From Liolophura sinensis (lineage: Eukaryota; Mollusca; Polyplacophora; Chitonida; Chitonidae): a DNA stretch of 64,000 bases. Position numbers and translations under genes: made by a program. The notes under the pieces are model-generated. The model saw only the letters and a list, made by a program, of their open reading frames with translations, was not told the origin of the DNA and did not search any database. How positions within the stretch are numbered: the stretch's first letter is position 1; each line of letters starts with the position of its first letter. The stretch is taken from contig NC_088301.1 in assembly GCF_032854445.1 (NCBI RefSeq), forward strand, positions 11,590,281-11,654,280, written 5' to 3'. This document shows positions 1 to 64,000 of the stretch, piece by piece.

Positions 1-527
1 TTTATACTAGAACCCCGGATGAACCGGCTGCCACAACCTTAATTTAACTTCTTTGCACCTAGTGTTCATTGCTAGATTAGTTGAGCTACCACACATATGC
101 CACTAGATTAGTTCAGCCACACATATTCCGCTAGATTAAGGCGAGATATAGTTTTCATTTGAGTTTACTGTAGTTTACGACCCTACAAGGAGATGATGGA
201 TTACGTATCAAAGTTCTCTGCCCTTAAGCTTCGTTATTCACTTTTTCGCAATTTTAAATCATATAAGGTACAGGTGTACCCAAAAGAAAGCCATTGCATG
301 TATTTTTTTTTAATACATACTCAAGCTATTTCTGACAATTCTGAAATTCTGAAAGCCGTTCAAAGATGGTGCAGTTAGTGAAATGCGAAATTCTGCCTCT
401 CGACGTGACATTTGTTTGGAATAATATACATGTACAACTGACCGGTGAACACAAATTTATCTGATGGTACCAAACTGTTACTCTAACATGAATCTCAAGC
501 CGTTTGGAACATCCCAAACGAACGCCT

Positions 528-657
528 GATGCTAGTTTCCCCTCTGGTCGTGGGTGGGGAGGTTTGCCAACAAAACAAGGGCTCTGCCCAATTTTCTCTC
601 AGGATAATACTGCCCGCCGTCCTGCAAGTGACATATTCTAGAGTACAGCGTAAAACA

Positions 658-660
<3 letters not shown>
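528..660 (+). mobile_element. SINE family A, core and tail
   Basis: From GGTCGTGGGTGGGGAGG-like core to AGAGTACAGCGTAAAACACC, after which the TA microsatellite begins. Confidence 0.78.

Positions 661-714
<54 letters not shown>
661..714. repeat. (TA)n microsatellite, about 27 units
   Basis: Uninterrupted TA run that directly continues the 3' tail of a SINE fragment, where the usual tail would be AAATAAAT. Confidence 0.97.
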
Positions 715-719
<5 letters not shown>

Positions 720-2484
720 GCACAGAGGGCGACACTGGCCATCGTTATGTAAATAATCGCAAATCAGTATCTCTGAAGTGAAGACATGTTTTATTACGGA
801 TGTTGGCCAGACAGTTTTCAAGCTGGTAACAAGACCTGCCAAATCTAGAGTGCTGTAATAAGAGGCCAAGACAAATTTATCTAACGTCTCCTTTAATTTG
901 CTGACTAGAAGCTGGTGATTTGGTATATCACATTTGAGATCAATATGCGTGGCAGCCCACACAAACCCACCTACTTCCCGATTTCCTAAAGTTGAAGATA
1001 AAATGCTTTTTCATTTGTCTGATGTAAGAAGCTACAATAGTTTCGGTACCGCCCACCACTGCTCGTCTAAAGTGTAGTCTTTCCAATTAATCTTTTCGAA
1101 GTATTTCCCATCCCTCTCGACAGCATTCTCCAAAAACTACAGTGCTGTGGCAAAAATGCTCATCCACATATTTTTTTCTTGCACCAGCACGACACAAATC
1201 ATGTAATTTGTCCAACATATCCACAATGACAGCAGTACGGGACCACTGGTATACATGCCATGGTGCATATGTAAATTTGCGTATATACCTTATACCGGTT
1301 TGTGTCTAAACCTGTATACGTTGAAACACGGTCATATTTTACAGTCAACTGAAGCATAAGTGCGGGTCGCATCCCCTTCAGCATGTTTTCTGACAGTTCA
1401 CGAAGAAGAACCTATCCCATCAGACGGATCTAATTTGGTCAGGTCAATGATAAAAACGGTCACTACAATGCCAGATTTATTTATACATTTGATTGTTGCT
1501 GAAAACCAAATCGAAGTTTTCATTTGTACGGCGGGCGTTGGAATCCTGAGTGTCCGATGTAAACCATCGGTCGGTGTCAAGTTACTGACTGCAAAGACTG
1601 CTAAAAGACATACGAGGATCGTCAACCACTAATTGTCATCAAGCAAGGTGAATTTTCTGGTTCAAGGCCGGGACTAATCCACATGTCCCAGTGACTCGAA
1701 GACCAGCATCGCAACACTTACATGCTAGACTTTCTTTCTTGCTAATGACGGGAAGCTCTGAGTGAACGATTAGGAAGCATACGGCAACCCAAACCACAGG
1801 ACAGTAAACGCTTACCATGTATCTTCTGACAAGACATGGACAAACGCTAACAAGACAATCGACTTTAGACATTCTTGAAGATTTAATGAGCTTCTAAATG
1901 AAGTTCTTAATGAGCCTTAAACACAAAACAGAACCAATGCACTGGTTATTTCAACATACCTTGAAGAATGTTCGTGCCGCAAATAACTTCTTGTACCGAA
2001 AATAATAGACCCAGCTATAAACGATATCTGCGCCGTTATGATCGTCTTCGAAAGAAAACAGTTTACAAATTTGCATAGATAACTTATTATTGGTTAGGAC
2101 AAAAATGCATACTTCTTGAGTTCTTATACAAATGTGGTTCCTGTCTGTTAAAACGATATAATACAGTAATAAGTTTTGATTTGTGTAAAGGGGTAAAGAA
2201 TCGTCACTTATAGGCTAGTATGAAAGACAGGCAGGTCTAGGCTATGGTTAGTCAATGCTAGATTTTAGGCCTGACCGCGACTGAGGAGTTTAAACAATGG
2301 AAGCCGTATCTTTGCTGTCAGGTAATCAACCTTGATTCTATAAGAGGATTACTTCACAAGAAGTATTGAAACTATCGAAACCAAGTCTCATCTGCCTTCT
2401 AAGAACAAATCTTTATGCCATCTACTAAGAAAGTCCATGGCTTTGCGTACATGCCTTTATATTTACCACCTAAAATCTTTCTCT

Positions 2485-2590
2485 TCCAGCAATCTGCGGA
2501 TGGTCGTGGGTTTTTCTCAGGTTCTGTCCGGTTTCCTCCCATGCTGGCGTCCGTTGTATAAGTGAAATATCTTTGAGTCTCTCACTAATC
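2485..2590 (+). mobile_element. SINE family A fragment
   Basis: CAGCAATCTGCGGATGGTCG, CCGGTTTCCTCCCATGCTGG and TATAAGTGAAATATCTTTGA; no tail. Confidence 0.78.
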
Positions 2591-3224
2591 CAAAAAGTAA
2601 ATGCAACAAAATCGTAACTGCGCATGCTATACCCTATATTTTATGGAAGTTATGGCACCAAAACATTCGTCTCCCACACACCATAATGTCGGGTTAAACC
2701 TCAGTTATTAATTTATTCCAAAACTTTTCACCTTAAAGCTTCACGCCACATCATATAAATTCAGCAGAAATGGCATCGGCAAGGTTTTAGTCTTCTACGA
2801 CGTAAAAACAACAAGAAATGAAAAAACAGAAATGAAACTAGTAGGTGGGCATGTCCCTCAAAGTCTAAAACACTTCTTCAGGACCAGGTAATTTAAGACA
2901 AAAGGACATAAAATGACAGCTGATCAGTTTCAAACGTCAGTCTTAAACCACACTGAGTTAAATGAGATCGTCCCATCAGCTCTGGGAGATCGAACGGACT
3001 AGCTATGATTGACAGCTTACATCATGACAAAATATAGACAACTGGGCAAACGAAGGGGACAAGGATACCTAAATATTTGAGCAGTTCTTCAGGAACATGA
3101 CACTTTACGCTTCAAGCTGAATTTGATTGAATTGGGCTTACCGTGCACACGAATTAAGGGACAAGGGAGAGAGAGCAGCTTACATATACTACATTGGAAT
3201 TTAAGCCGACACGTACATATATAT

Positions 3225-3447
3225 ATACCGAGCCAGGAGCCTCTCACCAATGCGGTCGCCGCGAGTTAAAGCCCAGCTCATACTGGCTTCCTCTCCGACC
3301 GTACCTGGGAAGGTCTGTCAGCAACATGCGGATGATTGTAGGTTTCCCCCGGGCTCTGCCAGGTTTCCCACCATTATGATGGCCGCCGTCGTATAAGTGA
3401 AATATTTTTGAGTACGGCATAAAACACCAATCAAACAAATAAATCAA
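3225..3447 (+). mobile_element. SINE family A, 5' truncated
   Basis: Begins near GAGCCAGGAGCCTCTCACCA and runs to the CCAATCAAACAAATAAAT tail. The first tRNA-like bases are replaced by an ATATAT stretch. Confidence 0.88.
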
Positions 3448-3679
3448 CTATATAAGGAATCATGTCCAGCCCTGTGAGCCAATGCTGCATGAAGCTCTAA
3501 GGCCCCAACAAGATTGTGTCCACTTGAATTTATACAGCCCACATTGCTAAAGCTGCTGTTCTCTGAGAAGTTACACTTTGTGTTACAGGTCACTGATATC
3601 CCTCTCATAACCTGCTGTATAGCCTAAGTAAGGACTCAGTTGTTATGTCGTAAACCTCATCTGACTTATTCATTCACTG

Positions 3680-3890
3680 ATTGATGTTTTAGGCTGTAAG
3701 AACATTTCACTCTATGCGCCAGAGGACAACATTATGGTGGGAGGGAGCCCGACAGAACTTCCAATGTACACTTGGAAAGAAAGTCAGCATGTACTAGACT
3801 TAAATTCACAGTGGCTGCATTGGTGAGTAATTCCTGAGTCATTGTGCTGTGCCAGCACGCTGACCAGTCGGCCACGGACACAAACTTAAC
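3680..3890 (-). mobile_element. SINE family A, degenerate
   Basis: Reverse copy recognisable from AACATTATGGTGGGAGG, GCATTGGTGAG and a decayed head (tgaccagtcggccacgga). Confidence 0.7.
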
Positions 3891-5003
3891 TGAATTATGC
3901 CTTGCCGTTCTGGAGTTATCACAAGGTTCAGCTAATATAATGCCAAAATACAGATGAATGGTTGACCACCCAGACAGATAAACCTCAAAAGTTGATCACC
4001 ATATTTAATTACCTGTATCAAGACAACGTGGTGAACAGATGCACCCATCAATTCTGAAGACACTGATAAGAGTTACTTAGTTACACTATACACACATGTA
4101 CCTAATCAAAATGACAATACCTTTATCCTATATACACAGTATCACCCTTTTAAACCATCATCATCCACACACTATGATACATTATAATATCACAATGATT
4201 CACAGATACAAAAATACCATAAATATTTCCCATATGTACAAGATTTTGTAATAAAATAGAATAGCTTGTTTACACAAAACCACACACATACACGTACCCT
4301 GTACGATGTAGTCTTCTCCAGGGCTAAATGAGATTGTGATCTGACATGTAAATGTGCCCAAGGCAAGGGTCACTTCCACATAATAGATTACACATTTGTG
4401 CCGATGTAATCGTTTTCAGCTTCACTCGGAAATACAGTGTACCAGTACAACAAAGCCTTCTGCCCAGCAAAGGAAGTTGTAAAATAATTTGTTCATGTAC
4501 CTTCAATTATATTCAGGAACACAATAATCTGTTTTCACAATGATAATAAAGATAATAACTGTGTTTCAGTATTAACCATCAAATGTTTAGATGAAAAACA
4601 CATAAACATAAATGATGTTTACTAATGAACATTTAGGTATGCCTCTTTTCATATTCTTTTTTGTGCCACATTACACACAAGGGGAGACAACCTCTTCATC
4701 AAATTTCCAGGCGGCCACGAAAGGAGCTAATTACATGCCCTTACCTTTGTATTACGTTAATATCACAGAAGGCATATTTCACGTTACCAATGCTACTTAG
4801 AACTCCAAAATCCATCCAATCCCAGAATCAATTCTGATTTCACAAAGATTTACAAATATAATCCACTCTGACTTTGAACTGTGAATCAGATTAGGTTTAA
4901 AAATTTGATTTTGCATGAAGTCAAGTGGTCTTAAATTGAATAAAGTCATTATATGAAAAGGCAGAAGATTTGAAATGACAAGGTAGGCGTCTTGTTTTCA
5001 CAG

Positions 5004-5009
5004 TTTAAT
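5004..5009 (-). terminator. Candidate ABHD13 poly(A) signal (ATTAAA)
   Basis: ATTAAA on the minus strand about 165 bases after the ABHD13 stop. It is the commonest variant signal and the first good candidate downstream, but no cleavage evidence exists. Confidence 0.35.
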
Positions 5010-5173
5010 CCACAGTGTTTGTGTATGTTGTACAATGACAATTCACATCATAAATGTTATCACATACATGTGCATCATCACAGTGATTCTTCACATGCAA
5101 CAGGTATCCAGCACTGTCACACTGTTCTTATATCTGCCCTGGTATCCACACATGCAACAGAGATCCAGCACTG

Positions 5174-5257
5174 TCACACTGTCCTCATGTCTGCCCCGGT
5201 ATCCACACTCACAAACTCTGCCTTATTTTCATCGGAAGACTGCTGTGTTTGATAAAC
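5174..5257 (-). CDS. ABHD13: ABHD13 coding exon 7, C-terminal tail and stop
   Basis: Acceptor gggctcag, then 27 codons (VYQTQQSSDENK...) to TGA at 5174-5176. The tail is polar and poorly conserved in the family, so the assignment rests on phase 0 continuity, a good acceptor and position. If it were wrong, exon 6 would read through its donor to a stop within about 30 codons. Confidence 0.6.
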   Translation of the reverse strand, partial: VYQTQQSSDENKAEFVSVDTGADMRTV

Positions 5258-8200
5258 CTGAGCCCAAAAAAAAAATAAATAAAAAATTAATATCATTATA
5301 ACAATAAATATATATCACCGGTGCAAAAACATCAATATTCACATCAGTAAGAAACTTTCATTGATAGTTTGCCACCATAACATGGCCTAAACAAAAAGAA
5401 AATTCAAGCTGAATAGATGCTCATGAATATGTTGTTTATAGATGCAAGTGTTTCCTGTTAATATCGGTATCAAATATTATCTCCAGTGAGTTTTTCTTTG
5501 TGCCTTTATGTCTGGATGGGCGTTAAAATGGAAAACAAGCCCACAATCATTACACGGAAAAAAAGTATTTTATCTGTGCTTCCACACCAAATTAAATTGT
5601 TGTTTTACGACTGAATGTCAGAGGAGAATATGCAAATAAAAAGCATTGAAATTCATCTCATCCAAACATGGATTTTCTCAGCAAATTTTTCATGTTAAGG
5701 ACATAATTACATGTACATATTAAGAAAGCAGTGTCACCTCTATCTCAATTTCATTCAGAAAAATTTTATTACAACTGAACAGGGATAGAACAAGCGCCCA
5801 GGGATTTTACTCCCATCTTTCCAACTGACATCTTACGTAAACATGCTGTAAATATTTGGTGAAATAAAAAATGAAATCAAATAGCAAATTCATCAAAATA
5901 CCTCAAGACTGGACAAAAACGGTGCATTTTCAGTATTATTTTTGTTTCACATTTAAATCTTCTGTGTCAACTAATCTGTAAAACAAAAAAATAAAAAGAG
6001 CAAAATGTGTTTCTATCAGCTGTCAGGATATTTCAATATTACCCCTTCTTGTAACAAGGTAGTTCCAGATAAATACACTGTAATGCAGTAATGCAATTTA
6101 AAGACAGCTACCTGTTCTGTGAAGGTCCTCAGTGTGTGATAGTAATCCTGACACATCCACGTCTCATTATGAGTGCCCCCCTCAAACGTGGCCAGGTGCT
6201 TGAACGGGCTGCCACACATCTGATAAAAGAGACAAATAATATATGTATTTGCGGGTATCAGAGATACAAACAGCAATTTGCTTAAATGAACTGTCTCACA
6301 TCTGATACAAGAAATATATCATATATTTATACATATGACTAGGTGCTATACATCTGTCATCTACACGTATGTAGTCTTATCCTGTATCAGACAAAATACT
6401 CCGCTTTTCACTGGACAGCAACGGTTATGTGGGAAATGTGTATACTGCTACTCATATCTTTTACTAGGTTATCTCCCTTTATTCAGTTATAAAAACAGTG
6501 ACATTGCCGAATCTTTTCGCCGATGCACCTGCCTTCGGCGCAGAGCTGAGGGATCTTTGAATGAATAAATGAATGATTATGGCTTTAATAACATCACATC
6601 GGCAATATATCAGGCATATCGTGGCAATGATGGGTCTTTGAAGGAAAAATTTGTTACACAGTTACTCAGTCTGGTTTCCATAAAAACCATATATTTGTGC
6701 ATCCTGTCACTGATGGTACAAGTGACTATCATCATGGAAGTATAAGTGATAATACCCTACAATACAAATCCTACTAATGAACAGCAATATGTAAGACAGC
6801 TTTACCTCATGTAATGTGTGCATCATTTGTGGTGGGATGAGGGTATCTGAGAGACCAGATATAAACAGCACCGGTACTTTGATCTTCTTAATCCTATCCA
6901 GGGACGGATACTGAGGATGATCACAAAATCATGTTTGTAAACAAGAAAAAAGGATGCATGATGGAACAACAAATAATCGTACCAGTATGAAGGACAATCA
7001 CAGACACAGGAGATGTCAGATATGTGTGGAACAACAAATAATCGTACCAGTATGCAGGACAATCACAGACACAGGAGATGCCGGATTTGTGTGGAACAAC
7101 AAATAATCGTACTAGTATGCAGGACAATCACAGACACAGGAGATGTCAGATATGTGTGGAACAACAAATAATCGTACCAGTATGCAAGACAATCACAGAC
7201 ACAGGAGATGCCAGATATGTGTGGAACAACAAATCATTGTACCAGTATGCAGGACAATCACAGCCACAGGAGATGTCAGATATGTGTGGAACAACAAATA
7301 ATCGTTCCAGTATGCAGGACAATCACAGACACAGGAGATATCAGATATGTGTGGAACAACAAATAATCATACCAGTATGCAGGACAATCACAGGCACATG
7401 AGATGCCAGATATGTGTGGAACAACAAATAATCGTACCAGTATGCAGGACAATTACAGACACAGGAGATGCCAGATATGTGTGGAACAACAAATAATCGT
7501 ACCAGTATGCAGGACAATTACAGCCACAGGAGATGCCAGATATGTGTGGAACAACAAATAATCGTACCAGTATGCAGGACAATTACAGGATGTAGGTATG
7601 GACTAGGATTAAAGGATTATGAGTCAGACAGTAAGCAATTACAGATAATATGTACATGTATGACAGTAATGTATAACCCACTTAACAAGGTCATGGGATA
7701 GAAAATTTTTACAGCAAAGTCAAAGGTTTTATGGAGATGGATACTTTAAATCTTTGCAGAAGCCATGTAGAATCTCTTTTGACCTACTGTAATACGTTTA
7801 AAGGTTTACTATTTACAAATACAATAGATCCCATCAACCATCATTTTAACAAGTTTTTTTTATTAATGTACAGTGTATTGTCTATGTATGTATCCCTTTG
7901 CCCCAGCTTACCTTGTTTTTGAAGGCCCACCTTGGTAGGTATTGGATAATCTTCACGTTAAATATATTTTTTCCAATATCCGGAAGAGATGTGAAAGTGT
8001 TTTCTAAAACAAGAGCGAATATAAATCTGGCATAGTAAGGCTGGGCAGCGAGATGAGTAGCCACACCCCCTCCCAAGGATCGGCCAAACACAATCAGTTT
8101 CCTACGGTCAATGTCTGCCTGTCGCAGGGCAAAGTCCATGGCTGCTTCTGCATCAATGTACAGACCTGAAATACACACACACGAACATCCATCTGTTAGT

Positions 8201-10929
8201 AAAGCAGGACAAAGTCATACAACTTTATTATACAGCTGTTATTTGATTAACAGGAAAGAAGTAGTGTGAAACTTTATCATATACCGTAATTCTTCTAATT
8301 TTTTGGACAGATATTAGCAGAGTTGAAAGTAGAATATTACAAGTATGACCAGAGAGGACACCAGCATATGATGGAATTGAACCTACAGCGATTCCATCCG
8401 TGACATGCTCCTGAGTCACTGTGATATGCTAGATCAATAGCTTTGTATGCTGTATATCGGGATAGATGTACATCTACTTTGTGTAGGTGTACATGTAGCT
8501 CAAAATACAGTACCGATCTCCGATATTGAGCCACCACTCTTCCCACAGCCTCTATATCTGACATGAAGAATGTAAGAAGCAGCACTGCCAGGGCCGCCCA
8601 AGCCCTGTACATGTACATGTGTGTGTAGACAAAAACACTATTAACCATACCTGACTGATAATGTGCAGACTAAAGCAATAACTGCCTCACTCTGGTATTG
8701 ACCCAGTTAAAAGGCTATTTTGATATTAACATAACACTGTTATAACATGTACGGTATTGAGCAAGTTAAAACACTATTAGCCATACCTGACTCTGAAACT
8801 GAGCAAGTCAATCATTATTAACTGTACCTGACCTGGCAAATTAAAACACTATACTAGTCAATACCTGACTCTGATATTGAGCCACCACTCTTCCCATAGC
8901 CTCTATACTCCACAAGAAGGACGTTAAACCCACATTGGTGGTACATTCCATGAGCATTCATCAATCTGTAATCAGAAAACAATTTTATAAACAATCATTA
9001 TGGTTATTGCAAATATGGGCTTCACTGTTATTTACAAATTTGACGATTATATAACACAATTTGAATTTTAAGGTCTTATGTTTGCAAAAAATCATTACTG
9101 TCTTTGATAAACTGTGAAAGACTACAGAAGCTTCTTATTAATTTTATGTATGACACACAGTCGAGAATTACATGTACATGTACATTACATGTAATTATGT
9201 CACCTACTTTTAATATTTAATAACCAGTTACCTGTGACCAATATTGCCAGCATTGCCATGGAAATAAATAAGTGTAGGACAACTGCGACAGTCTGGCGAC
9301 TTCTGTTTGATGAGCACAACGTTTATGAAGACCCCGTCCCGGGTCCTGATGAAGTGATTCTCATAGGGGAGCTGGACAATGCTGGGGAGGTCCACATAGA
9401 GGCGTGAATTGGGCGGTTGGCAAGGGTAGTATAGCAACATGTCCTGGCCATAGTACAGCAACCCTGCAGCCCAAATCAGTAGATTGATACCAGAAAACAC
9501 AAAATACTGTATTTCACCTTGAGTTTAGCCTGTAAAATTGCATTTTCAGAAGAATATAAAGGCCTGTACCCTAATTTCTGAACCTTTTCACATCAGGAAA
9601 CTACATATAGGTTGGATTCTCCAGTTTCAGGGCTTCACAAAAGGTATCACTCTATCAGTCTACATAGAATAATGTCTTGAATAAACACCTAGCAAACATG
9701 TAAAAAGACTGAAGGATTACAGTAAATATATTTGATGCAAAGGCTTTTGTTTTTTCTGATAAGAAATTGAACAAACATTACAAAAATCTTTAGTACAGAA
9801 TCAAGCAAAATGTGTTACTTCAAAAAAGCTGAAGTTCAGGTGAAATACATTGCCCATCCAAAATGTATATGTGTCACATGTACTTTTACTCAGGGTCGCA
9901 CAGCAGATCTCATAAAATATAAATCTGGACTGTTTCACATTCAACTCCATAATCAATGAGAACATTTAAATATTCACCCCATTACATTGTCTCCAGGCTC
10001 ACCCGAATAAAAAGAATGTCTTACATATTCAAGATCAATGACAACTCTATAAATGAACATTTAACCTGGAATTCTTACTTGCATGGCCAGGGGGTACACC
10101 CCAAATCAGAAACACTATGGTTATCTTGATCTTTTAATTTCACAAGTTAGTTTATACAAAGTAGACTATATGTCTGTGTATCCAACTGTTTGTGTGGATT
10201 GCTCAGCCTTAACATTCCATGATAACTCTATAAATGAACATTTAACCTGGAATTCTTACTTGCATGGCCAGGGGGTACACCCCAAACCAGAAACACTATG
10301 GTTATCTTGATCTTTTAATTTCACAAGTTAGTTTATATAAAGTAGACTATATGTCTGTGTATCCAACTGTTTGTGTGGATTGCTCAGCCTTAGATTGCAC
10401 TATTCAGCTGTAATTAAATTAATTAGCATGTAAGTAAATAATTGATATTATAAAACTCACAAGTATTTTTCTAATTTAAGGTAACTTTACAATGCATGTA
10501 ACATGCTGCAGCCACCATACTATCTTAATCCAGCAGTGCATACATATTCATGTACTATTTCTCATAATTTCTTTCCATGAAGGTTTACACTAGGTATAAA
10601 TTGATGGAGTTGATATCTGTCATGTAAAACTCACCGATCACAGCAAAACAGAGAAGTAGAAAAGTCACTAGTCCCCCTGACATCCAAAATGTCAACAACA
10701 ACAACAGAAGAGCACTTGTGCAAAGTTTCCAGAATCGAACAATCAGCATTATGGTGATTCTGCTGACCAGTTCTATTGTCCTGAAGCCCGTCTTCCTTGC
10801 GCTGAGGCCTCCCACCTCCCTGGTGTCCATACTGATACGAGCTTCTTGACTGTCACTCACACTGACACTACTGGTGTCCTGAATGGTGTCCTTCACAGGC
10901 TGCTGGCCTCCCTGGTAAGGCACTATCAT
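5174..10929 (-). CDS. ABHD13: ABHD13-like alpha/beta hydrolase, seven coding exons
   Basis: Coding exons, in transcript order: 10635-10929, 9232-9463, 8865-8965, 7912-8165, 6806-6910, 6112-6219, 5174-5257. They join in phase to 392 codons plus TGA. The product is a predicted single-pass membrane serine hydrolase of the ABHD13 (Bem46) family; the physiological substrate of the family is poorly known. Seen: hydrophobic segment at about residues 70-98; FHGNAGNIGHR oxyanion-side motif; YRGYGKSGG; nucleophile elbow GRSLGG with Ser about 239; acid Asp about 316 in FISGLSD; His about 346 in GTHNETW. Intron phases are 1,2,1,0,0,0. The start ATG has an in-frame TGA 21 bases upstream and follows a good acceptor at 10980. 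At 392 aa it is longer than the roughly 337 aa vertebrate protein, because of a polar N-terminal extension. Identification is confident; the short last exon is less certain. Confidence 0.92.
6112..6219 (-). CDS. ABHD13: ABHD13 coding exon 6 with catalytic histidine
   Basis: A 36-codon phase 0-0 exon encoding LATFEGGTHNETWMCQDYY; the His of GTHN completes the triad. Acceptor ttatcag, donor GAACAG/gtagct. Confidence 0.92.
6806..6910 (-). CDS. ABHD13: ABHD13 coding exon 5 with catalytic aspartate
   Basis: A 35-codon phase 0-0 exon encoding KVPVLFISGLSDTLIPP, in which the Asp after GLS is the acid of the triad. Acceptor atcctcag, donor CATGAG/gtaaag. The upstream intron holds the 65-bp tandem array, which begins about 50 bases from this acceptor. 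Confidence 0.92.
6962..7589. repeat. 65-bp minisatellite in ABHD13 intron 4, 9.7 units
   Basis: Unit boundaries at 6962, 7027, 7092, 7157, 7222, 7287, 7352, 7417, 7482 and 7547: exactly 65 bases each time, with only point substitutions. The last unit stops after 43 bases. Because 65 is not a multiple of three, overlapping open frames appear on both strands; none is a gene. Confidence 0.95.
7912..8165 (-). CDS. ABHD13: ABHD13 coding exon 4 with catalytic serine
   Basis: Encodes GLYIDAEAAMDF, the nucleophile elbow VFGRSLGGGVA and the following cap region (ENTFTSLPDI, YLPRWAFKNK). Acceptor atttcag, donor AACAAG/gtaagc, phase 0 out. This is the most strongly conserved exon in the window. Confidence 0.95.
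8517..8575 (-). pseudogene. Decayed duplicate of ABHD13 exon 3
   Basis: About 40 bases match the 3' half of exon 3 nearly base for base (the YRGYGKSGGSIS-coding part, with Tyr changed to Cys), including a donor-like GATCG/gtactg. The 5' half is unrecognisable and carries an indel, so the copy cannot substitute for the real exon. It sits in the intron between exons 3 and 4. Confidence 0.7.
8640..8880. repeat. Degenerate repeats in ABHD13 intron 3
   Basis: Phrases such as taccTGACTCTGATATTGAG, ccatacctgactctgaaactgag and aacactatt recur at roughly 70-100 base spacing and resemble the exon 3 donor region. They suggest repeated local duplication around that exon border. Confidence 0.45.
8865..8965 (-). 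CDS. ABHD13: ABHD13 coding exon 3
   Basis: Encodes the LLVEYRGYGKSGG segment of the hydrolase core. Acceptor attacag, donor TCAG/gtattg, phases 2 to 1. A decayed partial copy of this exon lies about 350 bases further along the transcript, in the following intron (8517-8575). Confidence 0.9.
9232..9463 (-). CDS. ABHD13: ABHD13 coding exon 2
   Basis: Starts after acceptor ctgcag so that Gly is rebuilt across the junction and reads into LLYYGQDMLLYYP, matching the family spacing after the anchor. Contains SRLYV, FIRTRDG and FHGNAGNIGH. Donor CACAG/gtaact, phase 2. The open frame continues upstream of the chosen acceptor, so an upstream acceptor cannot be fully excluded. Confidence 0.88.
10043..10392. 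repeat. Tandem duplication of a 169-bp segment
   Basis: Copies at 10043-10211 and 10224-10392 (period 181) are almost identical, with a 12-base spacer. They lie in the first coding intron of ABHD13 and look recent. Confidence 0.93.
10635..10929 (-). CDS. ABHD13: ABHD13 coding exon 1: N-terminus and membrane anchor
   Basis: Encodes residues 1-98. A polar Ser/Gln-rich stretch of about 50 residues is followed by a long Leu-rich hydrophobic run (LLLLLLTFW to LLLCFAVI) that fits a type II signal anchor. It ends at donor ATCG/gtgagt, phase 1. The polar extension has no counterpart in vertebrate ABHD13; Met34 (MDTREVG) is an alternative start that would give a protein nearer the usual length. Confidence 0.8.
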
Positions 10930-11845
10930 AGTATGATAAACAGGAACTCACTTTGTGTGTTACCCTACTTCAAACTATTCTGTGAACAAAGAAATAAATG
11001 AAGAATTGTATTAATTTTAATAGCCATATTGAACAGTATCAGTAATACCCCAATCTTCACATTTTATTTGAATGAGTGATTGTGGTTTAATTGACACCAC
11101 ATTCGCATTATGGCATTATGTCTGGTTTAATGTCAATTACTGATGAAATTATAAGTCATGAAAATATTGTCAAGCACGCATAACACAGCTTAGAGCACAA
11201 AATCAAAACTGCATCATCATTTTTGGGAACAATATTTGAAAAATTGTTTTGCGATCTATATATCCACTTTTTATGCACAGAAGAATGGAATGCACAGAGA
11301 AGAATGCACAGAAGACAATGAAACTCCGACTGATCTGTGCATTATTTTTGTTATATAATAAGGAAACAAAATGTCTAATTTCCTTAAATATGTAATATCT
11401 ATATATAAACATCAATTTTAAATAAGATACATGTTGGCATAAAGGAAGAAAATTATAATTAAATACCATAGCTTATTATCAATGCAAGTGTGTTATTGTT
11501 ATGCAGAGTATATGACCTACTGTTGGGTGGTTGAGGATAATGCAGTATCAGATGGTTTTCCAGCCAAACCACTTCATACCTAGTCATTTTGTACTTGTCA
11601 CTTCACTCTCACGTCATTTCAAACCCAGTTTATTTTTACCCTGTTAATCAATCCACTAAACTTGCAAGAAGACTTTGAGCCAAATCCATGTTAAGATCAT
11701 AGTGATGAAGATTTTAAGCTGGCTTAAAGCTGGATTAAGATAGACAACTATGTTAACCCCAGCTTAAAGTAATGAGACAACAGACAGTTATGTTCAAACC
11801 AAATCTCACCTGTAGCACTTGATTATACCTGAAAAGCTTACTTGT

Positions 11846-11908
11846 TGCGATAAAACTGAAATATTGTTGAAAGCGACGTTAAAACTTTCACTGACTCACT
11901 CACTCTGA
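11846..11908 (+). mobile_element. SINE family B, 3' tail fragment
   Basis: TATTGTTGAAAGCGACGTTA followed by AAACTTTCACTGACTCACTC. Short and only tentatively assigned to family B. Confidence 0.4.
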
Positions 11909-12591
11909 AAAGCTTACAAGTGTCCACAATTTTAACACAATGTAGAAGGAAGGGATGACAAAATAGTGGTAGGGCCTATACTTTAATTACTGCAAACTAC
12001 AAAGTCTACACTGGCAGGCTATCCATAATTATCTATTATCTATTATTCATGCCATTTATCGATGCATATAGCATATATTTTAACAGTTATAATATAATTA
12101 ATGATATACTTCCTGTTTGAAAACAGGGTAGGCCTATGCATATTCCGTGCACCACTGATAAATATCTCAGGTACGAAATGACAAGTTGGGTACGCCAAAA
12201 TAACAAGACGTTTCCTTTTTATTTTAGTTTTACAACGATGTAGGCCTAAATTTAGGCCTATAACACTAACAGTAACAAGAAAAGTCAATTTATAGAAAAA
12301 TGGAATAAACAGTCTGGATTTCGAGGGTATCTAGCATTAGAAATATGCTAAAACTTGGATCACACTGATCAGGTCTACACAATGTATGTATCATTCTACA
12401 TGTAGGCCTATGACCATGTGTCATCGCTTGAGCTATTCTACTGTACACTATCTCTGTCAAGTGTCCCTCTCGAAGTGACAGTGGCAATAGTGTGACGCTG
12501 ACTGAGCTAGATTCAACTTGGGCGTTGAATCACTCATTCCTTCCACATTTATCATTATATGTGTACTATCAAATTAAAATTATGTAGGTAC

Positions 12592-12703
12592 CTGTCATAT
12601 TTCCGACAGCTCGCAAACAAATAACAATAAGATGAAGCTTAGAGGCTTAGAGTCGCGTGGCAGTTTGACAGAAATAAACAAAATTTGTGGAGGTAGCCAT
12701 CTT
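12592..12703 (-). promoter_or_regulatory. Probable ABHD13 non-coding first exon and start region
   Basis: On the minus strand, AACCAAGATGGC (around 12697-12706) resembles the YY1-type start-site motif of TATA-less housekeeping promoters. About 105 bases later a donor ATGACAG/gtacct occurs (exon end 12592). It could pair with the strong acceptor tttgttcacag at 10980-10994, which opens the 5' UTR part of coding exon 1. This is inference from motifs and position only. Confidence 0.4.
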
Positions 12704-12916
12704 GGTTATTGCAAAATGCGAACTCCTTGCATATAGTGGAAAGCGGACTTGAACAGATGTTTCCGCTCACCAATAAATGTGCGATTAAGATCATTTTTGT
12801 TCATTTATTTGATATTTATTAGACGTATTAGATGTTTACCTGAAATAGAGCTGGGGGTTGGGTGGGGGTGGTTTGTGGCCGATCTAGTGTTAGACATGCT
12901 AGCACATCATAATGCC

Positions 12917-13105
12917 CAGGAGTCTCTCAACCATGCGATCGGTATGGGTTCCATCCTCTCCGGCCAAATACGTGGGAAGGTCTGCGAGAAACCTGCTGAT
13001 GGTCGTTGGTTTTCTGCAACCATAACGCTGACCGCTGTCGTATAAGTGAAGGAATAAGGCGTTGTAAGGCCTAAAGCACCAGTGAATAAATAAAATAAAT
13101 CACCG
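12917..13105 (+). mobile_element. SINE family A, 5' truncated
   Basis: CAGGAGTCTCTCAACCATGC to an AATAAATAAAATAAAT tail; the core is mutated. Confidence 0.8.
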
Positions 13106-13177
13106 ACGTAAGTGTTATTGACATAAAGGACATACATAGACCTGTCTATGAATGAGTCGAGATACAGTCTGGGTGAG

Positions 13178-13226
13178 ATGCAGTTGATTGGTGCATATTT
13201 TACGTCGTACTCAAGAATATTTCACC
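13178..13226 (-). mobile_element. SINE family A, short 3' fragment
   Basis: TTGATTGGTGCATATTTTAC, CGTACTCAAGAATATTTCAC. Confidence 0.75.
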
Positions 13227-14590
13227 AGATAAAGAGGCCGGTATAAGCTACCCTACTATCGTCTTTGTCCTTTCGGGAAAAGAGAGACAATTCCAACATT
13301 TGCGATACTGCAATGATTGATAAATTCAAGCCTGATACATATACATGTAGATAATATTTATTGTAACAAATAAATAAGTAAGAATTAAGATACAGAATCA
13401 GAGGAAATCTCCATTCTAGCCCCTACGAGTGGGTTAATTAGCCTATAGCTAGTTTGTTTTCAGCGTTAGCCTGGTTGCACGATGCAGCCACAGGTGAAGA
13501 GTTGGATATACCCGTACCTGAACACGTACATGTTTACTGGCTGTTATTATCGCAATGTAAAAGATTACCGTTGCAAGTAGAAATACATTAGTTCATCTTA
13601 TAAACGTGGAATGGTTACTGTAAAAGGTAAACATTTACATTTTATGAGTAAAGAATAAAGATTAATCGCTGAATGTTTACTAGAACTTCTAACAGTGTAC
13701 TTAAAATATGCCAAATAGTTGAGTCAGTCGATTGGAAATATCGTTTAAGTTTCCGCCAAAGTGTATCGAATCCAAAGAATAACGCATACACCGTTGATGT
13801 ACATTGCACTTGTTTGAAAATAGCCTGTAAGCTATGTTGTTATTGCTTCTCAATTCTGAGTAATTTATTTTGTTCATTTTAAAATTTGTTCTATTTTTTC
13901 AGATTTTTCTGTGTTTTATTTCTGAGTGTGCCAGTGAGATATCTGCTACCTGTGAACTTGTAGTTTTAACTCAGATTATCCACTGCCAGCCATATAGTGG
14001 ACATTCATAGAAATAAATCTTCCGTCCAATCTTTCGACTGGATCATGGAACACTACTTGCTATGTCTGCCAGCTAATCATCGATGTCAACCAGGCCATGG
14101 GAATACAACACCCTAAAATTACATATGATATAGTTTTAAGAAGAATGGGTCATCTAAGTCACTCAAGACAAAATGGTTTTCGGCTTTCAGGATTTAGTCC
14201 AATGTTGCACGATCTGAATTTATGCAAATTGGCATATTTGTTTCACACTGGACTGTTTCTTGGTAAGCCGGAGATATATAGTTTTGACCACTATGGGATT
14301 TGCCAGTGCAATGATCCGATCTAATTCTCTCCAAAAAATTCATCATGCATTTTCAAGAATCCACATGTTCATATTATATGTGGCTTAAATATCCTGTTTC
14401 CAAGAAATTCATAATAGTGGAACAAACCGCATTTAGGTAACATAAAAGCACCCATATGGAGAATTTGCTTTCTTGTTTCTCTGTAGTAACCTTCAGTTTC
14501 AGGCTCTTTGGAACTGACATACGGCTCTCGTGCCTTTATGCTTTTTGGGGAAGGTGGAACAGTTTTACATTATTTTCTCCTCCCCACTCC

Positions 14591-14594
<4 letters not shown>

Positions 14595-14669
<75 letters not shown>
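14595..14669. repeat. (CA)n microsatellite, about 37 units
   Basis: Uninterrupted CA run in intergenic DNA; the Thr-His open frames across it are artefacts. Confidence 0.97.
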
Positions 14670-14671
<2 letters not shown>

Positions 14672-16435
14672 GTGCTTGAAAGGACTATGGCGTCAGCGTC
14701 TTAACGGCAGTGTTTTTGTTGCACTGGACTCCATTTTCAGCTTTATTTCGTAATGTTTTGTCCAAGCGGTTTGTTAATGATTTCAATTTGAAATTGTAAA
14801 TTATCCATATTTGGACAGTGTCCTACATATTTGTACAGTATCCTTGCATATATGGACAGTACCCTGTAATATACCACCTGGTCCTGAGTATGGCCTATAT
14901 AGATATCTAGCTTTAGAGCATTTGTTAGATCCCGTGTGAAATGTGATGATTTCGATAACAAGTTAGTGACTAAGAAACTAGTGTCAAGCGAGGATACTCC
15001 ATCAAACATACACCGTATTCACTTTTTCTAAGCTTCTACATTGAGTATAACACTCGAGTTGGCAAATTTTTGTCTCTGGCGATCTGTGTCATTGTTGAGG
15101 GTAAAAGCGTTATAAATATCTATGTTTATTACATCAGAATGTTTCTTCTATGAGCTGATTACATCAGTATGTTTCGTTTTTGAACAGTTGCATTCAAAGC
15201 GCGATTTAAAATTTGAGTTGGATGTATAACATGTCTAAAATATGGACTGATTTGTCTGCGTCATTGAAAGCGAATAGTTAGTCCTATCTCACATATTATT
15301 TTTGAATTACTTGTTAAATATTCCTTTGGGACCAGGTGTTTTAAAGACGGTTTTGGAGATGGGCCTGTTCATGACGTTTGAATGATGCACGAACACTTAA
15401 AGATAAGAAATAATATATTGTGCGTAAAAGGCACATACAAATATGTTTTTTGGAAAAGCTGAAAATTATTTCTTATCTTCACCAATCTCAGAGGTTACAT
15501 GTACGCATATCGTCCAGGATATGACAGTTGTGACTGAAAGAATTTGCAGTAGGCCTAATGTCTGCTTCTTTTGGAAATTTCTTTAAAAAAAAAAACAAAA
15601 ACAAAAATGAAATAAAAGCAGAAATATTTCAGGACGTGGGAGCTATGGCAAAACATACCGGACTAAGGGAAAGATATTGTTTTCGTTCAACACAGCCGTT
15701 GCAAATGGCTGAGATTATAAGCGTTCTCTCTGAGACTGGTCAAGATGCCAACTTATTGTTTCGGGGCCTTGACTTATTATCTTGGAGCCACAAAGTAGAC
15801 TTCTTCACTTCCATCCTCTCCCATAAATGGGTCATCCTTTTACATCTCCGTTTACCATAGAAATAGAAAAAGTTTTAAACATAAAAGTCATGTGACTTTT
15901 AACAGGGGTTCCTGTTAAAACAGAAATCACATTTAAAACGAATATAGATTGTTTCTTACAGAAATAAATAATTATAATATGTTGAAGGCTGTGTGCAAAG
16001 TACAATTATGTTTTCTTGTCTCATAATGTGTGAAATTAAGCAGTTGAGCAACCTGAAACAAGCAATCAGCCGACTATAAATAAAGAAGTAAACAATAATA
16101 CAAGAATTACTGAAATAAAATGTGTTGTCCACTAAAAACGCTGTACATGAATACAGCATTGATATATCCTTGATAATGCTGATCGGCGTGTAGCGTTACA
16201 TTGTTTTCCAGGAAGGCGATAAGCGGTTTTGCACGAATGTGCAAGCTTGCAACACAAGATGGATTAAGAAACTATATTGTGTACAGATGTTGCTCTGGTA
16301 CATTGTATCCAGTCAGCGAGATAGAATCAACGTTATCATGATGGTTGTTATCATTGTGAACTCTAATGGCCGATTTTGGCTTGTGACTGTGTTAAGCCTC
16401 ATGTCAATGAGGCAATAGATCGAGATTCAGCTGGG

Positions 16436-16443
16436 TATAAGAA
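16436..16443 (+). promoter_or_regulatory. Candidate TATA box of the lipase gene
   Basis: TATAAGAA in the context ctgggTATAAGAAcatg, about 250 bases before the lipase ATG. A start site about 30 bases downstream would leave a 5' UTR of about 225 bases. Motif and position only. Confidence 0.35.
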
Positions 16444-16692
16444 CATGAGGACCCATTAAGCAGGCCAACAGCGAACAAACACGCTGCTAAATCCCCAACA
16501 TCCGCCAGAATCACATCCGCCTTCCACAGAAACTGGGACAAGTGATACAGCTAACTATGCAGTTAGTTATTTACGTATATCCAGTACGTGTACTTATAAG
16601 TCTGTGTCAGAGTGAGAGAACTGTCAAAAGGTACATAAGAGCCTAACGTGACAACACCTACATCTAACTCTTGATTAACCCTGGTGTGCGTT

Positions 16693-16750
16693 ATGGAGAC
16701 GGCGTTGTGCACTATTGCTGTGTTGTTTACTGTGTTGGGCCATATAGATG
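16693..16750 (+). CDS. Lipase exon 1: signal peptide
   Basis: [19 protein letters not shown] plus a split Gly codon; donor GATG/gtaaga, phase 1. This is a typical short signal-peptide exon. The ATG was chosen because it opens the hydrophobic leader and joins in phase to the conserved exon 2. Confidence 0.85.
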
Positions 16751-19700
16751 GTAAGATCATGATGCATGCATATATATACTGTGAAAAGAGCAACTCCAGT
16801 TATGCTACATGCATGTGTACGGAAAACAGAGAGATATATTGCTGACTAATGTAGAATTAAAAAGTGGTTTTGGCAAGTTGAGAAAACTGAGAATTCAGAT
16901 GAGAAATTGAAAGCTTAAAAATATTATCGAATAATTAGGAATTTCTTAATTGTTTAAACACAAAGCAAACAACCTGTCATGGAGGAACAATGACAGAAAT
17001 AATATGATATGATTTCTTCTTTACGTAATTTAGTGGTAGATGAAGTTAAATAACAAGTCCTTTATATGCCCTCTTAAGAAAAGAAAGTGTAAATGACCTT
17101 AACTAAAGTGTCGCGGTATAATTATTAAAAACAATAATTTACCATAAATTTATTGAATGTACATGTAATTACGGTGAAATGACGTTATAATGACCAGATT
17201 TTACAATGCACTTAACTGCTAGCCTGAAACATCAAACAAAACAACTGGAATCCATTTAACTGTTTTGTTTTTGCTGAAGAGAGAGGGAGAGGCGACTGAT
17301 AACCCACGATATGTCAAGCATCGTCTATGTTCTTCTATAGTAGCCCTTTTACAAGAACAATACAGGCACTTTAGTGATATCCGAATATCACAAAAGTACA
17401 GCAGTATACAGTGTTTGGCTTTTAATCCTCAGGTCACAAGAGACGTGGGTTCGATCAAATTCTAGGACTGTGAATTTTCAGGATTCCTATGCTTTGATTT
17501 TTCTCCGTGCCACTTGGCAGACATTTGCTCTCTTGTGTGGCCTTCTGTGGCCCCAACTTTAATCAGTGTGATAAAACATGGCAAAGTTCATCACTAGTTC
17601 GGCAATTGTCGGTGGATGACTTAGGGCGCTCCGGTTTCCTCCATTCCAAAAAATTGTTTCCTTCGTATAAATGAAAAGTTGTTGAATATAAGTACATGTG
17701 AAACAGTAATCAGGTAAATGAATAAACCCGTTAGTCTACAATATTCATACTTTGGTGTGTTCTTTCCCATTATTATAAATATCAGTTTTGTTCAATAAAC
17801 CAATGAATTAGTTGTAGATTAAATGGTTATGTGCCCGGATGTGTAACATCAGAGGTGTAATAACAGTTGTGCATCAACAGAAGTGTAAAATATAACAGAC
17901 GTTTAACAACAGAAATGTGATGTATAACAGGCATGTAACAATATAGATGTATCAACGCCTGATATAACAGTGCGAAATATCGCTTTCAATTGTGGTTGAT
18001 ATCATAATATTTCACATCTATACAATACTTTATGAGAAGCAGACAAACTGACCGTTCTAACTTTTATATCCTCTTTTTTCAATACAGGTTGGCTATTCTC
18101 ATTTGAATATCCAACAGAGAATGTCTCAGACTCTGTGTGCTACGATCGTCTGGGTTGCTTTGACAACCAGCCTCCCTTTGATGAGGGTCATTTACCTGCC
18201 TCGCCTGAAGAGATAGGCGTTGTCCTCTACCACTACTGGGCAGATACCCCACATAATGGTCATGTTATAAAGAGAGAGATTCCCATGCCGGATTTCCGGC
18301 TTCCGGAGAATTACAACTCGTCCCTTCCGGTTACAGTGGTCATCCATGGCTATAATGAAGACATGTACAGTCCACATCTCCTGGCTTTAGTCGGAGAGTT
18401 GGCTTTCCAGGTAACGTATACATATACAAGATTAAAGGTGATTGCCGGGACTTCCTGAGATGTTTGTATTTATCTCTATGATCTTTACTCAAATTCACAG
18501 ATGCTATGGACGTAAACTAATAATAATCTGCTTGTCTATAAAACATTTCTGTTGTAAAATTGACCTTGAATACAATTTAGATTGATAAATAATTACAAAA
18601 TATGCTATTCACCCGGAAGTATACTGTACTTAAATATTTCCGGGTCGGGTTATACCACAAATGCTACTTGTTGCTGCCTCGCTTCGTACTCAGCACTGAG
18701 AGGACAAATCAAGAAAACCAGATTAGTTGGCCAGGTGTCAGTATTATGTGACTGGGTGTGGTGTCTCTCCGTCGTGGGAATTTTTTTCTCACACATATGG
18801 TTAATTATTGACCGGGCAAGTAGGTGTACTTAAGAGAGGATCAGCAGATATGAGCAGTTAACTTAAGCCTCCTCGAGGCGCATTGCTTTTATGTTATTAT
18901 GTGTTATTTGTGCCAATATCCCAGCGTGGCGCGGTGATCCAGGAGCCTCTCGCTAATGCGGTCGCTGTGAGTTCTAGGCGAGCTCATGCTGTCTTACTTT
19001 TTCGGGAAAGGCCTACGGATGTTCGTGGGTTTCCCCTCATGCACTGCCAGGATTCCTCCCACCATAATGCTGGCCGTCGTCGTGTATATGAAAATATTCT
19101 TGAATACGTCGTAAAACACCAATAAAATGAATAAATAAATGTATGTGCCAACATAACATTTTAGGTATATCTAGACCCATGACGTCTCATAAAATTGCTG
19201 TTAACGTCACTACATTTTGTTTACTTAAATTTTCTTTAGACATATGTTGCTAGGAAAAGTGTAAGTTACTACGTTTGCACGTCTAAATGAAGTGTTAAAA
19301 ACCCCTAAAGAACGTAAATTGACAAAGGGCCGAATTTCACAAGTTACATGTGACAATTCTGATGATGTTACTCTATATGTTATAGACCAGCGGTAAGTTA
19401 TCAGTAGTCTTGCCTTTTCTCTTCTAAGGGTACAGTAAACGTGGTGGCAATCGACTGGGGGGAAGGAGCCCACGTGTTATATGACAAATCGGCAGCCAAC
19501 ACCCGCGTGGTAGCAGCTGTGGTTACCGTGTTCTTAAGAAGACTATTTGAGGATGGCTTTATTGGTCCAGAGTCCGTTCATTTGATTGGCTACAGTCTGG
19601 GTGCCCATGCCGCCGGCTATGTCGGCCAGTCTATCCCCGACATTGGCCGTATAACAGGTAAGTTCTCATTCACGGTAAGGGAGTTTGTGGGGTCGTGTAC

Positions 19701-22300
19701 CTGATGAGTTCTCATTCACGGTAAGGGAGTTTGTGTGGCTGTATTACTGGTGAGTTCTTATTCAGGGTGAGAAAGTTTGTACCGCCGTATTACCTTTGTT
19801 TTCTCATTCAGGATAAGGAAATTTGTGCGACTATGTTACTGTAAAGTTTTCATTCAGGGTAAGGGAGTTTGTGTGGCCATGTTATTGGTGAGTTCTCATT
19901 CAGGGTGAGAAAGTTTGTACGCCCGTAGTACTATTGGTAAGTTCTCATTCAGGATAAGGAAGTATGCGCTGCCGTAGTACTGTTGAGTTCCAATTCAGCG
20001 CATGGAAGTATGTATGACCTAGGTACCACTTGTGAGTTCTCATTCAGGTTAAGGAAGTTTGTACGCCCCTAGTACTGTTGAGTTCCCATTCAGGGTAAGG
20101 AAGTTTGTATGACCTTAGTAGCACTTGTGAGTTCTCATTCAGGGCAAGGAAGTTTGTACGGCAGTAGAACTGGTGAATGTTTTATTCAGCTAGGGTAACG
20201 ATGTTTTCACTTTATTCGTAGGAAACTTTATAATCGAGATGAAAAGACTTTCAGTTTTACAATAAATTTTCCTCCTTAATGAAATAACAATGAAACATCC
20301 GTAATTAGGCCCAGGTTGTAATAACTGCTACTGCTGGTAGGACAAATTGTTTTCCTTTACAGCGACGGGTATCATTCCTAACAATGGATACGTCAACAAC
20401 AGCTTCGACTTCATTTCTTGCGAAATAAACACCATACTATTCCATCTGATACCTGATCGATCGCTACCTTTGGAAGCGTGTATTAAACCACTTTATTTGT
20501 ACCATACGCCCTTTTCAGCCCCAGATAGCCTTCCTCACCGGTTCTCTCCCCTTTACAGGCCTCGACCCTGCCGCACCCTTATTCCAAGCCATTCACACCG
20601 ATGTCAGACTCGACTCCAGCGACGCCCTCTTCGTGGACGTCATCCATACCAATGGCGCTCCACTATTCGAACTAGGTAAGATTTCCGCCATGTCGACGTA
20701 AACTGAAACCGGACACTATACTGATACTTTGTAATTCATCGTAAGGTATAAACAACAATGAGTATTTTTTGCCACATTAGATTCGAATGGACGCATTTAT
20801 TAGTGCCAATGGGGTTGAATAGGCATTTATTCAACAGGAAACCATACGTAATAGTCAGAGCACCTTTCCTATGTCTATTAGACTACACGACTGTGATGCA
20901 AAACTTGTTGTTTGGTGTAGGTAACTATGCACTTTTCCTCTTCTGTAACAGCCTGCACAGAATATTACATGTTGTTACTGATAATATATCATCACTCTCT
21001 GCATGCCAGGCCTATTGCCTCTCATACTGATCACAGAAAAACTTCAACATTCATTTATGTTTCGATTTGAGAACGAGGCTCTTCACGCATCAGCTTCAGA
21101 CGTTGTTTTAAGTTAGGGTGCAGCACAAAACTCCCATCAAGGTAGTGATCAATATGAAAGGAAAAGCTCGGTGTAAGGTGTACGAAAAAGGTTGGATATT
21201 ATTTCCCCCTTGCATATAGAAACCCAACCCGAATTTCAGTTAGCAATAGTGAGTTAAGTATGATTTCAAATCGGAACGCAAGGCATCGTATTATTGCACT
21301 TCCTTAGTCCGCTACAGCTGGTGAAAATAATTTGTTTTTGTGAGCAGACCTGCTCTTTTAGTGCGCTGGAACAGACAATTGAGAATATATTAATCTTACA
21401 TGATATTCCCTCTGTACTGGATTACTGTGACCACTCTTAGAACTGACAAACAATTGATACATATGCATACAGTCCGGCCTTCCCGCTTTTTTGTACAGGT
21501 TTTGGAATACATTATCCCATGGGTCATGCCGATTTTTACCCTAATGGAGGCAAACGCCAGCCTGGTTGTGAGAGTGCGTGGGACCGACTTTTATCACTGA
21601 TTACAGGTTCACGTTCAGGCAAGTTTTACACTTCATATATCATTACACGTAGGCTTCCAGTAAATGTTACAAGTGTAGGTCTATACACGCAAAACCAGCT
21701 TAAATCACGTTCGCATATTACAAACAGACTTTATAGTAGGCCTACATTACAACTGGGAGCGCCCTATATCACATGTTACACACAGACTTTTTGTTACAAT
21801 TGGAGCCGAGCAATATCATATGTTACAAAGAGACTTTGCAGTAACTATGACAACTAGGGTCAGCCTATGCCAAAAGTTACAGATAGATTTGTAACATTTA
21901 TTACGACTGCAACGGGTGTGTATACCATCCTGCGGACTGTGTAGTAATTGTTCCAAAAGTGTCTTCGCACTATTATGTCATCGCTTTATACCATTGTGTC
22001 ACGACTCTCACGATTATGACCTTTACCAACTTCCATATCTTAGTGACCATAATTTGCGTTTTCTTTTTCGTTTCAGACTTGGCATGCAGCCATCGAAGAG
22101 CTGTTGAATTATTTACGGAGTCTATTCACTCCCCTTGTGAGTTCAGGTCTGAACTGTGTCCTTATAACAGTATAAGTCATAATTACTGCACGCCGTGCCA
22201 AGGTGATGACTGTGTTTCCATGGGTTACCACGTGAACCGAACATTGCGAGGAACGTTTTACCTGACAACTGCTGTGGAAAGACCGTTCTGTGTGGAATGA
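16693..22300 (+). CDS. Secreted pancreatic-lipase-family enzyme (PLA1/lipase-like), six exons
   Basis: Exons 16693-16750, 18088-18410, 19429-19657, 20559-20675, 21499-21606 (or 21618) and 22077-22300 join to about 352 aa. The protein is expected to be an extracellular esterase hydrolysing acylglycerols or phospholipids. Seen: hydrophobic signal peptide (residues 1 to about 19); family start motif [20 protein letters not shown]; nucleophile [10 protein letters not shown] with Ser about 183; Asp about 206 in [29 protein letters not shown]; His about 284 in [11 protein letters not shown]. The product ends soon after GTFYLTT, so the C-terminal PLAT domain of true pancreatic lipases is absent, as in single-domain PLA1-type members. 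The cysteine-flanked lid between PGC and LAC is short. Substrate class cannot be decided from sequence. No operon-like relation with the neighbours. Confidence 0.93.
17830..17955. repeat. Degenerate short-unit repeat in lipase intron 1
   Basis: Recurrent gtgtaacatcagag, gtgtaaaatataacag and gtttaacaacagaaatgtg phrases of roughly 18-24 bases. Confidence 0.45.
18088..18410 (+). CDS. Lipase exon 2
   Basis: Acceptor tttcaatacag, donor TTCCAG/gtaacg, phase 1 in and phase 0 out. Encodes the VCYDRLGCF hallmark and the beta strand plus oxyanion region [11 protein letters not shown]. One NSS sequon is present in the ENYNSS stretch. Confidence 0.93.
18650..18810 (+). mobile_element. SINE family B, body fragment, lipase intron 2
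   Basis: TACTTGTTGCTGCCTCGCTT, AGCACTGAGAGGACAAATCA, TGGCCAGGTGTCAGTATTAT, GTGACTGGGTGTGGTGTCTC. Head absent. Confidence 0.7.
18925..19141 (+). mobile_element. SINE family A in lipase intron 2
   Basis: GGCGCGGTGATCCAGGAGCC head remnant, CGGTCGCTGTGAGTTC, core, and tail CGTAAAACACCAATAAAATG plus (AAAT)n. Confidence 0.85.
19429..19657 (+). CDS. Lipase exon 3 with catalytic serine
   Basis: Acceptor cttctaag, donor ATAACAG/gtaagt. Encodes [11 protein letters not shown], the helix [14 protein letters not shown] and [21 protein letters not shown] tandem repeat array begins immediately at its donor. Confidence 0.95.
19652..20200. repeat. 45-50-bp tandem array in lipase intron 3
   Basis: About eleven diverged units of the type gagttctcattcagggtaag followed by gaagtttgtacg and gtagtactg. 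The first unit overlaps the exon 3 donor itself, so several units carry donor-like ggtaag or ggtgag. Confidence 0.85.
20559..20675 (+). CDS. Lipase exon 4 with catalytic aspartate
   Basis: Acceptor ccctttacag, donor GAACTAG/gtaaga, phase 1 to 1. Encodes [10 protein letters not shown] and [18 protein letters not shown], both strongly conserved in the family. Confidence 0.95.
21499..21606 (+). CDS. Lipase exon 5, lid region, two possible donors
   Basis: Acceptor tttgtacag; encodes [14 protein letters not shown] and the start of the lid. It can end at ATTACAG/gttcac (21606), a GT donor of poor consensus, or at GTTCAG/gcaagt (21618), a GC donor of otherwise perfect consensus. Both keep phase 1; the second adds four residues (GSRS) to the lid. 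Confidence 0.85.
21650..21905. repeat. Degenerate 60-bp repeats in lipase intron 5
   Basis: Recurring phrases atatTACAAACAGACTTT, atgttacacacagacttt, atgttacaaagagactt and agttacagatagattt at about 60-base spacing. Short plus-strand open frames here are not genes. Confidence 0.5.
22077..22300 (+). CDS. Lipase exon 6 with catalytic histidine and stop
   Basis: Acceptor tcgtttcag; encodes [15 protein letters not shown], a Cys-rich segment (six Cys between SPC and DDC) and [14 protein letters not shown] before TGA at 22298. The end lies just after the last core strand, which confirms the absence of a PLAT domain. Confidence 0.93.
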
Positions 22301-22345
22301 ACGGATAAACACATTAGCGCTCGGGTAAACGGAAAGAATGCTGTA

Positions 22346-22351
22346 AATAAA
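22346..22351 (+). terminator. Lipase poly(A) signal AATAAA
   Basis: Canonical AATAAA 46 bases after the lipase stop, which implies a very short 3' UTR. Confidence 0.6.
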
Positions 22352-23625
22352 TAAGAGTGATTTAAGTTTATTCACGCGCCATGTTTTTTTTTTGGACTGA
22401 GGTCAAAACGGCCTAAATTGCATGCATACGATAGGCCAAGATGCAATCTGCTGGAGATGCGCTTTGAACTTCAAAACGCGTTCTGGTGTAAGCTACATCT
22501 GTACTCATCTTAAGCTTAAACAGACGGATGTGGCCAAAACAGAGGGAGCTTCATTCTAACTGGTGACCGGTGAAAGTCTAGATGTTCTGATTTGTTTACT
22601 CTTGTAGGTTTTAAGTCTACTTCAACATCACTTTGGTATAATTATGGCGGCATCAGTGGCAAACTTACTGGACTTAATGCCTATATAGTTATGGTGCTGC
22701 CTCACTGAAAGGCTGAGCTCTGAAAATCAGACATAACGGCCCACGTTGTCAGAGTATACTGACATTATTTCAACCATTAATACTTGGTCAAGCGATAGAG
22801 CGTCAAAGATCATAAGCTGATATGGTCGTAATATCTTAATCTTGACCTGACTTCAAAGGGAACGTGAAGGCCAATTTTATGATACTTCTGACTGAAGAGG
22901 CTATAACGGAGACATTGGCAGATCGCCATTTGGTACTCGTTAATACATTTTCTCAGTATACCTGTAATAGCTCAAATCTATGCCTTTCAGAAAATACCAC
23001 ACTTATACCTTTATAGCTTTTATGTTAAAATGATTTTAAAATTCGAAGTTTGAAGTGTTACGAATTCATCCTCAGGCGAGGCTGATATTTTGTGAAAGGA
23101 AATTATTTGGGTTATTCCAAAATAATTCCAAAATAATTACAATAATCCGATTGGTTTTGCGCTGGAGTTTGGATTTGTCAAAAGTTACCGATAACATTTA
23201 TACTAATGTCCTAAAAGCAGCCTTCGAGGTCAAACCGTATAAAATGAGATACATGCGTGGAAAATCTTCACGTCATAACATTCGACACTTGGCGACACCA
23301 TTTCGAAGTAGTAGGTTGTTTGTGCCAACATCCATCACTCACCCACTTTCAATGTAAAGTTGATCTTTAAATTTCTCACGCGCAATTGTTGACAGTCGTT
23401 GACTACTGCGGCGGAAGGGAAGAAGGTTGCTCAACTGAAATCAGGTCAACTGGTACATAACAACCGACAACATGTTTAAGACAAGTGGTCTAAAGTCTAG
23501 AGATAACTTGATCAAGACCAAAAACCATGTAAACCATGAGATATCACTGACACGCTAGAGAGCTGTTTTATTGGGTAATTTAAGATATATCACAATCCTG
23601 TTTAATATGTGATTGATTTTTTTAT

Positions 23626-23858
23626 TTTATTGATGTTATACGCCGTACACAAATATATTTCACTTATACGACTGCGGCCAGCATTATGGTGGGAGGAAAC
23701 CGGGAAGAGAACGGGAGAAACCCACGGCCATCCGCAGGTTGCTGCCAGGCCTTTCCATGTACGAAGACGAAGCCAGCATGAGGTGGACTTGAACTCACTG
23801 CGACCGAAGTGGTGGGAGGCTCCTGCGCCATTGCGCCGTGTTGGCGTACTAACCTAAA
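23626..23858 (-). mobile_element. SINE family A
   Basis: Reverse copy with CGACTGCGGCCAGCATTATG, GGTGGACTTGAACTCACTGC and a partial head gcgccgtgttggcgtactaa. Confidence 0.88.
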
Positions 23859-24704
23859 GTATGATGTATGCTCGGTAAGTAAGCATCATAAAATGAACCA
23901 TCTGGATTTCATCAAGTCAGTGGGCACATCACGATCTTAAAGTGGTTCGTTACTTTGCAATTGTGATATGTCTCATTACGTGGGAGGTAAATGGCATGTT
24001 TATAGAGTCTACTGTAGGGAATGCTACGTGTGCAAAACACGAGAATGGCCTCACCATACACCGTAGCGGAATTAAACCAAATTTTAGAAATATACACAAT
24101 TAATTGCACAGGAACTAAATAATAATTAATTAAAAGCAATGTATAGTTTCTTACCCATCAAAAAAGGCTTATTAACAGTTCAGAGAAACTTAAAATTAAT
24201 GAAAATAGTTTGAGTAGTACTTAAAAAAACGCTTAGACTCACACAGTAATACAGAGTGAGACACTATGAAGTACAGGTAAAGAAAACACATGAAGTGAAA
24301 TAAAATGTACAATAAAAAGGTGGATGAACAATTAAATATTAGGAGGCCATCTTCAAACTGTCAGAAATATAAACAAGGATATCTGATGTATCATTTTTTT
24401 TATATCATTATACATGTACAATAAATCATCTGAAAAGCATTTAATTGTCATTGTAGTTTGAGTTGGAGATATGAGAGCCCTCTGACATAAAGTACTCCGT
24501 ATTAGCACTTTTGGTGTACGAGTTAAGCTTTAGGCTTTATTTGTTTAATTTGTGCTGTGGTTGCCGATTTTCGTATAGAGTAAATAAGTAAATATAATGA
24601 AGGTTAAAGTACCTACATGTATAACAGAAAAGAAATAAGTAACCTTTATCTAGTCAAATTGTTAATTCTGGACAGAATAATGATGTTTTTGTAATAGCTA
24701 GGCT

Positions 24705-24800
24705 TGGTGGAATTCGTCCCTGAGCACTCAAGTTTCCTCCACCCCTAAGAATGGTCGTCATCGTATAAGATAAAAATTCTTAAGAATGGCGTTAAAGGTA
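24705..24800 (+). mobile_element. SINE family A, old fragment
   Basis: Weak matches: AGTTTCCTCCACCCCTAAGA, GTCGTCATCGTATAAG, TTCTTAAGAATGGCGTTAAA. Confidence 0.45.
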
Positions 24801-24847
24801 AAGAAAACGCTACACTGAAATGTATGTCAGATGACGTACCATTAGAT

Positions 24848-25105
24848 TTATTTATTTATTTGATTGGTGTTTTACTCAAGAATATTTCACTTATACGACT
24901 GCGGCCAGCATTATGGTGGATGGAAACCGGACAGAGCCCGGGGGAAAGCCACGACCATCCGTAGGTAGCTGGAAGACCTTCCCACGCACGGCCGGAGAGG
25001 AAGCCAGCATGAGATGGCCTTGAGCTCAGAGCGACCGCATTGGTGAGAGGCTCCTTGGTTATTACGCTGCGCTAGCGCGCTAACCAACTGAGCCACGGAG
25101 GCCCC
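24848..25105 (-). mobile_element. SINE family A, full length
   Basis: Complete reverse copy with tail tttatttatttgattggtg, core and tRNA-like head ending GAGGCCTCCGTGGCTCAG-type sequence. Intergenic. Confidence 0.9.
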
Positions 25106-25281
25106 TCGTACTATTAGACATTGTGCAGAAAAATACATTTACTTCAATAAATTTATCCAACAGATTAAACTGTCCGGAGTCATAGTCATTCAGCATGGAT
25201 GTAATGACGGCACATTAACACTTTTGGTCAGAAATAGTTTGTTTGAAGTTATATTTGACAAATGAAAAATTTAATTAATAG

Positions 25282-25350
25282 TGTTGTTACGCCGTCTGTT
25301 TCAAGCCTATTTCATTTGTACAATGGTGTCCAGCATTTTGGTAGGAAGCC
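25282..25350 (-). mobile_element. SINE family A, degenerate fragment
   Basis: ACGCCGTCTGTTTCAAGCC, CATTTGTACAATGGTGTCCA, CAGCATTTTGGTAGGAAGCC. Confidence 0.6.
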
Positions 25351-25387
25351 AATTAGAGCTGGACTTCAACTCCCACTGACCGTCCCC

Positions 25388-25480
25388 GATATCGCAGTTG
25401 GTAGAGCCTCCTTTTCGGGGGCGGTAGATTCAGGGTCAATCCTGTGTGCCGTCACACGTAAGACCTTTAAAAAGAGGAAG
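25388..25480 (+). mobile_element. SINE family C, tRNA-derived head
   Basis: GCAGTTGGTAGAGCCTCC as A-box region and TTCAGGGTCAATCC as B-box region, followed by GTAAGACCTTTAAAAAGAGG. Different head and body from family A. Degenerate as a tRNA, so not annotated as one. Confidence 0.6.
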
Positions 25481-26628
25481 TGATATTTTCCTGGCTTAGC
25501 GTTCAGAATTAAGGGGATAGTGTAACAACTTGTTGACCTGTATAATGGCTCGGGCCGGGCGGCTCAGTTGCAACCGCGAAAGTAAACAAACGTGATTCGC
25601 AACACACTGTCACCTCTGTATCCAAGTATCCACCAAAAATTAAAATTGCACATAAAAAAGAAAAACAATTTTGTAGCCCGGAAACGAAGTCATATTTATT
25701 TTTATTATACCTCATAGTGATTCTTGATTTCCACTGGTCAATACGCGGTCAGATGATGTTCCGCAAAACATGATGCACAACGATCTCGTTCTCTAGGCAT
25801 TAGCTAACGATCTCGTGCTAATGTCCAACGATCACGTGCGATTAGTCTACTGCGATTACCTCCCTTTGTGTGTCCTCTTCGACGTCTGCTTGTTTGCAAT
25901 GTAGGCCTACACAGCTGGACGATTGCTGGCTCCGCTTTCGATGTCGGCAATTTAAAGCATACGCTGAGCATGTACCGTGTTTTCTCAGTAAAATGATAAA
26001 GCGAACATTGAGGACGGGATATCAGGAATTGTAGTATATAGGGAAAATGGCGATCTGGTTACCTTGACAAACACGGCAACGGAAAATGTGAGTAAAGACA
26101 CATAGATATATCCATCAAGAATCAAGAGAGTACAATTGTAGATTTAGCCTGGACAAGGACACATGGCCGGCGTACACAGGAAATCCTGACACATTTATAT
26201 TGATAATGCTGCCTCAGAGAAGCACTATGACGAAGACACCAGACATATTGCTCAAGGTAGTCACAGTATATACCGACACCATGCGACCAGGTGTTCTCCT
26301 GTCTTTTAAAGCTAAGAACCTTTGAGGTAGAATCAAGACGGCTCATTTAAAAGAATCATATATCGTTTGTTTTGCATGCATGATGTTTCTATGGATATGT
26401 AAATGTTATAATCGCTTTACAATCAAAACGGTACTGTAACATCGAATTATCACGAGAAAAGTTTAAAAGAGCTGAGTTAATCACTGAAGATTATGCTCAT
26501 TATATTCTAAAACAGCTTAAACAAATTTCACAAATCTATGTTTATATACAAAAACTAAACGAGAGCAACTGTGTGGTATAAAAATAGTGTAAATCCTGGA
26601 ATGCACAACAGTCATGAACAAACATTTT

Positions 26629-26660
26629 CAATACGTACATCATATATGATGTACGTATTG
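26629..26660. repeat. Perfect 32-bp palindrome
   Basis: CAATACGTACATCATA followed by its exact reverse complement with no spacer. Intergenic, about 1.6 kb beyond the 3' end of the TSR gene. Confidence 0.97.
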
Positions 26661-26682
26661 GTAACGTTTGAATTGAATTCCT

Positions 26683-26750
26683 CCATGGTTAACCTTCGGG
26701 TTAACCATGGTTAACCATCATGGTTAACCAAAGCGTGCGCTATTGCACGC
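26683..26750. repeat. Cluster of three further hairpins
   Basis: 26683-26710: 12-bp stem CCATGGTTAACC closed by a TTCG loop. 26709-26729: 10-bp stem GGTTAACCAT with a one-base spacer. 26733-26750: 6-bp stem GCGTGC. All follow the 32-bp palindrome within 125 bases. Confidence 0.93.
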
Positions 26751-28247
26751 GTGTTGTGACCCTCAAACAAACTTATCCCAAGGTGGTGTTTTGATGTTCA
26801 CTGAGAGCCCTTTTTAGAGCATTAACATCCAGGATTCTTTCCATATCTCCCATTTACGCGCGTTTGAAGGCTTTTAGTATAAAGCGAGTCTTGCTCGTTT
26901 CTTCCTGTTGGCATAATACACATACTAGGAAACTACTTACGGTTCCTTTCCAAGTTTGAAATTTGAAGACTACACCCTGTTCTTTCCATCATCGACATCC
27001 TGTTTGCAGAGAATGCTTAGCCGCATGGCAGCATTTCCGATACAGAATTTAACTATTGCAGGAATCAACATCCCTAAAATGTACCATGATTTCATCCTTA
27101 AATATCTGGCTGCTTTTATGCAGTAATACTCCTGTGTCATTTGAATCGTATTTAAATCCGCTTTGATTGGCGGATTAACTCGTAAATAGACACAAATTAA
27201 TTTTTTGTTCTTTCAAGTAACTGGAAGTAAAAATACAACTCGTTTTTCTTTTATTTTTCCGATATTTGCTCTCATCAGTCAATCTATAGAGACACGAAGG
27301 CAAATGATAGCTCTGCATGACAAAGAAAACAAGTACAAAGATACATTTCAAACTTGCACAGTAATTATTTTATTGGATTATACCACGTGACTGACAAATA
27401 GATAATGATCTAATACAATGGCTTTAACAGTGAAGATAGAGCCAGACAAAATTTAACACTACATGAAATTCCTGTATTAAGTACTATATTTACAAAGAGC
27501 CGTCTCAAAGACTTTGTTCAGGCATGGTGCTGGAAATACAACGAACTAAGCAGCAGGTCGGGCAACTGGATACAGAGAGATTGGGGGAACATAGGTGCAG
27601 CCTGTAACCCATTCAAAGATGTTGCACCTTGCAGACGTGTCTTTCACAGGTTTCAGGCTGCAGCCATTTAAAGAGTATACGTGCTCACTGACACTATATA
27701 GGGCCTCACAGACACTATATAGGCCCAAGTAGGGGGAAGCAACCTACAAAATAAAGAAAACAGGTGCGATAGACTCTGTTCAGAGTTAAAAAAAGAGAGG
27801 ATTATATCGCCTGGGACGTGATAGTGATTAGATATGCGTGCTCCACTTATGCTCTGTATGACCGTGCTTGGGAGGTCCGTGATACGAGGGAGATAGAATT
27901 AAAGGCTGCTAGGGTTGAGAGATGTATGTTTGAAGGACCTGTATAATGCGTCGTGACGTACTAACATTGCAATCAAAGTAACGACATCTACACATAAGGA
28001 AACGTACGGTAGGGGAAACGTGGTTTCAGAGTGACGAGAAGAGTAAGAGTTTGAAGGAAAGATGTGAAAAGCAAAACAAAAGCGTAGTGATTCATTCGAA
28101 CATAATTTACTTTGTTATTTAGTGATCAGCAGTGTTCCTTTAAATTAACACTTTGATATTAACAGGACTTTTAAGAACAACAGAATCTGCCTTTTGGAGA
28201 CATCGCAATACAGGTAGTTGTCTCGAGCTTTAAACGGGTATCCCTGG

Positions 28248-28339
28248 TTACGGCGGTGACGTCACAGCACTGTTGACGTTGTTCCCCCAACACAAGAGGG
28301 GACCAATAGTGATGATTCCAGACTCGTTGCCAGGTTCAC
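28248..28339 (-). CDS. TSR-gene exon 27: C-terminal end and stop
   Basis: Acceptor cctctccacag; encodes [19 protein letters not shown] and ten more residues to [11 protein letters not shown] is the closing strand of CASPR-type fibrinogen-like domains, which confirms the terminal exon although it is short and 2.2 kb away. No hydrophobic segment follows. Confidence 0.88.
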
Positions 28340-30236
28340 CTGTGGAGAGGATAATATACCATTCCACGAATATCAGGTACCTGACTGCTGACAGACAAGA
28401 CCACCGCTGGTGACGAAGCTAGAAGGCCACATTACGGTGATAGCTAGGCTCTAAACTACTCACAGTAAATATAGTGCGCGTCACAAAACGCATGATCAGA
28501 GACAACTTCCTGAATTGGTGTTCAACTTTCCAACTGATATGTGCGTAGTTGGGTACAGGCAAGCAAATAAGCAGCGCCATCTTTAAGGTTCTTCTCCGGA
28601 GCATCTCAAATCGCCGATGGTGACAATGCCAAGTTCGATATTTTCCATCCCTGTACACAGTGTAAGAAAGCAGGTGAGAACACACACACTTATATATGTA
28701 TATATATATATTACAACTTACGTAAAACTTGCTTCACTACTACTAATGTGAACTGGTGCTGCACATACAACGGTCATTGACATAATCAACACAGATCACG
28801 GTGGTCACATGGCACGTTGTCTTACAATAGACCAATCATCAAACAGGATAGAAATAAAACACAAGTATAACAACTGATTGGTGATTGGTCTACTGTAAAT
28901 GGGAGATAATTTGTGATACGTCTTGATTATTCCGCTCTTCGGACGAGCTGGATCATTGGAGGATCAACTCCCGGAAACATTGCAATGGCCCAATCACAAC
29001 GGAGCCGGCTTCGTCAAGGTTACCTTAAAACATAGTAGTATTATAATAAACATTATGCACAAGTAACTATGTCCAAACAGTTTTTGTTTGCAGACTTTTT
29101 ACGATTTATTTCAGATTTTTGAAACTGTATTTTGCAGCATGAAAGGTGATTCTTGGAGGAAAATACCTGAATACAGATATATGTTAGAAAAACTGCCTAT
29201 TTCTTTTACAACCTCTGGAATTCTTATATGATCAGCCGTAAGATTGGGATGTGAAATGTATGAACATTTGAAATTGGATTCTAAACTGTTCCTGAAAGGA
29301 TAGGGGAGACTATTGAATTTTATGTCTCACAGATATATAACCTTGCACAATCGTAATTTTTATGAACTTCGCCTACAAATCTTTGCAGATGCACAGAGGC
29401 GAATGCTAAACGGCAAAAGTGTAAAGCAAACATGAACAATTCGACGAAGGCAATGCAAGGTTGCAACACTGATATTTAAAAAGAAACTAGCAACGATTAT
29501 GAAAATATCGCACTGACAGTTAGGGCATTTCCATTATGTCCATTGTTACAATGACGATCTGAAATATGTTGGTGATGATAAAGATACTATTAGGGTAGTG
29601 TTTTTCAAGATGTTCCTGGGGATGATGGTGAAGAGTGTTAGAGCAGTATTTCCAGGATGATCGTGATGTTGATGCCGATACTGTTAGGTCAGTGTTTCCA
29701 AGATGTTCCTGGTGATGATGGTGAAGAGTGTTAGAGCAGTATTTCCAGGATGACCGTGATGTTGATGCCGATACTGTTAGGTCAGTGTTTCCAAGATGTT
29801 CCTGGTGATGATGGTGAAGAGTGTTAGAGCAGTATTTCCAGGATGATCGTGATGTTGATGCCGATACTGTTGGGTAAGTGTTTCCAAGATGTTCGTGATG
29901 GCAATAAATATTTGGTACTTTATATGATAAAGATGAAGGTACTCTATGGATAGTGTATGTAATACCATAAATGACGCACAGCATGCAGAGTAAATGCAGG
30001 GCAGCGACGGCAGTGTGATAGTTGGTAAATGGTCAAACGTAACCGGTGAAATACGGCCTCTTGTCAGTTTACCTCAGTTAAGGCCTTATCCTAACTGTGC
30101 ATGTAAATGCATACAAGATGTTCGTCATGATGGAGATAATCTTAGGGCAATGTTTCTTAGATGTTCGTAATGTTGATGACGATCCTGTTTGGGTAGTGAT
30201 TCCAAGATGTTTATGATGATATTAATAATAATAATA

Positions 30237-30267
<31 letters not shown>

Positions 30268-33200
30268 AAATAATAAAAGCACAGTCGGGACGGTATTGCC
30301 AAGATATTCGTTATGTTTATGAAGGTATTGTTACCGCGGTATTTCCAACATGTTTGTAATGTTGATAAAGATAATGTTTGGACAGTAATGATAACGAAGA
30401 TACTGTAAAGGCTGTGTTTCCAAGATGTTCAATGACGGTAATGAAGACTTTTTAAAAAATTCTAGCACGCAGTAGATGGGGTGACAATAAAGGGAAAAGT
30501 GTGGACAACAAGAACTTACCAGTATCTCCAGCAGCGAAGGAGGTGACGGGCAGATCGTTCTTAACATTGATATATCCAGCATCCTCTCTCCACACTGCGT
30601 CGTTGGAGTCACAATTACATGTCGCTTTGGGGTCTGCACATGTTTTAGTCACACCGCAGTCACAGGAGCCGCTGTCCGGCGGTGCCCCGCCCCAGTAATC
30701 AGCCGCTCCGCCTGTGCGGTTCCGCCAGAAAGTAGTCAGGATGTAATCCTTGGTCTGGTCGTCTAGCTGCGAACCTCTGCGGTTGTGCATGAGGGCCGCT
30801 TTGCACTTCCAGCTGACGAACTGACGACAGGAGGCTGAGAGGTCGACTAATGCGAGTACCTGCTCCCAAGTGGCGTTGTACACCAGCTCTCCAGTGTCGT
30901 ACTCTCCGGCACCCTCGTACCCGTTCACCTCAATCTCTTCTTCTTGGTCATGCCCTAAGACAAGAGCACAAGATGGACTGGATTCTTGAGTTCACTGACA
31001 AGATTACTCTCTTATTACATACAAAGAAACGACCGAAACAGTTTGATGTACCGGTAACTCTTAGAATACTTCCGTTTGGGGTCAATCATTCATTTCGACT
31101 TCCTTGATGTCTTATGTCTACCCTGCAGGCATATGTATGGGTGTGGTTTCAAATTGAGACGGCTTCTGAGGGTGGATTTCAACAGACACTTGACATAAGC
31201 CAGGAGAACATCATGACTGGCTAAGTCCATATACATGCTGATAGTACTGAATAATTTATTATGGAAAGACATTAAAATTACAACTCAATTAATTGTTAAA
31301 GATTATGGGAACCCATTTGACTGAGCTTTTGTACCATCTAAGTTCTGTAAATCGGCTAGGGGTCATTTAACCGACTAGGACATTTCACAAAAGTAAAACT
31401 GTCTAAAACTTAGCCGGCTTACCAAAGCCCGCCATAACACCGCTCTGCAGCAATCTGATTGGTAGAGTCCATGATGATACCTGTTAAATTGGCTATATAA
31501 TATAGTATTTATTAGTATATAATAAATATACTACATTACTATGTATAAATAATACAAACGGACAATAAATCTCTTCTACATTTTTCGTTTTTAACGACAT
31601 CTGCAAGCAATAAATTTCACAACACAGGGTTGAAGTGAAAATTCAACAACGGATGTGTTTTGGCGCTTTGTCAAAAGGCCTTCATTTACTGATAGGACCA
31701 TATTTATTTCCTTTTTTTTTCTCCAATCAGTAAATTAAAGTGGGGCGTCTAACACTTCCTACGCCGAATTTATTTTCTCCTGGCCGCCCAAGGGTTTTGG
31801 GCTATCTGTCAAATCTAGGACAAAAGCTTTAGCTGATAGCCAAATATTTTCTTTGTGAAACGAGTTAACCGTCTGAGCTTAGACTTTTTGTGAAATGGGC
31901 CCCGGTAGTCTTGATTTAGCACTTGATAGCGAAGCTCACCTGTTGACTATGCACCTGTAATTGAACAAATGTGATCTTACCTATGATGGTGACGCCAACC
32001 CCACCCTGAGCCTCCATGTCACAGAACACTCGGACAGGGGTCTCCCCGGAAGGCCCATCTGGATCAATATCCGCCTCCGCACTCTCTGTCAAGCCTAGGG
32101 TTCGCAGGCCGGAACAACTGCGGGCTAAACGCATGCAATATGGATTGTCATTAACTCGAATGCTTAGTATTTATATATTTATTTATTTATTTGATTGATG
32201 TTTTACGTCGTATTCAAGAATATTTCACTTATATACAACGGTAGCCAGCATTATGATGGGAGGAAACCCACGACCATCCATGGGTTGCTGGCAGACCTTC
32301 AGACGTACGGCAAATGCTTAGTATAAATGGCAACTATTCAATTGTGTTGCTTCGTAGGTCTTAATTACGAGTGCCGTCCGAACTGAAAATAATTCCCCAC
32401 TGCCACCTTGCGTCTCCCTAACCTGTAGAGTATTCATTCCACAGCTAAGAAAAGTATACATGTGAAATCAACATTTGTGACGTCGCCGTTGCTAGTTTGC
32501 ATTCAAAATGTGCAATTTTCGGGTACTGGACAATACATATCCTAAATTCCAACGTAAACCACGTGAAAAGTGTGAAGTCAATCGGATGAATGGGTGTAGA
32601 GTAAGCCGAATGACACACATACATAGAGGTTACCTCCCTTATCGTCAGGTAACTTTATATAGCATATAATTATACACCTTCTACGTTGACATTAGTAACG
32701 TGACGTTATGGTGACGTCATCCAATGATACCGCGAATTTTAACTAAATTTAACTAAATTTTGCTCTGTGGTTAACGTCGTACTTTACAATTTTTTCAGTC
32801 ATATAACGACGAGAAATCATCACACTCAATCAGGTGTGTGTACATATAGCCTACCGTGTCTTTTTGTGGCAGAGCGAGTCCATGCCGCCAAAGTGCTGCG
32901 CCACTGAAGTATCATGCCGAACAATCCCACTTGTCCTGTTTTCTTGCTCTAACCACCGAGTGCTGAGCGACAAGCTAGGCAGCAGCAAGTACCATTTTCA
33001 AAGTCTTTAATATGACCCAATTCGGGTGTGATCACATGTCTTCCGACTTCATGTCGGACGCGCTAACCACTAGGTCACCGAAGCGGTCGGCAAAAGGATA
33101 ACTCGTCCACATCAGTCGGTATTCATCCAATTACTGATAATCGTTTCATAGCCTATAACTGTTTAATGGACTGGTCGAACTGTTGAGAAGGTCAAATTTC

Positions 33201-36200
33201 TGACAATTTCGTTTAGATAGTATGATAACCAGAATAGCTATTAATTTACTTCACGCCGGACAATCGATGATCCGTATTACACCACATCAAGCCCTAGTTA
33301 GCAGGTTTAAGCGTTTAGACACCTGAATTTAATGAGACACCTTTATCTAGTGCAACTGTCATTCGGGCTCTCGCGTGATTGATCATTGTACTGTGGTAAA
33401 GCATTACTACGTTACCAGTTTGCACGATAGGAATGAGTAAAAGATTATAGCTTCCGGCCCGTATTACTTTAAGCGACACAATTTCCTCTGTAGACAAAGG
33501 CCACAACCCAGCAAGAGAACGAAAATAAATGCAATATCAAGATTAAAATTTCAAACATCAACCATATAAAAACAAGAATCAAAATATATCATGAATACAT
33601 TTCACCTCAACGACATGATGATTTACCTTTCAGTAATGATTCAGAAGACTGGTGTAGACAGGCAACTATAGCGGCATAATAAGCGTACATGTATTTACTT
33701 CATAGGCGATAAAACATTACCATATGGCTGACAGGGGAAAATGTGACATTCCTCATCTTCTTCTGGATCACCGGCGCACGGTGCCGTCAGGTCTCCGTGT
33801 GACGTCATGTCACACTGGCGGGATCGCCTTCGGATACCTCCGCCGCACGTGACAGAGCATGACGACCAATCAGACCACGGTTCCCAGTCACCCGGTACTT
33901 GAAAGGTAAAAAAACGAATTTCAGAAACATAGTGGTGTCATATGAAAACAGAGCAAATAAATGATATTGAAACATGTCAAAGTTTTCGGAAAAATCTTCT
34001 TAAATATTCCAACATAATATTCACATATTCTTCAAAAATGAGATGGCTTAGAGGCCCCTGTCGAATATGCTGTTGAAGGATACAGGTTTCCTCTTTTATG
34101 CGTTTTCAGCAGATTGAATAAAGATTTGAAAAAGATGAATTTACAGCAAAGCAATAAATAGCATATGAATCAAAAATATATGTTACTTAAAATGACAAAT
34201 GTACAAAGATGAAGATGGTAGGGAGGTAGGGTGCAGAGAGCTAGGGATAGGAGTCATTGTGCCAATAGCAAGGGACAAGTAATGACAAGGGAACAGTGAA
34301 AATCATCTGACGAATTTACAAGCACGTTCAAGAAGATACATTTTTGATGACAACATTTCTAATACAAGCTAAAGTTAGCTTTAGGATGACTAGCTTCTCA
34401 AGCCAGGTGTTGGGTTTCCTTTTGACTTTTCTTAGATTACGATTTGAGATTACAATGAAAATGACACATTGGTGTAACCGATGGTCAAGTCAGCCTCCAT
34501 TCAAAATGTGTTGCTAGTGAGCTTTGCACTACCTAAAAAGAAACCAAGGCTTTGAAAGCCAATTTGTGAAGTCTTAATTGACGAAATTACATAGGGATAT
34601 CAGCTTCGCTAAACAATTACGGAATAAGTTCACGTAGGTGTCGAAATACGCCCACCATCAAAATTTAATATTCAGATGAAGCACTGTTGAGTTAAATTAC
34701 TTGAGAAAAACGATGCCAAAAACGTCATTGTAAGCAAGTTTTCCTGATTGATAAATGCGACTCAAGAGCTTAATTAGGGACCAAGGTAAATACGAGTTAA
34801 GCTTTATGTTAGCTTGTTACTTAACACTAATCAATTATAACGTAAATACACCAGTTTTAAGTATGAGGATATCGCTTTTTTGTTGGCGTTACTGACTAAG
34901 GCAGGGTGGTTGTTGACATTCCCTGTCCTCCTCGGCCAATCCTTGGCAGGGGTTACCCCCGTGGTATGGCCCGTCACACGTCCGCTCTCTTTGCTGTGTT
35001 CCCACCCCACAGGTTTCCGAGCATGGGCTCCACTTCCCCCACACGTTCCACCGCCCGTCCACTGAAACGATCAGCGAGCAGAACATGAATCACCAGGAAA
35101 AACCCTTAAGATCAATCATATGCAGGTTCGTACGATCCAAATTTGAAATTGTGACCCAGGTAGGTGATGTCCCCAAGCAAGTGGACTCTTATATGGAAAC
35201 AATATGGCCATGGAAATGTCCGATTGACTGTCTCAAAGGAGGCAGTCTCATATTTTATCGAGCTGTTAACCGCTACAATCGCCAGTGCTATGGAACCGAG
35301 ATGGCGGCTATCCAAGTACATGGAATGGGAATCTGGAACATTTTTCTAAAACTCATTTTCCAGGTTTCAGTAAACTTTTTTTCGATAAGTTTGACAATAA
35401 ATCATTTAATCTCAGACTGTGGCCTCTTGCAACTGTGTCAACTACCTGGACAGTTCTCCGTGCCACAGTCTTCAATCTGGAATCGGTCGCCATTACATGG
35501 TTCGCCGCCATACTGTGGCAGGATGCAGTCTCTCCTCCGCGTCCGAGTCCCTCCTCCGCATGTGACTGAACACTCGCCCCAGTCACCCCATGGAGTGAAC
35601 TCGCCATCAACTATAGCGACATAAACACACATTTACCAGCGAGTAGGCGAAAGGTACCTTCAACGGTTTGGTTACTTGATCTTGCAAGAATTTACGATAT
35701 ACTGGATGTCATGTATCCACCATGAATTAGAGACTAAAACGTTGTATTATAGATATATGAGAAACTCAAGGAAAAATTTCTTGTAGCGAAAATGCTCAAA
35801 TGAACCTTTATGGTTCATACCTTAACTGTCCCTTCTATATATAATCATACATACTAAAGGATTACGTACACACTTGATTCGCTAATTTCAAACAATTTCA
35901 AACAAAGTAAAATACAACAGCTAACCTTGCTGTAGGCAAAAAATAAAGAAGAAAAAAGGAGAACGATCTTAATTTTCCAGATGAAACAAGATGTGATTCT
36001 CTTAAGACAGCATTTGCTTTGTAAATATCTGCACTTACCGGGACACGGGTTGGTACTACACTCCTCAACTTCCCAATCACTTCCCTCGCAATCTTTTCCG
36101 CCATGAGCTGTCCCGGTGCAGACACGTTCACGTTTACGTGTACCTCCACCACACGTGAGCGAACACGTGTTCCAAACCGACCAATCTTCCCATACACCGT

Positions 36201-39200
36201 CCACTAAAACATCCCAAATACATCATTGATAGAAATCAGCGATAAACACCACCATGACCGACAAATTCCCAAGGTTCCCAAGAATGTCAACACTCCATTG
36301 ACGGAGGTGAGTGATGGACATCCCTGTGACTGGCAAACTGGCCATCATACACTTCCCAAGGTTCCCAAGTATATCATCACTCCCTTGATGGAGGTTAGTG
36401 ATGCACACCTCTGTGACTGACAAACTGGCCGTCACACACTTCCCAAGGTTCCCATGTATATCATCACTCCCTTGATGGAGGTTAGTGATGGACATCTATG
36501 TGACTGACAAACTGGCCGTCACACACTTCCCAAGGTTCCCAAGTATATCATCACTCCCTTGATGGAGGTTAGTGATGGGCATCTATGTGCCTGACAAACT
36601 GGCCATTCACACACTTCCCAAGGTTCCCATGTATGTCATCCCTCCCTTGATGGAGGTTAGTGATGCACATCTATGTGACTGACAAACTGGCCAATACACA
36701 CTTCCCAAGGTTCCCATGTATATCATCACTCCCTTGATGGAGATGAGTGATGCACATCTATGTGACTGGCAAACTGGCCGTCACACACTTCCCAAGGTTC
36801 CCATGTATATCATCACTCCCTTGATGGAGGTTAGTGATGCACACCTCTGTGACTGACAAACTGGCCATTCACACACTTCCCAAGGTTCCCATGTATATCA
36901 TCACTCCCTTGATGGAGATGAGTGATGGACATCTATGTGACTGACAAACTGGCCATTCACACCTTTCCCAAGGTTCCCATGTATATCATCACTCCCTTGA
37001 TGGAGGTTAGTGATGCACACCTCTGTGACTGACAAACTGGCCATTCACACACTTCCCAAGGTTCCCATGTATATCATCACTCCCTTGATGGAGGTTAGTG
37101 ATGCACACCTCTGTGACTGACAAACTGGCCATCACACACTTCCCAAGGTTCCCATGTATATCATCACTCCCTTGATGGAGGTGAGTGATGCACACCTCTG
37201 TGACTGACAAACTGGCCATCACACACTTCCCAAGGTTCCCATGTATATCATCACTCCCTTGATGGAGGTTAGTGATGCACATCTATGTGACTGACAAACT
37301 GGCCATTCACACACTTCCCAAGGTTCCCAAGTATATCATCACTCCCTTGATGGAGGTTAGTGATGCACATCTATGTGACTGACAAACTGGCCATTCACAC
37401 ACTTCCCAAGGTTCCCATGTATATCATCACTCCCTTGATGGAGGTTAGTGATGCACACCTCTGTGACTGACAAACTGGCCATTCACACACTTCCCAAGGT
37501 TCCCATGTATATCATCACTCCCTTGATGGAGGTGAGTGATGCACACCTCTGTGACTGACAAACTGGCCATTCACACACTTCCCAAGGTTCCCATGTATAT
37601 CATCACTCCCTTGATGGAGGTTAGTGATGCACACCTCTGTGACTGACAAACTGGCCATTCACACACTTCCCAAGGTTCCCAAGTATATCATCACTCCCTT
37701 GATGGAGGTGAGTGATGCACACCTCTGTGACTGACAAACTGGCCATTCACACACTTCCCAAGGTTCCCATGTATATCATCACTCCCTTGATGGAGGTGAG
37801 TGATGCACACCTCTGTGATTGACAAACTGGCCATTCACACACTTCCCAAGGTTTCCATGTATATCATCACTCCCTTGATGGAGGTGAGTGATGCACACCT
37901 CTGTGACTGACAAACTGGCCATTCACACACTTCCCAAGGTTCCCATGTATATCATCACTCCCTTGATGAAGGTTAGTGATGCACACCTCTGTGACTGACA
38001 AACTGGCCATTCACACACTTCCCAAGGTTCCCATGTATATCATCACTCCCTTGATGGAGGTGAGTGATGCACACCTCTGTGACTGGCAAACTGGCCGTCA
38101 CACACTTCCCAAGGTTCCCATGTATATCATCACTCCCTTGATGGAGATGAGTGATGGACACCTCTGTGACTGGCAAACTGGCCGTCACACACTTCCCAAG
38201 GTTCCCATGTATATCATCATTCCCTTGATGGAGGTGAGTGATGGACACCCCTGTGACTGACAAACTGGCCATTCACACACTTCCCAAGGTTCCCATGTAT
38301 ATCATCATTCCCTTGATGGAGGTGAGTGATGGACTCCCCTGTGACTGACAAACTGGCCAATCACACACTTCCCAAGGTTCCCAAGTATATCATCACTCCC
38401 TTGATGGAGGTTAGTGATGCACACCTCTGTGACTGACAAACTGGCCATCACACACTTCCCAAGGTTCCCATGTATATCATCACTCCCTTGATGGAGGTTA
38501 GTGATGGACATCTATGTGACTGACAAACTGGCCATTCACACACTTCCCAAGGTTCCCAAGTATATCATCATTCCCTTGATGGAGGTGAGTGATGGACACC
38601 CCTGTGACTAGTAAACAGGCCGTCAGGCACCTCCCAAGGTTCCCAATTATATCAACACTCCCTTGATGGAGGTGAGTGATGCACATCTCTGTGACTGACA
38701 AACTGGCCACTGGCCAAACTGGCTTGATGGAGGTGAGTGATGGATTGGTTACCAAGTATAGCAATATAGGGAAAATTAGCATACCACAGGCAAAAAAATC
38801 AACAGGCGCAACACAAACTGATCTCTGTATATTTACACACCAAGAAGTAAAACCCTAGAAGAAAACAAATAGAACAGCATGAAAACGTACGTACGGACCA
38901 ACGGGCCGAGAGACAAAATTGACAAAATTGCTATACCAAAATACGGTCTGCCTGAAGTTAATCGTATGACACACTTGAGTATAGCATCTAAATCCCCAAA
39001 CACAGTTTGACGAATGTGTTCTCAGAACCGTACCAGGACAAGGCTGTGTGTTACACGTGTCTTCCTCTTCAGACTCCCCCACACAGTCCGTCCCACCAAA
39101 CTGAGGAGGGGTACAATCCCTGGTCCGAGTTTTAATACCGCCCCCACACGTGACTGAACAGTCTCCCCATACAGACCAGTCCTGGAACATCCCGTCAACT

Positions 39201-42200
39201 GACCAGAGAAAACCAATGAAAATCAAAGTCACTTTTTTGAATTGTACATTAAAAACAGCTCAGCAATAGTTAAGGATTTCAATTATCGTTTGTGGTTTGC
39301 TTCAGAAGCATTTTAATTCACACTAATAAATTATGGGGGACATTTATCACATAAACATTAGTTGTGTATCCACACTTTAATTTTCAGCAAATGTGTGTAA
39401 AATCAAAAGTGTATTTGGGACCTACTATCTGAAGTATTAACGGAAGGCTGTCCAGGAGATATATATGTCATATATAGTAAAAGTAATAGTGTTTCATCAT
39501 TTTTGGGGCCATCCATGTACAATCATTCTCTATATATTTTTAACTTTATTGTACAGCATGCTGTATGCTAGTCTATACAAGTTGTACAGATTGTATTGAT
39601 ATCTTTATAATATATTCCGCATAAGTAGTCTAATCCTAATGTTTGTACTGTTTTAAAACATCGACTATAAACAAAACTGTTTCATTTACATTACCAATAT
39701 AAAATTTAATACTGCCTATGTTGAGGTTAAACATCGTGTTCATTGGTGTGGGTTATTTCCAGTAAATCAATTTTTGTCAAGCTCACACTGTACGCATGCC
39801 TTCTATATTACCACCACTTTGTTACAGATATTTACGTATGTTGTATCACCAAATCACATGACAATTTCTTGTACTGTAATCTGGTGATTCAACTGTTTTA
39901 TGTATATGTATACCTTACTAAATCTCGAAATGTTCTCGTGTGGAGAACATTTGGGATTTCCCAGAATCTAACGACATGTACCAAATCGCAGTTGCTTCAC
40001 TTTGATTGAAACATGAGGGATTTATGCATTCGGTAAAAGCGTTTTACTTTATACAGTTGGATTTTCCAAATATATTATTAATGGTTCAGTTTCAAACGGG
40101 CTTCTCTGAGAGCTGAATCGAAAAACCTATACTACAGACCTGGCCCCCCTTGGACATGGGCAAGAAACCTGCAGCATTACCTCATGGCATGTTTATCCAC
40201 TGTGGAAGGTTACAGTGGATGCAGAACGGTGACATATACCGTCAAGTCGACATAATAGTGCTGGGAAACATAGTATAGGCGGGGGGGTGTACATTTACAT
40301 ATATACTGGAGACAAACCTTGCTTACAAACGGATTCAGAGTTTAGTGTAGATGGAGGTGACAAGGAGAGAAGCAGACAGACAGGAGTCAACAACTTTCAA
40401 ATAACAACTCATGCAGTCAACAACTTTAAAATAACGACTCATGCAGAGACACAGTTTTGCTTTCTGTGCAGAGGGTGGGGGGGATGATTTTAAATACGTT
40501 GACAACTGCTGTAAATCCGGGACACACAAGCCTAAAGTCCTATAGGTGAAGGCGATCAGGGGAGAATCTGACAGATAAAAGTAAACAATTTGAAAATAAC
40601 GACTAATGCAGAGTCACAGCTTTGCTTTCTAGGTAGGAGAGAGGGAAAGGTAATGTAAAATACGTTGGCGACTGCTGTAGCCAGGGTACAGAAGCCGTAA
40701 GTCCTGTAAATGACGCACAAATACTGACCAGGGCATGGGTTGGTACTACACTCCTCAACTTCCCAATCACTTCCCTCGCACTCTTTGCCACCATGAGCTG
40801 TCCCGGTGCAGACACGTTCACGTTTACGTGTACCTCCACCACACGTGAGCGAACACGTGTTCCAAACCGACCAGTCTTCCCATATACCGTCCACTGAAAC
40901 ATCCCAAATACATCATCATAACAGACTGCTTGTCAGGCTGACAGATTGACAGAGAAGCAAACAAATATACACACAGTGATATGAACATACAGACTTACAG
41001 CAAATGGACTGGCATACAGGTGGAAGCCAGACAGATACAAAGGCACACAGACATACAGACATATAAATGGAATCACAGGGACATTAACCACAGACAGACA
41101 CAGTAAATCGGTTTCTATTTATTTATTTATTTGATTGGTGTTTTACGCCACACTCAAGAATAAGTCACTTATACGACGGCGGCCAGCATTATGGTGGGAG
41201 GGAACAGGACCCGCGAGAAACTCACGATCATCTACAGGTTGCTGACAGACCTTCTCACATACGGCCGGAGAGGAAGCTAGCACGAGCTCCTACTTTAATA
41301 ACAATACCAAAGAGGGAACCGGGCAGAGCCCAGGGGAAACCCTTGACCATCCGCAGGTTGCTGGCAGACCTTCCCTCGTACGGCCGGAGAGGAAGCCAGC
41401 ATGACATCTGTTTTTGGAGATTCCAGACAATAAGCAGTTAGGCGCAAATTTACGCCAAAGCAACACGATCTTATTCTGTTTCTTATTACAACATTTCTGC
41501 ATGCAGAGGTAAAATGATTTTTTTCCGGAAATATCGGAATTACATTTTTCTTTTTCATTTGTATCAATAATTCAAGCATGACAATGAGTTTACTTTATGT
41601 TTTTATGTTTTATATAGTTGTGACAAGTAAAGCCCAACATCACAAAACTTCGTGCATAAGTTTTTCGTAACTTTTTTCGTCTTACGGCACTATAAAATAG
41701 ACATCGTCTAGTTTATAGACGACATGATCCGACTTTGCACTGGCACTCACCCGGACAGATCAGTTACTTACCCGGGCAAGGGTGAGGATTACACGTACTC
41801 TCCTCTTCTGCACTGCCCTCACACTCTTTTCCGCCAAACTTTGGTTGGACACATTTCCTGGTCCTGATTTTCGTGCCACCACCACACGACACTGAGCAGT
41901 CTCCCCAAATGGACCACTCCTGGAATACTCCGTCAACTGAAGGGATGGGAAAACGTCAAGTAGTTAGAGCCAAACAATAGGATCTATGCAAGGGAAACTA
42001 GGCTGTTATGTGTACACTTTATAAGTACTTAGTGAAAAAGTAAAAAAGAACTATAGACTTGAAAAATACTTTATCCCTATAAAGTGACAGCAATGCGTGT
42101 GATTCGCTGTAATCGCCTTTTTGATTGATGTACATTTGTGTATCATATTTGCATGAGATATAATAATGAATGAATTAATTTCACCGGGGATGTACGCCGT

Positions 42201-45200
42201 ACTCAAGAATATATAGTAATTAATATTAGCCTTCTTTATGTGCAGACGTAATATATGTGTCCCCTTGTTTGTACTTTTGAGCCATTTCGAAAGTTCGACT
42301 ATAAGGTCGCAGCACGCATTTTGGTGAGAAAAAACCGGACAGAACCCGGAGGAAACCCATGGCTAACCGAAGGTTGCTGGCAGACCTGCCCACGTTCGGC
42401 CGGAGAGGAAGCCAGTATGAGCTGGGCTTGAACTCGTGGAGACCACATTGGTGAGAGACTCCTGGGTAGAAGGGTATATGTGTACATAATCTCGTATTAA
42501 ACGGCAATTTGTACCATTACGAGCACGGCTCTACATCAATAAATATTTATACCGATTAAGAATTTAAGAACTCAGATTTAAAAGTCTATATCTAGACTCA
42601 GTCAATGGAAAAACATCTTTGTTCACAGTTGGAATATATAGGCTAAAACAGTGAAACATCACAATCAAAAGGCATATCCGATACAAACTGTTAAAGGCGG
42701 TTACATAAAAGGAAAGGTTGGAATAGACAGGTTAGTAATAGTCAAACAGTGTCTAAAATCTAAGGCGTCTAAATTGTGAATTATTGAATTTGTGATTTGG
42801 TTTCTGTTACATAACAACACGTGACACACAACACGATTCACAACCAATCTCATCCAAGCCTCTCTGCCACACCGCCGCAGTCTTGAAAAGGGTAACAGTT
42901 GAGCGTAACTATAATGGCGGCGTCTTCTTTGTTTAACGTTGCCACGACAGTCACGCGCCTGATTTAGCTGGGCGTCTGCTTTGAGAAGCGAGCCATGGAT
43001 TAGTTGAACAAAAATCTTGAGTGATGATGTAGTGAGTGAGTGGAAACTCTCGCTTCGTTCTCCAGAGAGTCCATGTAACGGTTCTTGTGGCTCCTCTAAG
43101 CTGGAACTTCGGGGCGTATTGTTGTTTTGTAACCAACGCTAAAGTAATTTGTCGGAAATCTCAGCCCTTATTTGGGGAAATACCACCAGTCATACTATGA
43201 GTTTTCAAATGGCTTGTCTTAATGGCGGAGAGATACTGAAAGGCAAGACTGAGGCGCTATGACAATACTTTGTGAAATACATTTAGCAATAATGATATTT
43301 CCAGTAAGGTATATTTCTGTTGGTGTTGAAGGTTGGGAGAAATATGAAAAGCCAAATGGGAACACCACATGGATATCAAAGAAACTAGCACAGGAGAAAT
43401 CCAAATGTTGGTCTAGCTGAAAAATAGAATAACACAAAATGTAATATGAGAGTCAGACGAGCAAAAGAAGAATGGTTATGGAACCGAGAAAATAAATAAT
43501 TATAAATTCCAAACAGAAGGTAAAGACTCAGAGATTACATTCGATTCAGATACACAATGAAAGATCTTCTTACAGTACATCTTAAAATTCTGTTTTCATT
43601 ACAATATCTTACAGCCTAGTTCATGAAAGATAACCTTAAAAAGTGGATGGCCTTTATATTTTAAATGTAAATTTTTATTTCTAAAACAGGTATCTCCCCA
43701 GAATCTATCATGCAGCTTCGATATCTGTTTGTCCTCATTTTACCCGAAACGACGTTATTTTACATTTGTCTCTTTGACAAAATTTGGACTATTTCCAGTA
43801 TGGATTAGCAGTGCGGCTTGGATGCCCAGTTTGGGGCTAACCAAAGACCCACTAATTCAGTTCTGCTCTCACATCAGATTCATCTTAAATCGTATCCGCA
43901 CCTTTTTGTTATCACAACGTTCTCTTCTCGCTTTAGCCGCTGAACCATACAGCTCTCTGGGAGAGAACAACGGGATAGCTTTTACCGAGCAATAGCGACT
44001 TGGTTCGAAGTTCAATTGACCATGGATCTCTTGTAATATATATACTCTATTTCTTTTAGAGAGTCGTGTTTATTCAGCTGTCTGTAAAATCAACCATTTT
44101 CGCTACAAAAATTTATCTGTAGCCAGTGACACGTAACATCCCAAGCACATGTTGAACGTCTACGGAAAATGCACTTACAATACTGTATCTACTTCAATAT
44201 GTTAAACTACATGAGCTTAGTTTAGACACCAAGAACTCATTGCCTCGGGTGACGTCATAATTATTCAAAAGCAAGTTGCATGCTGGACAATGGGCGTGGA
44301 GAGTAATTTGTTTTACAATGGTTCCACCAACAAGCGGTTAGAACAAACTCCACGCAGTAACACAGCCTACACTATTATCTCTGCGAATAGAATGCATGGC
44401 TTTAATTTCCTAATATCCATCTCTAAATCCACACTGCCGTGAGACCATATACTACAAAAGATAAAATAAAATTCATTTATTAAGGTTATATCATACTAAA
44501 ACGTGTAAACAAATTCAAATATGGCGGTGTCAGTAACAGGGTTTACAGTTGACAATAGCAGTTTACGTAACTGGTGTTCCCATTCATCAAAACATGTTTA
44601 ACTCCGCCCAGTATCCACCATGCCACTGGTTTTTGAATAATTATGACGTCACCAGGGCAAACGGGTTCTTGTCGTCGAAACCGATCTTATGGACTTTAAC
44701 ATTATGAATTAGAAAAAGTATTCTAGTTTCATTTTCCTTGGAATAATATGGACGTTCATGGGCCGGGCTTGGGTTGTTACGTGTCGCTGGCTAAAGGTAA
44801 TTTTGGTAGCGAGCATGACTGATTTTATAGACAGCTGAATATAGGCGACTCACTAAAAGAAATAGACTATAATACGTTGCCAGCCTGCCCGTAAATCAGG
44901 CAGAAGTTCTTTGGGGAATTGGCTTTGCCATTGATTACCTGGAACTTCCATTTTGGTTGACGGCTTGTATACGAATGTTTAGTTTGACTCCAATATTAAC
45001 AATTTTGATCTGAAATGCTTTAGGTGGGACAGCTTCCACAGAGCCCCAAGTCAAATAATACAGCACAAGAACCTCCTAGGATAAAAGATACAAGGGAACG
45101 GCAGCAGGGGATGTGAAATGCGGCGCAATGTGTCGGGGATGAGTCGGGAACATGCGCAGGGCCAGACTGCATAAGAACGTTACAATGGCATGCACGGTAA

Positions 45201-48200
45201 GGCCAGAACAGTGCCGACAGTGTGACAAATGGTCACACCTAATCTGTGAAATCCAGCATGCTTAGTGTATCAGTAGAACTAACGCGCTCCACGGCCCTGT
45301 CTTACCTGGACACGGGTGGAGGTTACATCCCTGGTTCTCTGTCGTACTTCCATGACAGGGATTACCCCCGTACCTCTGCCCCTCACACACCCGACCCCTC
45401 TCCTGATTCCCGCCCCCACAGGTCACCGAACAGACGGACCAGGTAGACCAGGGGCTCCACACTCCGTTCACTACAAGCAGTATGTGTAATGGAGGTTGAA
45501 TAACTTTGCTTAATTGATTTTCTGTTTCAGGTTACGCATAAACTTTTTTGTACACCATTTTAGGTAGGTACATTTGACATGGAATTATTTGCATGGGGCT
45601 CACCACCTACCTACCTTAACACTTATTTACTTATTTCACGACATACTCAAGAATATTTCAATTATACGACGGCGGTCAGCAATATGGTGGAAGGAAACCA
45701 GGCTGGCGAGAAACTCACGACCATCCACAAATTACTGACAGACCTTCTCACGTACGGTCGGAGAGGAAGCCAGCATGAGCTCCTACTTTAATAACAATAC
45801 CAAGGACTTCGATAACACTAGCGGTACACTACCGATGTTTGTTACAAGAATTTATCACTCACATAACGGCTGTCAGGTTTTTATTGTTGCAATTGCAACA
45901 GTAAATGATGAAGAACGGTGATGCCCAAGTCCAGTAACGCGAGTCGATAATCATTTTAAAGTCGTTGCAGGCTCCCAAATAAAATGCATGCTACAAACTG
46001 CAGGAAGCGATTGAATGTATTTATATTTAGATTTAACTCGGAATTTTTCGCTTATAAGGTTAGGTAATATAAGGAAGATAAAATAACAGTGTATTATCCC
46101 AGCTGAATTGACAATATAGTTGCACTGGAGACCGGGGCTTAAATTATGTGCATTCATTTTAAAATGTTCATCCTTTGCATTTGTGTATACTCGCAGTGGC
46201 TGTGTCCCCCTACTCAGACAGGCAGCCGCAATTAGTTGTATTTATGTACAAAATAACAAATTCTTACCAGGGCAATGATGGGTGTTACACTCCTGTGTTT
46301 CTAAAGTCGGACCGGAACAGTTGGCTCCGCCATGTTTACTTGGGAAACATTCACGCATGCGTGTCCGAGAACCATTCCCACAAGACACTGTGCAATCTGA
46401 CCAATCAGACCAAGGCAACCAAAAGCCGTCCACTACAAAACAAAGCGTGGGTTTAGAAAAAAGCATAAAGTTTTGAATACATTTTATGTAATATGGTCTA
46501 CAAATATATTTGAGTCTGGTTAAAACCTTGAAATATCTTGAATTATATTGCGTCTGGAGATTTTATGAAGTCGAACCAAGTATTTTTCATTTCAAGATTA
46601 ACTGGAAATCCTCATATGGACATTTTGGTCAGACGAGCACAGTTAGTTCACATATGTGTTGTTTTAAGTCTAGATATCAGCAGCAGTGCCGCGTAAATAC
46701 AAAAGCTAGAGACACCAGTTCTTGTTAGGTGACAATCAACCATTCTGTAATATTTGTGCAAATGAAAAATAAGTTTGAGTTGCAATTTACAAACACCCAT
46801 TAAACGTAAACTTTACAAACACCTGTTGACCGCACACTTTAGAAACATGTGTTAAACGAACGATTAACGAACACTTGTTACACATATACTTTGCAAGCTC
46901 ATACTGAACGTACACGTTACTAACACGTTGAACATACACCTTACAAAAACGTGTTGAACATAAAAGGTGACCACATGCGTGAGGGAATGGGGGTTCCCAT
47001 CGGATAGGGCTGGGCATAAGGTATGCCCCAATTGACGACTTATTTATGTTTTCGTACATTTTTTTACATCTTAAATCATGTGATTTTAGGCAATAACGCC
47101 TTTCTGCAATGTTTTCTCCACATGATACCATCGCGCACGCGGGACAGTATTGTGCTAATGACTATTTTCTACATCACACATCACAATCTCGAAACAACCC
47201 TGTTTTCCCTAAAAGTCCCAGATACTGATGCTTCGAATAAGAATCCGGTTTACAGTTTTATTTGAAACCATCAATAAGAACAGGTCTTGAATTCTTACGG
47301 TGTATAAAAACCAATTCCATGAACGGATTAAACCTGTAATAGACATACACTGTGCCTTTTCAAATGTAACTTGTTCCAGCCTTCCAGCTGTCGACATTGA
47401 CTCGTCGTACAAACAAATACAATAGTAATATCTGTTTGTCCAAATCTAAGAATATGTGACACAACAGAAGCAATCACCTGGACACGGTTGTGTGTTACAC
47501 TCCTGGGTTTCACTGAATGCTCCGGAACAGTTCGCTCCGCCATGTTTCCCAAGGTTACAATCACGCATGCGTAATTGAGAACCATTTCCGCACGATACAG
47601 TACACAATGACCAATCAGACCACGCCAACCAGAAACCGTCAGCTGAGACAAAAAGTTACAATGAATTCAGATCTGATACTGCTGATGTGGCAAAGAATGA
47701 AACGACGGCAAATTGATAGCGGCTAAATATAAACTGGGCAGTTCAAAATGGACTATTTTATATGAATTTTCTGCCATATTAGTTAGATGTTCATAAAATA
47801 AGAAATATTTGTCACCTGGGCAAGGATGTGTATTACACGCCTGTGTTTCTCTACTGGACCCGGAGCAGTTCGCACCGCCATGTTTGCCAGGGTTACAACC
47901 ACGCATTCGTACTTGAGAGCCATTACCACAAGACACTGAGCACATTGACCAATCAGACCATTCCAACCAGAAACCATCAACTAAGGTGAAAGACAAAATT
48001 CTCAGTTAACCGTTCGGCTAAATACGCATAAAATGATGGAAGCGTTTTTTGGCACTTCTTTTCAGTCGCAAACAGCAGCTGTCTACAGGTCTTTCTATCT
48101 ATAGATGTGTCGATGGGTCAAATTTGTGATATTCTATTTTTTACCATGGCCATTGACTTGGCGAGGAGTAATTAAAATATAATCTATTTCACTAATACAC

Positions 48201-51200
48201 TATTAGTTTGTGATGTTAAAACTCCCTAATTAATGTTTACAGTTATTAATTTCTCTTTATAGTTAGATGAACTAAATACACACCCGTCAGCCACTGGGAA
48301 AGCATAAAAAAGTAAATCACCTGGACAAGAATGTGTGTTACACTGTTGTGATTCACTGGAAGATCCTGAACAATTAGCGCCTCCATGTTTACCAAGGTTA
48401 CAGTTTTGCATGCGCACCTGGGACCCAGTTCCACTTGAAGTTGTGCAAACTGACTAGTCGCACCACGATAACCAGAAGCCATCAACTTAAACCAGATAAA
48501 CCTGAGAATATTTCATTTGCTACTTCCTCACAAATGTGTCATTATTATATTTATTTTATAGATATATAAATGCATGTTGTCTGTTATATGAGCGTTTAAA
48601 CTAATTACATTATATGTTTCAAATGCTATGCTATGCCCCCAACACAGAAGATTTTGAAAAAAAAAATTGTTAAGCAAATCAAACTTCTGTATTAACCAAG
48701 AATAACTCAAATTACTGCCCTCAGCTGGTTAGCGCGCTGGCGCAGCGTAATGACCCAGGAGCCTCTCACCAATGCGGTCGCTGTGAGTTCAAGTCCAGCT
48801 CATGCTGGCTTCCTCTCCGGCCGTACGTGGGAACACCTGCAGCATGGTCGTGGGTTTCCACCGGGCTCTGCCCGGTTTCCGCTCACCATAATGCTGGCCA
48901 CCGTCGTATAAGTGAAGTATTCTTGAGTACGGCGTAAAACACCAATCAAATAAATAAATAAATCAAATTATTGCCTATTACTAAGTATGGGACTGTCTTG
49001 TACCGATACAATTTATAACGTTGCTTATTCTAAACTAACAACATAAATCGTTTGGAGCTGGGCTTTTCGACTTTTTGCACAAAAAATAACTGTATAACGT
49101 CTAGAAAGAGCAAACTGATTTAATCTAATGAACATGTAAGAGCCACATCTTAGTTGATGTTTATTTTGGGGCAATTATGCTGTCAGGATACTGGATAAAC
49201 ACCTAGTTCATAGTTTCCTGTTGTGGGTATGCAGGCCCAACGGATTTACTTTACTGCAAGTTCCTAGCCATCGGCGGTACAAACGCAATGGCTGCTCCAA
49301 TGATTTTCTAATATCTGGAATTTCATCGCATTTTTAATGCTTGTATGGGCGTGTTTGAGGTTCCAAAAGTCATGCTTATAGTTTATGCACGAACAAACTG
49401 CGTTACTGGCACAGTTGTAACTACCATTTTATTCCTTTAATTTTATATATTTATTTATTTGATTGGAGTTTTACGCTGTATTCAAGAATAATTTTCACAT
49501 AATAATGTACTCCAACTCTCTGCACATGTGAATGGTTGTAGAATAAAAACACGTGTCTTAAATTTTGTCACAAATGAAGGATATACATAAATAATCACCT
49601 GGACAAGGATGTGTGTTACATTCCCGAGTTTCATTAAACGATCCGGAACAGTTCGCACCGCCATGTTTCCCAGGGTTACAAACACGCATGCGCACTTGAG
49701 AACCATTACCACATGCCTCGGTACACATTGACCAATCCGACCACTCCAACCAGAACCCGTCTACTATGAAAGACACACAAAGAACAGACTGTCACCCCAC
49801 GGATTTAGTTGTTTTAAGCACTGATTTTCCCATGTGAATGACGCACAGGAAGGGAAGGAAACTCGATGGGCGTTAGGGAATAATCCCTGTAAATAAGTTT
49901 TACAACTAAATTTATCAGTATATCTACACTGCAGCATGGAGACTAAAAATTTATTTTCACTCGACTAGTCGAATTCGGCGGGTAGAGTCAGTCGACAATC
50001 TCATATGGTGTGAACGCGGCATCAGATGTGTCAGATGAAGTGTGCTTCTAGCATTATTGTTTTGGTTAACTTGCTAAGATGAGTCAAATGTAGTGTGCTG
50101 TTTGTGTTGAGTCTTACGTGACTCGGTAAGATGGGTCAAATGTAGTTTGCTTGCTACGTTGTATCTAGAATGGCTTCTATCTCTTCTTCGCCCTAGACCA
50201 TATTCGTGTTTCTAAACAGCTGGTCAACAAACCCATTTTCATTTTGCATTACCTTAATCTATTATATTTCTAATTAAGACGAGACAGTACATGGGAAGGT
50301 TTTCAGTAGCCTGTGGATACTTCTCACAGAAGTAGCAACCGTCCACAGTATTGGCAAATGCCATTTGTATAGTTTGTGCATAGAGTCGTAATGGACACTG
50401 ACCAATTCACAGCCACTAGGACAATGTGCAAATGCCATGCCAAAAACAAGAAAGAACTAATTGAAATACAACAATACAGACGCGTGGATGTAAAAAAATC
50501 TACAATGCCACTACCGGCATCATTTAGAAGAGTCTAAATGTTTCACATAGCGCTGAATTCAGTCGTAATTATGAATTGCCGCTGAATACACCAGTGAACA
50601 AAGTGAAAAGTGCAAATATAATTAAAAGCTTCGTAAGTGTATACAAGAAATGTGTCAACTGCTAAGAACATAAAGTAAAATGCGATTTGGTCCTTACCTG
50701 GACAAGGATGTGTATTACACTCTTGAGACTCTAAAGAGTCACCAGAGCAATTGGCTCCACCGTGTCTTCCGGGGACACAGTCGCGGGTGCGCTCTTGAGA
50801 TCCCACACCACAGGGCAAGGTACAAGGCGACCAATCAGACCACTGCCACCAATAACCGTCCACTACAAAGACAGAGAAAGAAAAGCAAACTGTTTGAGGC
50901 TATTCGCATTTATCTCTCAGAATGTAGCCAAAGTAGTGTCCAAATAACAATAACAATATAATATAAAAGTCTACGGCATAGAGAGTACTATCAGAATACA
51001 AGAATTCTTGTACCAGAGAGTGCTGTTGTTGGCAAACTGGTCACCCGTAACGGGTAAATTCCGGCCTCTTGTCAGTTTACCTCATTTAACATTAGAAAAT
51101 TACACGCCCCCTAGCATCATGGCTTAAGAGCTCCGCTTCACGGTAAGACGTAACATCACAAGTATGTCTCATCCAGTATAGCCAGTGCCACTGTAACACC

Positions 51201-54200
51201 ACTAAAATGGCATTCCACTCATAAAAGTTAATTCACATGACAAAGCTGCACGAATTAGCTACCATTACAGAAATACGGCATTACTAAATCTAATGATAAG
51301 AATGACTACTTGATGAACAAGGCAAGAAATATCAGGACAAGGCAGGTTTTGCTAGTAATATATCTCTCTCATATTGTAGCCATGTTTATCTAAGCTTGGC
51401 GCGTTGTCTCCCAATCTAAACAACGGTGTGTGCTTACCTGGGCAAGGATGGGTGTTACACTCTCTTGTTTCATTGGATGGTCCAGAGCAATTGGCACCGC
51501 CGTATTTCCCAGGATTGCACTCACGCATGCGCCCCTGAGATCCACTACCACACGGCACAGTGCACACTGACCAGTCGGACCACTCCAGCCAAAACCCGTC
51601 AACTGCAATGAATAGACAAATTTTTTAAATTCCTCGTATGTTTAGTGGTAATGTCTTGAAACTAAGCAGTCGCTACGATTTATATTTAGTCCCTTCAAGT
51701 TTTTGTGCCTAGTTGGTTAGCATGTCATCTTGGCGCAATGACCCAGCAGCCTCTCACAATGCGCTCGTGGTGATTCCAAGTCCAGCTCATATTGGATTCC
51801 TCTCCGGCCCTACGTGGGAAGTTCTGGCGACAACCTGGGGATGGTCGTGAATTTCCCCTGGGTTCTGACCAGTTTCCTCTCGCTGTAATGCTGGCCGCCG
51901 TCATATAATTGAAACATTCTTGAGTACGGCGTAAAATACCAATCAAACAAATGAATAAGCGTTCCCGTGCCATCACCAAAACTGCACAATGTAATTACTA
52001 CCAAAGAGTGGGTGTAATAATTCATAAAATGGGCAACTTCAAAATAATGTCAACATGGTGATCGTTAGTTCGTTATACCTATGACACGACTAGTCTTCTG
52101 AATATAACAATGTTTGACGAATTACCTGGGCAAGGGTGTGCGTTACATGATACTGTATCTTGGGACACGCCTGTGCAGTTGATACCACCATGTTTGGCAG
52201 GATTACACTCCCGCATGCGCGTCTGGGACCCACTTCCACATGAGACAGTGCACTCCGACCAATCCGACCATTCCAGCCAGTAACCGTCCACTGAATGAAA
52301 AATCCAGTACAACCCCATGAAGTGAAGGACACATAAAAGGTTAAGTGAATACACTGAATAAAAAATTCAAACATTTTAGTCTAAAATTTATTTCAGCTTC
52401 ATTTAAACATATGAGAAACTTAGTCAGTGGAGCTACTGCAGGGTAAAATAAGACTGGACAATGATAAATTCATCTCTTGTCTGACCATTTTGATATGGTT
52501 TAATTGAGCAGTGTAATAATACATATTCTGTTTGATCACTCAGGTGATAATGGGATTAAAAGACACTAACCGACGTGTAAACTAATCACCGATGAATAAA
52601 GACAACTCACCTGGACACGGTTGTGTGTTACAGTCTGTCACCACCCCTGCTTCCCCAAAACATTCTTCACCACCATGACGAGGGTCTGTACAGTTCCTCT
52701 CACGTGATCTCCATCCGCCTCCACACGTAACAGTGCACTGGGTCCACGCCGACCACTGCTGCCAGAGACCGTTGACTGTTGGGCAGCACTGTCTACATTA
52801 GCTTGTGTGTCCCTACCGCTTCTGTTGTATTGAACTTTATGACATGTCTAAACCTCTATAGCTACTTGACCGGGGAGAGGGGAGATTTGGAAGTCTTGCC
52901 CTACCAACAGGAAAACTGGGGTGGGGACGGACAGAAGATGTCATGCTAACAACACAGAGGAAAGGCCAGTGTAGAGACAAAGTGGTGAGGGTATACAGAT
53001 AGGTGGTGTCACAAACACACGCACAAGACAACAGAAAAATTCCATTGGTGGGCAAGTGCAGGATTAAACCTGGACCATTTACCTGCTGGGAAGGTTTTAT
53101 AGGTTATGCGCTGTACTAAGCAAGGATAGGGGATGGGCTCTGGTCATCTACAGCCTAGTCTAGAGAAGCAGTTCTAGGGGAATGCGGTACAGTATGGGTT
53201 CTTCCGAGGTGGAATATGAATGTTATAGCGGAAGAACATTGTGATGAAATGCACTGAATGTAAAGCTTCATTGGTAAATATTAAAAGCTGAATAAGTCTT
53301 CCTGAAAATGGATTTATCACAAGTGTCTTAATCAGTCATATCTCTTAACGCATGTCTGTTAGCTTCTTTGGATCGCTATTAAATTAACGGAATGGATTGT
53401 GACGACCGCGTCACGATTTCAGATCTCAATTAACACCTAACCATCGTAAATCGACCTCGATACATTTGAAACGCACTGTTTTGTAATGAAAGATTCATGT
53501 GTAAGCTTTTGACAGTATGGTTGAGTACTATTTTATTAACAAGTGCTGAGGGTATCTAAGGAAGCTCTACGTATATAAACACGATTACAGGTAAACAGTC
53601 CAGGTTTTTAGAGACTTAGGGTGAGATGAAGTGTTAATGTGAGATTTAGGTAATGTCTGTACCAGGACAGGGAACGTTGGTACTACAAGCCTGGGTTTCT
53701 TCCGTCGCCCCACTGCAGGACACCGTGTCGACACAGATCCGGTATCTTCTGTGGCTGCCATCCCCGCAGGATACATCACACGCCTCCCAGGGACCCCAGT
53801 TGCCCCAAGTCCCGCTGCCTAAGAAGAAGGGTCGGGTCAATTAACGAGGCGCTTAGCACAATGCTAGGGTGTCATAGGAGAAACCCATCAAATGTTGTGC
53901 CCTTCCGCATTCTTCTGAATGTCCCCGCAGAATTCCAGATTTGGGGCGGGCCGTTTGGCTTAACCAAGACTCCATCCACAACAATGTTATTGTAAGTGAC
54001 TCATGCTTGAAAAATTGAACATGACATTTAGACAAATGAAAGATAGGGAGACAAACTGGTGATTCACAACTTATTACAAGTCCATTAAGTTGGTGACATC
54101 ATAGGTTTATCAACACAAATAAAAGAAATAAAGAGCATCGAGCAAGACAAGCATGCTATGACATTTACATTGTGAAAAGCTTATATATGCCACTGCACTG

Positions 54201-57200
54201 AAACCCATTCATGGATTGAACGCCGACTACACACATAAATCCATAGTTTTGAAAACGATTCACAACATCATGGTAACAATATACAAACATTCATCATGCA
54301 CTATTCGCAACAACATAGATTCTCACCAACATGCATTCTCAACAACACAAATTTTCAACAGTAATAAACATGGAGGAAAAACCAAAGATTACTAGCAGGG
54401 CAACTACACTTAGACTAAGCTACTAATATACTAATGTTCATACAGCTAAGCCAGGCAAGCAAATATTATAAATATTTCAAATACCTTTTGCCATCATTAT
54501 AACTTATTTCTCTTTAAACCTCTCTCGGAATATAAAAGATCGTTCCTAAATGTCTCTCTCTCTACACAAATCATTCCTGAGATGAGAGAAAAATAGGCGG
54601 AGAGAGCTCCATCACAAGGAATGCAGGAAATATGTTATATGTGACAAAGCAGAGCACCAATACTCCGCTATACAGCCAAACAGACATGTAATATGTAAAA
54701 AACAGCACTAAACTGGCACCACGACCTCAAGGAAAGACAGCCACGAGCATTGCATAACTTATATTATAGTTTATTGTTATTGTGGTTATATAAAGTCTAC
54801 AAACAGTGAAATAACGTTAATATTACAACTTGGTCCATATAGTAGTTCATAATTACTCTAAGAACAAACTTTGGTTTAGGTTGTCCAAACACAATATAAA
54901 TTTTCATAATCAATCATAAATCTCGTGACATCTTTGAAGATTTTGCGGAATGAGTGTTTCAGAAAAGATAACATTCTAACCCAAAAAGTTTGGCTCTTAT
55001 ACTCTACTCCAGAAACATTTGTGTTTACATACGAAATGTCATTTAGATACTTCATACATGTTTTGTCTTCTAGTATCATGGCGGTTAAACTTGAGGTCGT
55101 GAAAAGTGAGAAGCTGCTGCGCAAAGCGTGACTGACTACGCAGTTACCTGGACAGGGCGGCTGGGTACACGCCCGCTGTTCGATCCCGGGGCCTGCACAC
55201 GGCTCTCCTCCATGTAGAGTCGGGGGAAGGTCACACATGCGGGTCCGTGTTTCTATCCCGGTCTCACACGTGACGGAACAAGTGCCCCATGACGTCCACA
55301 TGTTCCAATCACCGTCCACTGAAAGACGGAACCGCGTCACAATTCATCAACATTCATAGGGGCTGAATTTTCCATACAAATAAACACCATGAAAACAGAC
55401 TAGGAAGTAATCTAAAGTATGGATAAACACTATTTAAATGAAAAGTTTATTTATTTATTTGACTGGTGTTTTACGGCGTACTCAGGAATACTTCACTTAT
55501 ATGACGGGGGCCAGTGTTATGGTTTGTGGAAACCGGTTAAAGGAAAAAAAGAAGTTTACAAATTCGCATATATAAATCACGCAAAGCACAAAAATTTAAT
55601 TGCCATTCTATCAATCCAACTTAGATCTGCCTTACTTGCTGTAGAAGAAAACATCATTGCGCCTTAGAAAAGCTAAATTTAACGTATTCCTAGAGTAAAT
55701 GTAGGCTACCGATGTCAAAGTGAAACCAAACATATCGATGGAGGAAAACGTCCAGCCGTACTTTTTATCTTTACCTTCGGGTTTCTTTCTAACAAGGTAG
55801 GCCAACGACAAAACTATGTGGGTTTTACGAAAAATATATGCAGAAACATTCAAAGCATAGGCCTACGTTTGATGGAGCGCTCAAAACGTTTCAATGCGAT
55901 CTTGCCATACGCCAGGTTAAAGCATAGCGCTGTGGTGGGGCTAGAGTATAATAAAGCTAACCCTAGAATTGCACTGTCAGTAAACACGTTCTAACTATTC
56001 ATTTGTAGAATACAGTTAGCAGTAGACAGCAACTGAAGGATGAGGACGTCGCGGGAGTTAATTCCTCGATTCCGCTAGTATACTCACCCTTACACTTCAC
56101 CCCGGCAGCAATGCCTCCTGCACACTCTGTGGTAGCGCTCCACACGCTGTGACGACAGCCCTGGATTTTACGTCCGGTAGTCGGACAAGAAACGTCTGAC
56201 AGAGTTATCGTTCCTGTACCCATTCCATACCGCCCATCTGTAACCACTGGGTGTACACAAGAGAGACATTTTTGTGGGTACTTCTTGTTATTTGGTGGCT
56301 GTTAAGGTATCAAAAGTCTAAGTTCTGAGTGAGTGAGTGACTGATTACAGGGCTGATTAAGTGGCTGATTGATTGATGTAGTGTGAGAATGAAGACAGCT
56401 ATGTGATTGACGAAATTTTAATGCTCTGAACTGAGATATTGGCCAGATGGCCAAGGAAAAGTTGTCGATTTCTGTAGTTAGTGTTTTCAGTATGTTAAAT
56501 ACGTGAGTTAGCAGTACGCATCTAGCTTTACCTTCACTGGCAGCGGAAAATCCCATCTGTCGGCACGCAGTATTGGCAGCATTCAAATCCCATTTGTCAG
56601 CACAGATAGAACCCCACCTCTCGGTGAGATCATTAAACAATTCAATTCGTCCTTCTCCAAACGTCGGTCCATCCTGTAGACGGACTGGGGCTGTGACCAC
56701 AACAATAAGACATTCATACGTTTGACGTAGTGATATTACAGATCCAATATCTTTTGTCTTACCTGTGTATGTCTAAAATTCCCTCTAAGGACTCCATCTC
56801 TATTGAATCAGGAGACCTGAAGACTTGAGAGGACAGGTTTTCTTTTAATTTAACAGATTGCTAAACCCAATAATCATGTATCCTCACCTTTTTTCCTTGA
56901 TTGTTTCCTGACGCTGTACTCATGAATATTTCATTTATATGACTACTGCCATTATCATTTTTCGTCTATAAGCTGAATGATCTCTCACCTGAATATGCTG
57001 AGGTGAATTACGAAAACTATTACGGATGAAAAATGAATGATGAAGTTCTCAAAGGTCACTGCTCTACATAATTGTGACGGTGTATCTCTGTATGCAACTA
57101 GCTTTCTGCTTTCACATCAAACTGGCACATCAGTGCGTTTACTGCTACAGACGTCACAGTAGAATGTATTCAACATTTTCTGCTTGACGACATAGTCACG

Positions 57201-60200
57201 ACAACTGGAAATACAGATTTAAACCCTGTATTGAGTTTAAGGGCGGTAAAACTTCTCATTTATAAATACCTGTACAAGTTTGTAACTAACTAAACACGCG
57301 CTGAAACATGGCATTTCTTGTCGAATGTGCAGGTAGAGTAAATTACATATAAGGGTAAGGGGTATACCACCCGAAACTACCACTGTTTCAAAAAAAAATG
57401 TATACAACGAATGTGACGCCAGTTTACCTTTACAATCAATGCCCTGACAATACCCGGTCTGGTTCAACGGCCCCATACAGAAGCGATCCACCCCGGGGGT
57501 TCCGCCGTTCGAGCAGGTCCGAGTCCGTGTTCTGAGCCCTTTGCCGCACGTGGTTTCCGTGGAACAGACGCCCCAGTTCCCCCAGTGGTTCCAGCCTGAT
57601 GGCAACATCATCATAGTAATACTATACTATTGACCTGTTCTTCGCACCCTTTAAATTTTAATTTCACTTCCAATGGAGCGATTTCATGATAAATGCAAAA
57701 CTATTTTTTTTTCCTGTGTACTTATACACTTCCTCTATATGATGACTTTTAAGTAAATAAATTGAGGAAACCAGAAATAGCAAAGAGGAAGCAACGTATA
57801 ATCAGACATCATCCGGTGGAAACGAAACACATTCCGGAGAAAATCAGATATATAGTTTCGGAGGAAACAAGACATATAGTTCGGGGGAGACATAACCATA
57901 AGGAAACCACTGCATCTTGATAGGTGCCTTACAAAATGACAACAACTTGAATGTTCTAATACATGCATTATGAATACGGTTTTGTTGACTGTCCAATGAC
58001 CATCAATTGACACGTGCGTGACGAAGCTCACAATTTTTCTTAGAAAGAAAACTCCAAAAATGAAACTCATATAAGAAAATACTTCTGTGTATTGGCGTCA
58101 ACTTGAACCATTATCACGAATGTTCTCACAGAAAGAAACATGGAGGGTTATACAGATATTTTGTGGTGTTTTGTGGTCTTTCGTCATATGCTTACATCAT
58201 GCTTAGGTCATGCTTACGTCATACTGTACGTATGTTTATCACTGTATGCGCACTATGCGGGAATCTTGTACAGTTGGAAGAATAGAACTCAGTGTGTTAA
58301 CTTGTACATCCGCCTACCTTGCCTAACTACTTAATTACTTCATATCTATCTTAAGGATATACCATAAAATGATCATGTATTTACTGTAGTCCAAATACCT
58401 GACGCCAAGGACAACATATATTTCGTATTGGGATTGCCATTGGCAATTACTAATAACAACCTCTAGTTCGGATTAGTATTTACTACTACTGGAAAATAAT
58501 TATGTCTTGTGAAGCTTTAAATTCAGAGATTTTTTCGTACTGGTAAATGCAAAACTAATCTGGTTTGTTTCTTAATACTGCATACCACCTAAGGATTTCA
58601 TTCAGATGATCCAAGAATTGCATCATTGATATAAGGCTCAATAATTACTGTCATAATTGCCACTGATAGTCTTTCGTCACATATTTCGTTTATGTCATTC
58701 AGAAGACCTCACAGCCGCGAAAAGTAAGTTACAGTCTTGACTTACGCGGACACTCCTGGTCATCACATTCCTCTACGTCTGTGTCCTTCCCGGGGCATCG
58801 CAAGGAGTCCGTGACCTTTTGAGTCTGTCCATCCATACACTTCCGGGTTCGCAGTCTCCAGCCTAAACCACAAGTCACGGAGCATGCGCCCCAGTTCGTC
58901 CACGCGCCCCAATAAGGCCACGGTACTATAAAAATATAGATCAAGAATAGATCAACAGTACGACAATAATAACAATATCATTCAGGTATAACCTACAATG
59001 TCATAAATTATTGGTTTAATCAGCTTTAGGGGTAGAGGAACCCGGAAAGCCTGGAGGAAATCTCCGTCTTTCACCAGGAGCTGATGGGCCGCTGCTAGAA
59101 CTACGCGTTAGCGAAATGAACCAGCAAATGTCCATCGGCCTATTTTAAAATATGAATGAAGCGAATAAAATCTAGGCATTAATCTAGAGATATTCCTGAG
59201 TGATAAAAGATTTATGTGGTGACAGGACGCACCTTGAGTTTGACAGTGGTCTCCCGCCCATCCCTGGACGCACACACAGTGGAAGATGTCGGCCCCCTGA
59301 GAGTCAGTCGTCTCTATACACTGTCCTCCATTCTCACAGGTCACGCCCGTACATAAGCCGAGAGCCAGCTGAAACAGGTGTCAGAGTATTTGGATAATAA
59401 TGCAGTTTTATACTTAGTTTAATAGCTTGGATAAATATACGCGTTGACGAAGATCAATGCACACAATGATTTAAGTATTGCGTATTGAAAGCTCCAGCAA
59501 TGGTTTTAGTGACTCCAAGCACTTCCGCTGTTATCATACCAATGCCATTGATATATAGACCGTTACCATACGAGTATAGACCATTGCCAATGGTAAATAG
59601 GACCTTAGCAATGGTATATAGACAATTATCGTTGGTATGCAGACCATTTCTAGCGGTATATAGACCATTACCTTTAGTACATAGACCATCACAATTGACA
59701 TGCAGACTATTACAATTTCTACACAGACCATTTTCATCGGTATACAGATGATTACCATCTGTATAGAAACCATTATCACTGGTACACAAACCATTATCAA
59801 TGATGTGTAGACCATTACCACTGGTAAATAGACCATTACCATTTGTTTACAGACCATTACCATCTTCATACAGACCATTATCATCAGTATATAGACCATT
59901 ACCATTGGTATATAGACCATTATCATTGGTATATAGACCATTAGTTTTGACATATAGACCCTTACCATCGGTATACAGACTATTACCATTGGTGTACAGG
60001 TCATTGCAATTGGTATATAGACCACTACCAACGGTATATAGACCATTACCATCAGTATATAGACCATTATCATTGGTATATAGACCATTAGTTTTGACAT
60101 ATAGACCATTACCATCTGTATACAGACTATTATCATTGGTATATAGACCATTAGTTTTGATATATAGACCATTACCATCGATATATAGACCGTTATCAAC

Positions 60201-62691
60201 GGTGTATAAATCATTGCCACTGGTATACAGACCATTACCATTGGTGTTCTGTTGACCATTGCCATTGGTATATAGACCATTACCACCGGTATAACATTAT
60301 CATTGGTATATATGATATTACCGATTATCAAAACCAATCAACAAACTCATGTACTGATTTCAAAGGCTGTATGCAACATTTGCAGGCCAGGGAACCTTAA
60401 CCCAGAGCTATAAGGGGATAATAGTGAAAGATGCTTGCGATAAAATGTCGTGGAGCTGCTTCAGTGGTCTAATGGTTAGAACATCCGTCTCTAAGTCGGG
60501 ATTCCTGATATCAAACTCGGGTAGAGTCATGCGAAAGACTTTAAAAAAAACTTGTTGCTGCCTCGCTTGGAGGTCTGCACTGTGGGGTTAGAGCAAGGAA
60601 ACATGACTGGATGGCCCGGTGTCGGGGTAATGTGACTGGTTGGGGTATCATGTCTATTGTTTTCGGCATGATATACTTCAGTGTCGGAAGCACTTTGACA
60701 GCATGGACTTTGCCACAAGGAGGCGCAATATTTGTACATAAACCTCCTCGTCGTTATATGACTGAAAAACTTGTTGAGCACGACGGTAAACTCCAAACAT
60801 ACATACACACATACATATATACATGAAAAAGTCATTGCAAATAATGGACGATAGACTGCCCACACACATGTGAAACAGTAACAGCAATACCAGTATTAAA
60901 ATTTAAATTCATTTCGATTCCTTTTTGGTTACAACTTTCGGCTAAAGTCCGTAAAAGCTTGGGGAAGTGTTTGAGCATGCGATTACATATATTTTGTACC
61001 GAGAGAAGACTTTGAGTTTAGTCCATCATGACTTGATGAAACAAGCTCCAGTTCTCGCCGCAGCCGGCCGGCCCCTGGCCAATAGCGTCATAGGTTCGAA
61101 TCCAGCTCTCGCTGGTTCAGCTTCAGGTTTCAGTCAGAAGTTTTGTCGCGTTCCTGATGAAAGGCGCTGTTTGTCTGCTTACGACGGACGCAAACCAGGT
61201 CGTCTTATATATGAATATTTTTGGTTATATTGAATTCAACACCAAAGGAGTGTACTGGTATACGTAAAGTAGAAAGCACTCTCTATGGAATCCAGTTAGG
61301 GCCATCGTCGTACTATCGTACAATCGTACCGTTCCATCATCCGACGATCGAACGAAGCGATTGAACGTTACTGCGAATCAATGGAACGATACTGTACAGC
61401 CATGAGAGATGATGCGAAACAAAGCATTCATGGCTGAACTACTGTTCTGACTGCTTATTTCAAAGTGTTTGTATATATACCAACATTTCATTGGCATACG
61501 ATCAAATCGAGAAATGCTCGATTTGTGTTACGATGACTTCCACTATAAACTAACACTGATATACATGTACCCCCTTCCAATTGGCCAAGTTCAGATAATC
61601 TTTCGATGGGGGCCTGTACTGACATTCAGTACTTCCACCAAAGCTGAATGTACAAATTTCCCCACTACAGAAAAAGGGACAATACTCTGTATTTGTAGCC
61701 TTTCTCGCACTAGTAAAAGAGTCGCTAATAAGATCCTCCATATGCATCCAGATTATTGTCTAAATTCAATACACTTGGGCTTGGCTCAAGCTCAAGTTGT
61801 ACACATGATTACACCCAAATCCGTAAAGTTGTTGATAGAGAGACAGACAAATAAACGCTGGCGAAGTTATCATCTTCTAGGCAGGGGTAATTCCACATGT
61901 GTTTGAATCGTTGCTTAGAGCGACTTGTGGATGCTTTGTATGATAAATAATCTAATGTGGAAGGTGGTCAAAATTAGCGTGTGAATAATGCGATCTAATA
62001 CGTTACTAATGGTGGATAGTTGCCCAGATTTTTAAAACATATATTTGTGAAACGTTTTCAGAAAATATTACAATCGGTTTAAGAAGACACTAGCTGATGA
62101 TACAGGCAGCACTATTTAAGTGGTAAAATGAAGATTATACGCATGCTAGCTGAGAAATTGTCTAAAATGAAAGATAATGGCAGGGTGATTTTATATGGAA
62201 TTCATTTAGAGCAGTAGTAACCTCCGACTCTTCTACTGAGTATATATCTAATTGTAAAAAATCGTTCTGTAATGCGCAAATCTGACTTACATTCTACGAT
62301 ATTAATCGGTTGGAAAAATACTGCGTGCAGTTAAAGGCTGACTTACTGGATCAATGGAGAATGCCTCCCGCTCATAGTACTCTGACGTGGTGTTCTTGCG
62401 CAGACTCGACGTCGGGACGTCAACGTGGCTCTTGTCGTTGAGGACACAGACTGCGGGATCGGACAGGAAGTTGTAGGACTTACACCGGTTGTCCTTTAGA
62501 CAATCCATGGCGCACTGCGTCACCACAAAACGGTTCTGTGTCACCTGGAGCGGAACTACGTGGAGGAACATGTCCTTTGACGGATAGTCTATCTTTGCTT
62601 TGGTCCAATCGTACACTAGCCCTGAGGCGATGTTAAGCCAGCACAGACATATAGCAAGGCGGAAAAGACCATTTCCTGGGGGACATTCCAT
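28248..62691 (-). CDS. Secreted modular protein: PAN, EGF, TSR x2, SRCR, TSR x18, CASPR-type fibrinogen-like
   Basis: Twenty-seven coding exons, listed separately, join in frame to about 1595 aa with TAA at 28248. Domains by approximate residue: signal peptide 1-23; PAN/apple to 115; EGF 116-160; TSRs 161-277; SRCR 277-380; TSRs 380-1373; fibrinogen-like 1373-1595. No transmembrane segment follows, so a secreted matrix or recognition protein is inferred. All junctions from the EGF exon onward are phase 1. TSRs carry WxxWxxC (tryptophan C-mannosylation) and mostly CxxS/TCG (O-fucosylation) motifs; many carry an NCS/NCT sequon. SCO-spondin, hemicentin and coadhesin are likely BLAST labels because of the TSRs, but none has this domain order to my knowledge. 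Splitting into two genes is possible but unlikely, since no start, stop or terminal exon is seen between the ends. No close poly(A) signal; the nearest clear AATAAA is at 27369-27374. Confidence 0.85.
30011..30080. repeat. Dispersed 70-bp repeat, copy 1
   Basis: Shares GGCCTCTTGTCAGTTTACCT plus flanking AAATGGTCAAACGTAACCGG with 51021-51090, and its left part with 45211-45255. Confidence 0.75.
30207..30275. repeat. (AAT)n-rich microsatellite
   Basis: About 20 imperfect AAT units in the last intron of the TSR gene. Confidence 0.9.
30520..30954 (-). CDS. TSR-gene exon 26: core of the fibrinogen-like region
   Basis: A 435-base exon. The motifs are those of neurexin-IV/CASPR rather than ficolin: [52 protein letters not shown] and NDLPVT. 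The ficolin-type calcium and acetyl-group binding residues are not apparent. Two NxT sites: YNATW and RNRTG. Acceptor gtcttag, donor ATACTG/gtaagt. Confidence 0.93.
31981..32124 (-). CDS. TSR-gene exon 25: start of CASPR-type fibrinogen-like region
   Basis: [20 protein letters not shown] then [20 protein letters not shown] matches the opening of fibrinogen-related domains (Cys, then IDPDG, then VxCDM). Acceptor gcgtttag, donor ATAG/gtaaga, phase 1-1. Confidence 0.9.
32170..32312 (-). mobile_element. SINE family A, 3' half
   Basis: Tail ATTTATTTATTTGATTGATG to the pyrimidine-rich core near CAGACCTTCAGACGTACGG. In the intron before exon 25. Confidence 0.85.
32870..33095 (-). mobile_element. 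SINE family B
   Basis: Reverse strand reads CCTAGTGGTTAGCGCGTCCG head, TACTTGCTGCTGCCTAGCTT, GTTAGAGCAAGAAAACAGGA, GCATGATACTTCAGTGGCGC, GCGGCATGGACTCGCTCTGC. Intron between TSR 20 and exon 25. Confidence 0.8.
33721..33897 (-). CDS. TSR-gene exon 24: TSR 20
   Basis: [20 protein letters not shown], then a longer acidic loop ([12 protein letters not shown]) and FPCQPY. At 177 bases it is the longest TSR exon of the C-terminal run. Acceptor cctttcaag, donor ATATG/gtaatg. Confidence 0.92.
34897..35061 (-). CDS. TSR-gene exon 23: TSR 19
   Basis: [36 protein letters not shown]. The usual CPG end is replaced by CL, and the donor is TGCCTTA/gtcagt, still phase 1. The exon then joins as Ile to TSR 20. 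Confidence 0.9.
35446..35610 (-). CDS. TSR-gene exon 22: TSR 18
   Basis: [35 protein letters not shown]; ends TENCPG. The 179-codon open frame on the opposite strand is a shadow. Acceptor gctatag, donor CCAG/gtagtt. Confidence 0.93.
36039..36203 (-). CDS. TSR-gene exon 21: TSR 17
   Basis: [33 protein letters not shown]. Nearly identical to TSR 15, including about 25 bases of the preceding intron. Acceptor gatgttttag, donor CCCG/gtaagt. Confidence 0.95.
36245..38740. repeat. 87/88-bp minisatellite, about 28 units, TSR-gene intron
   Basis: Units of the type cttcccaaggttcccatgta, then tcactcccttgatggagg, then gtgactgacaaactggcc; spacing alternates between 87 and 88 bases through a gccgtca/gccattca variant. 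It lies between TSR 16 and TSR 17. Units of 87 bases keep a frame open, which explains runs such as [19 protein letters not shown]. Confidence 0.97.
39034..39198 (-). CDS. TSR-gene exon 20: TSR 16
   Basis: [35 protein letters not shown]. Diverged partner of TSR 14. The intron after it carries the 2.5-kb 87/88-bp minisatellite. Acceptor ctggtcag, donor CCTG/gtacgg. Confidence 0.95.
40729..40893 (-). CDS. TSR-gene exon 19: TSR 15
   Basis: [33 protein letters not shown]. Differs from TSR 17 at two residues only (Ile/Val after VDG, Glu/Asp after GGK). Donor CCTG/gtcagt is weaker than that of TSR 17. Confidence 0.95.
41113..41410 (-). mobile_element. Two SINE family A segments, one with variant head
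   Basis: 41113-41285 runs from tail to GAGGAAGCTAGCACGAGCTC and then continues into TACTTTAATAACAATACC; 41318-41402 is a second core fragment. The variant head also occurs at 45776-45806. Confidence 0.8.
41772..41936 (-). CDS. TSR-gene exon 18: TSR 14
   Basis: [35 protein letters not shown]. Paralogous to TSR 16 (VDGMFQDW), forming with TSR 15 a pair that was duplicated as a unit. Acceptor cccttcag, donor CCGG/gtaagt. Confidence 0.95.
42180..42468 (-). mobile_element. SINE family A with internal interruption
   Basis: The tail part at 42180-42215 and the core/head part at 42285-42465 are separated by about 70 unrelated bases. The head includes GAACTCGTGGAGACCACATT. Confidence 0.8.
42480..44035. 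other. Intronic stretch with no feature seen
   Basis: Part of the 3.4-kb intron between TSR 13 and TSR 14. I searched it for a further TSR exon and found none. Confidence 0.5.
44040..44872. repeat. Imperfect 830-bp inverted repeat (fold-back element)
   Basis: Arm 44040-44290 pairs with arm 44600-44872. Matching phrases include tctatttcttttag, attcagctgtct, tagccag-gacacgtaaca, and a perfect 23-bp GGTGACGTCATAATTATTCA plus AAA at 44248-44270 and 44631-44653. The arms are about 75-80% alike by eye. It lies in the large intron after TSR 13; no transposase is visible. Confidence 0.75.
45211..45255. repeat. Dispersed 70-bp repeat, partial copy 3
   Basis: GTGCCGACAGTGTGACAAAT then GGTCACACCTAATCTGTGAA, matching the left half of copy 1. 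Only 50 bases before the TSR 13 donor on the transcript's far side. Confidence 0.55.
45306..45470 (-). CDS. TSR-gene exon 17: TSR 13
   Basis: [20 protein letters not shown], then [12 protein letters not shown] in place of the NCS sequon. A 3.4-kb intron follows, containing the fold-back element at 44.0-44.9 kb. Acceptor tgcttgtag, donor CCAG/gtaaga. Confidence 0.95.
45622..45806 (-). mobile_element. SINE family A with variant head
   Basis: ACTCAAGAATATTTCAATTA to AAGCCAGCATGAGCTCC, then TACTTTAATAACAATACCAA instead of the tRNA-like head. Intron between TSR 12 and TSR 13. Confidence 0.82.
46268..46432 (-). CDS. TSR-gene exon 16: TSR 12
   Basis: [34 protein letters not shown]; ends THHCPG. 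Last of the WSDWS block. Acceptor gttttgtag, donor CCTG/gtaaga. Confidence 0.95.
46785..46975. repeat. Degenerate 28-bp repeat
   Basis: Recurring acaaacacctgttga, agaaacatgtgttaaacg, cgaacacttgttacac and aaaacgtgttgaacat at about 28-base spacing, in the intron between TSR 11 and TSR 12. Confidence 0.6.
47478..47642 (-). CDS. TSR-gene exon 15: TSR 11
   Basis: [36 protein letters not shown]. Only 173 bases of intron separate it from TSR 10, the shortest intron in the gene, consistent with local exon duplication. Confidence 0.95.
47816..47980 (-). CDS. TSR-gene exon 14: TSR 10
   Basis: [20 protein letters not shown]: intact tryptophan ladder and O-fucose site; NCS sequon present. Acceptor tcaccttag, donor CCAG/gtgaca. 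Confidence 0.95.
48321..48485 (-). pseudogene. Decayed TSR exon with in-frame stop
   Basis: Same 165-base length and frame as its neighbours and clearly homologous (VDGFWLSW start, [16 protein letters not shown] core). It has TAG at 48454-48456 in place of the Trp codon of WSDWS, a Trp-flanking change to WCD, and CTTSSG where CTVSCG is expected, so a core cysteine is lost. The acceptor ggtttaag has a weak pyrimidine tract, while the donor CCAG/gtgatt remains good. Skipping it leaves the phase 1 frame intact. Inclusion would truncate the protein near residue 773. I left it out of the gene model. Confidence 0.88.
48717..48964 (+). mobile_element. SINE family A, full length
   Basis: The tRNA-like head (CAGCTGGTTAGCGCGCTGGC, then GAGTTCAAGTCC as B box) is followed by the core TCCTCTCCGGCCGTACGTGG and the tail GGCGTAAAACACCAATCAAA ending in (AAAT)n. 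Best plus-strand reference copy in the window; intronic to the TSR gene, antisense to it. Confidence 0.9.
49441..49500 (-). mobile_element. SINE family A, short 3' fragment
   Basis: ATATATTTATTTATTTGATT, GGAGTTTTACGCTGTATTCA; the copy ends just before the region downstream of TSR 9. Confidence 0.8.
49599..49763 (-). CDS. TSR-gene exon 13: TSR 9, O-fucose site lost
   Basis: [20 protein letters not shown]: Ala at the O-fucose position, the third loss in a row. Sequon in KHGGANCSG. Acceptor tttcatag, donor CCAG/gtgatt. Confidence 0.95.
50028..50150. repeat. Short degenerate repeat
   Basis: The phrase aagatgrgtcaaatgtagtntgct occurs twice at about 57-base spacing, with a weaker copy before it. 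Confidence 0.45.
50698..50862 (-). CDS. TSR-gene exon 12: TSR 8, O-fucose site lost
   Basis: [20 protein letters not shown]: a second Pro substitution at the O-fucose position. Sequon in RHGGANCSG. Acceptor tctttgtag, donor CCAG/gtaagg. Confidence 0.95.
51021..51090. repeat. Dispersed 70-bp repeat, copy 2
   Basis: AAACTGGTCACCCGTAACGG then GGCCTCTTGTCAGTTTACCT, about 80% like copy 1. Confidence 0.75.
51438..51602 (-). CDS. TSR-gene exon 11: TSR 7, O-fucose site lost
   Basis: [20 protein letters not shown]: Pro replaces the Ser/Thr of the O-fucosylation motif. KYGGANCSG carries the NCS sequon. Acceptor attgcag, donor CCAG/gtaagc. Confidence 0.95.
51705..51960 (+). mobile_element. SINE family A, full length but mutated
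   Basis: Head TAGTTGGTTAGCATGTCATC, core CCTCTCCGGCCCTACGTGGG, tail GGCGTAAAATACCAATCAAA. In the intron between TSR 6 and TSR 7. Confidence 0.88.
52126..52290 (-). CDS. TSR-gene exon 10: TSR 6
   Basis: [20 protein letters not shown] with an NCT sequon in KHGGINCTG. First member of the closely related WLEWSDWS block (TSR 6-12). Confidence 0.95.
52611..52775 (-). CDS. TSR-gene exon 9: TSR 5
   Basis: [20 protein letters not shown]; the central loop is [14 protein letters not shown]. First of the 165-base exons. Acceptor cccaacag, donor CCAG/gtgagt. Confidence 0.93.
53663..53818 (-). CDS. TSR-gene exon 8: TSR 4, shortened
   Basis: [20 protein letters not shown], then a shortened central loop ([17 protein letters not shown]) without the HGG motif of the others. 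Acceptor ttcttcttag, donor CCTG/gtacag. It is three residues shorter than the standard exon. Confidence 0.92.
53830..55140. other. Intronic stretch with no feature seen
   Basis: Intron between TSR 3 and TSR 4. A DGV-starting open segment near 53.9 kb lacks all TSR cysteines and is not supported as an exon. Confidence 0.5.
55148..55318 (-). CDS. TSR-gene exon 7: TSR 3
   Basis: [20 protein letters not shown] opens the repeat; the core includes [12 protein letters not shown] and ends QPPCPG. Acceptor tctttcag, donor CCAG/gtaact. Confidence 0.95.
55447..55540 (-). mobile_element. SINE family A, 3' fragment
   Basis: TTTATTTGACTGGTGTTTTA to GGCCAGTGTTATGG; the rest is missing. Confidence 0.82.
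56088..56237 (-). CDS. TSR-gene exon 6: SRCR domain, second half
   Basis: Completes the SRCR with [19 protein letters not shown] and AAGVKCK. The domain has six cysteines and is split over two exons, which is the group A arrangement. Acceptor tggttacag, donor AAGG/gtgagt. Confidence 0.93.
56532..56690 (-). CDS. TSR-gene exon 5: SRCR domain, first half
   Basis: [29 protein letters not shown] and [10 protein letters not shown] are the classic N-terminal half of a scavenger receptor cysteine-rich domain. Acceptor tggtcacag, donor GAAG/gtaaag, phase 1-1. Confidence 0.95.
56899..56955 (-). mobile_element. SINE family A, old fragment
   Basis: GTACTCATGAATATTTCATT, TATATGACTACTGCC; intron before SRCR exon 5. 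Confidence 0.5.
57428..57595 (-). CDS. TSR-gene exon 4: TSR 2
   Basis: [19 protein letters not shown] has two extra residues between the first two cysteines, which removes the usual O-fucose spacing. It ends YCQGIDCKG. Acceptor gccatcag has a weak pyrimidine tract. Donor AAAG/gtaaac. Confidence 0.88.
58746..58925 (-). CDS. TSR-gene exon 3: TSR 1
   Basis: Acceptor tttttatag, donor CCGC/gtaagt. [19 protein letters not shown] has both the tryptophan ladder and the O-fucose site. The middle loop is longer than in later TSRs and has an extra Cys ([10 protein letters not shown]), so it is of a different subtype from the 55-residue repeats. Confidence 0.93.
59233..59368 (-). CDS. TSR-gene exon 2: EGF-like domain
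   Basis: Acceptor cctgtttcag, phase 0. Six-Cys [16 protein letters not shown], then [13 protein letters not shown]. Donor CTCAAG/gtgcgt switches to phase 1, the phase used by all later exons. No calcium-binding signature is evident. Confidence 0.9.
59550..60310. repeat. About 21-bp minisatellite (tagaccattaccattggtat), about 35 units
   Basis: Lies in the intron between the EGF exon and exon 1 of the TSR gene. Because 21 is a multiple of three, both strands stay open for long stretches (267 codons minus, 151 codons plus). The predicted YRPLPLV and MVYIPMV heptads are repeat artefacts with no start context or splice links. Confidence 0.95.
60448..60830 (+). mobile_element. SINE family B, near full length
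   Basis: tRNA-like head CTTCAGTGGTCTAATGGTTA with B box ATCAAACTCGGG, body CTTGTTGCTGCCTCGCTTGG, GGTTAGAGCAAGGAAACATG, GCATGATATACTTCAGTGTC, tail with CATACATA repeats. Related bodies at 18650-18800 and 32870-33095. Confidence 0.8.
61055..61250 (+). mobile_element. SINE-like element with tRNA 3' half
   Basis: A perfect B box GGTTCGAATCC precedes AGCTCTCGCTGGTTCAGCTT, GTCTGCTTACGACGGACGCA and a tail ATTGAATTCAACACCAA. The A-box half is not convincing, so it is called a SINE relic, not a tRNA gene. Confidence 0.55.
61255..62340. other. Intronic stretch, one unexplained open frame
   Basis: Part of the first intron of the TSR gene. A plus-strand open frame of 145 codons (61469-61906) has no recognisable domain or splice partners and is probably chance. 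Confidence 0.5.
62347..62691 (-). CDS. TSR-gene exon 1: signal peptide and PAN/apple domain
   Basis: The ATG opens a hydrophobic leader ([16 protein letters not shown]). The mature part has the PAN/apple cysteine pattern [18 protein letters not shown] followed by CVLND. Donor GATCCA/gtaagt, phase 0. PAN domains bind proteins or carbohydrates. Any 5' UTR exon upstream was not found. Confidence 0.88.
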
Positions 62692-64000
62692 AGTGCCTCA
62701 CACTAACGTTTTTGCAGTTTTTCTAGTAGCCTTGTACTGGCAGTTAAAAAGACTGGGCTGTATCGAACACCCTATTTTGCCCTTTTCAGGACTGGCAGCT
62801 TGCGATAGAAGAATTCGATACACGGGATGTATAATGTACAAACCCTTCGGCCTTCCAACTTTCCAGCACTGGAGTCAAACTCTTCCACTCTGCCAACTGT
62901 AGGATATGTTCGGTCAGATGCGGAATTTCCGACAGGGCTCTATCCGCCTGACTGATCACATAAACACAGGCGAGATACTAGACAAACATGCCATAGCGAC
63001 GAGCTTGAAACGTAATTGCCGGCTTAATGAATAATTAAAATTTAATTAAGTCTTAAATGTGTGAAGAATCTATTCATCGGGTAAATAAATCGATTGATCT
63101 ATAAAATGTATGTTGTTTATGTGTTCAATAGATGTGGTAATTGGAGGACAAAAGGTTAAAGAGGTCGTTCGACGGAAGTGGACCATTCTTACTGTTTGAT
63201 ATTACAAGTGCATGAGTTTTCCTGTCAACAGCAAGGGTTTCGTCTGACAAAGCTGTCGCATATTTAGTGCATTTACTGTGGCTCTGTGCGTCAAAACAGA
63301 CATTCGTACACCAGCCGTCAACCAATAAGGACGTAAGGACGTCCCAGGTCAATAATCGCAAGGCCAATTCCAAAAACGACGCATAACACAAATCCCCAAA
63401 GAACTAATTCGTCTTCATTGCTTTATACGCCATCCGGAAGCTTCCTAACATGATTTGCTGGGGAGGTGCAGTCAAATACCTTCGTCTAAGTGTTAGGCCA
63501 CGTCATCGGTTCTACACACACGGCATAAATTGTCTGTATATAGACAGGACATTGCGTGTCAGCAGGCGCTAACAGACTATGTTAATCTACAGTCTTTATT
63601 AATTATTCAAGATAAGTCGCGTACTGCATCAGAGCCTTTGCACACATTCCCCAATAACAGTATAACACTGGATTAAGCCACGTAATGAGTTAACACAGGA
63701 TCGATATAGAATTAATTGCATTGTTTGTTATGCTAAATCTCTTTGTACGAAAAACAGTTAATTTACGAGCTAATTGTGAGCAAACTCTCCTTCAAATCGT
63801 CTTTGTTCTTGGGTTGAGCATGTGCAAGAAGAGTGGAAGAAGCTTGTTTCTTTCTTTATTTATTTATTTATTTATGAGTGTTGCTTAACGCTAGAATAAA
63901 AAAAAATTCCACTTTTACTTCTACATAGAGTTTATTGGGTATTTGCCTATGTGTGTGCGAATGTGTGTATATGTATGCGTGTATATGAATACGTGCATGC
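62692..64000. other. Upstream flank of the TSR gene
   Basis: Should contain the promoter and 5' UTR of the minus-strand TSR gene, but I could not place a TATA box or initiator with confidence. No other gene seen. Confidence 0.5.

Follow-up and report, generated by a model that had tools for sequence, protein, structure and literature searches.

Tandem-duplicated, mutually exclusive terminal exons are known from Drosophila pip and from the 3′ variable regions of PGRP-LC, and tropomyosin figures among the mutually exclusive duplicates, in the cases set out in one source (PMC9013439). We describe here a chiton locus whose three candidate ends would be a new instance of this already known kind. 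The window, i.e. the whole stretch of DNA that was analysed, comprises 64,000 nucleotides of Liolophura sinensis (C7:11590281-11654280), and positions given without a contig refer to it. On its minus strand, a predicted gene runs from 62691 to 28248, with 27 coding exons per isoform: 26 are constant and are followed by one of three last exons, a, b or c. The predicted protein consists, in this order, of a signal peptide with a PAN module, an EGF module, two TSRs, one SRCR domain, 18 more TSRs and a CASPR-type fibrinogen-like (FBG) domain (Table 1). An earlier note on this DNA had given the gene a single end and had thereby overlooked the three tandem candidates; the position that it reported, 28248, is the last of these three candidate ends.

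The model was built by listing stop-to-stop frames, scoring splice sites and joining exons. The joined exons form a single open frame of 1591, 1590 and 1598 amino acids for isoforms a, b and c, the sole stop being the terminal one. The earlier statement that the exons join without a frame break thus held over all 1598 codons of the longest form. All introns have GT-AG sites, and 25 of the 26 junctions of each isoform are in phase 1, the remaining one in phase 0; part of this uniformity follows from the frame having guided the choice of exon edges. The length of the TSR exons, exactly 165 nt for 15 of 20 and also for a broken TSR exon, supports the model independently of this frame-guided choice. 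Compared with 1937 background AGs, acceptor strength was mixed. Those of TSR14 and TSR8 are excellent, while those of TSR1, TSR2, TSR5, SRCRb, TSR20 and last exon a are weak, each being equalled by 15-23% of the background AGs (21% for TSR1, 23% for TSR5, 19% for last exon a).

Table 1. Coordinates of the features of the chiton gene, listed in the direction of transcription
Feature	Position	Strand	Evidence
Signal peptide + PAN exon, ATG at 62691, leaves in phase 0	62347..62691	-	PAN_1 E 6.5e-9, splice sites
EGF-like exon, six Cys	59233..59368	-	PF00008 at 21.7 bits (cut-off 21.5) on exon frame; score drops in context
TSR1 exon	58746..58925	-	TSP_1 profile, splice model
TSR2 exon	57428..57595	-	TSP_1 profile, splice model
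SRCR domain, first exon	56532..56690	-	SRCR E 4.1e-10 alone; 1.4e-18 joined
SRCR domain, second exon	56088..56246	-	SRCR E 5e-5 (below cut-off alone); 1.4e-18 joined
TSR3 exon	55148..55318	-	TSP_1 profile, splice model
TSR4 exon	53663..53818	-	TSP_1 profile, splice model
TSR5 exon	52611..52775	-	TSP_1 profile, splice model
TSR6 exon	52126..52290	-	TSP_1 profile, splice model
TSR7 exon	51438..51602	-	TSP_1 profile, splice model
TSR8 exon	50698..50862	-	TSP_1 profile, splice model
TSR9 exon	49599..49763	-	TSP_1 profile, splice model
Broken TSR exon of 165 nt with both splice sites kept, a single in-frame TAG and a lost Cys; outside model	48321..48485	-	
TSR10 exon	47816..47980	-	TSP_1 profile, splice model
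TSR11 exon	47478..47642	-	TSP_1 profile, splice model
TSR12 exon	46268..46432	-	TSP_1 profile, splice model
TSR13 exon	45306..45470	-	TSP_1 profile, splice model
TSR14 exon	41772..41936	-	TSP_1 profile, splice model
TSR15 exon, 95% nt identical to TSR17	40729..40893	-	TSP_1 profile, splice model
TSR16 exon	39034..39198	-	TSP_1 profile, splice model
TSR17 exon	36039..36203	-	TSP_1 profile, splice model
TSR18 exon	35446..35610	-	TSP_1 profile, splice model
TSR19 exon, weak donor GTCAGT	34897..35061	-	TSP_1 profile, splice model
TSR20 exon	33721..33897	-	TSP_1 profile, Pfam on exon frame, splice model
FBG domain, first exon (..IDPDG..VFCDM..)	31981..32124	-	COLFI/Fibrinogen_C similarity below cut-off
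FBG domain, central exon	30520..30954	-	Similarity to FBG exons of same genome
Candidate last exon a, own stop, weakest of three acceptors	28953..29023	-	Phase, motif, splice score
Candidate last exon b, own stop	28583..28650	-	Phase, motif, splice score
Candidate last exon c, own stop	28248..28339	-	Phase, motif, splice score
Candidate poly(A) signal AATAAA beyond the three ends, possibly shared by them	27369..27374	-	Second at 27250-27255

Pfam searches placed PAN_1, SRCR and TSP_1 above cut-off, all on the minus strand inside 28248-62691, and the module anatomy is real and well supported. Among the five module classes named in the earlier note, PAN, SRCR, TSR and FBG were recovered, whereas EGF is marginal by Pfam. 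In the head, PAN_1 reached 36 bits on the exon frame (cut-off 21.4), and the first 491 amino acids gave PAN_1 at 3.1e-8, SRCR at 1.4e-18 and four TSP_1 stretches. The EGF module passed its cut-off on the exon frame but fell to 15.5 bits in the 491-residue context; its six cysteines have EGF spacing, as judged by eye. Neither SRCR nor EGF was listed at E≤0.01 in the scan of the full-length protein (1598 aa), a result that speaks against the model and is probably a pre-filter effect of HMMER in a long, cysteine-rich protein. SRCR domains of group A have six cysteines and are encoded by two exons; the six cysteines predicted here, spread over two exons, place this domain in that group. A search of the genome with the PAN-EGF piece gave a best other match of E 6.3e-4, meaning that it has no close relative there. 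The open frame at 61553-61759 was considered as an extra cysteine-rich exon between PAN and EGF and was rejected, having no Pfam match at E≤1. The PAN-EGF intron also contains a 21/42-bp tandem repeat (59538-60312) with long minus-strand stretches that are open in two frames.

The profile search with TSP_1 found 20 stretches over the full 1598 amino acids (E 8.4e-227). Genome-wide, the window holds 20 of the 100 TSP_1 exon matches listed, when the best 150 of 201 candidates were scored. Motifs of the WxxW and O-fucose types carry C-mannose and O-fucose; isoform c contains 38 WxxW, 18 WxxWxxW and 17 O-fucose-type motifs, with 149 Cys, 19 N-glycosylation sequons and no RGD. The 20 stretches and their Trp ladder assign these predicted domains to the TSR superfamily. 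Over the 7 compared pairs of intact TSR exons, dN/dS was 0.036-0.19, which argues for purifying selection. TSR15 and TSR17 have a dN/dS of 0.08, and TSR7, 9, 10, 11 and 12 form a younger group, with best partners at 76-84% nucleotide identity. A minisatellite of 88 bp (36266-38709, ∼28 copies, 94% matches) fills most of the TSR16-TSR17 intron and stops ∼60 bp before TSR17.

The earlier count of about 20 TSRs was correct for intact exons, 20 in number, and left out one further, broken exon. The latter is nearest to the TSR7/9/10/11/12 group (73%), and a genome search with it returned only itself and TSR11. In four comparisons its pN was 0.136-0.170 for a pS of 0.71-0.81, and this low ratio suggests that the exon was under constraint through most of its history and was disrupted only recently. 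It may be skipped, act as a poison exon or represent a haplotype variant.

In isoform c, strong hydrophobicity is confined to residues 8-26, a signal-peptide-like segment; on the Kyte-Doolittle scale no transmembrane segment was found in this isoform, the best 19-mer outside the signal peptide scoring 0.95. This agrees with the secreted protein proposed earlier. Rfam gave no match at gathering thresholds. Other features of the window lie outside the gene. Two plus-strand frames at 21447-22300 match Lipase (PF00151) above cut-off and are part of a neighbouring lipase-like gene, a minus-strand frame at 7885-8214 has weak alpha/beta-hydrolase matches below cut-off, and a 65-bp tandem repeat occupies 6962-7588 (9.6 copies, 94% matches).

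No Pfam family was above cut-off for the FBG domain (COLFI, 20.9 bits versus 26.2; Fibrinogen_C, 16.8 versus 22), and a PDB search with it yielded no match at E≤1. An ordinary fibrinogen-related lectin (FREP, ficolin) was rejected on this Fibrinogen_C score. Within the genome, the domain matched FBG exons that have laminin G downstream, the best at 8.9e-14. When the genome was searched with the central FBG exon, 23 places were listed, itself among them, and the best other match, at C7:45.61 Mb, has laminin G downstream, in line with the earlier assignment to the CASPR type. At five FBG loci (C7:45.51, C7:45.61, C1:77.46, C1:75.82 and C7:7.75 Mb), a Laminin_G_2 match was present 1-4.5 kb downstream on the same strand; positions were compared by hand, and the order at all five is that of CASPR. 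Two of these laminin G matches are interrupted by a stop, which can happen when a six-frame match runs on into an intron, and the FBG match at C7:7.75 Mb is weak (E 0.0098). Four single frames taken from the C7:45.5/45.6 Mb loci contained no Pfam domain at E≤0.01, so CASPR identity there rests on the downstream laminin G.

At the chiton gene itself the companions of CASPR were not found. Among 53 Laminin_G_2 matches listed at E≤0.01, none falls in C7:11.59-11.65 Mb, and laminin G was absent from the scans of the 223-residue FBG domain (E≤1) and of the full-length protein. Discoidin (F5/8C) was likewise absent, at E≤1 in the first 491 amino acids and at E≤0.01 over the full length, in the scan that also missed SRCR. 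The reading as an ordinary CASPR gene was dropped on these grounds, no transmembrane segment having been found either. The earlier note had further contrasted the gene with CASPR as a membrane protein in which this region keeps company with laminin G. While the CASPR type of the domain stands, that restriction is weaker than claimed. At C1:80.08-80.11 Mb, FBG matches share their strand with exons for EGF_CA, VWD, TIL, Kazal and TSP_1 (EGF_CA and the others at 80.10-80.11 Mb, FBG upstream), and laminin G is unlisted there. This means that the FBG module is not confined to the company of laminin G in this animal, and the association of TSR with FBG may not be unique to the chiton gene. Unlike the latter, the C1 locus has no PAN or SRCR among the matches listed, and is known as separate exon matches, not as one gene model.

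The end of the gene is where the model departs most from the earlier note. Exons a, b and c, of ∼22-30 codons each, all have a phase-1 acceptor, restore the frame, encode a closing "IGxLxC" strand ([IV].IG.L.C) and then stop. Having its own stop, each excludes the other two from the coding sequence. The predicted exons are homologous, in tandem and of the same phase with a stop each, which is the arrangement of mutually exclusive last exons. The same closing strand occurs in CASPR-context FBGs, as IGPLTC and VGPVVC; at the two loci read, it shares one open frame with GDTG, with no intron between. By this comparison, the intron before the closing strand looks like a feature of the chiton gene. 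The terminal motif, which was written after the exons were seen, has five matches in the window on both strands, for an expectation of 0.475 per strand (40 first-order Markov shuffles): three lie within 690 bp at the last exons and two are unrelated. Further terminal exons were sought with the same scan, and it gave nothing besides these five. A genome search for a second copy of the terminal region found only itself.

Should only one of these exons be used, the two others could be decayed duplicates. We consider this unlikely, although the same gene does carry a decayed TSR exon, the acceptor of exon a is weak, and the exons are short, so that a test of selection rests on few sites. The 11-codon cores of the three pairs share 0.45-0.48 of their nucleotides and 0.55, 0.55 and 0.64 of their amino acids, with a pS of 0.90-1.01 over ∼9 silent sites each; that is, silent sites are saturated. 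Frame, acceptor phase, stop and IGxLxC were nonetheless kept in all three exons, and in neutral simulations (20000 runs per pair) the motif was kept 1, 4 and 2 times, hence at most 4 in 20000 for any of the three pairs. Saturated silent sites, a kept protein core and the rarity of neutral motif retention together argue for protein-level selection on all three ends. The donor of the central FBG exon, moreover, outscores every background GT. From their sequence, the three exons are likely to be selectable alternative ends, and all three would be spliced in vivo.

As for the way in which an end would be chosen, none of 12 poly(A) hexamer variants occurs between exons b and c, and acceptor choice with a shared 3′ UTR would accordingly be a simpler mechanism than three poly(A) sites. 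Downstream of c come two variants (28123 and 28111) and then the first canonical AATAAA, at 27374. Separate poly(A) sites for the ends are possible, given an AATAAA at 29110, 87 nt upstream of exon a, and an AATATA at 28712, between a and b. A scan for RNA pairing at the ends returned four inverted repeats. The longest is a local hairpin between a and b (arms 28822-28846 and 28874-28898, 25 nt, 88% complementary, 27-nt loop), which may derive from a mobile element or serve as a splicing signal. The intron before the last exons also contains a 93-bp tandem repeat, at 29583-29894 (3.3 copies).

The main reservation about the domain order is that of a prediction error, such novelties in predicted genes being often mispredictions according to one source (PMC3927609). 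In the present case, the model would have fused on paper a PAN-EGF-TSR-SRCR(-TSR) gene with a neighbouring TSR/FBG gene, or more than two adjacent genes. A boundary inside is possible, for example in the PAN-EGF gap (3.0 kb) or the TSR20-FBG gap (1.6 kb). Read on past an unused donor, the TSR20 frame does close within 8 codons, and the 25 introns between constant exons contain 49 AATAAA/ATTAAA hexamers (0 to 8 each). An in-frame ATG is found in the open stretch just upstream of 6 of the 26 constant exons, the first FBG exon among them. After such ATGs the best hydropathy over 11 residues was, however, 0.10-1.69, the first exon reaching 2.24. None of the ATGs attached to internal exons thus precedes a stretch that equals the first exon in hydrophobicity; a signal peptide carried on a 5′ exon of its own would go unnoticed in this test. 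The frame can stay open at every junction with GT-AG sites, 13 of the 25 introns are under 900 nt, and the first FBG exon alone is only the first part of a domain. We therefore regard a fusion of neighbours as quite improbable, and all exons would likely belong to one transcript of one gene.

To see how unusual this gene is in its own genome (632 contigs, 609,464,459 bases), the places listed for TSP_1, SRCR, PAN and FBG were compared by hand, the profile searches covering the best 150 of 201 (TSP_1), 150 of 501 (SRCR) and 150 of 176 (PAN) candidates. Among the matches listed, no second place has PAN, SRCR, TSR and FBG together. Pairs of modules were met elsewhere, again among the matches listed: PAN adjoins TSRs at C7:32.12 and C6:42.72 Mb, with PAN on the 3′ side, and SRCR at C1:33.33 and C11:7.22 Mb, and FBG and TSP_1 occur on one strand, 15-80 kb apart, in C1:77.5-80.1 Mb. 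The earlier note had suggested that the domain order may be undescribed; a literature search found no description of the chiton architecture, which does not show that it is unpublished. Two side observations came from the same searches. At C13:28.99-29.12 Mb, the matches listed include a dense run of SRCR exons on both strands, possibly an SRCR gene cluster, and contig C99 has mitochondrial COX1 seven times at ∼15.5-kb spacing, which probably reflects copies of the mitochondrial genome concatenated during assembly. The mitochondrial gene order, ND3-ND2-COX1-COX2-ATP6 as judged by eye from open frames, is that expected of a mollusc.

We propose that this one chiton gene would produce a secreted, disulfide-rich extracellular scaffold. 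PAN, EGF, two TSRs and SRCR would form a ligand-binding head, the 18 consecutive TSRs a rod, and the CASPR-type FBG domain a cap, of which the three tandem last exons would be alternative completions. Starting from the central FBG exon, the spliceosome would use one acceptor out of three, and the one used would decide which C-terminal strand and tail precede the stop. In its simplest form, this would be alternative 3′ splice site choice with a shared 3′ UTR. Taken as a whole, this account (one gene, a secreted scaffold, three alternative cap completions) is in our view probably right. RNA-seq from five tissues of this species, namely digestive gland, foot, gill, gonad and heart, is described in one source (PMC11068029), which makes the main claim directly checkable.

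What the scaffold would do is a reasoned guess: a secreted matrix or recognition role. The roles put forward in the earlier note (matrix, mucus, shell or immune) are plausible. A structural protein of cuticle, girdle, shell or mucus, with the caps as tissue-specific anchors, is possible, at somewhat less than even chances. The cysteines, WxxWxxW motifs and O-fucose-type motifs counted above for isoform c would fit a stiff, glycosylated rod, and, in one source, mucin-4-like proteins with TSP1 and a neurexin (contactin-associated) protein belong to the coral skeletal matrix (PMC8382919); thrombospondin, EGF, scavenger and fibrinogen are, on the other hand, unnamed in the main text of two chiton papers (PMC6351634, PMC7850002). 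Slightly less likely is an immune recognition protein, in which SRCR and PAN would bind ligands, the TSRs would form a properdin-like rod, and the caps would tune specificity, with the logic of the 3′ variable regions of the Drosophila immune receptor PGRP-LC. Modules of these kinds also build non-immune matrix proteins, which counts against such a reading. In its favour, the closest solved chains for the first 601 amino acids are PIT54 and CD163/M130 for the SRCR domain and properdin and thrombospondin-1 for the TSRs. In addition, SRCR genes are described as responding to microbes in several invertebrates (PMC11797021), and the choice among the PGRP-LC regions is given as mutually exclusive (PMC9013439). 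More speculative still, and in our opinion rather unlikely, would be a lineage-specific secreted scaffold for recognition, whose CASPR-derived fibrinogen-like cap has its closing strand and tail exchanged by splicing; a single TSR rod would then offer three specificities, for binding or for anchoring, under regulation by tissue or challenge.

Comparison with known systems sets the secreted scaffold that we favour apart from each of them. Like properdin and thrombospondin-1, it has tandem TSRs (properdin, E 6.8e-41, best stretch 173 query residues), but it has 20 of them, in addition to PAN, EGF, SRCR and FBG. With the SRCR scavenger proteins CD163/M130 and PIT54 it shares an SRCR domain of the same family, present here as one copy embedded between TSRs and not as an SRCR array. 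As in pip and PGRP-LC, its last exons are homologous and in tandem, one being used per transcript in the known cases (PMC9013439); the chiton exons, known here from genomic sequence, differ in that their few codons complete a fibrinogen-like domain. With CASPR/neurexin IV (CNTNAP) it has in common the FBG landmarks YWGG, CxC, CNC, LP..GDTG and IGPLxC, and its identity with the CASPR-context loci is 42% over 92 aa (C7:45.61 Mb) and 30.5% over 200 aa (C7:45.51 Mb, pieces joined by eye). Unlike in CASPR, no laminin G, discoidin or transmembrane segment was found in the chiton gene, and its cap is C-terminal, with three candidate last exons. It would be a compact case of module shuffling, a CASPR-type fibrinogen-like module standing at the end of a secreted TSR rod, where the last strand, set off by an intron just before it, may thereby have become free to duplicate and so to provide three selectable ends.
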